DNA from: Ulota crispa
Lineage: Eukaryota; Streptophyta; Bryopsida; Orthotrichales; Orthotrichaceae
Reading direction: 5' to 3'
Length of the DNA stretch: 64,000 nucleotides
Assembly: GCA_963920765.1 (NCBI GenBank)
Contig: OY987248.1
Coordinates: 12,930,539 to 12,994,538, forward strand
How positions within the stretch are numbered: the stretch's first letter is position 1; each line of letters begins with the position of its first letter. Below are positions 1-64,000 of the stretch, one piece after another. The notes under the pieces are model-generated. The model saw only the letters and a program-made list of their open reading frames with translations, did no database searches and was not told the origin of the DNA. A program made the translations under genes and the position numbers.

Positions 1-378
1 TAGTATCAGAAGGAAGGGAGAAAATTAAATTTAAAAGTGAACTGGACACCGCCTAATTCGCAAACTAGGCTTCAGAATTTTGCATATCGCAACTGGTTGG
101 ATGCAAAGAAAAACGGCTCTCCAAAAAAAAAAGCAATTCCACACCTCCTGGAATAAGAGACGATCGAGCTCGGAAGCTAATAAGTACCACTCTAGAGTGC
201 ACGTAAATGCTCTCTCTTACAGGTGAGACGAATTTGGGGATACAGAAAAAACATACCAAAATCCAGACGCCGCTGTCTGAAAATTCCTGACCTAAAAAAG
301 CTTCACGAAACAACTACTCCTAAGCTTACAACTGCAGAGAAATGCACGAGCATCACGTGATCACAGCTTGGAGAGTTG
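1..378. other. Left edge, no gene recognised
   Basis: No domain, splice-site series or conserved protein is visible. A minus-strand open frame at 65-313 has no recognisable motif and is not supported as a gene. The sequence could be untranslated or promoter DNA of a neighbour outside the window. Confidence 0.4.
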
Positions 379-654
379 GAGGAGCAGAGTGCTGAAGATT
401 CCTACAAGAGAACGTGAAAAGATGCGAAGTTCCCCAGCTCTAAAAAATTTATAAAAATATCGTAGATTTTAGGTTTAAAAGCTTGAAATCTAGGATATTT
501 CAATATTTGAGCTGAATGACACGGGTTCGTGTGTGAGAGGTTTGGATTTTTGCTTTGTGGGTTGATTGCAGCGTGATGTTATGCAGCTGGGATTGAATTT
601 GTTGGGGTGGAGAAGTGGTGGTGAGAGAGGTGGTGGAGAGGTGGGAGTTTGAAG

Positions 655-681
655 ATTAGGTTTTTAGGGTTAGGGTTTGGG
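655..681 (+). promoter_or_regulatory. Telo-box-like motif, upstream copy
   Basis: TTTTTAGGGTTAGGGTTTGG contains the reverse of the plant telo-box AAACCCTA. Telo-boxes are known from promoters of many plant translation-related genes. This copy belongs to the upstream duplicate, so it may be inactive or an alternative promoter. Confidence 0.5.
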
Positions 682-697
682 GGAGGGGGGGGACGAG

Positions 698-766
698 ATG
701 ACGGATCATGAGGAGCAGAGTGCTAGATTCCTAGAAAGAGAACGTGAAAGACGAGAAGTTCCCTAG
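698..766 (+). other. Possible 22-codon upstream ORF from the duplicated start codon
   Basis: The ATG of the upstream duplicate keeps the codons for MTDHE and then runs into duplicated UTR sequence. It reads 22 codons, rich in Arg and Glu, before a TAG at 764-766. It would act as an uORF only if transcription starts upstream of 698. If transcription starts in the second unit it is not transcribed. It is a by-product of the duplication, not an independent gene. Confidence 0.4.
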
Positions 767-987
767 CTCTAAATATTTTATAAGAATATCGTAGATTTTA
801 GGTTTAGAAGCCTGGAATCTAGGATATATCGATATCTGAGCTGAATGAGACGGGTTCTGGTGTGCAGGGTTTGGGTTTTTGCTTTGTGGGTTGATTGCAG
901 CGTGATGTTATGCAGCTGGGTTTGAATTTGTTGGAGTGGAGAAGTGGTGGTGGAGAGGTGGTGTGGAGAGGTGCGATTTTGGAGATA

Positions 988-1025
988 TTAGGGTTTTAAG
1001 ATTAGGGTTTTAGGTTAGGGTTTGG
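988..1025 (+). promoter_or_regulatory. Telo-box cluster just upstream of the RWD start codon
   Basis: Three to four TTAGGGTTTT or TTAGGGTTTG words lie within 40 bp, ending 24 bp before the ATG at 1049. Such reverse telo-boxes (AAACCCTA) are common near start sites of plant translation and growth genes, which fits a DRG-GTPase partner. The motif is seen; its activity is inferred. Confidence 0.6.
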
Positions 1026-1048
1026 GGGAGGGGAGTGGGAACAAGAAG

Positions 1049-1810
1049 ATGACGGATCATGAGGCAGAGCAGGAGATGGAGATCGAAGCGTTGCAGGCGA
1101 TTTTGATGGATGACATAGAGGAGATTCCGTCCAGCGAGAGTGGATTAGGAACCACAGCGCGGTGCTTTCAGATTAAAGTGTCGCCCATGGACGACGACGA
1201 GGACGAGCCGACAGACATACCGGTCCGATTGGCGGTCATTTTCGCGCACACGCCAGATTACCCCGACGCACCGCCGCTGCTGAAGGTGCGGAGTTTGCAA
1301 GGGATCAACGACGCGGACATCCGGGAGCTGCAGGCACAGCTATCGAACGAAGTGTCAGAGAATTTGGGCATGGCGATGATTTACACTCTGGCCACGTCTG
1401 CGAAAGACTGGCTCCGGGAGAAGTACGGCCAAGTGGAACTGGAGGAGGAGCAGGAAGACGATACCGAGAAGGAGGAGGTGATCGAGAAGCACGGCGAGGT
1501 CGTGACGGTCGAGAGCTTCGTGGCGTGGCGGGATCGATTCGAAGCCGAGATTGCGCTGGAGAAGGCCAAGCTGATGCCGGACGCGGCGTTGCTGGCTTCC
1601 AAGGAGAAGAAGACCTCCGGTCGACACTGGTTTGAGATGAAGAGCGCCGGGAAAGTGGTGCAAGAAGACGACGACGACGACGACGACGAGGTTGACGATG
1701 ACGATGAAGACATCGATTTCGGCGATGACGACGATGAAGATATTGACGAGGAGGACATGCTCGCTCACTACCTCACCAAAAACTCCGAGAAATCGCCCGT
1801 CCCGAATTGA
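1049..1810 (+). CDS. RWD domain-containing protein, RWDD1/DFRP2-like (DRG GTPase partner)
   Basis: This is an intronless 253-codon gene. The RWD domain covers about residues 5-115, with the family's N-terminal EQEMEIEALQAILMDD stretch and the SENLGMAMIYTL and AKDWL segments. A conserved central part follows (ESFVAWRDRFEAE, EKAKLMPDAALLA, SGRHWFEM). The C-terminus is a long Asp/Glu tail (about residues 205-240) ending near EEDMLAHYL. Order and length match plant RWDD1-type proteins. In yeast (Gir2) and animals (RWDD1/DFRP2) these bind and stabilise DRG-family GTPases, which associate with ribosomes; cytosol is expected. The open frame extends nine codons upstream to 1022, but I chose the ATG at 1049 for three reasons: the homologous N-terminus begins there, it has an A at -3, and the same ATGACGGATCATGAG is preserved in the upstream duplicate. 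Coding GC is well above that of surrounding DNA. The GAC/GAT tail is repeat-like and prone to length variation. Confidence 0.93.
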   Translation: MTDHEAEQEMEIEALQAILMDDIEEIPSSESGLGTTARCFQIKVSPMDDDEDEPTDIPVRLAVIFAHTPDYPDAPPLLKVRSLQGINDADIRELQAQLSNEVSENLGMAMIYTLATSAKDWLREKYGQVELEEEQEDDTEKEEVIEKHGEVVTVESFVAWRDRFEAEIALEKAKLMPDAALLASKEKKTSGRHWFEMKSAGKVVQEDDDDDDDEVDDDDEDIDFGDDDDEDIDEEDMLAHYLTKNSEKSPVPN

Positions 1811-3982
1811 AAACGCGTTCATGGTAACTTATCAGTGGATTTTTCTCACCTCTCACTAGATTTTTGGTAGCCTCTCTTCCAGATTTATACACGACTAGAT
1901 TTAGATACCAATCGATGTTTCCACTTTGTACAATTTTATATGCCCTTTGCTTAAAAGATTCCTGTATGATTTTGCTCCATGCCACTCTGTTTTCTGTGCT
2001 CCTTGCGGTCTAGTTCTCTCTCAATCTCTCTCAAGCCATATGCAATAAGGATTAGGTCAGAATCTTTGTACTTTGATCGTGTTGCAAGTGGAAAGACTTA
2101 GAACTATCAAGGTAGAGGATACACTACTATACAGAGAGCCAAATTTGAATTTTGCTACTATGTATGAGTTTCTTGTGCAATTACAAAGTGGGAGGTTGTA
2201 AAACTGCAGTACGTAATTCCATTCCATTCAAGGATCAGTGGTCACATACATGGAACTATGTAATTGTTTATACGACTTCGGGTAAGTTCACGAGACAGGG
2301 TTACAAGTGGTTTTAGTATCCTTTTATCAAAAATTAGGTTAGCACTGCAGCATCTCTGTATTGTAGCAGTGATGTGGGTTTCCATTTTTAGTCTGTGCAT
2401 AAGACCATCATCGATCAAGTTAAGCAAATAGGGCAGCATTACTGAACATACCGTGGGTAAGAGTTGGATCTCAATGCAGGGTCATTGCTGTGAATGTCGT
2501 TGTTAGTTGTTGGGCGTTGCCAAAAAAGGCCTCTCTTGGCTTCTGTACAGCACCTTTGGTTTCCACCCTTCACCCTTGCTTAGGAAACTTTTAGTGTCAC
2601 TTTTGGTTTCTCTAGGATCACAATCCCACTCCCCTTTTGCCCAAAATGTGTGTTGAGCTTTTGCCCTAAAGGTCAAGCGCTTGCATACAATTAATGCTTA
2701 TTTTTTGCAAATGCCCATTCTAACACACCAACTATAAAGGCGTTTGGTTACTGAACCAAAAACCCAAGGTGGTGAAGAACCCCTAGTGTTGCAACCACTA
2801 GGACTGAACAAAACTGAGGAAGTAATGCACCCTAGCGTAAATGGAGGGCTTGTTTATAATCTGTGTTTGAATAGGGTTAACATTTTTTTTAAGTCCAAAG
2901 TGTTGACCTTATCCAAGCACCATTGTATTGCACCCTCTACCTTGCATGAGAAATTTTCCAAGCACCATTGTATTGCACCCTCTACCTTGCATGAGAAATT
3001 TTCCAATGAAGGGCCGACTTCCATGTTGCATCAAAATTGGAGAATTGTACACAGGAGTTATGAGTTATGAAGTCATGGATGGGAGGCCTCCCAGTTAGTG
3101 CAATACATGTGTTTTCACAAACATAATGGAAGGTGATGTCTTGCGTTCCTTTAATATGTTGGCCATTAAGCAATTATAGCCCATCTCAATTGCAATTGTT
3201 TGCTTTCACTTGCAATTGTTGTTGGTGTTACCTATGGATTCAAAGAAAGACGTGTTCTCGATGAGTTGCTGGAAAACAACAAAATTTGAAAATGTTGTTC
3301 TGGTAAATCTCTTGCAAGAAGCACATGAATTTCGGTTTTGAAGTCAAAAAACGCTGATCACCGTGGCCGATTCCAATGCAGCATGGAAGTTTGCACCAAG
3401 GCACCCAAAGCATAAAAGGGGTATATATAGCCTCAAAGGAGAGCACACCAGCACAAGTGCGTGACTGACATGGGCCACCTCAACATGGAGTGGCTCAAAT
3501 AGAGCCCCATACTTGGCGCAGATCAAGTCAGATTCAATGCCTCTCTCCCGCGGCTCAATAAATGATGCTCTAAGGTCCTTCTCAGTTGAGCACTAATGCA
3601 GAGTTGCACAACAGAAATAAGTCCCCTCCAGATTAAGAGCTGCAAAGAATGACAAAGCTTCGACCTTGCTTGAAATATACAGTATAGATAGAGAATCTTA
3701 GCATGCTATTGCGAGATGTTCACAAAGAGCCAGTCAATGGAACTGAGATCATTGAAAGAAGGACCATAGGGCACAGTATATACGTTGCCGTATAATTGGC
3801 ATTTGCTACTAAAAAGAAGTTTTAATTTGGGATCTCCAGTAGCTCACTAGAACAACTTTGATCTATTCTCCAACTTCTTTGTTGATCTCAACTGCAGTAA
3901 AGGTGTGAATCTAGTCCAAATACAAGAAAAACACCTCGTATTCTATTGGTCGCACCGGCATGCCATGTCCTTTAAGGGTTAG
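1811..3982. other. 3' flank and intergenic DNA, no gene recognised
   Basis: The first few hundred bases are probably the 3' UTR of the RWD gene. The rest has only short open frames on both strands, with no domain signature or splice-linked exon series. It contains the 45-bp tandem duplication listed separately. Confidence 0.5.
2912..3001 (+). repeat. Perfect 45-bp tandem duplication
   Basis: Two identical 45-bp copies (2912-2956 and 2957-3001) begin TCCAAGCACCATTGTATTGC and end GAGAAATT(T). Because 45 is a multiple of three, the local frame stays open, but no protein family is recognised. The perfect identity suggests a recent duplication or an assembly artefact. Confidence 0.9.
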
Positions 3983-4630
3983 CCCCTCACTGCCCATGGA
4001 CATTCCCAAGTATCTCAGAATCTACTCTTAGAAGAACAAAATGGCAACATTTTGATAAGTTGCATCATTTAAAAAAAAAATGGTAACCATACAAATTCAA
4101 ACTAGATATGTTAGAGATCACAGAGGAAAAGAAAACACAACAATATCACTTATGGATGGAAAGATTATAACATTTGATCATGTGGGTGTTAAAATTGTGA
4201 AAGTGATTTGAAGTTTTTCAATCCTTTTTTCACATCTCAAATTTAAAAACAAAGATATTAAAAAAAAATGAGTATGTAAAATACAACATGTGTAACCCTA
4301 ATCAATTTACAACTGCTTAAAATTTACTCTACAACTTTTTAAATTAAGTTTCTAATGTGACTGTTTCTCCAAGTTCTAGTGTACTTGAGGCTCATTTCTA
4401 AGAGCTCTCAACACTAGAAGGTGAAGATTTGCAATGGACACCCTTGCGCAATATCTTGAACAGACAACTCATAATCATTCACCTTCAAAATCAGATTTTT
4501 GATACTAAAACAAAACTTCAAAAAGAATAATTTAAAAAAATAACCACTAAAATGAATCTTCAAGAAAAGTAAAAAAACTCCAAATTAAAATGCAGGGTGG
4601 ACAGTTTTGGTCCCCTTGGGCGGTGAGGGG
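3983..4630. mobile_element. P-family element (TTAA, piggyBac-like MITE), 648 bp
   Basis: The left end is TTAG followed by CCCCTCACTGCCCATGG. The right end is CTTGGGCGGTGAGGGG followed by TTAA, so the termini are inverted repeats of about 16 bp starting with CCCC. Nothing inside resembles a transposase. The TTAA flank and CCC terminus are the piggyBac hallmark; the superfamily is inferred. Confidence 0.65.
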
Positions 4631-5043
4631 TTAAGACCTTACGCAGTGGTCAAGAGGGTGAGATAGGACGCAGAAAGAAACAGACCCACTCTCCTCATCC
4701 ACAGAAACAGGTGTTGATTATTGATGACCTTGACAATTTCCAAGTTCTGACGGTCTGCTACACACGCCCCAGCGAACGCTGGATAGGTAGGACTGGCCTG
4801 GAAGTACTACAGTACAGTATAATGCAGTAAAAAGAGCATTCGCTCAAGCCTAACTTTGAATAATGAACTTGCAAATTACCTATCGAAGCGAAATTGAGCT
4901 GATATTGCTTCAAGAGGATCTGTCTCCAGCAGCATTTAACTCATTTTTTTTTACAGTGTACAGGGCTTCGGATTGTCACTGGGGCTACAAAGGCTTTTCA
5001 TATGCCCGTTGTGAGGTTTCACAGAATAAAGCTGTGGTCAAGA

Positions 5044-8000
5044 TCACAAGAGTTGCGTGTGCTGACTTGGGCCGTATATTGGGTCGCGGTACACGGGTTT
5101 ATAGTGGTCTGTCATGACTGTCCTGGCCAGTTGAACATCCCTCACAAACGTCGTTCTTGCTTTGGCATACGGCGCGTCTCGAGCTGCAGAAACAAAGACC
5201 AACATTGATGCTCTCAACAATTGAACCTAGATCAGTGCTTTCAGTAAAAAAAACTAGATTTTTAGAACCGTTTAGACCGTGTACTATAACGAAAATCTTT
5301 GCAACAAGAAGGTGCCCGTAATGACACAAGTAGGGAAGTTCGGAATAAAGCCAATTGTTTGAAAGTACGAAGGAAAGGCAGAGGCTTACGCAGCCTTTGG
5401 GCCCGAGCGATGTTTTGTGTTCTTTTATAGTAAATGAATCCGAATATAACTGCTACAAGACATCCTAGTATTATTCCAATTATAAGGCCTGGCTTGCTGC
5501 CGCGCTTCGCTGTTCCACATGGTCGAATACCAACACCACACAGTTTCTCGTTGTTGTCGAGACTGCAAAACAAAATGGGCAAAGAGCAGCAAAATCAGGA
5601 ACAGAATTATTATCTCAGCTTTTGTCAAATTTAAATTTCCTTGCATGCAGAAGAAGAGCCATTTTATGCACTTCCAGCAAGGATTATGGATTGTGCGAGA
5701 GTATAAACGAATCTAAACAGATGCTACTTACTTAAGATTTGCGCCTCGCAGAGCGCCAGCACTGAGACTTGAAGGCACTTCTCCACTTAATAGGTTATTG
5801 TTCAGGAACCTGCAAAAAGGATGTCATCAACAGCAAAACATAGTTTACAAGTGCTTCAAAGATACCAATATAAAATAAGAACATGCGAAATATCTGAGGC
5901 CTTTGCAACTCAGTAACAGAAAGGTATGGATATGGCGATGGCACTTACACTTTCTGGAGTTTTGTTAAGTTGCCGAGATTTGAAGGTATTGAGCCGTTCA
6001 GCCGATTGCGGGAGAGATCTCTGTGAAATCCGATGAGTTACGTCAATTTTAATTGTTGCATTCAACCCTACACGTTGAAACACAGGCACTCAAAGTCTAC
6101 CATAACAATGAGGTGTATAAAAATCTGAAAATTCCTAAGTTTTGGAACATACAAAGCCACCAGAGATGTCAGTTGGCCAATTGACGATGGAATGGGCCCT
6201 TGCAGCAAGTTGTTGCTGACATTTCTGCATAAATTTTCACTCAAGTCAGACAATTCGAGGAACAAAATAAGTTCACGTCCAATTGAAAATAGTCTTTTTA
6301 ACCCCTACATGACCCAAACTAGACAGAGAAGCTTCACTTCAGAAGCTATTAGTGGACTATAGTAACTTTGAAAACACATTTCTTTCTCTCATTCTTTCTA
6401 TCGGTACAGGTTTTCTCACTACCGCTTCTAAAATGAATTCTAAAAACACATAGAAGCGGCCACAACTGACCATTTGGCCCACTCGAACTCGCATCGCCCT
6501 ACTGAGAAAAATAATAAATGACAGAAAAGGGGAAAAAAAGATGGTTTGATTAAACGCACAGGTTCTGAAGTCCTGTCAACGAACCAATCTCCTCTCCTAT
6601 TACGCCTTGTAGCCCTTGAGAATCAAGAGACCTACAGCAGGAATCCACAATAATCAGCCAACAATCACACTGAAGAAAGACATAGCTTCATACATTTGAA
6701 GAAAACCACCATCATAGCCACGTGTACATGCCAGCAACGGAAAAGACGTAATCAGGGGGTTAAGAAAAAGATTGAGAGGAAACATACAGGCCATCAATAA
6801 TCCAGTGTTTGGAGGTGGAATCAAGAGTGCAATCCAGCCCAAACCACGGGTGCACTTGCGGCACACACGGGTCTCCAGTCCATCCCAGGCGGGCTGGTAT
6901 GACTAAGGACTGCTTCAACCCTTGCAGCGCCCACACTGCAAACAGCAGTTCACCATGCTCACAAACACGTACGAAGCAGTTTGCACCAAAACAGGCAGAA
7001 GCAAGAGATCTGAAAGCTTACCATTGTCGTCCAACGTAGGCCTCTCTGTAGGAAGAAGCGCGTACACCTCGAAGGCATTGACCGCAATGGTTCCTCGGAT
7101 GGGGTTGAAGGAGATGGTGAGGGTTGGTCCCTGGACCAGCATGGTTGTGTTGAGGATGAGGGCGTTCAAGGGCCCTCGAGCCCACGCAACGACGTCCACA
7201 GACTCAAACACCTTCTTATCGTTGATGACAATGTCGAAGACTCGGGAGGTTGGACCTCCGAACTGTTGTGCCAGTTCGGCAAGGTAAAACCAAATGGAGT
7301 ACTGCAAGTTCGGTTCCACAGGCAAGGTGTAAGAGAGGCTCTGACCGGGATCTGTGACTGTGGCGGTCTGGAAAATGTTCACAGGGTAGATGTTAGGGTA
7401 CACCGCGGCGTTGTTCACGGTGTCGTTGGTGAAGATCTGGTGCACGGCCGAGCCTGCCAGAAACAGGCTGACATCGCTTTCCCAGTACCGGTCGCCACCC
7501 CAAGGGTCTGCATGGAAGTCGGATCCAAAGCCCGACCTCGCTGCTCCTGCACTCACTCTCTTCACGGTCCTCATGATCGCATCCTGGCTTGAGTTGCTCC
7601 CTCGTTGGTACGCCTGGTTGAAGATCTGCAACACTTCCAGGGAGGCCACGGCGGGGTTTCCATGGCCGGAGCTGTGAAAGCACACCGTCGCAGCTCCGTC
7701 ATTGACAAAAGCCAACGCATCTTGATAGTTGTTGTCGTCGTCCTTGCTCCACCCTCCCAGCATACTGTACACGAGCGTGCCCTCGATCGACACATCAAAT
7801 TGCGGCTCTCGGCCTGCGTTGTCTTGTTGTCCATACGTGAAAAACAGTCTGTCGTTCCAGCAAAACATAACCCCAGGGGGATTAGCTCCCACTCCCTTGC
7901 CAGCACTAGAATTATGTGCAAAGTCCAGACGAAGAAACAGCACATTATCGTGAAATGCAAAGGGAAAATTTCATGGATATCCCTGAAGTTTGCAATATTT

Positions 8001-8735
8001 TCATAAATACCCCTGCTTTTTCAGAAATATCACAAATACCCCTGGACCAAAAGATTTAAGCGTTTGTGTTGTTGTGCATGCCACTTCCCTTCTTCTTTTG
8101 TGCACATGCATAACAAGAAAGAAGTAGTGTGTGCACAAAGGAGAAGGAAGTGACATGCATAACAAAACAATCGCCTAAATTTTTTGGTCCAAGGGTATTT
8201 GTGATATTTCTGAAAAAGCAGGGATATCTATGAAATTTTCCCAAAAGTAAATTTCAGAGCTGGTTTTGCGAGTAGAAATCCAAGCGTACCTGATCAGATA
8301 ATGTCCAACGGGAACTGTGATGTTGTAACAATTCGATCCACCGTCTGAAAGCTGAAAGTACCGCAGTGAATTCAGCTGCGGTGCGTTGTGGTTGCGAACT
8401 GTGAGATTAGCGGCACTGCCGCCTGAATAGCCCAAATCCTTCGACCACATCAAGCCATTTGGAGCATACGTATCCACAGTCGATCCACACGATATGCGTG
8501 CTTGATATGGACCTGCAATAGTAAATAAAGTAGGCAAGTATGTCACACTGAAATACTACATACGAATGCTGTTACAACCCTAAACCCGAACATAAAATAG
8601 GCTATCCTACTCTGTTTTTTTTCTTTGAGGAAATTGGAAGAGACAAAGCAGGTTACCTTCGGCGGTCACCAAGGCGGGCAGAAAAGCAGTGCCAACGAGC
8701 AAGCACAAAATTAGTTTGAATACGAGTGCTTCCAT
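5044..8735 (-). CDS. RLP4-like malectin/LRR receptor-like protein (no kinase), 10 exons
   Basis: Coding exons on the minus strand: 8735-8657, 8512-8290, 7848-7022, 6935-6788, 6631-6560, 6224-6153, 6020-5949, 5809-5732, 5562-5390 and 5183-5044 (TGA at 5046-5044). All introns are GT-AG. The joined length is 1884 nt, or 627 residues, close to Arabidopsis RLP4. Order: signal peptide about 1-25 (MEALVFKLILCLLVG...); malectin-like domain about 27-376 (ISCGS near the start, FDVSIEGTLVY in the middle, TISFNPIRGTIAVNAFEVY near the end); linker with GWTGDPCVP and WFGLDC; LRRs about 426-523, several on 72-nt phase-2 exons of one repeat each; an NNEKLCG cap; membrane helix about 550-569; basic tail of 58 residues with NIARAQ and DAPYAKART. 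No kinase follows. The family is thought to sense the cell wall at the plasma membrane; Arabidopsis RLP4 proteins are reported at cell edges. The open frame extends 98 codons upstream, but the start at 8735 leads directly into the signal peptide. It is convergent with the RWD gene. Confidence 0.92.
7962..8242. mobile_element. Family B foldback element inside intron 2 of the RLP4-like gene
   Basis: The left end GGGAAAATTTCATGGATAT and right end ATCTATGAAATTTTCCC are inverted, and the arms pair for more than 100 bp (shared inner words CTTTTTCAGAAATATCACAAATACCC and CACTTCCTTCT). It fills most of intron 2 (8289-7849). A second full copy lies at 63054-63363 and a partial one at 12851-12935. There is no coding capacity. 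The target duplication is unclear (AAA on both sides here, TA at the second copy). Confidence 0.85.
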
Positions 8736-11700
8736 CGTAACACAAGCTCCAGTTCGCCTTCTGGTTCTTCGGCTCTGCTGGAGAAACGGCATCCTGCTTG
8801 ATAGAGATAGCGTCCAACCTAACTCGGATTTCGGTGCATCATGGATATTTGTTACACCAACTCCACGATAAGCGAAAGCCCCGAATACACTCTGAGCACG
8901 ATTTACATGTCGGTTACATATCCTTCCTTCTAGAGAAACTGTGCGCTTCTTTCTACTTGAAAATCGATGTAACTTCGTTCCGAAACTGGAAGTATCTGAC
9001 TGAGCAATGTCAAGGAACATGAGCCGCAAAGGTTAGTACTAAAGCTTAGCGTGTAACGTAAGCTTCGAGGTCTTATAGCACCCAAAATGCAAAACTACAG
9101 AAAACACAGGTTCGCGTTCCTAGACCAGAACTCTAACTTGAAAAGTACGATCACCAGCTGAGCTCCTTTACAGAAAATTTCGCCATACTTGCACGAAGTG
9201 CTCTACAGGCTGTCTAGAGTGATTAAGAAAGAGGCAATCACACGAGAAACACCAAAATCCAGACATGAAATGCAGTTTCGGGGGTGAAAGAGAAAATGCG
9301 CCTTGGACCTGCATTTTCTCGACACGAAACTTGGGAGAGAATTTTCAAGAGGAGGCATCGTACCAGCCATCCAGGTTGCTTTTGGGAGTAGCTCAAGTGA
9401 AATTCGTGCGGCGGGATTGCGAGACGCGCAAATCCGCAGGAGCTCCCTGCGCAACCACGAAGCGCGCTGCACCACAGTCGAAGGTGGTGGTGGGAGTCTG
9501 ACACAGACGACTGACGACAGCGACCCAGGTCTCAAGATCCAGGTCCTGATTTTCCAGATCTTTAGTTTCAGGTCCTCGTTTCCCTGGACGTGATCCAGGT
9601 TCTGAAAGCGCGTCTATTGGATAAGGTCCTGTTCAGACTAGCAACCGGCGAAAAAATTCTTGGACGTGATTGGTTGAAATTTGCGTTTTGACCGCTGCAA
9701 GGTTTAGACTGAGGGTTTGTTTGGTACTTTTACACCCATTTTCATCAACCAATATAGACACGTCAGTGGTCAAGATAGTGGAGTTTTAGGGCTTGCTCCA
9801 AAGGTGTTACCAAACTTGTCTAGCAGAGGCACACTCTTGGATGACACAATCGAAAAATTTCTATTGGGCAAAACATTGGACACGATGCCGATTTCCGTGT
9901 CTGGGTCGGTTGTTAGTATGAACTAGGATTTTTCTTTTAGGCTTCAAAAAGCCAGAAAGCTACAAAAAAATAATTCAAGCTTCAAGTCTATACAAAAAAA
10001 TGAAGAAAAAATAGCATCTTGATGCCAAATGTCGTTCAACACATTCCAAATCTAGATGCGTGCTACGCATTAGAAAAAAAAATGTTGTTATTTGTAACCA
10101 GTCAATTAGGAACTTAAGTAGAAAACAAAATGATCTTCACACAATGTGGAGTCTTATTATTTGAAAATCAAGCCACCCTTTAATTTCTTTTAGATAATGT
10201 CTCTTTTTATATAAGTTTTTGGATTTTGTAACCCATGTTTTCAAAAAATTCATTCTTATAGTACCAATTTTTGATTTTAGAAAAAATTAATCACAATCAA
10301 CAAGCTCAAAGTGTAAACACTTGCAGCCTAATTTTACACTTTAAAAAAAACTTATGTGACCATATCTGCACCACTAAAATTTGCCATATGGCCTGAGAAG
10401 CTGCCGGTCCAAAACAAAAAAAACCCTGCCCTAAACCGGGCTAGAGCGGGTTGGACTGAAGCCCAGGTCTTTATTGAAGTATCGAAACGGAATAGAGCTC
10501 TCATTCGAATTAGTCAGTAGTGAGTTTGTAGTTACGTGCTGGTAGCGTCACTGCGTCAGTATGGCTTGGTCATGATTTGAAAATTTGTGAACGTGTCAGT
10601 TACCATTTTAATATTAAAGTTTGGGTGCCTAATTTGTCAGCCCTCAATAATAAATTCATGGTTTTTTGGTATGTTGGATCTTGGACGGTGATTGGTAGTT
10701 TGGTAGTTAGTAATATAAGTATTATAAATTGCCCTTGTCATTGAGAATTTAATTGGTAGTCCTTTAATTTTAATTTGATTTAAATTCTGGAGTGTAAAAT
10801 AAATAAGTAAATAAATATATTTTTTGTGGACTTTTGCAAGTAAAAACAGTTATGGATTTTGTATGCCATATTTTACATGGTACACAGCTTTTTAGTGCCA
10901 TGTGCAACTATTTTGAAAGGTGTGCAGCCAATGGTGACTCCCTAACACCCCAAATTGATTTTCCATTGCATTAGGGCTTTTAACAAAAACAACTATTTTG
11001 CATTTTATGTAGAAAACAGCACCAAAGAAGGTGAAATTTTCAAAATGACAAGTTGAAGAAGAAAACTCATGTAAGCCTAGAGATTTTTTTGGACAAAAGG
11101 GCATTGTAAACACAATGAAGATTCCTGAGTCAATTAATAATCTTCCACTTAAGAATATTAGAGCCAAAGCTGAACTTTATAAAAAGCTTCTACAATGTAT
11201 ACAATTGCTTATACAACAGGTTCAACCATGTTGTCAAACCATTGCAATTTTTATTGACATTTTTATTTTGGCCTAGCAATTGTAATTTGTTACATTTATA
11301 ATATATAAAAACATTAAAACTCTGGCTCTTTATAAAAGTCTAACATGAAATCTCACTATTTTCCCAATTTCAAAATCAACTGAGATTTGATTTTAAAAAA
11401 AAGCATCTTCAACAAAAGAATGTTTTCTACAATCTACAATACAATTTTTATTGCATGTCGTATAGTAGATTATTGTACTTGAAAGAGGAATGTTGAAAGA
11501 AAATAACTCATAAAATATATGGAAAGAAAACAACCCATAAAGTATATGCAAAGGAAAAAATATTTTTCTTTTCACTTTTTTTTGTACATTTAGAAGATTT
11601 TTTGAAAATACCTTAGCAAATCTTGATTTTCGCAAAGAAGAACTCTTTCCAAAAAAGTTTGTTTTGGCAACAAAGTGTTGACCTAGCCAAATTGAGTATT

Positions 11701-12660
11701 ATGTACTAAGCTCTCCCTTGGAGCCCTTATTGCACACTTACTCTTTTTACATGAGTAGCTTTGGATAGGTTAGCTATGTAAAGGACTGTTATTAGAAGAA
11801 GTAAATCTACCCATCTGCAAAATTGGAGCATGCAAGTTTCTGCCCTTAAAGTGCATGTTCAAGTAAATCCTTTTTACTTGCATTTATTCAATTGCAATCA
11901 TTATTTTTACAAAGTTTAGCTATGAAAAGGAATTAGAGAAAATAGAAGAAATTTTTATAATTAATCATATTTTTAAAAAGATGGTAAAAATGGGAGAATC
12001 TCATAGACTAGTTATATTTTTGTTGTCTTTGAATTGTAAGAGAGGAGACTTACTATAGTGAGCAAGGAGATCCAAAAAATAATAAAAAGTTAGCCAAATG
12101 AAATGTCTAAAAACAGGTTGAAATTTGAATCAACTTGAAAAAACATTTGCTACATTATCAGGAAACATTTAATTATAATATACACATATGCACTAAAAAA
12201 CACTTGTTGAAAATGAGAAATATAGAATTCTTACCAAGGAAGTTTAGAATCCCCTTGAACATTGATTGGAACAGAAGTTTGAATAAATACCTTAAAGTAG
12301 GAGGCTCTAATTTGGTTCAAGCTCTAAAATGGTTCACCTCATCAAACATACTATTTTTGTACATGTTGTTTTTTATAAGTTTCAACAATATACATTTGAG
12401 GAGATAAACTATTTTAGAGCCCTATGCCATTTCAATTTCAAAATTTCATAACTAATTCTACAAATCTCCAAAAAATATGAAACAGCTTGGGTCAGATGCC
12501 AATTCCTCTTGTCTTTGAAGAAAATTTACTAAATATTTTTTCTTCACCTCACCAAAATTCAGGTCCATTTTTTTGTGTTCATATGCTTTAAAAAATATTT
12601 TCTTTGATATGTATTCACCAATGCATTTGTTGCAAGATCTAGAAATAATGATTTTGAATT
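8736..12660. other. 5' flank of the RLP4-like gene, then AT-rich DNA without a recognised gene
   Basis: 8736-9200 is the likely 5' UTR and promoter of the minus-strand RLP4-like gene. The rest has only short frames on both strands, none with a recognisable domain. From about 9930 it is strongly AT-rich. I see no clear element ends before the CACTA element at 12661. Confidence 0.45.
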
Positions 12661-12833
12661 CACTACAAGGAAACACTATCATTTTGGTCATTTTTAGTCA
12701 AAATTAGTACCTGTCAATTAGAACATTCTTTTTGTCAATTATTACATTTTTATCAATTAGGACACTAATCTCTCATTTTGGACACATTTATTCAATTAGG
12801 ACGTGTCAGTTTGGACATTGTTTCCTTGTAATG
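12661..12833. mobile_element. Short CACTA-type element, 173 bp
   Basis: It begins CACTACAAGGAAACACTATC and ends with the inverted GTTTCCTTGTAATG, the terminal repeat typical of CACTA (En/Spm) elements. Inside are several degenerate TCAATTAGGACA words that may act as subterminal repeats. The flanks (ATT and TGG) do not match, so the 3-bp target duplication has decayed or the right border differs by a base or two. It is non-autonomous and a sister of the copy at 31199-31314. Confidence 0.75.
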
Positions 12834-12850
12834 TGGAAAAAAAAAAAAAC

Positions 12851-12935
12851 GTCAAGGCTATTTGTGCAATTTCTGAAAAACCATGGGCATTTGTACAAAG
12901 ATTGCAAATTTCAGGGGTATTCATCAAATTTTCCC
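12851..12935. mobile_element. Truncated family B foldback arm
   Basis: It matches the right arm of the family B copies: GCAATTTCTGAAAAA, then GATTGCAAATTTCAGGGGTA and CAAATTTTCCC. Only one arm is present, next to a poly-A run that follows the CACTA element. Confidence 0.6.
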
Positions 12936-13056
12936 TTCATTTAAATGCAGTTGCAGAAATATAAATTTTACCATCAATTACGGCCGAGTATCATCCAGCA
13001 GTGACAAACTCCAAAAGAATGAGACAAAGAATGGCCTGCAAGACTCTTGACCCGTG

Positions 13057-13158
13057 CTCATAACCTGGCTATGCTCATAACCTGGCTATGCTCATAACCT
13101 GACCATGCTCATAACCTGACCATGCTCATAACCTGACCATGCTCATAACCTGGCCTTC
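13057..13158 (+). repeat. 17-bp minisatellite, six units
   Basis: Six units of CTCATAACCTG(G/A)C(T/C)ATG stand head to tail. The first two carry the GGCT variant, the next three GACC, and the last GGCC. Flanking ATGACCCGACCATGC looks like a decayed further unit. There is no open frame or known function. Confidence 0.9.
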
Positions 13159-14046
13159 GATCATGACCCGACCATGCACAGACCTCATTAATCCTCTTAG
13201 CAGTGTTGCGCTGGGCAAAAAAAGCTCCATTTCCACTCAAACCCTTCCTACATACCAATTATTTACCAAACTTAAAAGTAATTACACATTCTAAACGCTA
13301 AGAAATGGAGCAATAAGGTCCTGCATTGGAAGAGCAGAATATTTCTCCTCCATGGCTATAATTCATGTCAAGAACAAATTTTCACCTATGGGTATGCCAA
13401 GGCAGCCAAGCTAACTCAAGCTCCTCAACCATTTGGAATCCCTCAACTCAAACAAGCGCTTTGTAGATTGAAAATAATTGGTGATAGATTGGTTGTGGCC
13501 ACCTAGTATGTAGTAATTTGAAGAGCCTTCTAACCATTTTTTATTTATTTTACCAAGTTCAGTTGGTTGATTCACCTCAAATTTTCACACCGTGTGTTCT
13601 CCTATTCTCAACTTTCAAAATATGTAATGAGTTCTACATTTGATGAGGTATTGACTTTGGGAAGTAACTCTAACCCATGAATGGATGTTTTAGTCCCCTA
13701 TTTTAAACTTTAAAAAAGCATGATTTTTTTTCATTTTTGGGCATTCATGAGAGTTGAAGCCAAACAACCTATTAGGTCATCCTCAATCCACCTGGCAAAC
13801 CGGCCTGGTATACCAAACCTCATCATCTTAGACCATTGCATAAAAATCATATAATTTGAAGGGCATGAAATTTTAAAATGCAATAAAATTTTGGTTTGGA
13901 CATTGCATGTTTTAGATACATCACATCAAATGTTAGTTAATTTCCAAAAAATTTAGAGGTCTCTCCAAATCATACCTAGATAAGGAAATTTTAGTAAAAG
14001 GGATGGCAATATTTATGTAATGGTCTATTTGCTATTAATAAATCAG

Positions 14047-14302
14047 AACACCATATTCAATAATTTGAGAAAAAGGGTATATTTTGGGACTTTGAGGTGA
14101 TCACCTCAAACGGAGCTCGCAACATTTTTTTTGGTACACATGGCCTCACGCCCTCACCTGAGAGGAGGAATTTGCGAGGGAAAAAATCTTAGTGGCTCTG
14201 ACTAAATCTGATACCTTCAAATCTGGTTTAAAGTAACTTTTTGAGTTTGAGGGAAAAACAAAGTGGGACTCCTCTTTTTCCCAAATTATTGAATACAGTG
14301 TT
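14047..14302. mobile_element. Family A inverted-repeat element, copy 1
   Basis: The left end AACACCATATTCAATAATTTG and right end CCCAAATTATTGAATACAGTGTT are inverted. It is flanked by a perfect 4-bp target duplication TCAG (14043-14046 and 14303-14306). An internal palindrome, TTTGAGGTGATCACCTCAAA, is shared by other copies. It is 256 bp and non-coding. Confidence 0.85.
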
Positions 14303-14306
14303 TCAG

Positions 14307-16288
14307 GTTGTCAGGTTGATTGAGGATGCCCTCATAGCCATGTACAATGGGGTGACAAAAAGATATATGATTTTATGAATTTGACCTTTACAAAATACTA
14401 GCATTCTAAATGGCATCTCCCATCGCTTTCACCCCATCACCTCTATGTCTATGAAAGTTTCATGTCCATGAAACTTCCATGTTTATGAGAATTTTGACCA
14501 ATCATCTCAAACTCAAAATTTTCATTATTAGCTCAAGTACATTGCTATATGTACTGAAACTTCAAATTTAACTCTAGTAATCACCTTCTTTGTAGTAATA
14601 AAAATGAAAATATCAAACTAATACAAGAAGTTTGCCATCCTAGTTTTGAAGGAAGAGCGAAGCTGCTAAAGGAATACACTTGTTTCATCAACTTTGAGCA
14701 TTTCAAAAATCAAACCCATGGAAGAATGTAATGCAAATTCAAAGGACGAGGTTGTAAAATTTTCTATAAGTAATCTTTATGAAGTTTCAAAGCAAGAGGT
14801 TGTAGAACTTTATAACTCCTACATCTCCTAGTAAGTTTCATATACAATCTCAAATTAAGAAAGTTGTAAAACACTATTCCTTTGTCTTGTGATTGATTTC
14901 TAGACATCCAACCTTATCCCTTCATATGTAACTGATTTATAATCGTCATTATCACATCCTCTAGATAATTATCAAATGACTTGGATTCAACAAGTTTTGC
15001 ACTAAAAATTACAAGTACATTTTTCAATAACTAAATAGGCTCGACCTAGTGACGCTTAGAGCTTAGATTTTCAAACATTCATGTCCTAGATTCTATTTTA
15101 CAGACAAGGATATTTGTAATACGGATGAAGGAATAAGTGAACTTGACATCTCAACCATGGAGACATAGCCAAGTCATGTTTTCAGTAAGACCAAGGCCAA
15201 CCAATGTATGCGAAGATCAGGCCGTTGTTGGTAATGAAGGTTTATAAAGGAGACAAAATCAAGTCCAGAATCCTCACCACCAACCAAAAAAGTGTGTTGT
15301 TGCCAAACACTCTTTTTCAGCACTGATTTTGCAAAATCTCAGAAAAAAAACAGACCCAACAACTTCAATATCCCGTAGTCTCCAACTTCGGAACCAAGCC
15401 TCCCTTTCAACATTTTTCAACTATTTCTTTCCACTATCAAGCTCCATGAGGACAATCAATCAAAAGATAAGGTATTCAACGCAACAGGCATACTAAGAAC
15501 CAAACTCTCCAAACAACAGTCTCAGTCTGCAACGAAGAAGAAAAAAAAAAAAAAACGAAAGGAGTAGTTTACAATTTTACATTCTGAATCTCAATACAAG
15601 AGTTTGTGAAGTTTTCAGTCGACACTTCTCCGTGGAGAATGCGGAATACACGCATACATACACACTTGCAGGCCCTGGAAACTTCAGCATTTCACGTACC
15701 CCAATCAACAAAGTGTTTCATCAGATTCTGCAACAACCAATAAAGTTAGGCTGCAGAGACAAAAGGAGGAGAATCTTCAACACCAGCAGGGCTACTTGAA
15801 CAAACACACCGACTGCTACAAAAGCACACGTGTATAGGAATTCTACCTCGTACAAGAAAATAAAGAGAGACAAAATGGACATGCCTCAGGGCTTGAGCTA
15901 AGTTATGTATTAAACGAGACGGTTGTACAGGTCCCAGAGAGGGAGATTATACACAGGAGAGACGGTCAAGAACTAGAACTGGATGGATGACTTCAGCAGT
16001 AGCTAATGATTAGTGAGCTGTTCGTTAAACTAAAGGCTGAGTCACGGGTTAAATTGCCTTAAAGGAGTGAGCGTTTCGCAACAACGTGCACCTGTGTCTG
16101 CCTGCCTCTCCGAAACCAACTTATCATTATCCTCGTCCTCATCTCTGGTCTTGCATGCATCCAAAGCGAAACAGGAGCTTACCAGAGGACCAAATACTTC
16201 TGCAATACTTGCTAACTTTGCCAATCTCCCAATCTGCTCTTCTCCAGCTCTTATCCAAGTCCTACAGTTTCGGAGCTTTCAAGGTGTC
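14307..16288. other. Intergenic DNA 3' of the carboxypeptidase locus, no gene recognised
   Basis: Mixed AT-rich and moderate-GC sequence with only short open frames. Around 13860-13990 and in this stretch are words shared with the family I element at 19952-20324 (GGTTTGGACATTG, AAATGTTAGTTAA), so decayed repeat copies are likely. Nothing further is supported. Confidence 0.4.
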
Positions 16289-16559
16289 AACACCATATTA
16301 GGTAAATTGGGAAAAACAGAGGGACCATTTTGTACTCCACCTTAATCTTACATACATACAATAAATGTAGACATAACTATAGCTCAAAGTTGTAATTGTT
16401 TGAAATTCTTGGAGGCAATCACTGAGACTTCACTATTATACAAGAAAATACACGCATATTTTTTTGTATTTTTTTGTAGTATGCTAAATTATACATAATG
16501 ATAGAAATAGTGAGAGTCTTAGAATGTACTGTTTTTCCCAATTTACCTAATATGGTGTT
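16289..16559. mobile_element. Family A inverted-repeat element, copy 2, at the 3' end of the carboxypeptidase locus
   Basis: Perfect 29-bp terminal inverted repeats begin AACACCATATTAGGTAAATT. Identical 4-bp target duplications TGTC flank it (16285-16288 and 16560-16563). The last coding frame of the minus-strand carboxypeptidase locus enters the right end and stops at the TAA at 16545-16543, inside the terminal repeat. Confidence 0.9.
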
Positions 16560-19500
16560 TGTCGGCGTTTTCATAGCTTTGGAGCTTTCGCGGTTTCGGT
16601 GTTTTCAGATGTTGGTGGTAGCGAAGGTTGCCGCCTCGAGAAGCGTGGACGAGACAAACGAGAATACTCAACATGGCAACGAGAAACACGAGGTACATGG
16701 GATGGACCTCGACGAATAAGGGAAATGGTGATTTATCGTTCGAACGCTCGTCTTTCCGGTGCATTCTCGTTGGCTTCCACGACACCATCTCCACCGGTGG
16801 CTTCTGCACGGAGGTCGTCGGCAGCTTGTTCGGTTCCTCGACGGGTGCTGTCGTTGCACTGCCAACCCCAGGCAACAGAAAAATACATTACCGACAAAGG
16901 TGATATTACATTTAGGTTGACCCGTACTAATTTCTCAATATTTTTCATTACAGAAATGCTTATTGATACTCTAACAGTAGTTTTCGTCAATAATTGCAAT
17001 AAACAAATTATAAAGTGCCTGGCAACAATAACAACAAAGCTGCAGAAAAACAAACTAGCAGCATCCGGGGTGTAAACCATGTGAAATCAAGGGTTTGCAT
17101 GCGCCTTCAAGTGGTTAATGCAATATTTAGTGTACGTAACAAGAACCCGTGGGAAAACCAACCTTCGTAAACTTGGCCTGGTGCAAGCAGGCGATGGTAG
17201 TCTCCAAGTCCAGCACTTGCATTCATCTGTCAAAAGAAGCAAACTCATGTTCAATGGAATCCCAGCAAAAGACGTAACCATACTACTTTTCTGCAAATAT
17301 ATGTTTCACTACTACCTCAACATAAAATTTACAGATTCGGTGTTTTCCAACCGAGAGTTGAAGTGTACTCGGAATGCATGACAAAAGAAGGATAGAAACG
17401 CACCGAATGGCGTATGCCGCTAACAGTAATAATAGCAGCCAATGGCTTTCCTCCTCTTGATGACATCACTTATCCATGTACTCCAGACTAACCTGTATAA
17501 ACAGTAGAAATTCTCTTACTTTGAGTATATCTTTATTTTCACAAAATGACAATTTCAAAATCATGAATCCTTAGTCCTTTAGGGGATTAGGGTTTATCGA
17601 ATTCTGACGCAACAGCAGAGTTTCAATGCAACAACTTACTGTCCCTGAAATGAAACTCAAACATCAGCATCTTGTCAGAAAAAAGCAGAGCCTATGAAAA
17701 CTCTCACTGTGACAGTTGCTGCCACAAGCTCCAGCATGCTCTTGCGATGTTGTCTCCAGATCTGAGAAACCTGCCCTAATTTTGCCCCCTACTTTGTAAG
17801 ATTATATTACACGTCAAAGAGAGAGCAACAAAAACATAGCCTGTGAATGGAAAACATTAAAGAGCACCAACGGGAGGAAGAAAAACAATACCTGGGTAAA
17901 AGGCGGCCATTTCTTATCATTAATTTCCAAAGTGAGCTGCAAACAGTTTCCATGCAAGTAGTTCAATCCTGCATGCCTCCATAGAGTGGGTACCTATAGA
18001 AACAGACATCCAAATCCACAAATAATATTTTTTTGTAACTTGTGATACTTCTCTTTGAACAAATACAGCTCTTTCTTTTTCAAATGAATCAATCCTAGAA
18101 ATATGTGGTAAAGGAAACCAGCTACTAAACTTACCAAGCAGCACCATTAGTGACACCACCAGCAAACTCTTTGCTCGTGAACATCAACGGGTGCTTGACT
18201 GCTTGTAAGCATACACTCCAGCTAGAAATTTGAAAGTAGTGTCATCTGGTGAAGAAGCATACGTTTGACTGCATAGCCGAGGGAATTAACGAAAAGAGAA
18301 TTCAGCCACTGATACCCAACATGATTCTGCAAAAAAGTTGAAAACACAAAAACAATAAGGTCACCGACCATAATGTAGAGTACAAACCATGAAGGTTGTT
18401 AAATGTACCTTATACCAGGATTGCCGTCATACGGGTAATCAGCAACAAGTGCCCCCTGCCATCCATATGGTTTGAATTAGTATACAAGGTTTGTGTTGGA
18501 GTTAGAATTACTCAATGGAAAAAATCAATTAACCGAAAGCCTATGAACTTTGAGGTAGCTAGAGCACCATAAGACATTAATTGCTGGAAGACCAAAAAAA
18601 TACACCATTAACAAGGGCACAGTACACCTAGTAATCCATATCCACTAATGTGTAGATAGAGACATCTAGATAGTATAAACGTAGCTTGGTGGAGGAAATG
18701 TAGTTATATGTTTCATTACTCAATATCTCATTCCCGGGATCTCATTTTTCTATGGCTGGGTGGTAAGCTACACTCTCATATCTTTATTTACTCAAGTCTA
18801 CACACAAAACAGCAAGACCTGCAAAAACTGGAGGAACACAGACTTTGAGTGAATCAGAATTAAAGAAAGGAAGAGAGTAAGCCACAGCTAGAAAGAAAAA
18901 CTTCAAGGAAGCTTGCTGATGCACTAAACGGACCCATCCCATAACTGCACGGCTTTCTGCCTGTCGATTCTCCTCAATATCGTTCCCAGGGTAAAACTGC
19001 ATACGAATGCCCATGTTATTAGGTTTTAGCACAACACACACTAAATCAGCACAAACGTGGGAGTCTTTAATAAAAAATACCCAGCTCTTCAGTGAACTTG
19101 GGGCAAAGGAATCTTCAAAAAATAGGTTAAAACCTGACTGATAAAACAAAGAGATGGCAAATGCTGAGTTAACAAGCCAAAAATATATAGTTAGTACTAG
19201 ACTACATTGGCTTTAGGATGGTCAGAAATAGAACACAATGTGCAGAGGAAGAACATGATGCAATTACCTCTCTGATTGTGTGCAGTTCAGACTTAGATAG
19301 CATATGCGCTTAAACAAGTTTTTTCATTCATAGAGGTCGATCCTCGATCTTAAATTCGGATCTTAAGTTGGGAGCAAGAGATACTAATTCACTTATTTAA
19401 GTTACTCACTTAGACAGTATTCAATTAAACAGGTTTCAATGTTTACCTGATCGGGGAAGTCACGGTTGAGATCAATTTCATGCGCATAGTTTCTTCTAGG

Positions 19501-21060
19501 TTTTGGCAATGCAGCAAAACCGTCTGGGTTCATGGATGGGAGTAAATGCATATGTAACCTCTCCACAATCTCAGTGGCCTGCAATATTTTCCACTCTTAG
19601 GCAAAAAAAAATTAAGACAAATTGAGCATGACGCAGTGCAAATGTCACCAGGCATCAGGTAGCAACACGTATAGAGCAGGCCATTGAAACAAGGTGGAGC
19701 GGACCACCTTTTAGAACTAGTTTTAAGCTTATAGCATATTTTGGCAGATATGTTATAGAAGAAAATTGTCATACCAAAGGGTCTTTTAAATAATTGTCGC
19801 GCAACCAATCTGCCAGCAGAAGCACCAACTTGCGCCCAAGTGGCTGGTCTCCGTGCATGTTCCCCACATACTGAAAGCGCCGCAAACATATCCAAAAGGT
19901 GTTCAAAACGGCTGTAATCTCTATTGCATTAGTTATATACCATATTTAACTGGGGAAATTACAAATAGGGGAATGGTCATAATTACAAATGGGGGCACGA
20001 TTTCAAAATAGTTTCTAAATTTTTGTAACTTTTTTTGGTTTGGACATTGGTTGATTCAGATATGTCACATTAAATGTTAGCTAACTTTCAAAAAAAATAG
20101 AGGTCTTTCCAAAAATTGTCACCTCTTTTACCAAAAATTCTTTATTTAGGCTTGATTTGGAGAGGCTTATAAGTTTTTTGAAAGTTAACTAACATTTAAT
20201 GTGATGTATCTAAATCAACCAATGTTCAATCCAAAAAAAATTACAAAAATTTAGAAACTACTTTGAAATTGTGCGCCAATCTGTAAACTTTTTCATTTTC
20301 TCAGCTCCTATTTGTAGTTCCCCCTATTTAATTACGACTAGACTGTACAAGGTTCATAAGTGATAGTCCAGAAAATGCTTTGGTTTGCAAAACATTGGAG
20401 CTGAGAGGTCTCCAGCTGTTCAGGGACATAGAAAATTCATAATCACATGAATATTCCATGAGTAGTTAAATACGTCATTTATAAAAGGAAACGAGAGAAA
20501 AAGTGCTTGCGAAAAAAAATTGTACCTTATACGCAGGTTCAGGTTCAGGAACTCCAGGTTTGTCTGATATTTCCAATGCCCACTGCCCATCCAGAGATAT
20601 AGAACAGACAGAAAAGCTTATACAGAATGGCTTGCACAGTTGCAAATGCTAAATATTTGATGTTTCTCTGATAAAACCCGAGAAGGTAATAGATTCACAT
20701 TCAAAAGAAATGAGCTGTGAAGAAGATCCTTACCAAAGGTACCCCGAGGGAGCTATTCCCAATGCTGCACCCCAGCTAGTCATTCAGTCAGCAGAAGTAT
20801 GTTGTCAGAAGGAAAAAGAAAGAGTCTAAACATCAATGGTGAGAGCTTTCTCATGTGATTTTAAATAGTCCATATTCATGTTCGAGGAAGAGAAAAAAAA
20901 AAGGAGAGGAGTACGTGTAAAGTCTAGATATGAGACTGCAACGTCGAGTGAAATTTTGAAGGGCTGCCTCCAGTTCCAAGTTGCTTTTGTAATGCGGTCC
21001 TACGGTTGTAACATTGGCCGAGGGAGGAGCTTCCACTGTTTTCTCTACGAATGTGGCCAT
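16543..21060 (-). pseudogene. SOL1 / carboxypeptidase-D-like M14 metallocarboxypeptidase, broken copy
   Basis: Exons on the minus strand, by homology: 21060-20915, 20764-20734, 20582-20526, 19870-19775 (YVGNMHGDQ), 19578-19447 (LLPSMNPDGF, EIDLNRDFPDQ), 18996 to about 18901 (FYPGNDIEENRQAESRAVMGW), 18455-18409 (GALVADYPYDGN), 18268-18135 (SSPDDTTFKFLAG, SKEFAGGVTNGAAW), 17993-17892 (YPLYGGMQD), 17770-17708, 17487-17404, 17226-17163 (NASAGLGDYHRLLAPG) and about 16858-16543 with a membrane helix (MYLVFLVAMLSILVCLV). Order and length fit SOL1: an M14 domain, a transthyretin-like domain and one C-terminal helix. SOL1 removes C-terminal Arg/Lys from secreted peptide precursors in endomembranes. 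Defects: the zinc motif HxxE reads HGDQ; no exon for the usual SANLHGG (third zinc ligand) is seen between 18900 and 18456; one-base deletions near 18193 and 17964; TAA at 17472-17470; no clear signal peptide. The exon between 17163 and 16858 is unresolved. A true pseudogene is most likely, but draft-sequence indels could explain two defects. Confidence 0.85.
19952..20324. mobile_element. Family I inverted-repeat element in a carboxypeptidase intron
   Basis: The left end GGGGAAATTACAAATAGGGG and right end CTCCTATTTGTAGTTCCCC are inverted. The arms continue inside (AACATTTAATGTGATGTATC against GATATGTCACATTAAATGTT). It lies in the intron between the exons at 20526 and 19870. No convincing target duplication was found. 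A decayed relative is near 13870-14000. Confidence 0.75.
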
Positions 21061-21169
21061 GCTCAAAAAAAACAAACCAAAAAGAAAATCAAATCATCCA
21101 ATGTCTTGATACCGTCATGTCATGCCTCTAGAAGCAAGAACAGTAAAAGATAACATTGCAATCACCGAT

Positions 21170-21413
21170 TCGGCCATATTCATTAAATTGGGAAAAAGAG
21201 GTGTCCCACTTTGTTTTCCCCTCGAACCCAAAAAGTTATTTTAAACCAGATTTGAACCAGATTTGAAGATATCAGATTTAGTCAGAGCCCCCTGCAAATT
21301 CCTCCTTTTAGGTGAGGACTCATGTACCAAAAAAGAACTGTGAGCTTGGTTTGAGATGATCACCTCAAAGTCCCAAAATATACTCTTTTTCCCAATTTAA
21401 TGAATATAGTGTT
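21170..21413. mobile_element. Family A inverted-repeat element, copy 3
   Basis: The inner terminal repeats CATATTCATTAAATTGGG and CCCAATTTAATGAATATAG match family A. The outermost left bases have diverged, so no target duplication is visible. It shares the internal GATGATCACCTCAAA block with other copies. It sits just upstream of the first recognised carboxypeptidase exon. Confidence 0.75.
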
Positions 21414-21419
21414 CGGAAC

Positions 21420-21810
21420 AAAAGATTCAAAAATCTTTAAGAAAAATGCCTAACGAGCCAGACGACCTTGCTTACAAATGAAAGAAATTATAAAAAGCTA
21501 CAAGTGTCCCAACCACCCACTTCGGAGATCACGAGGCGGCACATAATTTGAAAGAACGAAGCCGCGCACGCGAATTGTGCAAATATTGGAAGTTAGAGAA
21601 GAAGCGAAAAGCAGTCGGCAAAATGAAAATTCAAAAATTACAGATGTCGACACTTAATTTGGCAAAACTGGGAGACTGTATTTTACTTGAGCTCGTCGTC
21701 GTTGTCGACGCCGCATTGGATCAGTCTAAAAATAGCATAAAAGTTAAAATTACTGCAGCAGCAGCAGCAATTCTAAAACTGGCCTCCAAGTCCGAACAAC
21801 ACAGACATCT
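21420..21810 (-). other. Possible decayed first exon of the carboxypeptidase locus
   Basis: On the minus strand around 21700-21780 a frame reads RIAAAAAVILTFMLFLD, a signal-peptide-like hydrophobic run, followed by a TGA and a Ser/Thr-rich stretch. No start codon is in frame with it. Since the downstream locus lacks a signal peptide, this may be its decayed first exon. The plus-strand frame here (21548-21940) is low-complexity and I do not regard it as a gene. Confidence 0.25.
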
Positions 21811-22076
21811 AACACCATATTCGTTAAATTGGGTCAAAACATTCATTTTGGGACTTCTGAAGGTTCGGGGTGATCACCCCAAACTGAGCTCCAGCGTTTT
21901 TTTGATACACGTGCCTTCACTTGAGAGGAGAAATTTGTGAGGGAAAATTTTTTAATGGCTCAGACTGAATACGATACTTTTGAATCTTTTGAATCTTGTT
22001 TGAGGTAACTTTTTGGGTTTGAGGTGGAGTACAAAATGCTACCTTTGTTTTTCCCAGTTTACCTAATATGACGTTA
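21811..22076. mobile_element. Family A inverted-repeat element, copy 4
   Basis: The left end is AACACCATATTCGTTAAATT and the right end is AGTTTACCTAATATGACGTT(A). ATCT stands on both sides (21807-21810 and 22077-22080), allowing one extra base at the right end. The internal GGGTGATCACCCC is the family palindrome. Confidence 0.8.
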
Positions 22077-22080
22077 ATCT

Positions 22081-23856
22081 CCTCCTGTCTGCTCGAAAAC
22101 CTCACCCTCTCTTAAACATGATTCCACAAAAATCCCCACTACAAGTTTCTACGCTCATTGCGGGTTTCTAAGCTCATCGGTTTCTACGCACAGTACAACT
22201 TCGAAAAACCCCTCAAAAATCAACTCACGTAAGCGTTTCTACCTAAGCCAGTGAGCTCTAGCGCGTTTAGTCTGGTAACTTGGCGCCCATTTTAATTTAG
22301 ATTCCTCACTGGTGTCGGAATCGGAGCTTTTCTCTTTTTCTTTAGTGTGTCATAATCTGACTTGGTGTCAAGAATTTAAATACGGCGTGTCAGATCGTCT
22401 GAGAGCAATGGCTGCTTGTATCACTTGCATGGGAACTGTAGCAGCCACTAATCTACTAATATGGTCCCCCATGGGTCTTCGTGGTTCCATTTGAGCTGCC
22501 GACGTAAGAATTCTCGCCCACTGGATGACGACGTTTTAAACTTGGTTGAGAAGATTTGAGTGTCTTAGCTTCCTGAATGTACTAGAAATGTTTATTCTTG
22601 TTAATGTCGGACATACAGCACGAGATACATCTAGGCATGGTGTGAATTGGGTCAAGCTTTGGATGGGGTGCTTTCAGGGAGTGTTGCAACCGGGACTTTT
22701 ACGAGGACGAGGTTTGCGAGACTGCGAGCCTGTGTTCTTGTTTCTTTTTACTGCGTTATTAATGGGTATCAAACCTCAGATTTCCGGATAACTTTGTCGT
22801 GAAATTTACCCATAGTTATCGGATGGTTGCTTGTATGATAGTCCATAGATTTGTCACCCCTCATAACGCTTCACAAACCACTTAATAATTGCAATTGCTT
22901 TCCCACATAACTCTTTTCTTTTTTTCCTATCTTGTCATCTTGCTCCCCAACTGACAGGCAATCATGTCTCCTACCCATCACAACTCAACACGCGCTCATT
23001 AAGCAAATCAAGAAGATGCTTCCCTATACAATTGTCCACAAGCAATTGTCAAATTAGGTCACCTTGTTGGAAGAGAGGAACCCTTATGAGATCACTTGAT
23101 AACTTTTTGTACAATGGGATCATAACTTGTTTGGGTTATAAAGCACCTCTTGAGATGCCTGATAGAGTTATGAGACCTATGAGAATTGATAACTTGCAAA
23201 AGTTACCAAATTATGGGGTGAAGTCACCTAGAGTTATTGGGTGAAAAACATCTAGGTTTAACAGCCCAGGTTGAAAGTGGTGTGTGAAGGGGGCGTTGGT
23301 GAAATGGAATAAACTTAGTGCAAAGCTGAAGTGCGGTTGGATTTGTACTGGTTGTGAGGTTTGGTACCTTGAATTACTCCTGATACTTTAAACCCGCATA
23401 AGGGTTTGAAAACTGCCATGATGGGGAAGTAGAAATCAAACCATATGGAACAAGGTCCGAGGGACAGCCTGGGTTTCTACGCTACATGCAGGGAAGGCAA
23501 TCTGGAGGACTTTCCATGAAAATACTAGTAACACTAAGAAATTAGGTGAGTTAGAATCTATTTTTTCAGGGGAATGGTCGCCCCGATTTTGTCTCAAAGG
23601 AGATGGCGTGTACAATTGCACCCCTCTCATATTGTTTAAACACTTTCATTATTAATACAACCACCTAAGGCGGGTCATGGGGCACATTCCCACAGGCCAA
23701 AAGGCATTTCATGGAACAAGGTCCGAGAAGAACCAACTAGTTCAAAGCTAGCTGGTTGAAATGAGGAAAGATGTTTGCAATTTATAAATATTTGCTGAAA
23801 ACTCAATTGAAAATCTAAAATATGCAAGCTCCATAGTTGATTATTGCTTCACGGTA
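22081..23856. other. No gene recognised
   Basis: There are several short plus-strand frames (for example 22312-22494 and 22546-22791), but they have no domain, no splice-linked continuation and no homology I recognise. No element ends were found. Confidence 0.4.
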
Positions 23857-24174
23857 TAAGGTAGCCACACCCATAACCGTCACTATATCCATAACCATCA
23901 CCTCTGAAATCTTGAAAAATCTGTGGAAATAAGTAGATGTAATGACAAGGATGTACAACATGTGAACATGGAACCTTAATGTTGGTTATGGGTGCAATGG
24001 CAGTTTGCTCTTTAAAAATTCACAACTTATTCTCACAGTATCCAAATAATACATCCAAAAATGCAAACTTACTATTTTTCTATTGCTAACAGGATCCTAT
24101 AATTTGCTAGATGTTTATTATTAGTCATCATGTTCAAAACCCTTAGTTTGACGGTTATCGGTGTGGCTACCTTA
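23857..24174. mobile_element. Family L inverted-repeat element, copy 1
   Basis: The left end TAAGGTAGCCACACCCATAA and right end TTATCGGTGTGGCTACCTTA are inverted, with TA on each side. The interior matches the copy at 50477-50794 in the opposite orientation (for example AACTTATTCTCA and AAACCCTTAGTTTGAC). It is non-coding; the TA flank suggests but does not prove a mariner-like origin. Confidence 0.75.
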
Positions 24175-24390
24175 TATCCTATCCTATTAGATGTGCTCAT
24201 CATTGTTCCGCAAATGATGTACTCGCGATTATCATGGCAAATACCATGTTACGTTTTGAAATGTCGTGGGACATGCAGTTCCAAACATTTGCAGTGGCGC
24301 AGGAAGATGCAATGACCCAGCAAGAGGCTTCCTCTCTAGCAATTTATGCACATAAGGAAGTATCTTGCCCATCACTAACGTAAGAGACTC

Positions 24391-24604
24391 GAATTCTGCT
24401 TAGGGTTTGAATTGCGTTCACGTCTAGGAACGGCTACTATGTTTCTTCACATATCCGTTGTTGTTTTTGATGAGTTAGATAGGCTTAGCAAGTTAATCTA
24501 ATTTGCTAAACCTACCTAACTCATCAATAACAATAATGGATATTTGAAGGAATATGTTAGTCGTTCCTAAATGTGAAAACAATTAAAACCCCAAGCAAAA
24601 TTTG
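24391..24604. repeat. Family K hairpin, copy 1 (about 214 bp)
   Basis: A long imperfect palindrome centred near 24497. The arms pair from ATTCTGCTTAGGGTTT through CTAGGAACG, CATATCC and TTGATGAGTTAGATAGG to the centre. A second hairpin with the same core (GATGAGTTAGGTAG) lies at 44939-45145. It could be a miniature element, and a transcript would fold into one long stem. Confidence 0.75.
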
Positions 24605-24721
24605 AACCTTCTACCTTATAATTTTGAGGCAAAACACATGACAAGAGAAGCTCTGCCACTTGCCATCCGCTTGGCTAGATGGTGGGGCCTAAGAGTAGCT
24701 GAAATTCATTGGGAGTGGTAA

Positions 24722-24844
24722 GGATATGTTCACACTTGGTGTTAGGAGGAGTATTAACAATATGAATGCAATCCAAAGGGTGTTCCAAATACATCTATTT
24801 TTCCTTTGCTAATATCCCTCCTAACGCCAAGTGTGAACATACCC
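24722..24844. mobile_element. Family D miniature element, copy 1 (Harbinger-like)
   Basis: It is 123 bp, with ends GGATATGTTCACACTTGG and the inverted CCAAGTGTGAACATACCC. The 3-bp target duplication is TAA (24719-24721 and 24845-24847). TAA/TTA duplications and GGG-type ends are typical of PIF/Harbinger MITEs; that assignment is inference. Confidence 0.85.
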
Positions 24845-25152
24845 TAATTCCTAGCATGCACACATGTATGCCACTCTTTTTAAATGAACGTACCACTTTG
24901 TCAAGGTGAAAGGTACAAGTAAAACTCTTTTTATTCATAAAATGCCAAAGCTAAAAAAGTTAACATACAAGTCAAAGCTCTTGCAATGTTTACTTTTTTT
25001 TTTTGAAGGATTTTGTTTTGCAGCATATGTGATTGTGGAAATAAGAAACTACGCTATTTATTTTTATTTTTTTGCAATTTGTATTGCGATTTGGCTCCAT
25101 GATCACAAATGAATTCCAAAAAACTATAATATTCTTGGCATTTATGACTTAT

Positions 25153-25893
25153 GGGTGATTGCAAGAATGACTTGTACTACATTGTGTCCCCCTCACCTGT
25201 TGCGGCTTGTTTTTTGCTTGTAACTTTTGCAAAAGAATTCATATTGACTTATCCTTTTAGGATAATGTGAACATGCAAGTTATTGGCATTTAATGATTTT
25301 TTGGTATTTTTTAAAATTATTTTGCTATTTTTAAGCATCCCCAAAATAGGTGTCTACCTTGCCCATTTTGGGGGTCTTTGGTACTATTTTGGGTCCAAAA
25401 AAGCTTTTCTAGGGCTATAAATCAGGAATGTTGTTTATAAAGCATGCTTACATGCATTTGTAGAAGGGTTTTGCAAAATTATAAATTCCATGGCATCTAC
25501 ATTGTCTCAAAGTGGGCATCCTATCTCCCTTCATTGGCAAAATACAAAGAAATTCCTCAACAAAGCAATTGTACCATGTGAATGTGTTTAATGGATTCTC
25601 AAATGGCTATTTTTTCTTTTATCTTTTTGAAATATTTTACTATTCTCTAAAAAGCAAGATAGAAATTGGCTTTTTATTGGTAATTTTTGTCCCTCTATTT
25701 TTGTGCATAACTTTTAGAGTAAAATTTTGCTAGATCTGAATTTTCACAAGTATGCTATTTTAAGTGCTTTACACATTGTCTATTTTTTATTTTTTTATTT
25801 TTTTAAAATTTTCAAAAGCTCATAGTACTACATAGTACTACCAGTCTTATGGGTGTTTGAGACAAAACTGGCAGGTCATTTTCGCAACTACCC
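25153..25893. mobile_element. Family H element, copy 1, 741 bp
   Basis: The left end GGGTGATTGCAAGAATGAC and right end TTTTCGCAACTACCC are short inverted repeats, and TTAT flanks both sides. Most of the interior aligns with 48384-49121 (for example CTCTATTTTTGTGCATAACTT and AGTACTACATAGTACTACC). The frame at 25512-25733 is hydrophobic low-complexity sequence within the element and not a credible gene. Confidence 0.8.
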
Positions 25894-26111
25894 TTATGAA
25901 GAAAGTATCAATGTATATGCATAGTATTGTGTCGTTTTCCATGAGTACGCATGATTGAGATAATCCAATTATTTTAGATAGCTCAAATTTAAAAAGTGGA
26001 GTTCTTAATTTTTGACATTGAACAACTTCATTAGCAACTTTGGGAATTGACATACCTAGTGCTTTTAATTTCTGTATTTTATCAAGAATACTATGTTTCA
26101 TTATTTTATAC

Positions 26112-26513
26112 GGAATTACTACAGCAATACCCTAAAGTGCTAACGGAACACCCCTTCGAGCATGAAATTTGACAATTTAGTGCTATTTTTGATTTATGAA
26201 GTGGTCTATCATTCATTCAATCACGATATTATCACCTTCTTGAAAGAAAACAGGACAAATACAATTTTTTTTTGAAATATTATGCACCAACATTATTTTT
26301 TGATATATTTTTGCTTTAAGTAACTCAAAAGTCCTATATTTTTAGTTTGAAATTTAAGCACACCTATTTTTTTAATATAACCTTAGAATGATAAAGGTGA
26401 AACAAATCTTTTGATCCAAATTAAAAAACCAGCAAAATCAGCATTAAAAATCACCTTTTCATGCTCATATGGGTGTCTTGTTAGCAATTTAGGGTGTCGG
26501 TATAGTAATTCCC
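26112..26513. mobile_element. Family C inverted-repeat element, copy 1
   Basis: The left end (G)GGAATTACTACAGCAATACC and right end GGGTGTCGGTATAGTAATTCCC are inverted, followed inward by AACACCCCTTCGAGCATGAAA and its partner. It aligns with 32352-32757 in opposite orientation. It is non-coding, about 400 bp, with no clear target duplication. Confidence 0.8.
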
Positions 26514-27781
26514 TTTTTATGTACCTTGTTATTCTTTATGAAATTTTAAATCAATTTGAAATTGTTATTTATGTTTTTTTTTTTCTTTCATAAATCTTCC
26601 ATTGATATTCTAAATTAAAATGCATGTAGCAAAAAGAATATATATATGTATTACATGATATTAAATTTATAGATTGTAATTTTTTTATAATGTTTTAAAA
26701 AGAAAATAAAGTGAATTGACAATATTTAAAACAAAATGACAAGAATTGTAATTGAACAGAACAAAAAAAGATGGTATCAATTTATATGAAAGTAAATCTT
26801 ATGATTAAAGTAAAAGTCAAAGTAAAAGAATTAAAGTGCAACTATAACTCCATTTTGTTTTTAATATTTAATTCTTTTAATTTAATTATTTAGTAGTTTA
26901 TTTTTAGGCTTATTATTAAATACAACAATTTTACTCATGTATATAAAAACCACTGGACTTGTGTGTTTTGTATTTATTTGTAAATTATTTCTTTTTTTAT
27001 ATGCGTCTCATAAAATATCTATGTAATTTTGCATAATTATGCAGGAAATCAAAAAATGTCTCACATTTGTTACAAAAAGGTAAATGGACTCAAAATATCT
27101 AGATATAGTTGATAGAAAAGTTAATAATTTGTTTCAAACTCTCCATGTTTGGAGTTCATGCACGCTTTAAGCCTTAGGCGACATCCCTTCTATAAAACTG
27201 TATTTTTTTATGTCCATGATTATGTCATTTTCTCATTTGAATGAATCTGTTTGATATTTCAAAAATATTATTATGCAACATTATCTCTGAATTTGTAAAT
27301 GATTTATTTTTGTATTATGCTATAAATATTTGTCAATAAAATTATAGTATAACACATTGATGTAAAAACCTTCTTTACATACATTATATTAAAAGATGTT
27401 GAATAATTATGAATTGTTAGCAAAAACATAATTAAATTATGATCATTTTTTTTTTTGTTAATTTTGCAAATCTAGAGTACATATTTGATTCTTGTAAATA
27501 ATCAATTTTATAATGGCTTATCTTGTATTTAATTGTGAATCTCTTTTTATTTTCTCAATTATTCATAAGTTTCATTTAATTTGAGAACATTAAAAGTCAC
27601 ATTCTAAATAATTATTTTGATCTAGCTAAAATTAATAATGTAAGGCTTAAAAACACATATAATATATTTTATTGGAAAACATTAGGGCCTTGCGCATGAT
27701 GCCTTATAAGCTTGTGCAAGACTCTAAGCAAAGGCCAAGGAAGGTGAGTGATTATGAAATATTATTTCAGATTACGCTTGC
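26514..27781. other. AT-rich DNA without a recognised gene
   Basis: Very AT-rich sequence with many stops in all frames. No element ends, RNA gene or domain was recognised. Confidence 0.5.
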
Positions 27782-27784
27782 ATT

Positions 27785-30530
27785 AGGGGATATCAAATAT
27801 CTCAAAAAAATGGTGAATGAATGGTCGTGAATGAGTTTTCGTTCATGGTGAACGTGAAGTCACAAAAGTGAACCACCCATGAAGACCTCCAGGAGGTTCT
27901 CATGGCTAGTTCATGCGTTGTCCTGATGGAGATATCTCCATCATGTAGATACTCGTTATATATTTATGTTTGTGTTGATTTCAATAAATCAACAGTTGAG
28001 GAAAAAGGGGTGGTCGTGGTGAGGACCACGGTTTGGTGATAGCGCAGCGGCCATAGATTCCAGTGCGCTGCGCCGTTTTGTCACATGCACAACTCAGGGG
28101 GGTAGGTAGCGAATTGGCTGGGCCAATTTCCTGCCTCACTAGCTGCCAAGCCGTGAGCCGCCATCACCGCTCGACGAGTCTGATGAAATTCGAATCCGGA
28201 CCGGCGGGCGACCAGAGACGACCGCTTCTCCAACCAACCAAGTCCACGACTTGGCGACTGAAGACAAGCGTTTGACGCTATTATATGCTCGCAATGGCAC
28301 GTGGCCACTTTACGATGGCATTTATTTTGTAATTTAATCATTTTCATATGTTTATCTAGATGTTTTGGAAGGCTCATATATTTTGCTTTTGTTTGAATAA
28401 AAATACTAAGGGTTTAGAAGTCAATAGGAAAGGTGTGAAAGGAAAAAGGGTTTGGCATCTATGATGGGGTTAGGAAAGGAAGGGCATGGGCTAATGTGCC
28501 TCACCTCCCTACCTTAGATAGAGTCAAAATTATGGAGGAAAGGGCCCTTAGTTGTTGGAAGGTAGTGTATGAGTGTTGGTGGGAAGAAGGGGAAAAATCC
28601 CAAAACTTTGATGTGAGATTTTTTTCTGTATATATATGATTTTGAATTGAAATTTGAGGAGATTGTTCCTTGTGTGATTACCTTTCCAAAATGAGTTTGC
28701 AAGTTTGATTTAGAGTTGTGATGCAAAAGTTATGAGTGTTTGAATTTTGGAGTCAAAAAGCTAAACTATGAAGAAAGACTGAGACTTCGACAAGCCATAA
28801 CTTATGATCTGTATATCATTTTGCAATAAGATTTGGAGAGAGTGTTTATCTTAGTATTGGCTTTTTAGAAAGTTCTTAAACTTGAAGTTTGAAGCTTGGA
28901 CGAGAAAGTTATGGAAGTGTGAAGGTTTGGAGGTGGCTGCCCTTTTGTTAGGAGAAAGCCAAGACTTTGAAGAGCTACAACTTTTGGACAATATGAGATT
29001 TTCTTTTCAAATTTTTAGGAATGATAGTTTGTTGTCATAGCTTTTCAAATTGTCTTTAATCGTTTGATTTGGAGTTTTATTGAAGAAGTTATAGTGGGTA
29101 GAAGTTGCAAGTTTGGGTGCTCTCTAAAAAATTGAGACCCACACTTTGATTGACTAGAGCTTTTGGACAGAGTTTTTTTTGAAGTGAAAATTTTATGGGT
29201 TGTAACCAGTGATATCATCTTTCTAAATTGATATCACGTTTCTATGGGTGATGTATAGAACAAAAGTTATAGAGGTTTATAGAGGCAGTGTTTAGTTTGT
29301 AAGGAGGAAGAAGAGCCTCTACTTTGAACCCACATAACTTTTGGACAATATCTTAGATTGAGTTGAAATTTGGAGGAATGTTAGAAGGTTAGAAGAGCTT
29401 TTCAAATTGCTATTATACTTAGCATTTGAATCTTTGAGCCATTTGTGGCACTAGATAGAAGGTCGCTGCTTTTCTATGACTTGTTATTTGTGATTTTCCC
29501 CATTGTTTTTATTAAAACATGAAGACTTGAAAACTTGAAGACATGAAGACTTGAAGATCTGAAGATATGAAGATTTCAAAAGGAATGTTTTGGGTTTATT
29601 TTTTATGTATGTGTGGGATGTGGCTTTGTTATTCCTAGCCGGTTTTGGAGGCTCGTTTGTCAATTCATTTCCATTCTGTTTTGTAAACCTTATTGCAGGC
29701 AGTTTGGGTTAAACCAAACTTAACCCCATTTATTGTCGTGGTGACGAAGTGGGATTGATCACCCACATGGTCGAGACTTGCTCTGTTCTCACGATCTGGA
29801 GTTTTGGCCAGCAGATCGTGAATTTGATTTTAGGATCCCGTCATACGGACGGCAGCTCGTGTCTGCTGTCCCGATCTATCCGTCCCGTATCCAGTGGGCT
29901 CTTATCTCTACCTTGATCCTTATACCATTAGAGCCAGCCACAGGATAGGCCAACGGAAAACTGAAGACTGAAGATTTGAAGAAAAGATCAAGATTGAAGA
30001 CGATTTAGTCGACAATGCACGATCGCAGCAAGACACCCTGCGTGTTTCCAAGGCACACTCCTCTCAATTCGACAGCGTGAACGACGTGAAGCCTCTCCCT
30101 CCTTGCCTCTCCCGCTAGCTCCGCTCGTGTTCCTGTCACTCCCGCACCCGTGCCTATATGTGTTGTTGTCCACCTCTCGGCTCTAGCTCCGCGCCTCTAA
30201 ACAGTTTGGATGCAGAGTTGATTGCCAAGTCAAGATCATTCAAGGAATTGCAATGTGCGAGAAGCAACGATGATAGAGCTGAAGAGATCTTGACTAGAAG
30301 CGGACAATTGTGGAGACAAAGGGTTCCAGATTAGAAGCAACAATGGTGTTTAAGGGATCCATACGGGATTGATGATTGTGGGCAAAGTTGAAATGGTGGT
30401 GAGTAGTTCACTACAATTTAGATATTTGAATGGGTGATTGCGAGGACATGAACGGTGGCTTGACTAACTTGTTCACCAATTTCATTCACGTGAACAAAAT
30501 TGCTGGTGAACGGCATATTCAAAACCCCCT
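27785..30530. mobile_element. Long family E element carrying GC-rich inserts, about 2.75 kb
   Basis: The left end AGGGGATATCAAATATCTC and right end GGCATATTCAAAACCCCCT are inverted. They are flanked by ATT (27782-27784 and 30531-30533). Inner arms match the short family E copies: GTTCATGGTGAACGTGAAGTCAC on the left, TCACGTGAACAAAATTGCTGGTGAAC on the right. The interior holds two GC-rich islands (about 28000-28300 and 29700-30180), a stretch of related sentences about 100 bp apart (28500-29460, recurring ACTTTTGGACAATAT), and a GAAGACTT microsatellite (29519-29580). No intact gene is recognised. It may be a captured-DNA carrier or a nested composite. Confidence 0.55.
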
Positions 30531-30603
30531 ATTTTATGGAGTCCCTAATGGGAGAATTACTTTCTTCCATATTGCATGACAAGGAGGACGACATTTCTAT
30601 AGG

Positions 30604-31493
30604 ATTTGAAGAGAGAGATTCTTGTGGCATAGGATTTGCATTTGCTAGAAGAGAGTGGAAAGAGAGTACTTTGAAATTTCTAAGAGTCATGTATGCTAAC
30701 TACTATGGGAATATGATAAGAAGTCTTTTAGATAGAAAAATGGAGTATTCTTTACCAAGGAGCTCAACAACCAATTTTTAGAGGAGCCGCAGCTCACATA
30801 GCAGTGAATCAAAGAAAAGTGGGCCAATATTAAAATCACCTACCAAAAGAAAAAGATGAAGTAAGAAGAGACATGAGCGTCACTGTCCATTTGGGTTCTC
30901 TAGTATGAACTTTTTGGCAACATGTATGGTGGTACATCTAGAATCCATGGTGTTCCTCATGGTATTGAGCATGGTGTTCATATGGAACACCAAGAGCACA
31001 TAGTTTTTAGTGATGATGCCAAAGAGAGCATGCCTAATACTTTTCTTCTAGCCTCTACTACAGGAGATAATGCATTGTAGTCACCTTGCACGGAGGCAAT
31101 GAACCAACCAAGTGTTGAGGGTCATGTGAACATAAGTGCTGAGAAGAGAAAGTAGAAGAGGAAGTTTGTTGCAGTAGATGAAAGCATTTCCTACGCCACA
31201 CTACAAGGAAACAGTGTCCAAATTAACACGTTCTAATTGACTAAATGTGTCCAAATTGATAGAAAATTGTCACTATTGACAAAAATGACCAAATTGACAG
31301 TGTTTCTTGTAGTGCCATCAAGGACTTCTCCAAAAGTATATTAGAGGTTGAAAAGATGAAATTGAGGTTAGCAAAAAAGATAATTGATAATGAGAGGCAA
31401 AAGAGGGAAATGATAGTGCAAAATCAAATGCAAATAATAACCTTGCTTGTAGGTGCTTTCAAATCCAATGGATCTGCAAACGGTTCAATGTAA
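30604..31493 (+). pseudogene. Myb/SANT-like (Harbinger-type) gene remnant split by a CACTA element
   Basis: One reading frame, unshifted from about 30604 to 31198, gives GVFFTKELNNQFLEEPQLT, then IKEKWANIKITYQKKK (third-helix-like), ELFGNMYGGTSRIHG, an acidic linker and KRKFVAVDESISYA. It resumes after the insertion with IKDFSKSILEVEKMKLRLAK and a coiled-coil-like end, stopping at TAA 31491-31493. The layout (SANT/trihelix-like DNA-binding part, linker, basic coiled coil) fits plant Myb/SANT-like proteins, many of which accompany PIF/Harbinger elements. The frame has about nine in-frame stops but no frameshift after 30604. Removing 31199-31317 restores ...TAC GCC ATC AAG... exactly. The family assignment is by pattern only. 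Confidence 0.6.
31199..31314. mobile_element. Short CACTA-type element inserted in the SANT-like remnant
   Basis: It is 116 bp, begins CACTACAAGGAAACAGTGTC and ends GACAGTGTTTCTTGTAGTG, near-perfect inverted repeats. The classic CACTA 3-bp target duplication is CCA (31196-31198 and 31315-31317). Interior words CCAAATTGAC and AATTGACTAAATG resemble subterminal repeats. It interrupts a reading frame between Tyr-Ala and Ile-Lys codons. Confidence 0.92.
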
Positions 31494-32351
31494 ATGTTTC
31501 TTCTCATGTGTGATGTCCTTTTAAGAGTTGTGGACATTGGAATTTTGTTTGCAATTTTGTGATGAATTTATTTGTTTTAATTTGAATTTGACTTGATTTC
31601 TTTCAAATTATAATACATTATACATTGAATTTTTTTATTAATTCATTTATACTTGCCAACATGTGATTTCTTTTCAACATTTATTATGTTAACATTTAAT
31701 CCTTCATAACTTTTGCATACAATATTTAAATGTTACATTTTTTGTACTTTCAAACCTTCTTTCACTTGCCAACATTAAAATTGAAATTCTATGATAATAA
31801 TAACTATGTTTATACATACAGTATGTAACTAATATGATGCCTAGTACAAAAAAATGAACTGTGTTGGCATGCCTAATTGAATATAATGAAACTACTTATT
31901 GGTATCTTTACTCTTATAGGACAATGGTACAAAGCGTACAAAATATTATGTTATTTGCATTGAAGTTAATAAAATAATAAATTCAAATGCAAGAAATCTC
32001 AACCTTCGAGTTTTTCTTGCTCAGTTTGAGTACAATGAATAGTTTTGGCAAAAAAATAACTTCACGTCTTTCTAAAAGATTTGTCGAGAAAAAAATCTTA
32101 TCAACTCATGAAACAAAATTTTTTTTAGTGTTCTTCAAAAATAAAAATTATGGCCCAAAGTCTAGTTTAAAACATTAAAGAAAACAACTAAACCAATAGA
32201 AATTTTATTATTTTGAAATTTTCTTTCTCATATTAGTCATATGTTGTATTTTATTCTACATGGAGATTTTTTATTCATAATATTTAGATTTGTTATGTGA
32301 AATTTTTGGACACATTTGATTTAGCAATTACAATTTGCATGTCAAATAATA

Positions 32352-32757
32352 GGGAATTACTACAACAACAGCCTAAATTGCTAACAGGACACCCCTTCTA
32401 AGCATGAAAATGTGATTTTTAATGCTAATTTTGCAATTTTTTTTATTTTGGTCAAAAGATTTGTTTCACCTTTATCATTCTAAGGCTATACTATAAAAAT
32501 TAGGTGTGCTTAAATTTTAGACTAAAAATATAGGACTTTTGAGTTACTTAAAGCAAAAATATATCAAAAAATAGTATTGGTGCAATAATATTTCATATTT
32601 TTTTGTATTTGTCATGTTTTCTTTCAAGAAGGTGATAATATTGTGATTGAATGAATGATGGACCAGTTAATAAATAAAAAATAACACTAAATTGTCAAAT
32701 TTCATGCTCAAAGGGGGTGTCCCTTTAGCAATTTAGGGTGTTGCTATAGTAATTTCC
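32352..32757. mobile_element. Family C inverted-repeat element, copy 2
   Basis: The left end is GGGAATTACTACAACAACAG and the right end is GGGTGTTGCTATAGTAATTTCC. The interior is the reverse complement of the copy at 26112-26513 (for example ATATAGGACTTTTGAGTTAC and GATAATATTGTGATTGAATG). It is non-coding. Confidence 0.8.
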
Positions 32758-33300
32758 TATATAATATGATATAATATATTGTGTTATCATTTATATTTAT
32801 ATTTCTTTGACTATGAAATTAAATTGTGAAATTTTATTTTTTGATTTGACCTCCAAATAATGGTAAAAATCACAAACTACTCTCAAATATTTTTATGATT
32901 GATATGATTTTGTCTACAAGTAACATTAATAAAATAAAATAATTTTTTACTTCTTTAGATAATTTTTTTAATAAATGTAAATGAATCAAAAAGTGTTTAT
33001 TAACATTCGAAAATATCAAAATTGTATACATGATTACAATCAAAGGATAGTTTTGATTTAAAACCAAAATGGACTATAAAACATTTGATATGGTTATGTA
33101 GATGTAAAAAATTAATAAACCTATGTAAAAAAAATTCCACTAATCTTATATGCAGCAAGACTATCTTAAAAATATTAGGTTTCCTCTTGAATTTGAAATT
33201 TATCATTTTTAATCTTTGTAACAAAATGATAATGGAATTAGTTTCTTAAAGGAAACCAATATTTCTTATAGTGATAATTTACATTTTAAATAGTGAACAT
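32758..33300. other. AT-rich DNA without a recognised gene
   Basis: Short frames only, on both strands; no motif or element end recognised. Confidence 0.45.
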
Positions 33301-33429
33301 ATTATAATCAATCTTTAAAACAATCTTTTAGGTTATATTAAATTTAAAGATGTTGTTACACTTTTTGCAATAAAACTTATATTTTCATGCCTAATTGCCT
33401 AAAATAACAAAGCCTAAAGTTATCAAACC

Positions 33430-34600
33430 TTTGAAATTAAATAAAACCTTTTTAATTTATTATTTTTAGTACTTCAAAATCTTGAAGAAATCTTTTGGAA
33501 GTTTAATTATACATTTAAAATTTTAATATCAGATTGAATGATTATAAGTTTTCTATTCAAGATTGTGTGCAAGAATGTCCATTGCAATCACCCTTAAATT
33601 TTTCATCCACCCAAAATGGGTTGATCGCTTTTTAAGACGGCCATTTATCATATTTATGAACTTAGGGATGTAAAGAGTCACTTGAACTTTGGCTCTTTTG
33701 AAAGAGAAACAAGTTAGCTATATATGTAGTGATGTTTTCAAATTTAGAAGAAGAGTCACTATTGAATTTACAGAAATTTTCAAACCATGGGTGGTCTTGG
33801 AGTTGTAGTGTTAAATTTTGGCCCTGGATTTATGAAAATCTTCTATTTTACTCACAATTTTTGAAATTTAAGGGTGGTCACCATTGCAAGACCATTTTCT
33901 CACTCATTTTTTTCCCTAAAAATACAAGACTTATTTCTATACATGTGGAACTTGGATACTTTGAGAATGAGCATAAGATGTCAACTTTTTGAAATGTTAT
34001 GTGTCCAAAAGAGCCAATCAAGCACAATTTTAACTACTCCAAAATATTTGTTTCCTTGTAGTACCCTTTACATTTTTGTTATAAACTTCCACTCTAATCC
34101 TTGGATTGAAACAAAACTTTGAAGAGATGATAAGGACTTGGCTTCTTACAAAATCTTAGTGGTACATTGGCCTAAAAATGACTTATTGTACTTCAAGTTT
34201 CATCCTTTTATAACTTACAAAATCAAGATCCAAAACACCTTCAAAATGGCTGAAATTCTAAAGGTTAAGTTGTTAATTATTGAGAACTTTTGGAAATGAG
34301 CCATAAGCATATTAGATTTTAGATTATAAATTTTGAAGAAATTTTTGTAAAAAAAAAAAAATTAGGATCAATTTTGAATAGCCATCATTTTGTTGAAGCT
34401 ATGCAGCCTTTAATTTATTTTTGAAACCGATTTTGTAAATTTGAAATATGTCAAATGAATTGAATGATTTAAAATCATTTTTACAATTTTAGCACTCATG
34501 ATCAAACAATATACTCTTACAATCCATAGGTTTAACCTTTTTTGTTTTATTTTTTAATGTAATGTTGAACATGTCTAATTTAATGTTGAACATGCCTAAT
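33430..34600 (+). repeat. Dispersed repeat shared with 52810-54000
   Basis: Blocks such as AAATAAAACC, TTCTATTCAAGATT, TCCATTGCAATC, AATGAGCC and GAAGCTATGCA occur in the same order here and at 52810-53107. The alignment resumes at 53835 after the palindromic element at 53112-53830. Here that site is unoccupied (TTAA at 34410-34413). No coding function is recognised. Confidence 0.65.
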
Positions 34601-34789
34601 TTAATGTTGTACGATTGTAATTTTGAAAAAATAATAAAGTTTACAAATTTACATCTTGTGTTTTGAAAATAATTATAAACCAATTCAAAAACTATGTTTT
34701 TTCTTGTTATCTTTGTGTTTTTCAGTTTTCAAAACATAACTCAATGTGTTTTAAAAAATCATTTACCTATACATATAACATAATTTGAT

Positions 34790-35400
34790 TTACTGCGTGG
34801 CAGTCTTTTACCTCACTTTCTTACCGTGTAGGTAAATAAACCTACGTGCGTAAAAACTTGCATGGGTAAATCTTTGTATAAAAAAGAAAACAAATGATAA
34901 TCTTGAAATTGCAATCATTTTACCGCGTGGGTAAAAATTTGCGTGGGTATAAAAAAAAAAGAATACGGCAAAAACCTATGTGGGTATATAAAAAGAATGT
35001 GATTGGCAATCCTTTTACTACATGGCTAAAAACTTGCATGCGTAAAAACTTGTGTGGATAAAAGTCTACATGGGTGAAAATTTGCATGAGTAAAAATTTG
35101 CATGGATAAGACTTACATTGGTAAAAATAATGCATGGATAAAAAACAATAAAATGTAATAAAAATTCTTGGATAATTCTTATGTGGGTGAGAAAATTGCA
35201 TGGGCAAAAAATAAGCATGCTTTTGCTGCGTAAGAAAATAGTGACATTTCTTTTACTATGTGGATAAATTACTCTGTTGGAATAAAACAAAAAATTGCTT
35301 CATTGCAAGGAAATGTTTTGTAAATAAAAATAAATGTTTTATTGGCATGAGTAAAGTCTGAATTTGGGATGCGCGGATAAAAAGTAAAAAAAAATCTTGT
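34790..35400 (-). repeat. Diverged minisatellite (GCATGGGTAAAAATTT type)
   Basis: The words TTGCATGGGTAAAAA, TTGCGTGGGTATAAAA, TTGTGTGGATAAAAG and TTGCATGAGTAAAAA recur dozens of times, spaced roughly 15-20 bp and more widely to the right. The minus-strand frames here (34920-35207 and 35066-35290) are products of the repeat and not genes. Confidence 0.8.
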
Positions 35401-36507
35401 GGAGAAATGTTTTGCATAATCGAGCCTGAAAACATTTTGCATCCTATTGGGCTGACGAGTGCCTACACTAGTGTGTTAAAAAATATATACATTTAGAGTG
35501 CAAATGTTTGGTTTAGAAGAAGTTAGTATTTGGGTCTTCAATGATGTACATGTAAACCTATTGATTTGATTGTAATGATGTTTTCCTACAAAATAAAAAC
35601 TACAAAAACTACAAAAACTAAGAACTTAAAAGTAAAACATTCATTTGAAAATAAAAATATTCCGGGTGTTTTGCTTATTATTTATGATGCTAATCAAATG
35701 AAATTCAAAGGTATTACATATTGAACAGAAAGAAATTGTTTTACCTAACGATTATCAAAATCATTCTTTGAAACTTTCAAATGACTTTATACATTAACTT
35801 GTATATTGTTAATAAAATTATTATAGTTAATTGCAATGAAGTTGAGTTTAATATTTAGTCAAACAAAAATAATGTGAATGATTAGTAATGAAATAAAATC
35901 AACAACAGTACAAAGATATTGCCAATAATAGAGCGATTTTGCATTTTTTTACAACATTAGCAAACATAGCTGTCATGCGTTTGTAATCAGCATACTATAA
36001 ACAAAACAATCATAATTATAGATTTCTATTATCTTAACGTTCAAGCAAACTACCTTATTCATTGTCAAAGCAATTTCAATTATCATTTTTTAAACTTCAG
36101 TTGTTGAATTGGCAAGCTTATCAACTGCATCCATCAAACTTCTATCAACTTATATTTTTTTTAGCTAGTGTGAGAACACCTTTGCTATAACATTTAGGTA
36201 AATGTGATGTATGTATTTATGAAATGCTGCTACTACTTTCATGGTCAATATCAGTAAATGATGTTGAATCAATATGCTGAAGTGACTACATCCATAATGA
36301 CTTCTTATTTCCATGATCGTTTTTAACATCTATCTGTGCACCATAAATTTATGTTCTAGATACTATTACATCTTAATTTATGTTCTAGATATTAGTACAT
36401 CTTAATTTATATTTGACTTTAAGAAAAAGCAAAAGCTATTTAGGACTTAGCAAACGGAATTAAAGTAAAAATTAATAAGAGGTGGAAAACATTGACTAAA
36501 AATCAAT

Positions 36508-37431
36508 AAACAAAGGCCCAGTTGTCCCCTAAGGGACAAATGGATTTCTGGCATGTACCTATAGCTAATCTAGTTTTTTTTTTTTTTAAACTTTTACTGA
36601 AGGTGGGATTCCAAGACCTACATAGGCATTTAATTTTTTGTCATTCTGACATTTGACGAAGAAGTTATGCAAAAATATTTGCTGCCTGGGGGAAGGAAGG
36701 CAATCTGGGTAGCCCAAAACCTTCTTAATAATTTGTATTTTCTAAAAATAGAAATCTGAAACTGGTTCTTTATATTTTTTCATATGTGGGAAGCTTTGAA
36801 TCATTCAACTTCAATCGATGAGATGAAAGTTATGAGATGTTTTAGTTTGTGGGCAGTTATGGATTCTCTACTCCAAAATAAACTTTGAAGTCCTTTATTT
36901 TCCACAATTTTCAATATTTTGGAAAAAAAATTAAACCTGAGGAAGTAGATTGTTTATTACAACATTACAGTCGTTGGGATTTGCATTTTTCATTTTAATA
37001 ATTAAATTCTTAACAATTTAATGATTTGACTCATTATCTACTTCTTTTTACTTACTATTTTCCCCCATGTATTGTATAGTTCCAATTGATTTGAGAATTC
37101 TCCCACACATACCTACCTTGGTCTTGTACATGGAAAAAATAAACCTCAACTTTGTGTAAAGTAATTTTTTTCATGTAAGAGTGGTAAAAGGCTTCTGAAA
37201 TTTACTAGCAGTAAGGAAAAAGTACCTTTTCCTTCACTTCAGATGTAAATATCTCCCTCCTCTCAATCTAGAATGACCTTGTTTTTTCCCACAAGTACCT
37301 CTTCTATTCTAAAGCAAGATCTTACGGTTGGATTTGCAAAAAAAACTTTATTTCCTACTTTTCTACTCATTCCCCCAAAGTGGCAGTTAACGGTGACTTT
37401 CACTAGAAAAAAGGGCTTGGGCATTTAGGGG
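36508..37431. mobile_element. P-family element, long form (left end decayed)
   Basis: The right end GGGCTTGGGCATTTAGGGG is followed by TTAA (37432-37435). At the left end AAAGGCCCAGTTGTCCCC has lost its TTAACCCC. The interior follows the copies at 58960-59883 and 61819-62784: TGTACCTATAGCTAA, CTTTTACTGAAGGTGGG and TGAGATGAAAGTTATGAGA. Non-coding. Confidence 0.7.
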
Positions 37432-39070
37432 TTAAATATAATTATATTTCATCAAAACAACAAAAAGTGTTTAGGTGTGAAACGTCAAAAAATAATTCAA
37501 AATGACAACTAAGAGAAATTAGCTTGAGAACCAAAATAAATTTAAAATTTAAAATATATAACTCCGGACACACTTTTTGCTTTTATTTTAAGGTTGATAA
37601 TTTCTTCAATTTCATTGTATTGGATGAACTTTGCATAGTCATTTTGCTTCCTAATAATGGATTTATTTTTTAATTTTCAAAAACATGTTGCACAATTGCT
37701 CTCATTTGTTGAACTAGGATTTAACCTTTCTTTTTTAATCATTTCTTTTTTGTGAAATAAGAAATTGGTGAATCCCCTCTCATTCATATTGACCCTTTAT
37801 CATTGTATTGTAAGCCTCCTTGTGCTCTTTGCATTGCAATAACAAAAAATGGACAATTACAATGCTTCAATGACGCTCTTGCGGTGATACTTATGCATGT
37901 AAAGATGGAATTACAAATAGACTTGTAGAAATAGGAAAAAAAATGGAAACAAAACTCTGTGTGCCTAAAAGTGGAAGATTATTTGCAAAAAATCATCTAT
38001 AGTAGTTTCTTTTTTTCCATACTCAAAACTTCTTAGTTTTCTTCAATACAATTTAATAAATAAATAAAATAAAATAAAATCCTAAGCAAAAGTTCTAAAA
38101 ACTTTAACTCAAAACACAATCTTGAAATGCACACATGCTTGGAGGACATAATCTTAGTGAAAAAAAGGTAGATGATGTGTGAAGGAATGCGGAAAAAAGG
38201 CAATGCTGTAAAAATTGTGAAAACTGTGAAAAGTAACAACAAGAAAAAAAAAGTGGTGAAATCCACCAAAGCTTCATCAAGTAGCCTACTTGGCGGAATC
38301 TGCCAGTAGTTGTCAAGTTTGCCAGCATGTGCTTCTAGCCATAGACGCAAACAGGACTAATGGAGGACTCGACCTTCAAGGCAAAAACCTGAAAATGTTG
38401 GCAAAAAGGAAGATTGTGGGCAACAATCATATGTTAATTTGAGGGTGTTAAACCTCTCTCGCCATCCTTGATTTGCCAGCCGATATTTGCAATTGTGTGT
38501 GTTCAAATTAGACACAATCCCATTTGCCTCTCCTCAACGTATTTCGGGTGTCCGTCCATGCAAAATCGATAATTGGTGGAAGCTCTACAAGACAAGAGTT
38601 TGCCTAATTGGTGCTCATGGAAGTGGTTTTTGTGTTAAGCATTTTCAATGACCACTGTATTTATCATTTTTAGTTTCAATTTTCTTCTTCCCTGTTTCTA
38701 CTGATTATTAGGGAGGGCTTGGTCAATCTTGCATTTGTGAAATCACCCTCACTCCCCTCACATGGAAAGACGCCCTTAGTCCCCACAAGACAGTTGTGGT
38801 ATAGAACTTGGAAATTGTATTATCCTCTACCTAAACCCCACGGAATTTTTTCTTGGCAAAATTTTGCTAAAACTTTATCTCAAACTTTTATTGGAAATTG
38901 CAACAATAGAAAATTTGATACAAAATGGATGATATTGCCAAATTCTTCCCCAACTAAGCACTAGGTTTGCCAAATTTTGCATGAAGTTTATTGATATTAG
39001 TAGATTTTATGGATGAATGTGCAAATGTCACTGATTATGCCTAGTTCTATCCAAATTTTCCTTATTTGCA

Positions 39071-39609
39071 CCCCTAAAAGCCCAAGGGGGTAAGGGCAAA
39101 ACATAGATGCATTATAAAATGATACTTTTGTAACTTTGATGAAGTTTGCTTCTAAAAAGAAAACAAAAATCATGATGTTTAGTAATTATCTTTACAGTCA
39201 AACATTCAAAAAAGGTTTTGGATTCTTATTTAATGAATTTATAAGCATTTACCATTTAACATTCATCAAAATTACAAATTTTATTCATGGAATGCAAAAT
39301 TTGGTATGATTGGTTAAAAACTGACATTCTATTTTAAAAGTCAAAAATGTTTTTTTTTGAAAAAAGAGAACATCATTAGTTTCCTCAAATAGTAAATTTT
39401 ATAATACTAGCAAATATTGAAGTGTTTCTCTTTGAAAATTTATTCTTGGTGGAGTTTAACTTGGATTGACATGATTCAAATTGGGTTGGAAAGTGGACTT
39501 GCTTTTTTGTATGGAAGTATTATTTATTTGTTCAAAAAATGTTTTTTTCATCTTGAGTAGCCCAAAAAAATGGCAGCGACCAAAAAATAATCAAATGGGC
39601 ATTTAGGGG
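39071..39609. mobile_element. P-family element, 539 bp
   Basis: The left end CCCCTAAAAGCCCAAGGGGG and right end AATGGGCATTTAGGGG are inverted. The flanks TGCA and TTAG are diverged from TTAA. The interior differs from the long P copies. Confidence 0.5.
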
Positions 39610-40000
39610 TTAGATTGTAGGGTGTGTGTCACTCTACCAACAAAAATACATAAAATAGGGAATTGCTAAATCCACCCCAATTTTTGCTAATCCACCACAT
39701 TGTTTCATGTTTAGGAGTTATTTAAAGAAAAAAAGGGCAAATTTTATATTTATTAGATGGCCATTTAATTTAATGACAATGGTAGATGTTCTCCACTATT
39801 TCCTTTGTTGTTTCTTCTCTTTATCCACTCTCCCATCATTTCTTTATTTTCTTTATTTTCTTTGTCAACTTTTTTCTTCTTATTTTTTAATTGACTTAAC
39901 TTCCATAACTTAGAATATATATAATCCTAAAATAAACATATTTGCCATCATCATTAAATGATCATTCAATGAACATAAAATTTTCCCTTCTTTTTTTTAA

Positions 40001-40087
40001 CCTTTAAGCGTCAACGAGGACAAAAATCGTCTCTGGGTGTACACGGGGCCCCGTGTTCCCACAGTGACCCACCCTGGCGCTTAAGGG
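40001..40087. mobile_element. Minimal P-family element, 87 bp
   Basis: The ends CCTTTAAGCGTC and GGCGCTTAAGGG are inverted, with intact TTAA on both sides (39997-40000 and 40088-40091). The GC-rich interior contains ACGGGGCCCCGTG, a perfect palindrome. It is the smallest member of the family in the window. Confidence 0.75.
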
Positions 40088-40534
40088 TTAAAGAACCCCT
40101 AAACATGACGCCATGTGGTGGATTGAACAAAAGTATGGTGACTTAGCAATTCCCAACAAAAAAAACCTGCTAAACTCTAAACAAACAAACCCCCTTAGGT
40201 TTTCCTTGGTTCTAGAATATGCTTGGGCACCTTCATTCTTCCCGGAGAGTGGCCAAAGTGCCGTTGCGTATGATGCTTTATGGGTGCTACAGGAAAAGTA
40301 AGTTCTTCCACCTGTCGCCATGCCGAGGAATGAGATTAGCCACAGCCCACAGGCCACAGGTCCACAACCGTACCTCCCACTTGGCTTTTCCGTTGCGAAC
40401 CAGCAGGATCTCTCACTCAACCGACAACTAACGGTACCGGGAAATTGCCACGTGCTGAGCATTATCCATGTGTACACTGCGAATGAGATTCAGAAGTAGC
40501 TAGTCGTGCGTACTGCGTAGCTCACCGCCCCTTA

Positions 40535-40919
40535 GAGCATCTCCACCGGCTGATTTCAGCTGGGGTATGGCGAGGCTGGAAGCCACTTTTTGAATTTTCA
40601 ATTTTTACCAGTGTCTCTGTCTGCTCAAACCACTCATCGGCTTCACCAAGTTGGGCTCCGGGCACGGGGAGCTCCCAGGCTAGAAGATGTTTGTAACGCG
40701 CTGAAGTTCCGCTATTTACCCGAAAGTGAGTGCGTGACGACAAGATGCTGGAGTACGTGATTCGTTGGGGCCCTCTTTTCTGGCCGAAGATCCCACTCTT
40801 GAAGCCTACAATGTGTGCACCAATGGAGATCTAGACACAAGCCCGGCCATAGTCGCCTCCCCGGCCCCTAGCAGCAACCTCTAGCGAGTCACCATTTGGC
40901 CGGTCCGGTGGAGATGCTC
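40535..40919. mobile_element. Family F inverted-repeat element, copy 1, 385 bp
   Basis: The left end is GAGCATCTCCACCGG and the right end is CCGGTGGAGATGCTC, with TTA as target duplication (40532-40534 and 40920-40922). The interior is GC-rich relative to its surroundings and has no recognised gene. TTA duplications are typical of Harbinger-type elements; that assignment is inference. Confidence 0.85.
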
Positions 40920-40923
40920 TTAA

Positions 40924-41691
40924 CCCCTGAGTGCCCCATATATTGCCTCCTACTATTTTTAATCCGTGTTTTGAGGGACTAGATCTTACTTTTTGGTCTT
41001 ACTTTACACTACAATTATGAAGGCATTCAAGTTGTCCATGTCAATGGAGTAATGGCAAGGAAAGCCAAATATTATACAAGTGCTACAAGAGATTTGATTG
41101 GGTGAAAACATCATATGGGGAGTGGTGGCACCGTATGAGGGGTGCTGGCAAGTAGCGTTTTACAGGCTACAATTGGTCCATATCCCTTGCAAGCTTCCTT
41201 GTGTAAGCTTTATGGTAGCGGGAAAGTTGTCGGCAAGGGTTCAAGCATGTTCTAAACCCTTATTGTGGCAACCGTCATCGACTATGCCGGTCATTGTTTT
41301 CTGAGCAATAGCCATTTGAAGCCCTAAAACTTGACATAAAAAGAATCGCAATCTTCAATAATTTACAAGTGTGTGTGTTCACATCTACTCTTAGTGCTCA
41401 GAAAATTTGAGATGAATCCAGGGCTTATAGAATTTTGTAAAAATCATCAAATAGCAACTATCTGGCAAAAAATGAGACTTTGTCATCACATGTTGTTTGA
41501 TCAAATGTTATAATCTCCCATCTCATGTGTTAAATTGTTCCCAAAATTTGCAAACCATTTTCTAAGTAGGTGCTCCACTACTTTCAATGGTCACTTTTTG
41601 TGGATCATCTGATTGACCAAGATACAATGCATCAAAGTGGTTGGTCTCCAAAAACCCTGGTTTTTGTGAAAATGGCATGGGCACTCAAGGG
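40924..41691. mobile_element. P-family element, first of a chain of three
   Basis: Left end TTAA then CCCCTGAGTGCCCC; right end GGGCACTCAAGGG then TTAA (41692-41695). About 770 bp of interior aligns closely with the third element of the chain (CAAGTTGTCCATG, TTGATTGGGTGAAA, GACTATGCCGGTCATTGTTT). The plus-strand frame at 41098-41304 is an internal accident not kept in the other copy. Confidence 0.85.
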
Positions 41692-41695
41692 TTAA

Positions 41696-41935
41696 CCCTT
41701 GAGCGCCCAAGTGGCCAAAATATGGCCTCTTGGTTTTGAAAAATGTCCACGTTTGACTCTTATCCTCTTCTTAATGGTAAAGTCAAAGGACTTGTACTTT
41801 TTCATGTACCTCCAGGCATGTGTCTACTACCACTCAAAAAAATTCAAGCTATTTGACTCTACTTAGGTAATACTTTTATTGGACTAAGTACACAAGGGTA
41901 TGGATTTGAGTGAATATGGCGTGGGTGCTCAAGGG
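41696..41935. mobile_element. P-family element, middle of the chain, 240 bp
   Basis: The left end CCCTTGAGCGCCCAAGTGG and right end GCGTGGGTGCTCAAGGG are bounded by TTAA at 41692-41695 and 41936-41939. Both TTAA sites are shared with the neighbouring elements, so the three stand directly end to end. The interior is unrelated to its neighbours. Confidence 0.85.
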
Positions 41936-41939
41936 TTAA

Positions 41940-42695
41940 CCCTTGAGTGCCCTAGAGATAGTATATTGTCTCTGGGGATTGGAAATGCTTATTTTAGGAA
42001 TTGGATTTACTTTTTTTTATCATGTTTTAGACTAAAGTTATGAAGGCATTCAAGTTGTCCATGCAATTGGAGTAATGGCGGGGAAAGTCAAATGTTGTAT
42101 AAATGCTGCAAGAGATTTGATTGGGTGAAACACCATATGGGGAGTGGTGGCAAGTAGCATTTTACTGGCTGCAATTGGTCAATATCCCTTGCAAGCTTCC
42201 TTCTGTGTGCTTTGCAGTAGCAGGAAAGTTGTTGGCAAGGGTTTAAGCATGTTCTAGACCCTTATTGTGGCAACCGTCATCGACTATGCCGGTCATTGTT
42301 TTCTGAGCAATAGCCATTTGAAGCCCTAAAACTTGACATAAAAAGAATTGCAATCTTCAATAATTTACAAATGTGTGCGTTCACATCTAATCTTAGTATT
42401 CACAAAATTTGAGATGAATCCCGTGCTTATAGGATTTTGTAAAAATCATCAAATAGCAACTATCTGGCAAAAAATGAGACTTTGTCATCACATGTTGTTT
42501 GATCAAATGTTATAATCTCCCATCTCATGTGGTGAATTGTTTCCAAAATTTACAAGCCATTTTCTAAGTAGGTGTTTCACTATTTTCAATGGTCAATTTT
42601 TGTAGATCATCCAATTGATCGAGACACAATGCTTCAAAGTTGTCAATCTGCAAAAATTCTGATTTTTTGGTGAAAATGGCCTTGGCGCTTAGGCG
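41940..42695. mobile_element. P-family element, third of the chain
   Basis: The left end CCCTTGAGTGCCCTAGAG and right end GGCCTTGGCGCTTAGGCG are bounded by TTAA at 41936-41939 and 42696-42699. It is a diverged sister of 40924-41691. Non-coding. Confidence 0.85.
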
Positions 42696-42699
42696 TTAA

Positions 42700-43270
42700 G
42701 TATGCAGTTCCTTTTGCAGACTGGATCCTCCCAATGCTGACGCAACTCCTGTCCCATATTCAAACATGATAGTAGAAGAATGTGATTACTTGCAAGTTGT
42801 TGCCGGGAAATTGCAAACTATCACAAGCAACGTGTCACTCCATCAGCAAACATAATGTGCACTAGGAAACAAGTAGGGGCACGGGGAAATGAGAAAATAT
42901 GCCACCTGAGGAGGTGCTCTAATGGGACCAGGTCTTACTTTTCCATTCCAGTGTTGACATTGAAACCCTAGAAACCTCAAAACCTCAAAACCTCTAGCTA
43001 AAGTGGCCCCCACCAAGCAAAATGCAAACCCATCTCTTTCCCAGTGTACACATTGATGAAGCTCTAAGATCATTGTTGTGGGACTGTGGGAGTTAGTGGG
43101 ACTCACCTCTCTTCCATGTTTCATGGCCTTGCTTGCTGAGGTGCTGATTGTCCAAACCTGACTTTCCTCAAGTGCGTCTCTCTCGTTTTTGAAAGTCCGA
43201 TCTGGCAGTTTGCTATGGAATTGTGTGCTATGGACAAGATTCTCATGAAGAGGATGAAAAACGGATGACA
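42700..43270. other. Moderate-GC stretch without a recognised gene
   Basis: A minus-strand frame of 142 codons (42843-43271) is open but has no domain, no conserved motif and low-complexity turns; its end abuts the family E element. I cannot support it as a gene. Confidence 0.35.
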
Positions 43271-43272
43271 CT

Positions 43273-43460
43273 AGGGGGTTTCAGATATCTCAAAAAATGG
43301 ATGAACAAATGGACGTGAACAAGTTTTTGTTCACTGCAGTGAACGTGCTATCACAACTTCTGGAGGTTGTCATGGCTTGTTCACTCCGGTTGTCATGGCT
43401 CATTCACTCCGATTGTTCACAAATCTTCTTCACGTGAACAATTAGATAATTGAAGCCCCT
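43273..43460. mobile_element. Family E inverted-repeat element, short form
   Basis: It starts AGGGGGTTTCAGATATCTC and ends TAATTGAAGCCCCT, with the 3-bp target duplication ACT (43270-43272 and 43461-43463). The interior has the family words GTTCACTGCAGTGAACGTG and CACGTGAACAA. Non-coding, 188 bp. Confidence 0.85.
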
Positions 43461-44059
43461 ACTATGTTGTAAGTGTAAACTGGTGAGCCATGAGTCCATG
43501 ACCTTTGAGCCCAGTTTTCATGAGGCGTGAGCCAAGATTTCATGAGCCGGCTCATAATCAATGAAAAACTAAACTACGGGCTAGTGATGAAAATTTAAAA
43601 TACACAATTATAGGGCCTCATGAACACAATTTTAGATGAAGTTTAGTCTTCTAACCAAAAAAAACCTAGGCTCACGCAACTCACGCTCTCTACTCACAAT
43701 GCATTATTCCCTAATGGAAGACCACCAAGTTCCAAGGAATGGTGTCAATACTGGGTAGCCTTTAATGATTTGCACCTGCCTTGCACATGAATTCGGCGAG
43801 GAATTAGGTTTAATTTTTGTCACTTGGTCAAATTACCTTGCTCCGGAAATCTCAACAACCTTAGGAAATACCCAGCTTCAGATTTGCTTACTTTAGAAAG
43901 TTTTGAGTTCTAGTTTAGGGTTTAGGGTTAGCTAAGTGGGAGTTCCATTACAGATTTCTTAGCTTGTAAAATGATTAGTGGGCATCATGCTTGTAAACTA
44001 GCTCGGGTACTCACTTGTGGAACTGAGTATCCTTAGTTGATTATTAGGGTTCTTTTCAG

Positions 44060-44650
44060 TGGCGGTTAGAGTCTCACACAAGGGCGTTCTAACATTTAAG
44101 CCACAAGGAAGAACGGTAGAGCCCAAGTAATCAATAGCGCAAGTGTGCGATTGCCAGTACGTGAGGTCCTTTGTTTGCGTAAACGTTGCTTGAAGAAAAC
44201 ATTATCACATGTTTGGTAGCCAAAGTGAAGATAACATCATATTTGTTATAATGAGAGTATTTTAATGAAATGAGAGGTAAAACACCCGAAATTCAAAAAA
44301 ATATATGTTAGTTCAATGAAAGGTTTTAGGTCAATTTAGCTCAAAATCGAGCTAAATTAACATAACACCTTCCAACTTGACTTAAAATTGAAAAGTTTTA
44401 TGTCAATTTAGCTTGATTTGAGATGAAATCTCTCATTTTAATGGAAATCAATAATTTTGGTCAAACTCTAACAAATTTATTTTGAGAGGTCCCCATTCTC
44501 TCATTATAACAAATATAGTGTCAGTTACATAATGTAACACCTTTTTGCAATTTCTATTGTTATATTCACAAGTATAAGGGCAATTGAAAATGCCCAAGCT
44601 TTTGTTTAAGCAACATCTACGTGGCTATGAAGGTATTGACAAACCCATGT
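44060..44650 (+). repeat. Dispersed repeat, copy 1 (carries a family J insertion)
   Basis: It shares with 45545-45830 the order CTCACRYAAGGGC, TTTAAG, GAGATTGC or CGATTGC, AAACGTTGCTTGAA or AAATGTTACTTGAA, ACAAGTATAAGG or ACAAACATAAGG, and CAAGCAACAT. This copy is interrupted by the element at 44233-44522. Confidence 0.65.
44233..44522. mobile_element. Family J inverted-repeat element (related to family A)
   Basis: The left end AACATCATATTTGTTATAAT and right end ATTATAACAAATATAGTGTC are inverted; the outer bases resemble the family A terminus AACACCATATT. The related repeat at 45545-45830 lacks this insert, giving a paralogous empty site. Interior TTTAGGTCAATTTAGCTC and its partner extend the symmetry. 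Confidence 0.75.
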
Positions 44651-44938
44651 AAGTCCTTTTTTGCACCATCTATTATTTTTTTCCTCTTAAGAAGTAAAAA
44701 TTAGCATTCACTACATATTGATGACGTGGGCAACTTCTCTAAGTTTGGGGAAGAATCTTCTATCCAAAGATTACAATCTAACAACTAAATTTGACACCCA
44801 TTGTAGCAAAGATTGTGGCTCCATTGTTTGTTGTGATGATAAAGGTATTTTGAACTTGTCTTTGGACACATAGCAAGCAGCTATGTTTAAGGAGGCTCAA
44901 TTCTTATAGCATTGGCTCAGTTTTTGAATAAGATACCT

Positions 44939-45145
44939 AAGGTAGCATGTTCTAAAACCAATCGGCTTTAGGAACCCGTGACATTTTAGAATTATTCTCA
45001 TTGATGAGTTAGGTAGCCTTAGCAAAATGTTAAATTTACTTAACTCATCAATATGAGTAATAGATATTTCTTCTAAAATGTCACAGATTTCCTAGAGTTG
45101 ATTGATTTTAGAGCCTAATTATTTTTAGAACCTGCTACCTTACTA
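44939..45145. repeat. Family K hairpin, copy 2 (about 207 bp)
   Basis: An imperfect palindrome. The arms pair TAAGGTAGCATGTTCTAAAA with its partner near 45145, then GTGACATTTTAGAA, CATTGATGAGTTAGGTAG and so on. The core is shared with 24391-24604. The arms are the only structure seen. Confidence 0.75.
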
Positions 45146-45544
45146 CTCATACTCAAACTACCTCATTGTAGCTTCTCTAAATGCAAAGCCCTCCTTCCAT
45201 GTGGTCTAGAGCTAACAAAACGTAGTTACACTTCGTGATAAAGCCAAAGCTTCAATACTCTCTAAAATCATTTTTTTTAAAAGTCCTACCAAATGTTTCT
45301 GACCAAAGCACAGCACATCGTGAAGTTCTGCTTTATCCAATACCTACTTACAGGATGCTACAGTAAATAGTGCTTTCTTTAAAATAAGGAAATAAAACTA
45401 TAACAACTCATGTGTGTTAGCCCTCCTCAAAACAATTTGGTACTACAGAAGGCTTTTATACAGTGATTGTCAATATAACATTCACTCGATTAGTGTGACT
45501 GCGACCATGGGAGCTTTTGCTTACAAAAAATATTTGTTTTGGGT

Positions 45545-45830
45545 AAGATAAGCTTCACGTAAGGGCATTCTCACGTTTAAGTCACTAGTAACAGGGGCAG
45601 AGCTTGAGTAACTAGTGCTACAAACATGAGATTGCTCGTGCATGAGGCTCTTAGCTTGTGTAAATGTTACTTGAAAAAAAATTACCACTTGTCGTTTCTA
45701 TTGGCAAAAATGATGTTACAAATTGTAACAACACTCCACAAATTTTGTCATTACGTTCACAAACATAAGGCAATTAAAATTGCAAAAGTTTCTTGTTCAA
45801 GCAACATTTACAAATAGTTCATTATGCACA
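45545..45830 (+). repeat. Dispersed repeat, copy 2 (empty of the family J element)
   Basis: It aligns with 44060-44650 but runs through the insertion point without family J, at GGCAAAAATGATGTTACA. The plus-strand frame at 45626-45817 lies in this repeat and is not kept in the other copy. Confidence 0.6.
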
Positions 45831-45956
45831 TTGCTTGTACTAAACACCAAATAGTTGTACTTGAATTTTTGTAACCAAGAAACAAGTAAATATTAATAGT
45901 GTCATGAGGCTTATTTCAATAGTGTCAATTAAATGCAATGATTTTTGTCTGTATAT

Positions 45957-46215
45957 AACGCCACATTTGTTAAATTGGGAAAAAGCGTACAAAGTGGGAC
46001 TTTTGAAGGATTAAGGTGGTCACCTTAATCCGAACTCCAACAAAAAAATTTGGTACACGTGGCCACATCTGAGAGGAGAAATTTGCAAGGAAAAAAAATC
46101 TTAGTGGCTCAAACTGAATTTGATACCTTTGAATCCGATTTAAGGTGGCTTTTTTGAATTAAGGTGAGGTACAAAATGGTACCCAATATTTTCCCATTTT
46201 AATGAATATGGCGTT
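45957..46215. mobile_element. Family A inverted-repeat element, copy 5
   Basis: The left end is AACGCCACATTTGTTAAATT and the right end is CCCATTTTAATGAATATGGCGTT, flanked by ATAT (45953-45956 and 46216-46219). The internal AAGGTGGTCACCTT is the family palindrome. 259 bp, non-coding. Confidence 0.85.
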
Positions 46216-46818
46216 ATATGAAAATGTACAAACAACTGAGAATGAATCTTTCTTAGTCTTATAAGTCTTATCAAGTAAGAAGTTGAATAAAGATTGTAAC
46301 TGTAATGGCCTAACATGACTTTGTTTATGGTTACTTGTTAGAGAACATCAATTTTAAATTTTCAAGAACTCATACCAATATAATAATCAAGATTTGGCTA
46401 TTTTTCATTCATTGTTGTTATGCAAAATTACTCTAAGTAGTTTAGAAATGAACGTCAAACATTTTGAATTTTGCATGTAAATGTATACAGTGTTTTTGTG
46501 TTTTTGGATGTTTAATTAGTCTTATATCCAAATGAAGAGGAATAAGTCATTAGATTATTATGCTTACATTGCAATTTTTCTCTAAATAATCAAGATCAAG
46601 AAAAGAATTGTATATTCAAATATTCCATCAATGTGGCAAAGATAAAAGAATTAGTAATAGTTAGACTACAATCTACATTAATTTCAAAACTAGCAAATTT
46701 TGTTAAATTACCCATTTAAAAATTTGAGTTGGCACTTTGTTCAAAATAGTATACTATTGATAACAAAAGAGTCCTTTCTAGTCATACCAACTTTTTACAA
46801 ATTTTCTTGATAATTTAA

Positions 46819-47757
46819 CCCCTAAACCACAAATGTTTGTTCAACAATCGATTCAGGTAGGTTCCTATGAAGTCAATTTTTGGCGGATGTTTTTGAAATT
46901 TGGAGACAGGGTGCATACAATGAATGCCTTTGTGTGAAAAAAAAGAACTCTGATCAGATGCTCACATAAAAAGTTATGCTGGCCAAAAGAATTTGGGCAC
47001 CTTGGGCAATTTGGGCATCTTTGGAGAATCTTATGCTAAAATTGTCATCAACTTCTAAAAATTGGCATGTATGTTACCAATAAAATAAGGTGGAAAATTG
47101 TCAAAAAGAAAAAAAAATTGAGCTCACAACCCACAATCTAAGAGGAGTCAAACTTTGTTAACTATGTTTGGGCGGTTTCAAGAAAACATATTTTCTTCTA
47201 ACTTCAAGCCTTATTAACTTGCATTCCATAAATTCAAAGTTTTTGAAACCATTTCCACATATTCCAAATGTTTGCTTCTAACTTTTTACTATTCAGATTT
47301 CAAATAAAATACTTCTTTATTGCACAAGAAACTAGGAAAAAATGACCAATGTATTGCCAATTCACTGAACCTCCTTGAATTGCAAGGTGATTTAGAATAA
47401 GCTAGATTCTAGATTTGCTTTTGAAACTTTTCATGAGTGAACCTAACATCATATACTTGTGAATGGTCAAAAACCTTGTTTTTGTGTAGAGCAAAAAAAT
47501 TACTTTAGGAGAGCTCAAAATCTGCTAACCCTGTTTTGCAAGAATGAAAAAAAGTTGTTTTTCTCATTTCAAACATTTTAATCTTATAATCTACGCATCC
47601 AAATGGGCTGAATTTTTTGCACACATTTCCTTACTTACATATTATACTTCTGTATGGTTGAATCTCAAAAAAAAATCATTTTAAGTTTTAAAGACATCAT
47701 CCAAAAATAGCACTTTTGGTCTTATTTTTCTGTGCAACACCCTTCGCGCTGTAGGGG
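46819..47757. mobile_element. P-family element, 939 bp
   Basis: The left end CCCCTAAACCACAAATG and right end CTTCGCGCTGTAGGGG are bounded by intact TTAA (46815-46818 and 47758-47761). The interior has no recognised gene and differs from the other long P copies. Confidence 0.65.
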
Positions 47758-47761
47758 TTAA

Positions 47762-48383
47762 AACAAAAATCTTTTCATACAACAATAAACATATGTAATA
47801 TTGTATGATAGAGGAGAATGCATCTCTAAATAGTAACATAGAACTCAACCATATCTCTACTTGAGAAACTTAGGCTAACATTCAATTTCATTCTAGAACT
47901 TGCCCTATTAACTATCCAACTCTCTAGTTCTTTTATTCTAGAGCTGTTCCTTTATTCTTAAGGTGTAAAGGGACTTTTTCATCATTAACAATCAATATTA
48001 TGTTTCTCTACATAGTTTCAACAATCATTTGGAGAACTATTTTCCCTTGCTTGGGGAGATCACTTAGTGTACCCAAAGTATACCACGTATGGCAAAGTGA
48101 TCTTTTAACTCATATTTAATTTTTTTAAATTATGATTTCAACCTATGATCTTAGACATTGTTTAATCAGGACTAAAGGATTCTATTGCCAAAATCTTCAA
48201 TCCAAATAATATATTAAATGATTTTTAGAGAAGGTTGAAAAATGAACTAAAATGGCATGTTTTTCAATTCAAATATTTATAAAGAACGCATTTAGATGAC
48301 CATTGCATCAATATTCAAGAAATATATAATTTAAATAGAGTCTCATTTTTTATTTTTTTTGTGTAATTTTTTCTTATATAAAA
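47762..48383. other. AT-rich DNA without a recognised gene
   Basis: No open frame, motif or element end can be supported between the P element and the family H copy. Confidence 0.45.
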
Positions 48384-49121
48384 GGGTGATTGCAAGAAAC
48401 GGGTGTCCTACATTTTATCCTCTACCCCGGGCAACATGTTATAGGGTCATATCTTTTGCTTGAGAATTGGGATTGAGATGAAATTTTAAAAGAAGGTGGA
48501 GGTAGAAGTTATAGACGTTCACTAATTTTTGGGAATTTTTAAAAATTATTTTGGTATTTTTTGTAGGTTTTAGATTGCATGTCTACCTTTGCTATTTTGG
48601 TGGTATTCAGTACTACATTGGGTCATAAAATTTGAACTTGGGCCCACAAATCTGGGTAGAGCTTCATGAGATAAAGATACACATATCTATCGACTATTTT
48701 TTCAAGATTCCAATTTCTTTGTCTTGCACATTCACTCAAAGTGAGCATCCTTTCTCCCTCCATTAGTGAAAGACAAAAACAAATTTTCCAAAAGTAATTG
48801 CATTAGTTCAAGCCAATGAAGGAGATCAAAAATGGCTATTTTTTGTTTTATTTTTTTGATTTTTTTTGTTATTTTCTAAAAAGCAAGAAGGAAATTGTCT
48901 TTTTGTTGGTGATTTTGGCCCCTCTATTTTTGTGCATAACTTTTAGAATAAAAATTTTCTAAGTTTGAATTTTCACATGTATGCTACTTTAAGTGCTTTG
49001 CAAATTCCTTTTTTTTTTTTTTTTTTTTTAATTTTAATTCCACAAGTTCATAGTACTAAATAGTACTACCAATTTTAAGGGTGTTTGAGACAAAACTTTG
49101 AAGCGTTTCCTGCAACTACCC
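48384..49121. mobile_element. Family H element, copy 2, 738 bp
   Basis: The left end GGGTGATTGCAAGAAACGGG and right end CGTTTCCTGCAACTACCC are inverted, with AAAA on both sides. It aligns with 25153-25893 along its length. A poly-T run is near 49010. Non-coding. Confidence 0.8.
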
Positions 49122-49206
49122 AAAATAGGAGTGTGAAAGTTATTTTCAATTTTGTAGTGTATCCTTTTACTTCAAAAATTTGTAACTAATTATAATTAAA
49201 AATGTA

Positions 49207-49365
49207 TATATCAATAATTCAAAACATCAATTTTCAAAGTAGGAAAATCTACTCATATTTTTTTCTTTTCCATTTATTTAAATTTTAGGACATAATATAG
49301 GGGGGTCAAATCTTTGCCACACATGGGTTGTATAAATGCATAGAGTGACCTCCCCAACTTTGCTT
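49207..49365 (+). repeat. Arm of a long-distance inverted duplication (partner 55020-55175)
   Basis: GGAAAATCTACTCATATTTT, TTTAGGACATAATATAGGGG and GTTGTATAAATGCATAGAGT occur here and, reverse-complemented in the reverse order, at 55020-55175. The arms enclose about 5.7 kb. Confidence 0.8.
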
Positions 49366-50476
49366 GGCCTTGTCTCACCAATACAAAATTGCTCTAAGCA
49401 AGGCATTTGCAACCATTGCATTACTCCAAAGATCACATATACATTAGCATACCATTTTTGTTACTCATAAGTGTGTATCCATAGTCCAACCTTTTAATCA
49501 CAAAAACAAATTCCTTCCAAATACATGAGCGAGTACATGAGAATTCCAAAAATGGCATTTGAATGTGAGGAATGCTATATCATGAGCGGAGATCTCTGAG
49601 TCGTGAGCCATGAGCCTAGATTTTTTGTCAAAATACTCAATTTCACCTATATCCGTGTACATATGGCCCTATAATTGTGTATTTTAAACTTTTATCTTTT
49701 GAAAATCTTGACATTTTTTTAGTCTTTCCATTGATTTTGAGCTCATAATTGATTCTTGCTCACCAAATCTTAACTCACTGCTCATAGACTCACCAAGTTA
49801 TGCTCACAAAATAGCGTCGTCCATTTGAATGTTAAACACAAATGTAATAACAAGTGATCATAACCAACTAATAAATTTCCTAAATCCATCCTCATTTCTA
49901 GCAAGTAAATCTCCTGCTCGTTCCTAAAACAAATTATTTTGTAGAATTGGGGCTCTAGGAACATAATGCTAAAAAAAACTAATGCAACTGGGAATTAAAG
50001 CTTCTTCATTCACTAGTTCATCCATTTCCTTGTGGTAGTTTACTTCAAGCAATACTCTCCTTGTCAAGCATAAAAGAAAAAATGAAAAAACAAGAAAAGA
50101 AAAACTTCTAAATTAGTAAGTTTATTTGCAAACCTCTCTTTGTCAAGCATTGCCCTAGACCTTGTACTAGAGTTTGGGGAGAAATTTTAACTTCACCAAC
50201 CAAAACCATACATCTCTCATTTTCAACCGGTCTTTCATGAGCATGCACCATATGTTTCCTATATTTATATTGTAATTAGTATTATTAGAATCAAGCCATT
50301 GGTTTATCCGGTGGTTTCAAGTTTCAACCAATTTTTTTGCAACTCAACTGGTTGAGCATACACTAAATGCTGGTTCTCCCCGGACATTGCCTCACAATCT
50401 TGAACATTCTCTAAACAAGAATTTGTGAGTCATTTGAAAATTAGGGTTAGGGCTTGCTATGTGCTACACGCAGGCT
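49366..50476. other. AT-rich DNA without a recognised gene
   Basis: Contains a stretch (about 49590-49710, GAGCCATGAGCC ... CCTATAATTGTGTATTTTAAA) partly shared with 43480-43625, a further dispersed repeat. No gene is recognised. Confidence 0.45.
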
Positions 50477-50794
50477 TAAGGTAGGAGTACCCATAAATGT
50501 CAAACTAAGGGTTTTGAACATGATGAGTATCAATAAACAACTAACAAATTATAAAATCCTATTAGCAACAGAAAAATATTGAGTTTGCACTTCCAAATGT
50601 ATTATTTGGATACTTTGAGAATAAGTTGTGAATTTTTAAAGAGCAAACTGCCATTGCACCCATAACCATTTTTAAGATTTCATGTTCACACATTGTACAT
50701 CCTTATCATTATATCTATGCACTTCCACAGATTTTCCAAAATTTCAGAGATGATGGTTATAGGGACACTGACGCTTATGGGTGCTCTTACCTTA
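50477..50794. mobile_element. Family L inverted-repeat element, copy 2
   Basis: The left end TAAGGTAGGAGTACCCATAA and right end TTATGGGTGCTCTTACCTTA are inverted. The interior is the reverse complement of 23857-24174 (AACTAAGGGTTTTGAACATG, GAATAAGTTGTGAATTTTTA). Non-coding. Confidence 0.75.
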
Positions 50795-51676
50795 CGTGAT
50801 ATCCTTCTCCGTGCAGCAACGCGGACAGGCCCCCAAACCCTAAACCAGCTACGTATCCAGGCATTTGCCAAATCCAATCTCCAGAACTGGGGGCCGTGAT
50901 GAATTACATGGACAGCAGGGATGCGCCCTTGTCGAAGCAACACACGACGACGACACTACACTGACTACAGCTAATGGAGCAAAGTTTGGATGGGAACTGC
51001 ATTGAAAGCAAGCCTCGTAATATAAGGGGCAAGCATGCAAGCATGCAATAATGTAATGATATTTCTTGCCACTTATTCCTGACATGGAATTGAGAAAGGC
51101 TGCATTCATGCTTGACGAAAGACCGAAGCTTGACTCCAAGGGTGACCGAATTGGAAAAAGCGTCAGTTGCACACAAGTAAAAAGTAAAAAGCAAAAAGGC
51201 GAATGCAAAGGCAAAGCGAGCAATACGCTAATACCAGACAATTTCTGATTCGGGCAGGTGTGATGAGGGAAAAAGAAGATTATCGTGGACGGAAGGACGG
51301 CTTTGTGGACGAAGAGGAGTGCGAGAACGGCCCCACCGAAAGGGCGCACATGCGCGTCGACGTTGCAGCCACACCATGTCCATGTCCATGTCCATGACCA
51401 CCAGGTTTGGACTTTGGAGTTGTGTCTCCAGTCCTCAGCTCTTTGCTCAATTATTTAGTTGCGCGTTGCTTGCAGCCAGGGTGCAGGGTTTTAGTGCTTC
51501 CATGCAGTGATTCCGGAGTCCCTTTAGCTATTTTCGCAACTTGGCTATTCCCGTGGATGAATAGTAGCCATTCCCGCGATAACAGAAAGCGAGGGTAAGA
51601 ACACTTAAATAAGTAGCTATAAATTCGGGGAAGAAGGTAAAATTTTGGACAAATATTTCTTTTCAGGTGTAACTTC
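50795..51676. other. Moderate-GC island without a recognised gene
   Basis: Open frames occur on both strands (longest 50849-51349, minus, 166 codons), but none shows a domain and they overlap each other. A CCATGT hexamer microsatellite lies at 51375-51398. A promoter, non-coding RNA or decayed exon is possible; I cannot decide. Confidence 0.3.
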
Positions 51677-51795
51677 GGGTATGTTCACACTTGGTGTTAG
51701 GAGGGATACTAGCAATATGAATGCAGTCTAAAAGCGTCTCCAAATGCATGTAATCTTTCTTTGCTACTATCACTCTACTAAGTGTGAACATACCC
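51677..51795. mobile_element. Family D miniature element, copy 2
   Basis: It is 119 bp, with ends GGGTATGTTCACACTTGG and AAGTGTGAACATACCC, and a 3-bp duplication TTC (51674-51676 and 51796-51798). It aligns end to end with 24722-24844. Confidence 0.85.
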
Positions 51796-51869
51796 TTCAC
51801 TTGAGTTGCAATCTTAATCCCTAAAGGATTGTGAGGACAGAATGTGTACTTAAAGTGAAAAACCTAAAG

Positions 51870-52805
51870 GACCGCGGCCTTTTTATGTGAATTTCAGTGT
51901 AAAATTGCCACTTTTCAAAGAGTGAGTAGAATAGAAAAAAAAAGCTTTTTTTTGGAAAATCCAATCGTAGGATCTTGGCCTAAACTATGGGAGGTACTTC
52001 TTGGGAAAAAATCAGCTCAATCTAAATGTTGAGGAGTGAGATATTTACATCCAAAGAGAAGAAAAAAGTTTTTTCTTTATTGCCCAAAAATTTCAGAAGC
52101 CTTTGACCATTGATAACCCAAAAAAATTACTCTACGCAAAGTTGGGGTTTTTTTTTATCATGTCCAAAACCAAGTTAGGTATGTGTGGGAGAATTTTTCA
52201 GATGAATTGGACATGTGGATCATACTTTGTAAAATCCTGCAATGCTGGAAGGTCTAGAATTTTACAAATAAACTAGGCAAAACTGGAGGATTTATGTAAA
52301 ATTTAGAAATTTGAATTACTTTGATCCAAAAGGTGAAAACCAAGGAATCTTAGTCTACTACAACTTGGAAAAAAAAAGTAAAAAAACAAGTACACAAAGA
52401 GCTCAAAAAAGTAAAGCAAAAAGTTGTACAAGGGGAAAAAGGAATGGAGGTTTGGGAGTCCCATACCTACCTGCAAACTAAAACTTCTCATAACTTTCAT
52501 CTCATCTATCAAAATTGAATAATTCAAAGCTTCCCAAATACATGAAAATCTAAAGAACCAATTTCAAAAAAAAATTTAAAAAAAATTCAATTTTTTTTTG
52601 GCTGCCCAATAGTCCCCTGTTTTTCAGTTATTCATGTATAACTTCTTCAATAAATGTCAGAATGAAGAAAAAATTACATTCCCACATAGATCTTTGAATT
52701 GCACACCTTCTATAAAAGTTTCAAAAAATCACACAGAGTAGTTTAGCCATAGGTACATGCCCAAAATCCCATTTGTCCCCCAAAGGGACAACGGTCCTTT
52801 AGGGG
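51870..52805. mobile_element. P-family element, long form, reverse orientation
   Basis: The right end TGTCCCCCAAAGGGACAACG, then GGTCCTTTAGGGG, is followed by TTAA (52806-52809). The left end is CCTAAAGGACCGCGGCC with a mutated TTAA. The interior is the reverse complement of 58960-59883 and 61819-62784 (AACTTTCATCTCATCTATCA, GTGTGGGAGAATTTTTC). Non-coding. Confidence 0.75.
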
Positions 52806-52809
52806 TTAA

Positions 52810-53107
52810 ATAAAACCTTATCAAATTACTATTTTTAGTAGTTTATTTTTTTGAAAAATTCTTTTTGAAGTTTAGATTTAGCTTCAACAATTTGATTTTG
52901 TAAATGATTGATTATGATTTTTCTATTCAAGATTTTTTGCATGAGTGTTCATTGCAATCTTGACTTCATGTAGTGTTGAGGGCTCTTGGGAATGAGCCTC
53001 AAACACACTAGATCTTTAAGAGAAATCACATTAGAAGTTCATCTAAAAAAATGTAGAGTGGATTTTGTAAAGTCATAAATTGATTGGAGCTATGCATGTT
53101 AAGCCCT
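52810..53107 (+). repeat. Dispersed repeat shared with 33430-34410, left part
   Basis: It follows the 33.4 kb repeat up to GGAGCTATGCA, where the palindromic P element begins. The alignment continues beyond 53834, so the repeat was split by that insertion. Confidence 0.6.
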
Positions 53108-53111
53108 TTAA

Positions 53112-53830
53112 TCCCTAAAAGACCAAAGTCCCCTCGGGGGACTTTTGGGATTTTGGGCAGGTACCTATGGCTAAACTACTTTGCGAGATTTTTTGAATCT
53201 TTTATTGAAGGTAAAGAATTCAAAGATCTACATGGGAATGTAATTTGTTCTTCATTCCAACATTTATTGAAGAAGTCAAAAATGAATAACTAAAAAAACC
53301 TGTTCTAGGGGCAGCCCAAAAACTTCTATAAAAATTGTATTCTTTTCAATTAAAAATCTGAATTAGGTTCTTTAGACTTATGTAGATGTGGGGAGCTTTG
53401 AATCATTCGGTTTTAATAGATGAGATGAAATTTATGAGAACTTTTAGTTTGCGGGTAGGTGTGGTTTTGCTTGAAACCACACCTACCCGCAAACTAAAAG
53501 TTCTCATAACTTTCATCTCATCTATTAAAACCGAATGGTTCAAAGCTCCCCACATCTACATAAGTCTAAAGAACCTAATTCAGATTTTTAATTGAAAAGA
53601 ATACAATTTTTATAGAAGTTTTTGGGCTGCCCCTAGAACAGGTTTTTTTAGTTATTCATTTTTAACTTCTTCAATAAATGTTGGAATGAAGAACAAATTA
53701 CATTCCCATGTAGATCTTTGAATTCCTCACCTTCAATAAAAGTTTCAAAAAATCTCACAAAGTAGTTTAACCATAGGTACCTGCCCAAAATCTCAAAAGT
53801 CCCCCAAAAGGGCCCTTGGTCCTTTAGGGG
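53112..53830. mobile_element. P-family palindrome: near-perfect 0.72-kb inverted repeat
   Basis: TTAA at 53108-53111 and 53831-53834 bound two arms of about 355 bp that pair almost throughout, centred near 53471 with a loop of about six bases (GTGGTTTTGCTTGAAACCAC). Each arm is the outer arm of the long P elements (CTACTTTG(C/T)GAGATTTTTTGA, CATGGGAATGTAATTTG); the unique middle is absent. Frames at 53084-53293 and 53386-53595 are by-products of the arms. A transcript through it would form a very long hairpin. Confidence 0.92.
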
Positions 53831-54319
53831 TTAACCTCATATTTTTTTGGTGACCAAGTTTTTAAATTTGACATGTGAATAGAAGATTGAAAGATTTCAA
53901 ATTACTTTCACAGTTTAACACCTTCCTAATCAAACATGTCTAGTTTGATTTTATACAATTACAATTCAAGAAGAATTGATACAATTTATCAAAATGTTGG
54001 CATTTTGTTCAAATTAGAGCAAATTTAAATTCCTAAAAGCTCATGAAATCCCAAGGTCCTTCACGGGTTAAAGGAAGTTTAGGAGTATAAATAACGCTAC
54101 TTTTGCTTATAACAATTGTTGCATTTGCTATGTGTTACAAAAAAATGTCCAATTTAGGCGAATTTGGAGTTGTAAGCAAACATTTCTATAGCATTGACTG
54201 TCACTAATTTGGGATTTGAACCCAACTTGTTTTAAGCAAGAATGTCCATTTTGCAATATTAGTGTTCTGCACAACAACAAACAAGCCACATTAACAATAA
54301 AAGTTAGTGTTTAAAAAAA

Positions 54320-54514
54320 TTGATTGGCAAGTTGTCATTTGATGTGCATGGAGCTCTTGATCTAGCTTTCGCCACTCCAAATAAACTCCAGCAAAATTCA
54401 GAGGAGGTTGTCAAAGTTAAGGCTAATCTTCAGAACTCTAAAGCATGTTCATCTTCAAAACTCCAAAGCATGCTTAATCTCATGAAAACTAAAGAATTGG
54501 GAAGTAAATGGTGA
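54320..54514 (+). other. Coding-like 64-codon open frame, unidentified
   Basis: The frame (GKLSFDVHGALDLAFATPNK, later SSSKLQSMLNLMKTKELGSKW) has better amino-acid composition than its surroundings. It continues a few codons upstream of its ATG. No domain is recognised. It could be a fragment of a captured or transposon gene; it lies next to the hAT remnant but on the opposite strand. Confidence 0.3.
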
Positions 54515-54564
54515 TTGGTGAAGAATGAAGATATTGAGGTGCTTGTAAATTATACATTGTCAAA

Positions 54565-54929
54565 GCCCATGCAACTAAATTACACATCCTCATGTCTGCC
54601 CTTTTAATCGCAGCTCTCCAAGAATTGATGGCATCCTTGTACGGAAAAGACTCTAAAATGTAATACTTCTAGCCAAACATTCTGGCCACAAGCTACAAAT
54701 GCTTGCCGAGTCAATTCTACTAGCAAGATTTTAGGAACTTTAGGTTAGAGAAACAAAGCTCATCTTCAATTGAGTCAAGTACCATGGAGCACCTAATCTT
54801 GGCTAGCTTAAAGTACTCTGAAATGAGCTTAGCCAAATGCCTTGACTCAGACAGTTTCCTCCAAAGTTTAACAACCAATTTGATGCTGAATGGTGGATTG
54901 TAAGCTGCCTCACAATGTGCTCTCATCAT
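54565..54929 (-). pseudogene. hAT transposase remnant (C-terminal dimerisation region)
   Basis: In one minus-strand frame: HLAKLISEYFKLAKIRCSMV, then LDSIEDELCFSNLKFLKSC, then after several stops LGKHL, LVARMFG and KYYILESFPYKDAINSWR. This follows the hAT-type dimerisation segment (V.GSVEDERTFS.L.F.KS.LRN.L..HL..V.RMF) seen in many plant BED-finger/hAT proteins. The frame holds in-frame stops from 54722 downward (TAG, TAG, TGA, TAG, TAG) and no frameshift, so it is dead. The N-terminal catalytic part is not seen, and no hAT terminal repeats or 8-bp duplications were found. Confidence 0.65.
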
Positions 54930-55019
54930 AAGCTTAAAGAGCGCTTACTGATTGTCAAGGTTTGAAGAAGACAACCAATTTCCAAGGCAATATATGACCC
55001 CAACTGGCTGCCCTCCATG

Positions 55020-55175
55020 CCCGGGTAGATCACTCTATGCATTTATACAACCCACGTGTGGCGACAATTTGACCCCCTATATTATGTCCTAAAATTTAAG
55101 TAAAGGAAAAGAAAAAAATATGAGTAGATTTTCCTACTTTGAAAGTTTATGTTTTGAATTATTGATATTTTTTTG
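55020..55175 (-). repeat. Partner arm of the inverted duplication at 49207-49365
   Basis: Reverse complement of the 49.2 kb arm (ACTCTATGCATTTATACAAC, CCCCTATATTATGTCCTAAA, AATATGAGTAGATTTTCC). Confidence 0.8.
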
Positions 55176-56270
55176 AAATGTCAAATCCATCTCAATCCAT
55201 CTAAACTACAAAACATAACAACATAAAAAACTCACCTGAAATTCAAAGGATGAGTAACGTAAACCCAACAAAATTAGCCCAGTTTTATGCAAGAGATACC
55301 ATCCCAACTACACTAAAGAGAATTTGAACTTAGAGAAATTGAATAGACTTAGTATAAGCTCAATAGGCTCTCTTGAATACAACTCACTTAAGCCTAATGA
55401 AACCAGACAGATATAAGCCACATAACCCTAACAACACCAGCCAAATGAAACCCACATGAAACTTCAAACTCTTTGACAAAAGCAATGCTGGCTAGTAATG
55501 ACACAAATAGATCAACATAACAATACAACGGTTGTAGATAATTACAATAAACTCACTTTTGGTTAGAGAAACAAGCATAAAAGAACCCAAAGAAGGCCAA
55601 GCTATATCCCCAAACCCAAATGACTCTAATAATGTCCTAGGAAAATCAGAATTTGCATAAGCAACTTTTGGCACTCTAATTTAAACAAAACTAGCCCACA
55701 AAATCTCCACAGCTGCCACCACCACGTATGCCAAAAAAACAGTTTCTAAACATGAAATCGAGAAACCTAGCAAAACCAAATCAAAAAAACCCGCCAAACA
55801 TGACCTACACATGATCTAAACTTGCAAAACCGAAGCCATCCCAACGTCATTTTACTAACCTAGCCAAATTCAAAACAATAGATAAAACTTGAAAAACAGG
55901 ACAAGCCAACCAAGGCAAACTAAACAAAACCTGAACCATGAAATTAATTTGAATACAAACCACCGGCCAATCATCACATGGAAAAAACCTAAAAACACTG
56001 ATCTCAAGTGACACGCCCACCATAAACTCCAAAAACAAAGCACCATACTTGCAAGAGCAACAGCTAACAAACAAGAGCAAATCAAATTGGGCAAAATAGA
56101 ACTCAAACAACACTAGCCAAGCATGAAAAAAATTGAAATAGTCACAGCCATTGAAAACAAAAGCACCTGGACTTGCAAACCCAAAACACTACCGTACCTG
56201 CAAATTGTCGCTTGACATTCTCTTGAAGTCGGTTAAACTGATGTTGAATTACAAAAAGGAGTTTGCTAAC
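55176..56270. other. No gene recognised
   Basis: Moderately A/C-rich plus strand with repeated AACCTAGCCAAA-like words. Overlapping hydrophobic minus-strand frames near 55850-56110 come from composition and are not supported as genes. Confidence 0.35.
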
Positions 56271-56424
56271 CTGGTTGTTGTGCCAGAGTGCATACACTTG
56301 CTTGAACTTAAGGTTAAACATCAAATGTGAAATCCCACCATCGCCTGGCAGCTGCCTCCATTCCAGCAAGATATTCGTTGACTTGAGCGTCACTAATTCA
56401 TTGTATACTCTGAAGTCCGCATTG
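56271..56424 (-). other. Exon-like segment, unidentified
   Basis: Bounded on the minus strand by TTACAG (acceptor) and CAG|GTTAGC (donor). It encodes NADFRVYNELVTLKSTNILL, then EWRQLPGDGGISHLMFNLKF and more in one open frame, with coding-like composition. I do not recognise a family and found no adjoining exons. A captured gene fragment is possible. Confidence 0.3.
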
Positions 56425-57649
56425 CTGTAACAAGTAGATTTGTCAATAAAAAGTCGGGTAAGTTTAGCTTGGCATAATTTCAAGCTTGCAAGAAATTGCA
56501 GATGAAAATGTCGTAGACTGAGAGAGCTTAATGAGGCAGTGCACTGCATTCATCAATGAGACAAAACAAGCAAGCAATAAAAAAACCTTAATGTTGGTGG
56601 AGAAGTCAAAATTGGCGGCTATAGCGGCACTTGGTTTTTGGCTAGGTCTGCAAGCCATTAGCCACATCAACACCTGTCTTCACCAACAACGTCTTGTAAT
56701 CCAAGAGAACCCTTTGCGCTGGACTTTTCATAGAAATCCAATAAAATTACCTAAGATGAGATGTTTCAAAGCATCCGCACCCTTACAAACAGGCCCTGCA
56801 AGAGCATTTTGCATGCCTGCTTAGTTTGGCGCACCTCATCACACGCCAACACTATATGCAAGACAAGGCTTGCTCAATTGTAGCTCAAAAACGGGAACAT
56901 CAAGGGTTTGGTGAATTGTTAGTGCACGCGCCCAAATTCAAGACAATCAAATCTCGTTGGTTGGTCAACAATAGAGGCTTGCAATTGAAACTAGACACTT
57001 GCCCTTCGTGATATTCTTTTTAATTTTGCTCAAGGGCAATGGCCAGGTGCAGCATTTAAGATTTGAACAAGATTGTGGTTGTGGATGTGCCCTCAACATT
57101 TACTTTTGACATCTCTTGATTGCGTGCAACGGTGTAGATGCTCTAAAGTGGTGCTCAATCAAGAGAGCATTATAAAAAAAATGAAAAAAAATGAAAAAAA
57201 AAAACGAGCAGATAGAAAACTTCCATAATGCAGCATCTTTCAAACACACTCTCTTATTGCGCTGAGAAATAACAAAACCTCCTTAAAATTCTAGTCACTT
57301 AAATATCACACCATTCGAGATAGTATTGTTACGTTTACTACACTTTGCACTTATAATGCTAATTTGCACAAAACAAAAGTGAATTTGCCTCGGAATTTGC
57401 AAAGCACACTTGATAAAAAAGTTCACAAGAGCTTAACTTGATTGAATATAATGTGGGTTATAGTATTCAAATATTATGTGCAGCTGATATCCACCAATTA
57501 AAACGCTCGATTATAAGCTTCTTCATTCTCTCTGTGTAATTTCAAGTCATTCCAAGTATTTTTATTCTTGGGTTTTAGATGACCCAATGCTCAGCCACTT
57601 CTCCATCAGTACTTCAGTTTCTCAGTGTATGGAATATCCACATACAATA
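56425..57649. other. No gene recognised
   Basis: Short overlapping frames on both strands (for example 56531-56824, plus), none with a domain; an A-rich stretch is near 57178-57205. Confidence 0.35.
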
Positions 57650-58128
57650 GGGGCTTCAAATATCAACTTTTTTAGGTGACTCATGTTACAATTCACTTCT
57701 GTGAATTCACTTCTGTGAATTCACTTCTGTGAATTCACTTCTGTGAATTCACTTCTGTGAATTCACTTCTGTGAATTCACTTCTGTGAATTCACTTCTGT
57801 GAATTCACTTCTGTGAATTCACTTCTGTGAATTCACTTCTGTGAATTCACTTCTGTGAATTCACTTGTGAATTGTGAGGTGACTCACCTCCGGATTTCAC
57901 TCTTAACGTGATGCATATGAGGAGTGAATTTTGGAAACTCACCTTCGTGTCTTCTGGTGGCTCATTCACTTGCATCCTCAAATCCCGAAACTTCTTTCGC
58001 AAAAACTTCCGCAAACTCACGGGTGTTTCAAACTTTGCGGGTGCGAGGGAACAAAAACAATTCACTGGTGCCGGAGATCTAATGAGGTGAGAAGTTCAAG
58101 GGCCAGATTTCATGTTTGAAGCCCCCTA
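57650..58128. mobile_element. Family E element with an expanded 14-bp array (left member of a head-to-head pair)
   Basis: It starts AGGGGCTTCAAATATCAAC and ends TTTGAAGCCCCCT. The interior (GGTGAGTCACCTC, CATTCACTTGCATCCTCAAA, CTTTCGCAAAAACTTCCGCA) is the reverse complement of the neighbour at 58130-58457. The frames at 57908-58119 lie in this element and are not genes. The two members share the central ATT. Confidence 0.8.
57691..57858 (+). repeat. 14-bp tandem array, 12 perfect units
   Basis: Twelve identical copies of ATTCACTTCTGTGA in 168 bp. Each unit contains TTCAC-TTCT-GTGAA, a small inverted repeat, and the junctions form GTGAATTCAC. The sister element at 58130-58457 has one or two comparable words, so the array grew in this copy. 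It is not a CRISPR array: there are no spacers. Confidence 0.95.
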
Positions 58129-58129
58129 T

Positions 58130-58457
58130 TAGGGGGCTTCAAACATAAAATCTGGTCTTCAATATTCTCACCTCACAAGATCTCCGGCACCAGTGAATTG
58201 TTTTCGTTCCCTTGCACGTGCAAAGTTTGAGACACCCGTGAGTTTGCGGAAGTTTTTGCGAAAGAAGTTTTGAGATTTGAGGACGCAAGTGAATGAGCCG
58301 AGAGAAGCCACGAAGATGAGTTTTTGAAGTTCACACCTCACGTGAATCACGTTAGGAGTGAAGTCCAGAGGAGAGTCACGGCGAGGTTCATGAGTGAATT
58401 CACAAAGGTGAATTGTAACAAGAGTCACCTAAAAACGTTGATGTTTGAAACCCCCTA
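58130..58457. mobile_element. Family E element, right member of the head-to-head pair
   Basis: It starts AGGGGGCTTCAAACATAAA and ends GATGTTTGAAACCCCCT. The arms pair with 57650-58128 except for the 14-bp array, forming a palindrome centred at 58129. The minus-strand frame at 58168-58428 is the partner of the one in the left member. Confidence 0.8.
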
Positions 58458-58459
58458 AT

Positions 58460-58650
58460 ATGGGGTTTCAAATATGTTGTTCAATACAAATTTTGTTCAC
58501 ATGAATGAAATTGGTGAATAATCCAGCCAAGTCACTCTGTGAACAAGCCATGACAACCTCTTGAAGTCGTGTCAGCATAGTCACCGGTGAACAAAAACTT
58601 GTCCACGACCATTCATTCATCGTTTTATCTAGATATTTGAAACCCTTTAA
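58460..58650. mobile_element. Family E element, short form, adjacent third copy
   Basis: It starts ATGGGGTTTCAAATATG and ends AGATATTTGAAACCCTTTAA, with family interior words (GTTCACATGAATGAAATTGG, GGTGAACAAAAACTTGTCC). It follows directly on the pair at 57650-58457. Confidence 0.7.
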
Positions 58651-58707
58651 TATGAATGTCCACGTAAGCCAAATTTGCCTCCTGCACAATTGTTTAATAA
58701 GCACTAA

Positions 58708-58936
58708 CCCTTAAGCGCCCTAGTGACAGGATCTTGTTGTTGGGGCCCACAACTTCATCTCACTTTTTCTCTTAATTTTTACAATGAAAACAGTCATGTC
58801 CGGTCCCCATCAACAAAGAAGGTAGTCCATTTTCAAATCCTACGGTCACTTTTTTTGGATGTAATTTTCCAAGCTGTGGTGGCCATTAAACCCGCATTTT
58901 CTCCTAAATCCTAAAATAACTCTAGGAGCTGAGGGG
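58708..58936. mobile_element. P-family element, short form, 229 bp
   Basis: Left CTAA then CCCTTAAGCGCCCTAG; right TCTAGGAGCTGAGGGG then TTAA (58937-58940). The left TTAA has one change. The frame at 58723-58914 is internal and unsupported. Confidence 0.65.
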
Positions 58937-58959
58937 TTAATCGACAAACCAAAATTTAA

Positions 58960-59883
58960 CCCCTAAAGGACCATTGTCCCTTCAGAGAACAAGTTGGACT
59001 TTGGACATGTACCTATGGCTAAACTACTTTGTGAGATTTTCTAAAACTTTTATTGAAGGTGGGGAATTCAAAGATCTATGTGGGCATCTAATTTTTTCTT
59101 CATTCCGACATTTGACAAAGAAGTTATGCATGAATTTGTGAAAATTTGGATAAGACTGGCCATCCTTGCAGCCCAAAAACTTCTTTAAAATTTACTTTTT
59201 TTTAAAAATAGAAATTTGAAATTGGTTCTTTAGATTTTTTAATTCACGAGAAGCTTTGAATCATTCAAATTCAATCAATGACATGAAAGTTATGAGGCGT
59301 TTTTGTTTGCGGGCAGGTATGGATTCTCTACTCTAAAATAGACTTTGAAGTCCTTTATTTTACTCAATTTTCATTATTTTGGACAAAAAACTAAACCAAA
59401 GGAAGTAGATTGTTCATCAAAATATTATCACTGTTGGGATTGGCATTTTGCAATTCCGTAATTAAATTTTGAAAATTTTTGTGTTTTGACTCATTCTCTA
59501 CTTCATTTTACTTATTGATTTTCTCATGTGTTGTATAGTTCCAATTGATTTGAAAATTCTCCCACACATACCTAACTTGATCTTCTACATGGAAAAAACA
59601 AAGTGCAACTTTGGGTAGAGCAATTATTTGTTATAAGAGTGGTCAAAGGCTTCTAAAAGTTTTGGGCAGCATGGAAAAGAACTTTTTTTTTCACTTTAGA
59701 TGTATCTCACTCCTCTCCATTTGGAATGTGCCGATTTTTTCCCACCAGTACCTCTTTTAGTCTGGGGCAAGATCCTACGGTTGAATTTCCCAAAATCAAA
59801 ACATAAAATTCCTTTTTTCTAAACCTCCAAAAAGTGGCAATTTTTAATGATTTTGGCCAAAAAAGGGCTTGGTCCTTTAGGAG
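58960..59883. mobile_element. P-family element, long form, 924 bp
   Basis: TTAA at 58956-58959 and 59884-59887. Left CCCCTAAAGGACCATTGTCC; right GGGCTTGGTCCTTTAGGA. The outer arms match the palindrome at 53112-53830; the unique middle (TTCTCTACTCTAAAATAGAC, CTCCCACACATACCTAACTT) is shared with 36508-37431 and partly with 61819-62784. Non-coding. Confidence 0.85.
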
Positions 59884-59887
59884 TTAA

Positions 59888-60351
59888 AAAAGCAAAACAC
59901 AACGTCCATTCATTTCCAAATCAACGAATAAACAAATTTTAAATAGCAAGAACTATAATGAACATTCCCAAGCGTGGGAGCCTTTTAAATGAACCATGGC
60001 ATTATATTTTCTACTGTTTCATAAAACATAAGCCCAAATGATTAATGTGTTTCGAATATTCTCCCGAATGTCCCGGAAATGGCATTCTTCAAACGCCTAT
60101 GAAAAGCCGAGTGCTGCACTGCTGTGACGATTCTTCAGTCTAAATCTGCTATAGGAGGCCCAAATAGCGCAGATGAAATGGCCCTAAAGGCTTTGGGGTC
60201 CATGGTCCAAAGCCACGAATCCTTCGAGACTTGGGCCGTGATAGAAGAAACGGACCCTTAAAAAAGCCGGGCAGCCATTACATTTACATGCATTTCATGG
60301 CGAAACTGGCTGGAACTCATGAGGCAATTCTAGGGCCTGTGGAAAATCCAA
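59888..60351. other. No gene recognised
   Basis: Moderate GC, one 60-codon plus frame (60231-60413) that runs into the family F element; no domain. Confidence 0.35.
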
Positions 60352-60354
60352 TTA

Positions 60355-61612
60355 GAGCATCTCCACCGGTCCAGATTTGCTTAAAGTTTTCCATCTGGTT
60401 TGGCAAGGCATGAAGGCTTTCAATCTTCACCCATGTTCTTTGAAAAGGTGGCCTTACACTCAAACACGCCCATTAATGAGCAGTTGACCACTTATTTAGG
60501 GAAGTAGAGAATAAAGCTCACTAAACTTAAGGTGAATAGTGCATGAATAGTGGCTCGGAGGGTGACTTGTTAGACTTGCCAAAAAATCCCAAAATTCCTA
60601 GGGTCTTTATTTTGTCAAAAGACACTCAAAATTGTCATTTCTATTGCAAAAACTAAATTTTTTTGAAAATTGGTCTTTTTGCATATTTAACCGTTGGATC
60701 TTGTACTATACTAGTATAAGAATGTGGAAACAAAAATTCAAAAACTTTGACCGCACAAATTGCAAGATATTTGTATTCAAAGTGTAAAAAACAGACTTTT
60801 TTGCACCATGCATGACTAAACTATTTGACTTTGAACTTTTTTGACTTAAAATTTTTGCACCACAAAGTTTTGAGGTTTATTTTTGTATGGTGGGAAATTG
60901 AGTTAAGAATCTTTGGAAAAAATCAAAACAAAAAATACTTAATTTTCATTCTTAAATAAAACATTAGGTAGAAGAAGGTATGAGATTGAACAAAAACTTA
61001 AATTGTTAATAACCTTGCAATGGAATTGAAACTCAATAATCCCAATGGTGAGATTGTTCTAGCAAGCATACTTCACCCTCTCCAACAATTTTTTTGAAAA
61101 AATGTTAAACTTGCATTCAAAAATGAAGTTTATAAGTTATTTTTTCAAGAAGATGCTTGAGGTGCCCAAAAAACAAGATTGTCCATAACTTTCTCATAAC
61201 TAGTTCAAATGGAGTGGATCAAAGCTTCAGATGTAAACAAAACTATAGCCTATGACATAAAAAAACAAACAAAAAAAATTCACGTTTTTGCAAAAAAAAT
61301 TCAAGTTTTTGCAAAAAAAATTTGCTGTCCAATTTGCATAAATTTTTGCTTATCTAGGCATAGCTTTTGCTTTTGGGCATTGATAGGAATAAACATTATA
61401 TTCTCCAAAAGCTAATGTGTTTTCCTATCTTCAAAAAAGTTTTAAAAAATCAAGACAAAAATTGAGGCTGTAGGTACTTGCCCAAAATCCCATTTGTCCC
61501 CCGAGGGGGCACTCAGGGATTTAGGGGATAAGAGAGTTTGAGAGGGGCTTGAATGGGGCCTGCCTACTTTTCATCCACTTTGAGAGAGCCAGAGCCACCG
61601 GTGGAGATGCTC
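60355..61612. mobile_element. Family F element, long form, 1258 bp
   Basis: The ends GAGCATCTCCACCGG and CCGGTGGAGATGCTC match 40535-40919; the flanks are TTA and CTA. The interior is unrelated to the short copy. Near its right side it carries the end of a decayed P element (TGTCCCCCGAGGGGGCACTC, then GGATTTAGGGGATAA). No transposase is recognised. Confidence 0.75.
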
Positions 61613-61615
61613 CTA

Positions 61616-61800
61616 GGGGTTCAAATATCTCAAAAAAACGATGAACGAATGGTAATGAACAATTTTTTGTTCATTGGTGAATTTAATGTCACAACCTCTA
61701 GAATTTGTTATGGCTTGTTCATGGTGTGACTTGACCAAGCTTTCACAAATCTTATTCACATGAACTATTTTGGTGTAGAATGCCATAATTAAAACCCCCT
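61616..61800. mobile_element. Family E element, short form, abutting the family F element
   Basis: It starts AGGGGTTCAAATATCTC and ends ATAATTAAAACCCCCT, with interior TTGTTCATTGGTGAATTTAA and TTCACATGAAC. It begins within three bases of the end of the family F copy. Confidence 0.75.
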
Positions 61801-61818
61801 ATTATGTGGTTTATTTAA

Positions 61819-62784
61819 CCCCTAAAGGCCCAAGTGGTCCCTCGAGGGCCAATTGGGGTTTTGGGCATGTACTTATAGCTAAACTACTTTATGTAATTTT
61901 CTAAAACTTTTATTGAATGTGGGGAATTCAAAGATCTATGTGGGCATCTAATTCTTTCTTCATTTCAACATTTATTGAAGAAGTTATGCATGAATAATTG
62001 AAAAACAGGGAACAAGCGGGCAGCCCAAAAAAAAAAAGTTTGCATTTTTTTAAAATAAAAATAGGAAAGTGGTTCCTTATATTTTTATGTATGTGGGAAG
62101 CTTTGAATCATTCAATATCAATTAATGAGATGAAAGTTATGAGAAGTTTTTGTTTGCAGGTAGGTATTGGACTCCCAAACCTCCATTTCTTTTGCCCCTT
62201 GTAAAATTTGGTAATTTACTTTTTTGAGCTCTTTGTGTATTTGTTTTTTGACTTCTTTTTTTTTTCAAGTTGTAGTACACTAAAATTATTTGGTTTTTAC
62301 CATTTGGATCACAACAATTAATATTTCTCAATTTTACATAAATCTTCCAATTTTGCCAAGTGTATATGCAAATTTCATGGCCTTGTGGCATTGCAAGATT
62401 TTACAAATTATGATTCACACCTCCAATTTGTACAAAAAATTTCCCACACGTACCTAACTTAGTCTTTTACATGGGAAAGAAAATCTCAGTTTTGCGTAGA
62501 GCAATTTTTTTGAGAATTCTTTTGATATAGGAGTGATCAAAGGCTTCTAAAGTTTTTGGGCAGTAAGGAAAAAAGCTTTTTTTTTCACTTTAGATATCAA
62601 TATCTCACTCCCCTACATATAGAATGACCTGATTTTTTTCCCACAAATACCCCCCAAAGTCTAGGGCAAGATCTTATGATTGGATTTTAAAAAAAACCTT
62701 TTTTCCCTACCATTCTACTTATTCCCCCAAATGTGGCAATTTTTTAGTGGCTTTCACAGAAAAATGGGCTTAGGCCTTTAGGGG
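61819..62784. mobile_element. P-family element, long form, 966 bp
   Basis: TTAA at 61815-61818 and 62785-62788. Left CCCCTAAAGGCCCAAGTGG; right GGGCTTAGGCCTTTAGGGG, a near-perfect terminal match. The outer arms are shared with the palindrome at 53112-53830. Frames at 61998-62204 and 62137-62391 are internal and not conserved. Confidence 0.88.
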
Positions 62785-62788
62785 TTAA

Positions 62789-63514
62789 GGGAATTTATAT
62801 ATGCACATTGGGGGTTGATATTTGCACACACCCCATGGGGTAAGTCTTAGATTTCTACCATCATAAAGCTGAATTTTGAGAATTTTGAATTCATATTTGG
62901 ACTAAGAGACCATGATTTAGTCTAAAACCATGAAATGTTGCAATTCAACAACACCCAATGAAAAAATTTAGATAGGGAGAAAAGTGTTGTTTTTACTTTT
63001 TTGTAAAAAAGATAAGCTTTTTCATTGGATGTTGTCAAACTGCAATGTTTTTTAGGGAAAATTTCATGGATACCTCCAAAGTTTGCAATGATTTCATAGA
63101 TACCCCTGCTTTTTCAGAAATCTCACAAGTACCATTTGACCAAAATTTTCAAGCGTTTTTTTGTTGTGTATGCCACTTCCTTTCTTTCTTTGTGCGCACA
63201 CATAACAAGAAAGTAGTGTGTGCACAAGAGAGAAAAGAAGTGACATGCATAACAAAAAAAATGCTTGAAAATTTTGGTCCAAGGGTATCTGAGAAATTTC
63301 TAAAAAAGCAACGGTATCTATGAAATCACTGCAAACTTTGGGGGTATCCATGAAATTTTCCCTATTTTTTATGGTTCTAGACTAAATCATGATCTTTATG
63401 TCCAGATCTAAATTCAAAATTCTCAAATTCAGTTGTATGATGATAGAAATCTAAAATTAATCTAGTGAGGTGTGCAAATATTGACCCCCGGCGTGCATAT
63501 ATCAATTCCATTAT
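62789..63514. repeat. Long inverted repeat enclosing a family B element
   Basis: The left arm 62789-62935 (GGAATTTATATATGCAC, GATATTTGCACACACC, TGAGAATTTTGAATTCATAT, CATGATTTAGTCTAAAACCAT) pairs with the right arm of about 63368-63514. The loop contains a complete family B element, itself a foldback. P-family termini flank it on both sides. Confidence 0.8.
63054..63363. mobile_element. Family B foldback element, copy 2, about 310 bp
   Basis: GGGAAAATTTCATGGATACC and GGTATCCATGAAATTTTCCC are perfect inverted ends, and the arms pair for more than 130 bp. TA is on both sides. The frames at 63045-63323 (plus) and 63094-63351 (minus) are mirror images produced by the palindrome, not genes. Confidence 0.88.
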
Positions 63515-63518
63515 TTAA

Positions 63519-64000
63519 CCCCTAAAGCCCCAAAGTCTCCGTTGGGGACTTTTGGGATTTTGGGTAGGCTCATGCAACCTCAAATTTTTACATGATTTTT
63601 TGAAACTTCTTTATGAGTGTGTAGGAATGTATAAGGTTTGTGCGATGCAAAAAAACGTGATTATGTCACACGGTTCACAAGTTATGGGCTTTTTTTTGGC
63701 CAAAAGCACTTCAAGGGGCAGCTTGGGCGAGGGAGAAAATATTGACTTTGAAAGGGGGGGAGCAAGGAGGGCTTGCCACATGTTGCTCTAGTGGTCCCCA
63801 TTATTTATGCCTTTCATTTCCAATTAGGAGGACAGATTGGGCTTTGGGGGCTTCTAAATTTTAGAGTTTTAGAGTTTTTAAACTTTTTTTTTTATAGAAT
63901 TTGTAGTACATGTTCATCTTCAAACACACCATTTTGATTTTTCATATCTAAAAACATGTGGTGGGAAACTTCACTCAAAAATGTCACTGTATTTGCAAAA
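63519..64000. mobile_element. P-family element, left part, cut by the window edge
   Basis: TTAA at 63515-63518, then CCCCTAAAGCCCCAAAGTC and the palindromic TCTCCGTTGGGGACTTTTGGG. The interior differs from the other long copies. The right end lies beyond 64000. The plus frame at 63552-63791 has no recognised domain. Confidence 0.6.

Follow-up and report, generated by a model that had tools for sequence, protein, structure and literature searches.

Insects and bats are the hosts in which piggyBac transposons are most familiar, and although piggyBac is among the main tools of genome engineering, it has been studied mostly via animal elements. The stretch of DNA analysed here, 64,000 nucleotides in length and referred to below as the window, holds many short elements with CCC-type ends next to TTAA, and an earlier note, written with no transposase in view, had assigned them to a proliferating piggyBac family in a plant. 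The host is a moss, with a LEAFY exon identical to chain 4bhk at 102 of 104 positions; the malectin, P450 and BiP ORFs did not discriminate between hosts, and it was LEAFY that decided the matter. Do these elements belong to piggyBac, which genes could have moved them, and how far do their ends follow what is known from animals?

Elements in the window

Limits could be set for 13 complete elements of the window, which also holds one that runs off its end and some fragments. The ends are of the CC(C/T) type, with inverted ends of about 13 bp and mostly TTAA outside. Matches to a library of 29 elements taken from elsewhere in the genome make up 13.1% of the window. Exact TTAA stands at 21 of the 26 flanks of the 13 elements, a count in which a TTAA common to neighbours is entered twice and which is biased because most elements were located via their TTAA flank. 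The earlier figure of at least thirteen elements is thereby borne out, but not TTAA at every flank, the departures being at 36505-37435, 39067-39613, 3979-4634 and 58704-58940.

The CCCCTAAAGG family comprises forward-strand MITEs at 36505-37435 (left terminus and TTAA decayed, 78% to 58956-59887), 58956-59887 and 61815-62788, a reverse-strand copy at 51814-52809 with its left end at 52809, and the left end of a further forward-strand element at 63515-64000, which runs off the window. Other forward-strand MITEs lie at 39997-40091 (87 bp, TTAA on either side), 58704-58940 (about 230 bp, flanks CTAA and TTAA) and 46815-47761, which is akin to L022:2993-4251 and was not singly named before. The MITE at 39067-39613 has decayed flanks (TGCA and TTAG) and is placed on the reverse strand by its relative L021:7156-7703; it also represents the empty site for the L032 element described below. 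A CCCCTCACC-family element on the reverse strand, with probable outer limits at 52830-54071, hosts an inserted symmetric element at 53108-53834. The 17-mer TTAACCCTTGAGCGCCC occurs exactly only once in the window, at 41692, and variants form the other ends.

TTAA flanks across the genome

Genome-wide counts are free of the bias that affects the window count. TTAA precedes 743 of the 851 exact occurrences of CCCTTGAGCGCCC and 8,154 of the 9,597 exact occurrences of CCCCTAAAGGACC, and reversed control patterns occur 0 to 3 times. The earlier note had called for a genome-wide search with the termini; run with exact 13- and 17-mers, it places TTAA before 85-87% of them. Within 226 kb, made up of the window and 20 stretches chosen for holding the 17-mer, inverted CC..GG pairs flanked by TTAA number 41, compared with 0 or 1 for each of nine other tetramers; the 41 are pairs, some of which overlap one another. 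That TTAA is a target duplication can be seen from two sibling MITEs, which have it once at the empty site, against twice around the L032 element. The ends of the moss elements conform to the short terminal inverted repeat starting with CC(C/T) expected of piggyBac in the available passages of two studies (PMC2872659, PMC10813416).

Transposase genes within the same ends

Duplication of TTAA is common to Kolobok, Sola3 and piggyBac, all DNA transposon superfamilies, and the window elements could in principle belong to Kolobok or Sola3 and have piggyBac genes as unrelated neighbours. The genes themselves speak against this reading. A profile search of the genome with PF13843 (DDE_Tnp_1_7) gave 120 matches, the best with an E-value of 1.3e-73; 110 of the 120 contain stops in translations made without intron modelling. 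Among ten loci picked for having few stops, whose transposase pieces are 25-62% identical to each other, four have both ends, with TTAA and the transposase between them (L031, L032, L036 and L037+L039), four have one end (L029, L030, L035 and L038) and two were assigned none (L033 and L034). The transposase-bearing elements measure 5-8 kb, and at least two of them carry nested insertions.

The clearest cases are two. The L031 element spans 5,746 bp, has TTAA on both sides and inverted repeats matching at 13 of 13 positions, and contains the transposase; its ends are 73-85% identical to the small elements L014:4467-5384 and L018:1366-2253, a MITE family that derives from a transposase-bearing element by internal deletion. 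The second, C7:11814404-11822436, is 8,033 bp long, with the transposase inside and TTAA duplicated, and sits within a relative of L031/L018. Its 5′ end matches the window at 52758-52810 (85% over 54 bp), which is the left end of the MITE at 51814-52809, and its 3′ end matches 62752-62789 (92% over 38 bp), at the right end of the MITE at 61815-62788. That same right end is matched by the right-type end at position 1161 of L038, which adjoins a transposase (72% over 465 bp, window 62788-62324), so that both ends of the main window family match transposase-bearing elements.

The DDE_Tnp_1_7 gene with ends of the same type, which the earlier note had proposed to look for, is thus present in L031 and C7:11814404, among others. 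Because transposase genes lie inside TTAA-flanked ends of the same type, the elements are assigned to piggyBac, most of them being gene-less, and the superfamily first proposed from termini and target alone now has enclosed PF13843 genes behind it. As elements that carry PF13843 genes, the transposase family searched for, share termini, TTAA and homologous subterminal sequence with the small elements (L031, C7:11814404), we dropped Kolobok and Sola3, whose involvement is extremely improbable. The window elements are almost certainly non-autonomous members (MITEs) of several piggyBac families in a moss genome: they are short, of high copy number, bear terminal inverted repeats and target-site duplications, and derive from families with a transposase. 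Their parent elements were presumably autonomous, and a piggyBac transposase encoded elsewhere would have excised the MITEs and inserted them at TTAA in trans.

For the CCCTTGAGCGCCC family a partner was sought near its ends on C1, where, by eye and over the listed span, none of 13 transposase loci lies within 10 kb of the exact 17-mer. Compared with solved structures, the translation P0004 (locus L033) matches piggyBat of bats best (9c0f, E-value 2.6e-24) and also 6x67; the match to 9c0f is remote and confined to the catalytic part (P0004 residues 10-349), with the three catalytic aspartates in register in the printed alignment. Cys/His-rich tails were recognized by eye, rather than by a profile, in the L031 and L037 translations.

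A palindrome near the left end

In T. ni piggyBac, the left end with its palindrome is the one 5′ of the transposase gene. Across 44 moss elements, palindromic matches peak at element bp 25.0 with a z-score of 8.8, a value inflated because the elements are related; when one element is taken from each of 14 end-sharing clusters, the peak is 4.28, against at most 2.97 at the other whole-base centres from 20 to 45. A clear palindrome at bp 25, scoring 5 or more out of 7, is confined to 18 of 46 elements; at four other centres, 0-1 elements score as high. In four of four transposase-bearing elements, the score is higher at the end 5′ of the gene (5, 7, 5 and 3, against 0, 2, 3 and 0 at the other end), and the one element with 3 of 7 at bp 25 scores low because its palindrome is centred, by eye, at 24.5. 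In the available passages of the structural study, the C-terminal domain of the T. ni enzyme binds the left end at a palindrome covering bp 17-33 (PMC7351741). By analogy, the Cys-rich C-terminal domain of the moss transposases may dock as a dimer on the palindrome at bp 25, and the position of this palindrome offers a test of the structural model across kingdoms.

Amplified elements with two left ends

The element at 53108-53834 is a symmetric inverted dimer with 332-bp arms and TTAA on both sides, in which a second left end stands in place of the right end; its transcript is predicted to form an almost perfect hairpin. Its inner junction is found in at least 108 places in the genome. Of 20 sampled junction copies, 16 have left-type ends on both sides, with flanks that differ among them, and 13 of the 20 places have exact TTAA on both sides. 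Such LE/LE dimers were thus noted in the window, at L025:2453-3191 and at these 16 loci; their arms are about 360 bp and the copies differ by 6-25%.

T. ni-type elements need a left end paired with a right end in cells, an arrangement from which these dimers depart. In the passages available from the structural study, LE35/LE35 was inactive with the wild-type T. ni transposase in human cells, active in vitro and weakly active with the hyperactive T. ni enzyme, and the need for asymmetric ends is called enigmatic (PMC7351741). The amplified moss elements bear on why such asymmetry is required. LE/RE asymmetry characterizes T. ni piggyBac and does not define the piggyBac superfamily. As the LE/LE kind has spread to at least 100 sites, two left ends with long arms would have been enough in this lineage. 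On balance, we lean towards an LE/LE element that transposed efficiently enough to reach at least 100 TTAA sites, with LE/RE asymmetry not a general rule and moss transposases able to work with a symmetric synapse.

Two other accounts deserve weight. In the T. ni test the left ends were 35 bp long, about a tenth of the moss arms, and the dimers may have moved only because inner arm sequence replaced the right-end binding sites, in which case the asymmetry rule would hold in substance; we regard this as a serious, if not the favoured, possibility. It is rather unlikely that the copies are not transposed dimers at all and instead arose by repeated inverted duplication of ordinary elements or owe their spread to segmental duplication. 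In the window copy the two arms are complementary at 97%, a closer agreement than that between copies, which leaves room for arm-to-arm conversion or re-formation of dimers, but the inner junction is common to all the places counted, all 16 sampled dimers have different flanks, and exact TTAA on both sides recurs in most of the sampled places.

Age and comparison with known systems

Families other than the LE/LE dimers differ by 8-32% among copies, and gene models made without introns reveal no full-length, uninterrupted gene enclosed by two ends. As copies have diverged and no intact autonomous one emerged from the analysis, present activity of piggyBac in this moss is unproven. Of the proliferating plant family proposed earlier, the plant host holds, narrowed to a moss; proliferation at present is not supported, with LE/LE copies 6-25% and copies of other families 8-32% apart and stops in 110 of 120 transposase matches.

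The moss elements share with T. ni piggyBac the TTAA target, a DDD transposase of the same family and, in the passages available, a palindrome near the left end (PMC7351741), but differ in their moss host, 5-8-kb elements, several diverged families, thousands of MITE ends and amplified LE/LE dimers. The coral CMITEs are likewise piggyBac MITEs with TTAA, CCCTT-type termini, a link to a transposase and tandem arrays; their host is an animal, symmetric left-end dimers do not figure in the passages available, and it is in the moss arrays that one TTAA is shared between neighbours (PMC2872659). Among land plants, the available parts of two records list piggyBac among the superfamilies found in all groups studied, and 1,230 fragments amount to 0.00% of the C-fern assembly (PMC6890710, PMC4438587). 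In contrast to such trace or tabulated presence, the moss has ends defined by structure in their thousands, and transposases linked to them. The literature searched, which takes in few subscription journals, yielded no account of piggyBac from a moss; in the single moss genome paper that matched, the word is 'piggybacking'. PF13843 gave no match in 14 control genomes, and neither did LEAFY, so there are apparently no land plants among them and the result has no bearing on other plants. Through its several lineages of transposase and its ends in the thousands, the moss genome supplies a plant branch of the superfamily.

Neighbouring elements

Several window elements adjoin. On the forward strand, the MITE at 40920-41695 has its TTAA at 41692-41695 in common with the 240-bp CCCTTGAGCGCCC MITE at 41692-41939, both of whose TTAA are common with neighbours, the second with the MITE at 41936-42699 (86% to 40920-41695). 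We had considered preferred insertion into the flanking TTAA of older elements and dropped it: the exact joint of one family with a shared TTAA occurs at only three places genome-wide, and the elements are so dense that chance joints are expected. Joints with a common TTAA or TTAG lie in the window at 41692, 41936 and 3979. At the last of these, a MITE akin to L017:8123-8356 (3759-3982, left limit open-ended) abuts, via a common TTAG, the reverse-strand piggyBac MITE with CCCCTCAC(C/T)GCCC ends at 3979-4634 (flanks TTAG and TTAA), whose left end at 4634 resembles, by eye, that of the transposase-bearing L036 element.

A moss genome with piggyBac-type elements

Within the window, 13 delimited elements and one more cut by the window end have termini that are variants of CCCCTAAAGGACC and CCCTTGAGCGCCC, and an earlier note had read these TTAA-flanked sequences as piggyBac-type MITEs, that is, short non-autonomous elements. 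Genome-wide counts of exact termini (G000, 274.8 Mb in 157 contigs, in which the window is C7:12930539-12994538) provide the unbiased test of the flanks: TTAA precedes 8,154 of 9,597 occurrences of CCCCTAAAGGACC and 743 of 851 of CCCTTGAGCGCCC, and reversed-pattern controls occur 0 to 3 times. A 226-kb scan for inverted CC..GG ends returned 41 TTAA-flanked pairs versus 0 or 1 for nine other tetramers, in a skewed sample, 20 of its 21 sequences having been fetched for holding the 17-mer end. Five of 26 window flanks are other than TTAA (at 3979, 36505, 39067, 39613 and 58704, the last being CTAA). Adjoining elements have one TTAA in common at window 41692-41695 and 41936-41939 and, in stretches fetched from elsewhere in the genome, at L018:1366-1369 and L022:4248-4251; at window 3979-3982 they share TTAG instead. 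For the CCCTTGAGCGCCC family, the whole genome has just 3 sites with the exact joint. As local rather than genome-wide estimates, the outside element library covers 13.1% of the window, and 14 other loci (119 kb, selected seed excluded) are covered to 8.9% by window elements, 5 of them not at all.

The host is identified as a moss by its LEAFY exons, two matches to PF17538 at a single locus. The larger, translated starting just past a stop at its edge, is identical to chain 4bhk_A at 102 of 104 positions (238.5 bits; next best 171.5), and the smaller at 60 of 61; we take 4bhk to be LEAFY of the moss Physcomitrium patens. No report of moss piggyBac was found within the literature searched and the terms used. 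According to PMC6890710 and PMC4438587, 1,230 piggyBac fragments are on record for C-fern, and piggyBac is listed for all groups in a land-plant survey. The nearest analogue of the moss elements is the piggyBac MITEs of corals described in PMC2872659.

Transposase genes and their link to the MITEs

A profile search of the genome with PF13843 (DDE_Tnp_1_7, piggyBac family) gave 120 matches (best E 1.3e-73; 116 scored out of 528 candidates), 10 of them free of internal stops as counted without intron modelling. Ten loci were fetched for high score and few stops, and none yielded a demonstrably intact autonomous copy. Four open translated pieces (P0001-P0004) match the profile at E 4e-67 to 1.3e-47, and three further ones at 6e-61 to 3e-44. 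Aligned to piggyBat 9c0f, P0004 (from L033) has the catalytic aspartates in register; piggyBac 6x67 is a further match. Pairwise identity among the ten translated pieces is 25-62%, so one genome houses several old lineages.

At four of the ten loci the gene lies between inverted ends flanked by TTAA: L031:67-5812, with terminal inverted repeats (TIRs) of 13/13 bp, L032:801-6108, L036:463-5489 and C7:11814404-11822436, the last read across L039 and L037. One end was recognised at each of L029, L030, L035 and L038, and neither could be assigned around the transposase at L033 and L034. A long microsatellite (HTYI repeated in translation; L037:4373-4993) lies directly past the gene in a transposase-bearing element.

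At both its ends (first 115-135 bp, last 550-600 bp) the L031 element shares 73-85% identity with L014:4467-5384 and L018:1366-2253, so these small elements are internal deletions. The 8-kb C7 element sits in a relative of L031/L018, with TTAA duplicated. Window 52758-52810 is 85% identical to the first 54 bp of this C7 element, and window 62752-62789 is 92% identical to the last 38 bp. At L038 position 1161, 3' of the transposase, there is a right-type end that matches window 62788-62324 with 72% identity over 465 bp. Judged by sequence similarity, the main window family (36505, 51814, 53108, 58956, 61815, 63515) is tied to piggyBac genes by these C7 and L038 matches. A clean empty site is also available for the L032 element: two sibling MITEs, one being window 39067-39613, have GTTTAACTT with a single TTAA, where L032 carries the element between two TTAA.

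A palindrome at the left end

Many elements have a palindrome next to the TIR at one end. Across 44 elements, the pairing score of each element's better end rises to one sharp maximum at bp 25.0 (3.89 versus 2.49 ± 0.16 in shuffles; z 8.8, a value inflated by kinship among elements), the second-highest z being 3.0 at 25.5. With one element per end-sharing cluster (14 clusters, 46 elements), the score is 4.28 at bp 25 and at most 2.97 at all other whole-base centres from 20 to 45. At least 5 of 7 positions are paired at bp 25 in 18 of the 46 elements, the other 28 falling below that; at centres 22, 30, 35 and 40 the numbers are 1, 0, 1 and 1. In all four two-ended transposase elements the higher score lies 5' of the gene (5, 7, 5 and 3 versus 0, 2, 3 and 0).

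According to PMC7351741, in the T. ni piggyBac structure left-end bp 17-33 are the binding site of a C-terminal domain dimer, and the minor groove there is narrowed around bp 25. The moss palindrome lies at the same place but differs in sequence, and we named the end that carries it the left end (LE) because its position equals that binding region.

Symmetric elements with two left ends

The element at window 53108-53834 folds back over almost its full length (arms of 332 nt, 97% complementary), and both its termini are of LE type. Elsewhere in the genome, L025:2453-3191 has the same build and inner junction and is 77% identical. The junction pattern of this inverted dimer (LE/LE) has 108 matches on each strand genome-wide versus 0 for the control; the 100 matches listed fall at 77 places, 23 of which match on both strands, and the places number at least 108, or about 166 by extrapolation.

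We sampled the first 20 junction places, that of L025 excluded, fetching 500 bp per side and searching for ends with a TTAA-containing 12-mer, up to two mismatches allowed. End pairs were obtained at 17 places. Sixteen of these are dimers, 705-817 bp long, whose termini are both of LE type; L047 has an end pair but no LE/LE dimer, and L045, L055 and L058 have no end pair in the 500-bp stretches fetched. Both flanks are exactly TTAA at 13 of the 20, and the dimers that deviate are L048 (TTCA/TTAA), L049 (ATAA/TTAA) and L053 (CTAA at either flank). No two of the flanks listed for the sampled copies are alike. Arm identity is 81-97% within the 16 dimers, and between-copy identity is 75-94% (median 81%) among 17 sequences including L047. 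The simplest reading of these sequences is that the LE/LE element spread by transposition. Its divergence of 6-25%, together with the 8-32% by which other matched pairs of elements differ, argues against a very recent date for the sampled bursts. The L053 dimer was possibly inserted at a non-TTAA target.

As reported in PMC7351741, LE35/LE35 is inactive in human cells with wild-type T. ni transposase, has lesser activity with the hyperactive enzyme and is active in vitro. At ten times the length of LE35, the moss arms may contain an inner site that stands in for the right end.

Other repeats and genes nearby

Window 57690-58414 comprises a 14-bp tandem repeat and then a second, unrelated inverted repeat (285 bp, with a 1-nt gap). 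Window 40533-40921 and 60354-61614 have termini of GAGCATCTCCACCGG type, resembling those of other plant MITEs. Another inverted-repeat element (window 62786-63514), with relatives in L031, L008 and L022, is flanked by two piggyBac MITEs. The BiP (ER Hsp70) coding region at L018:7751-10000 is intronless in the stretch seen.
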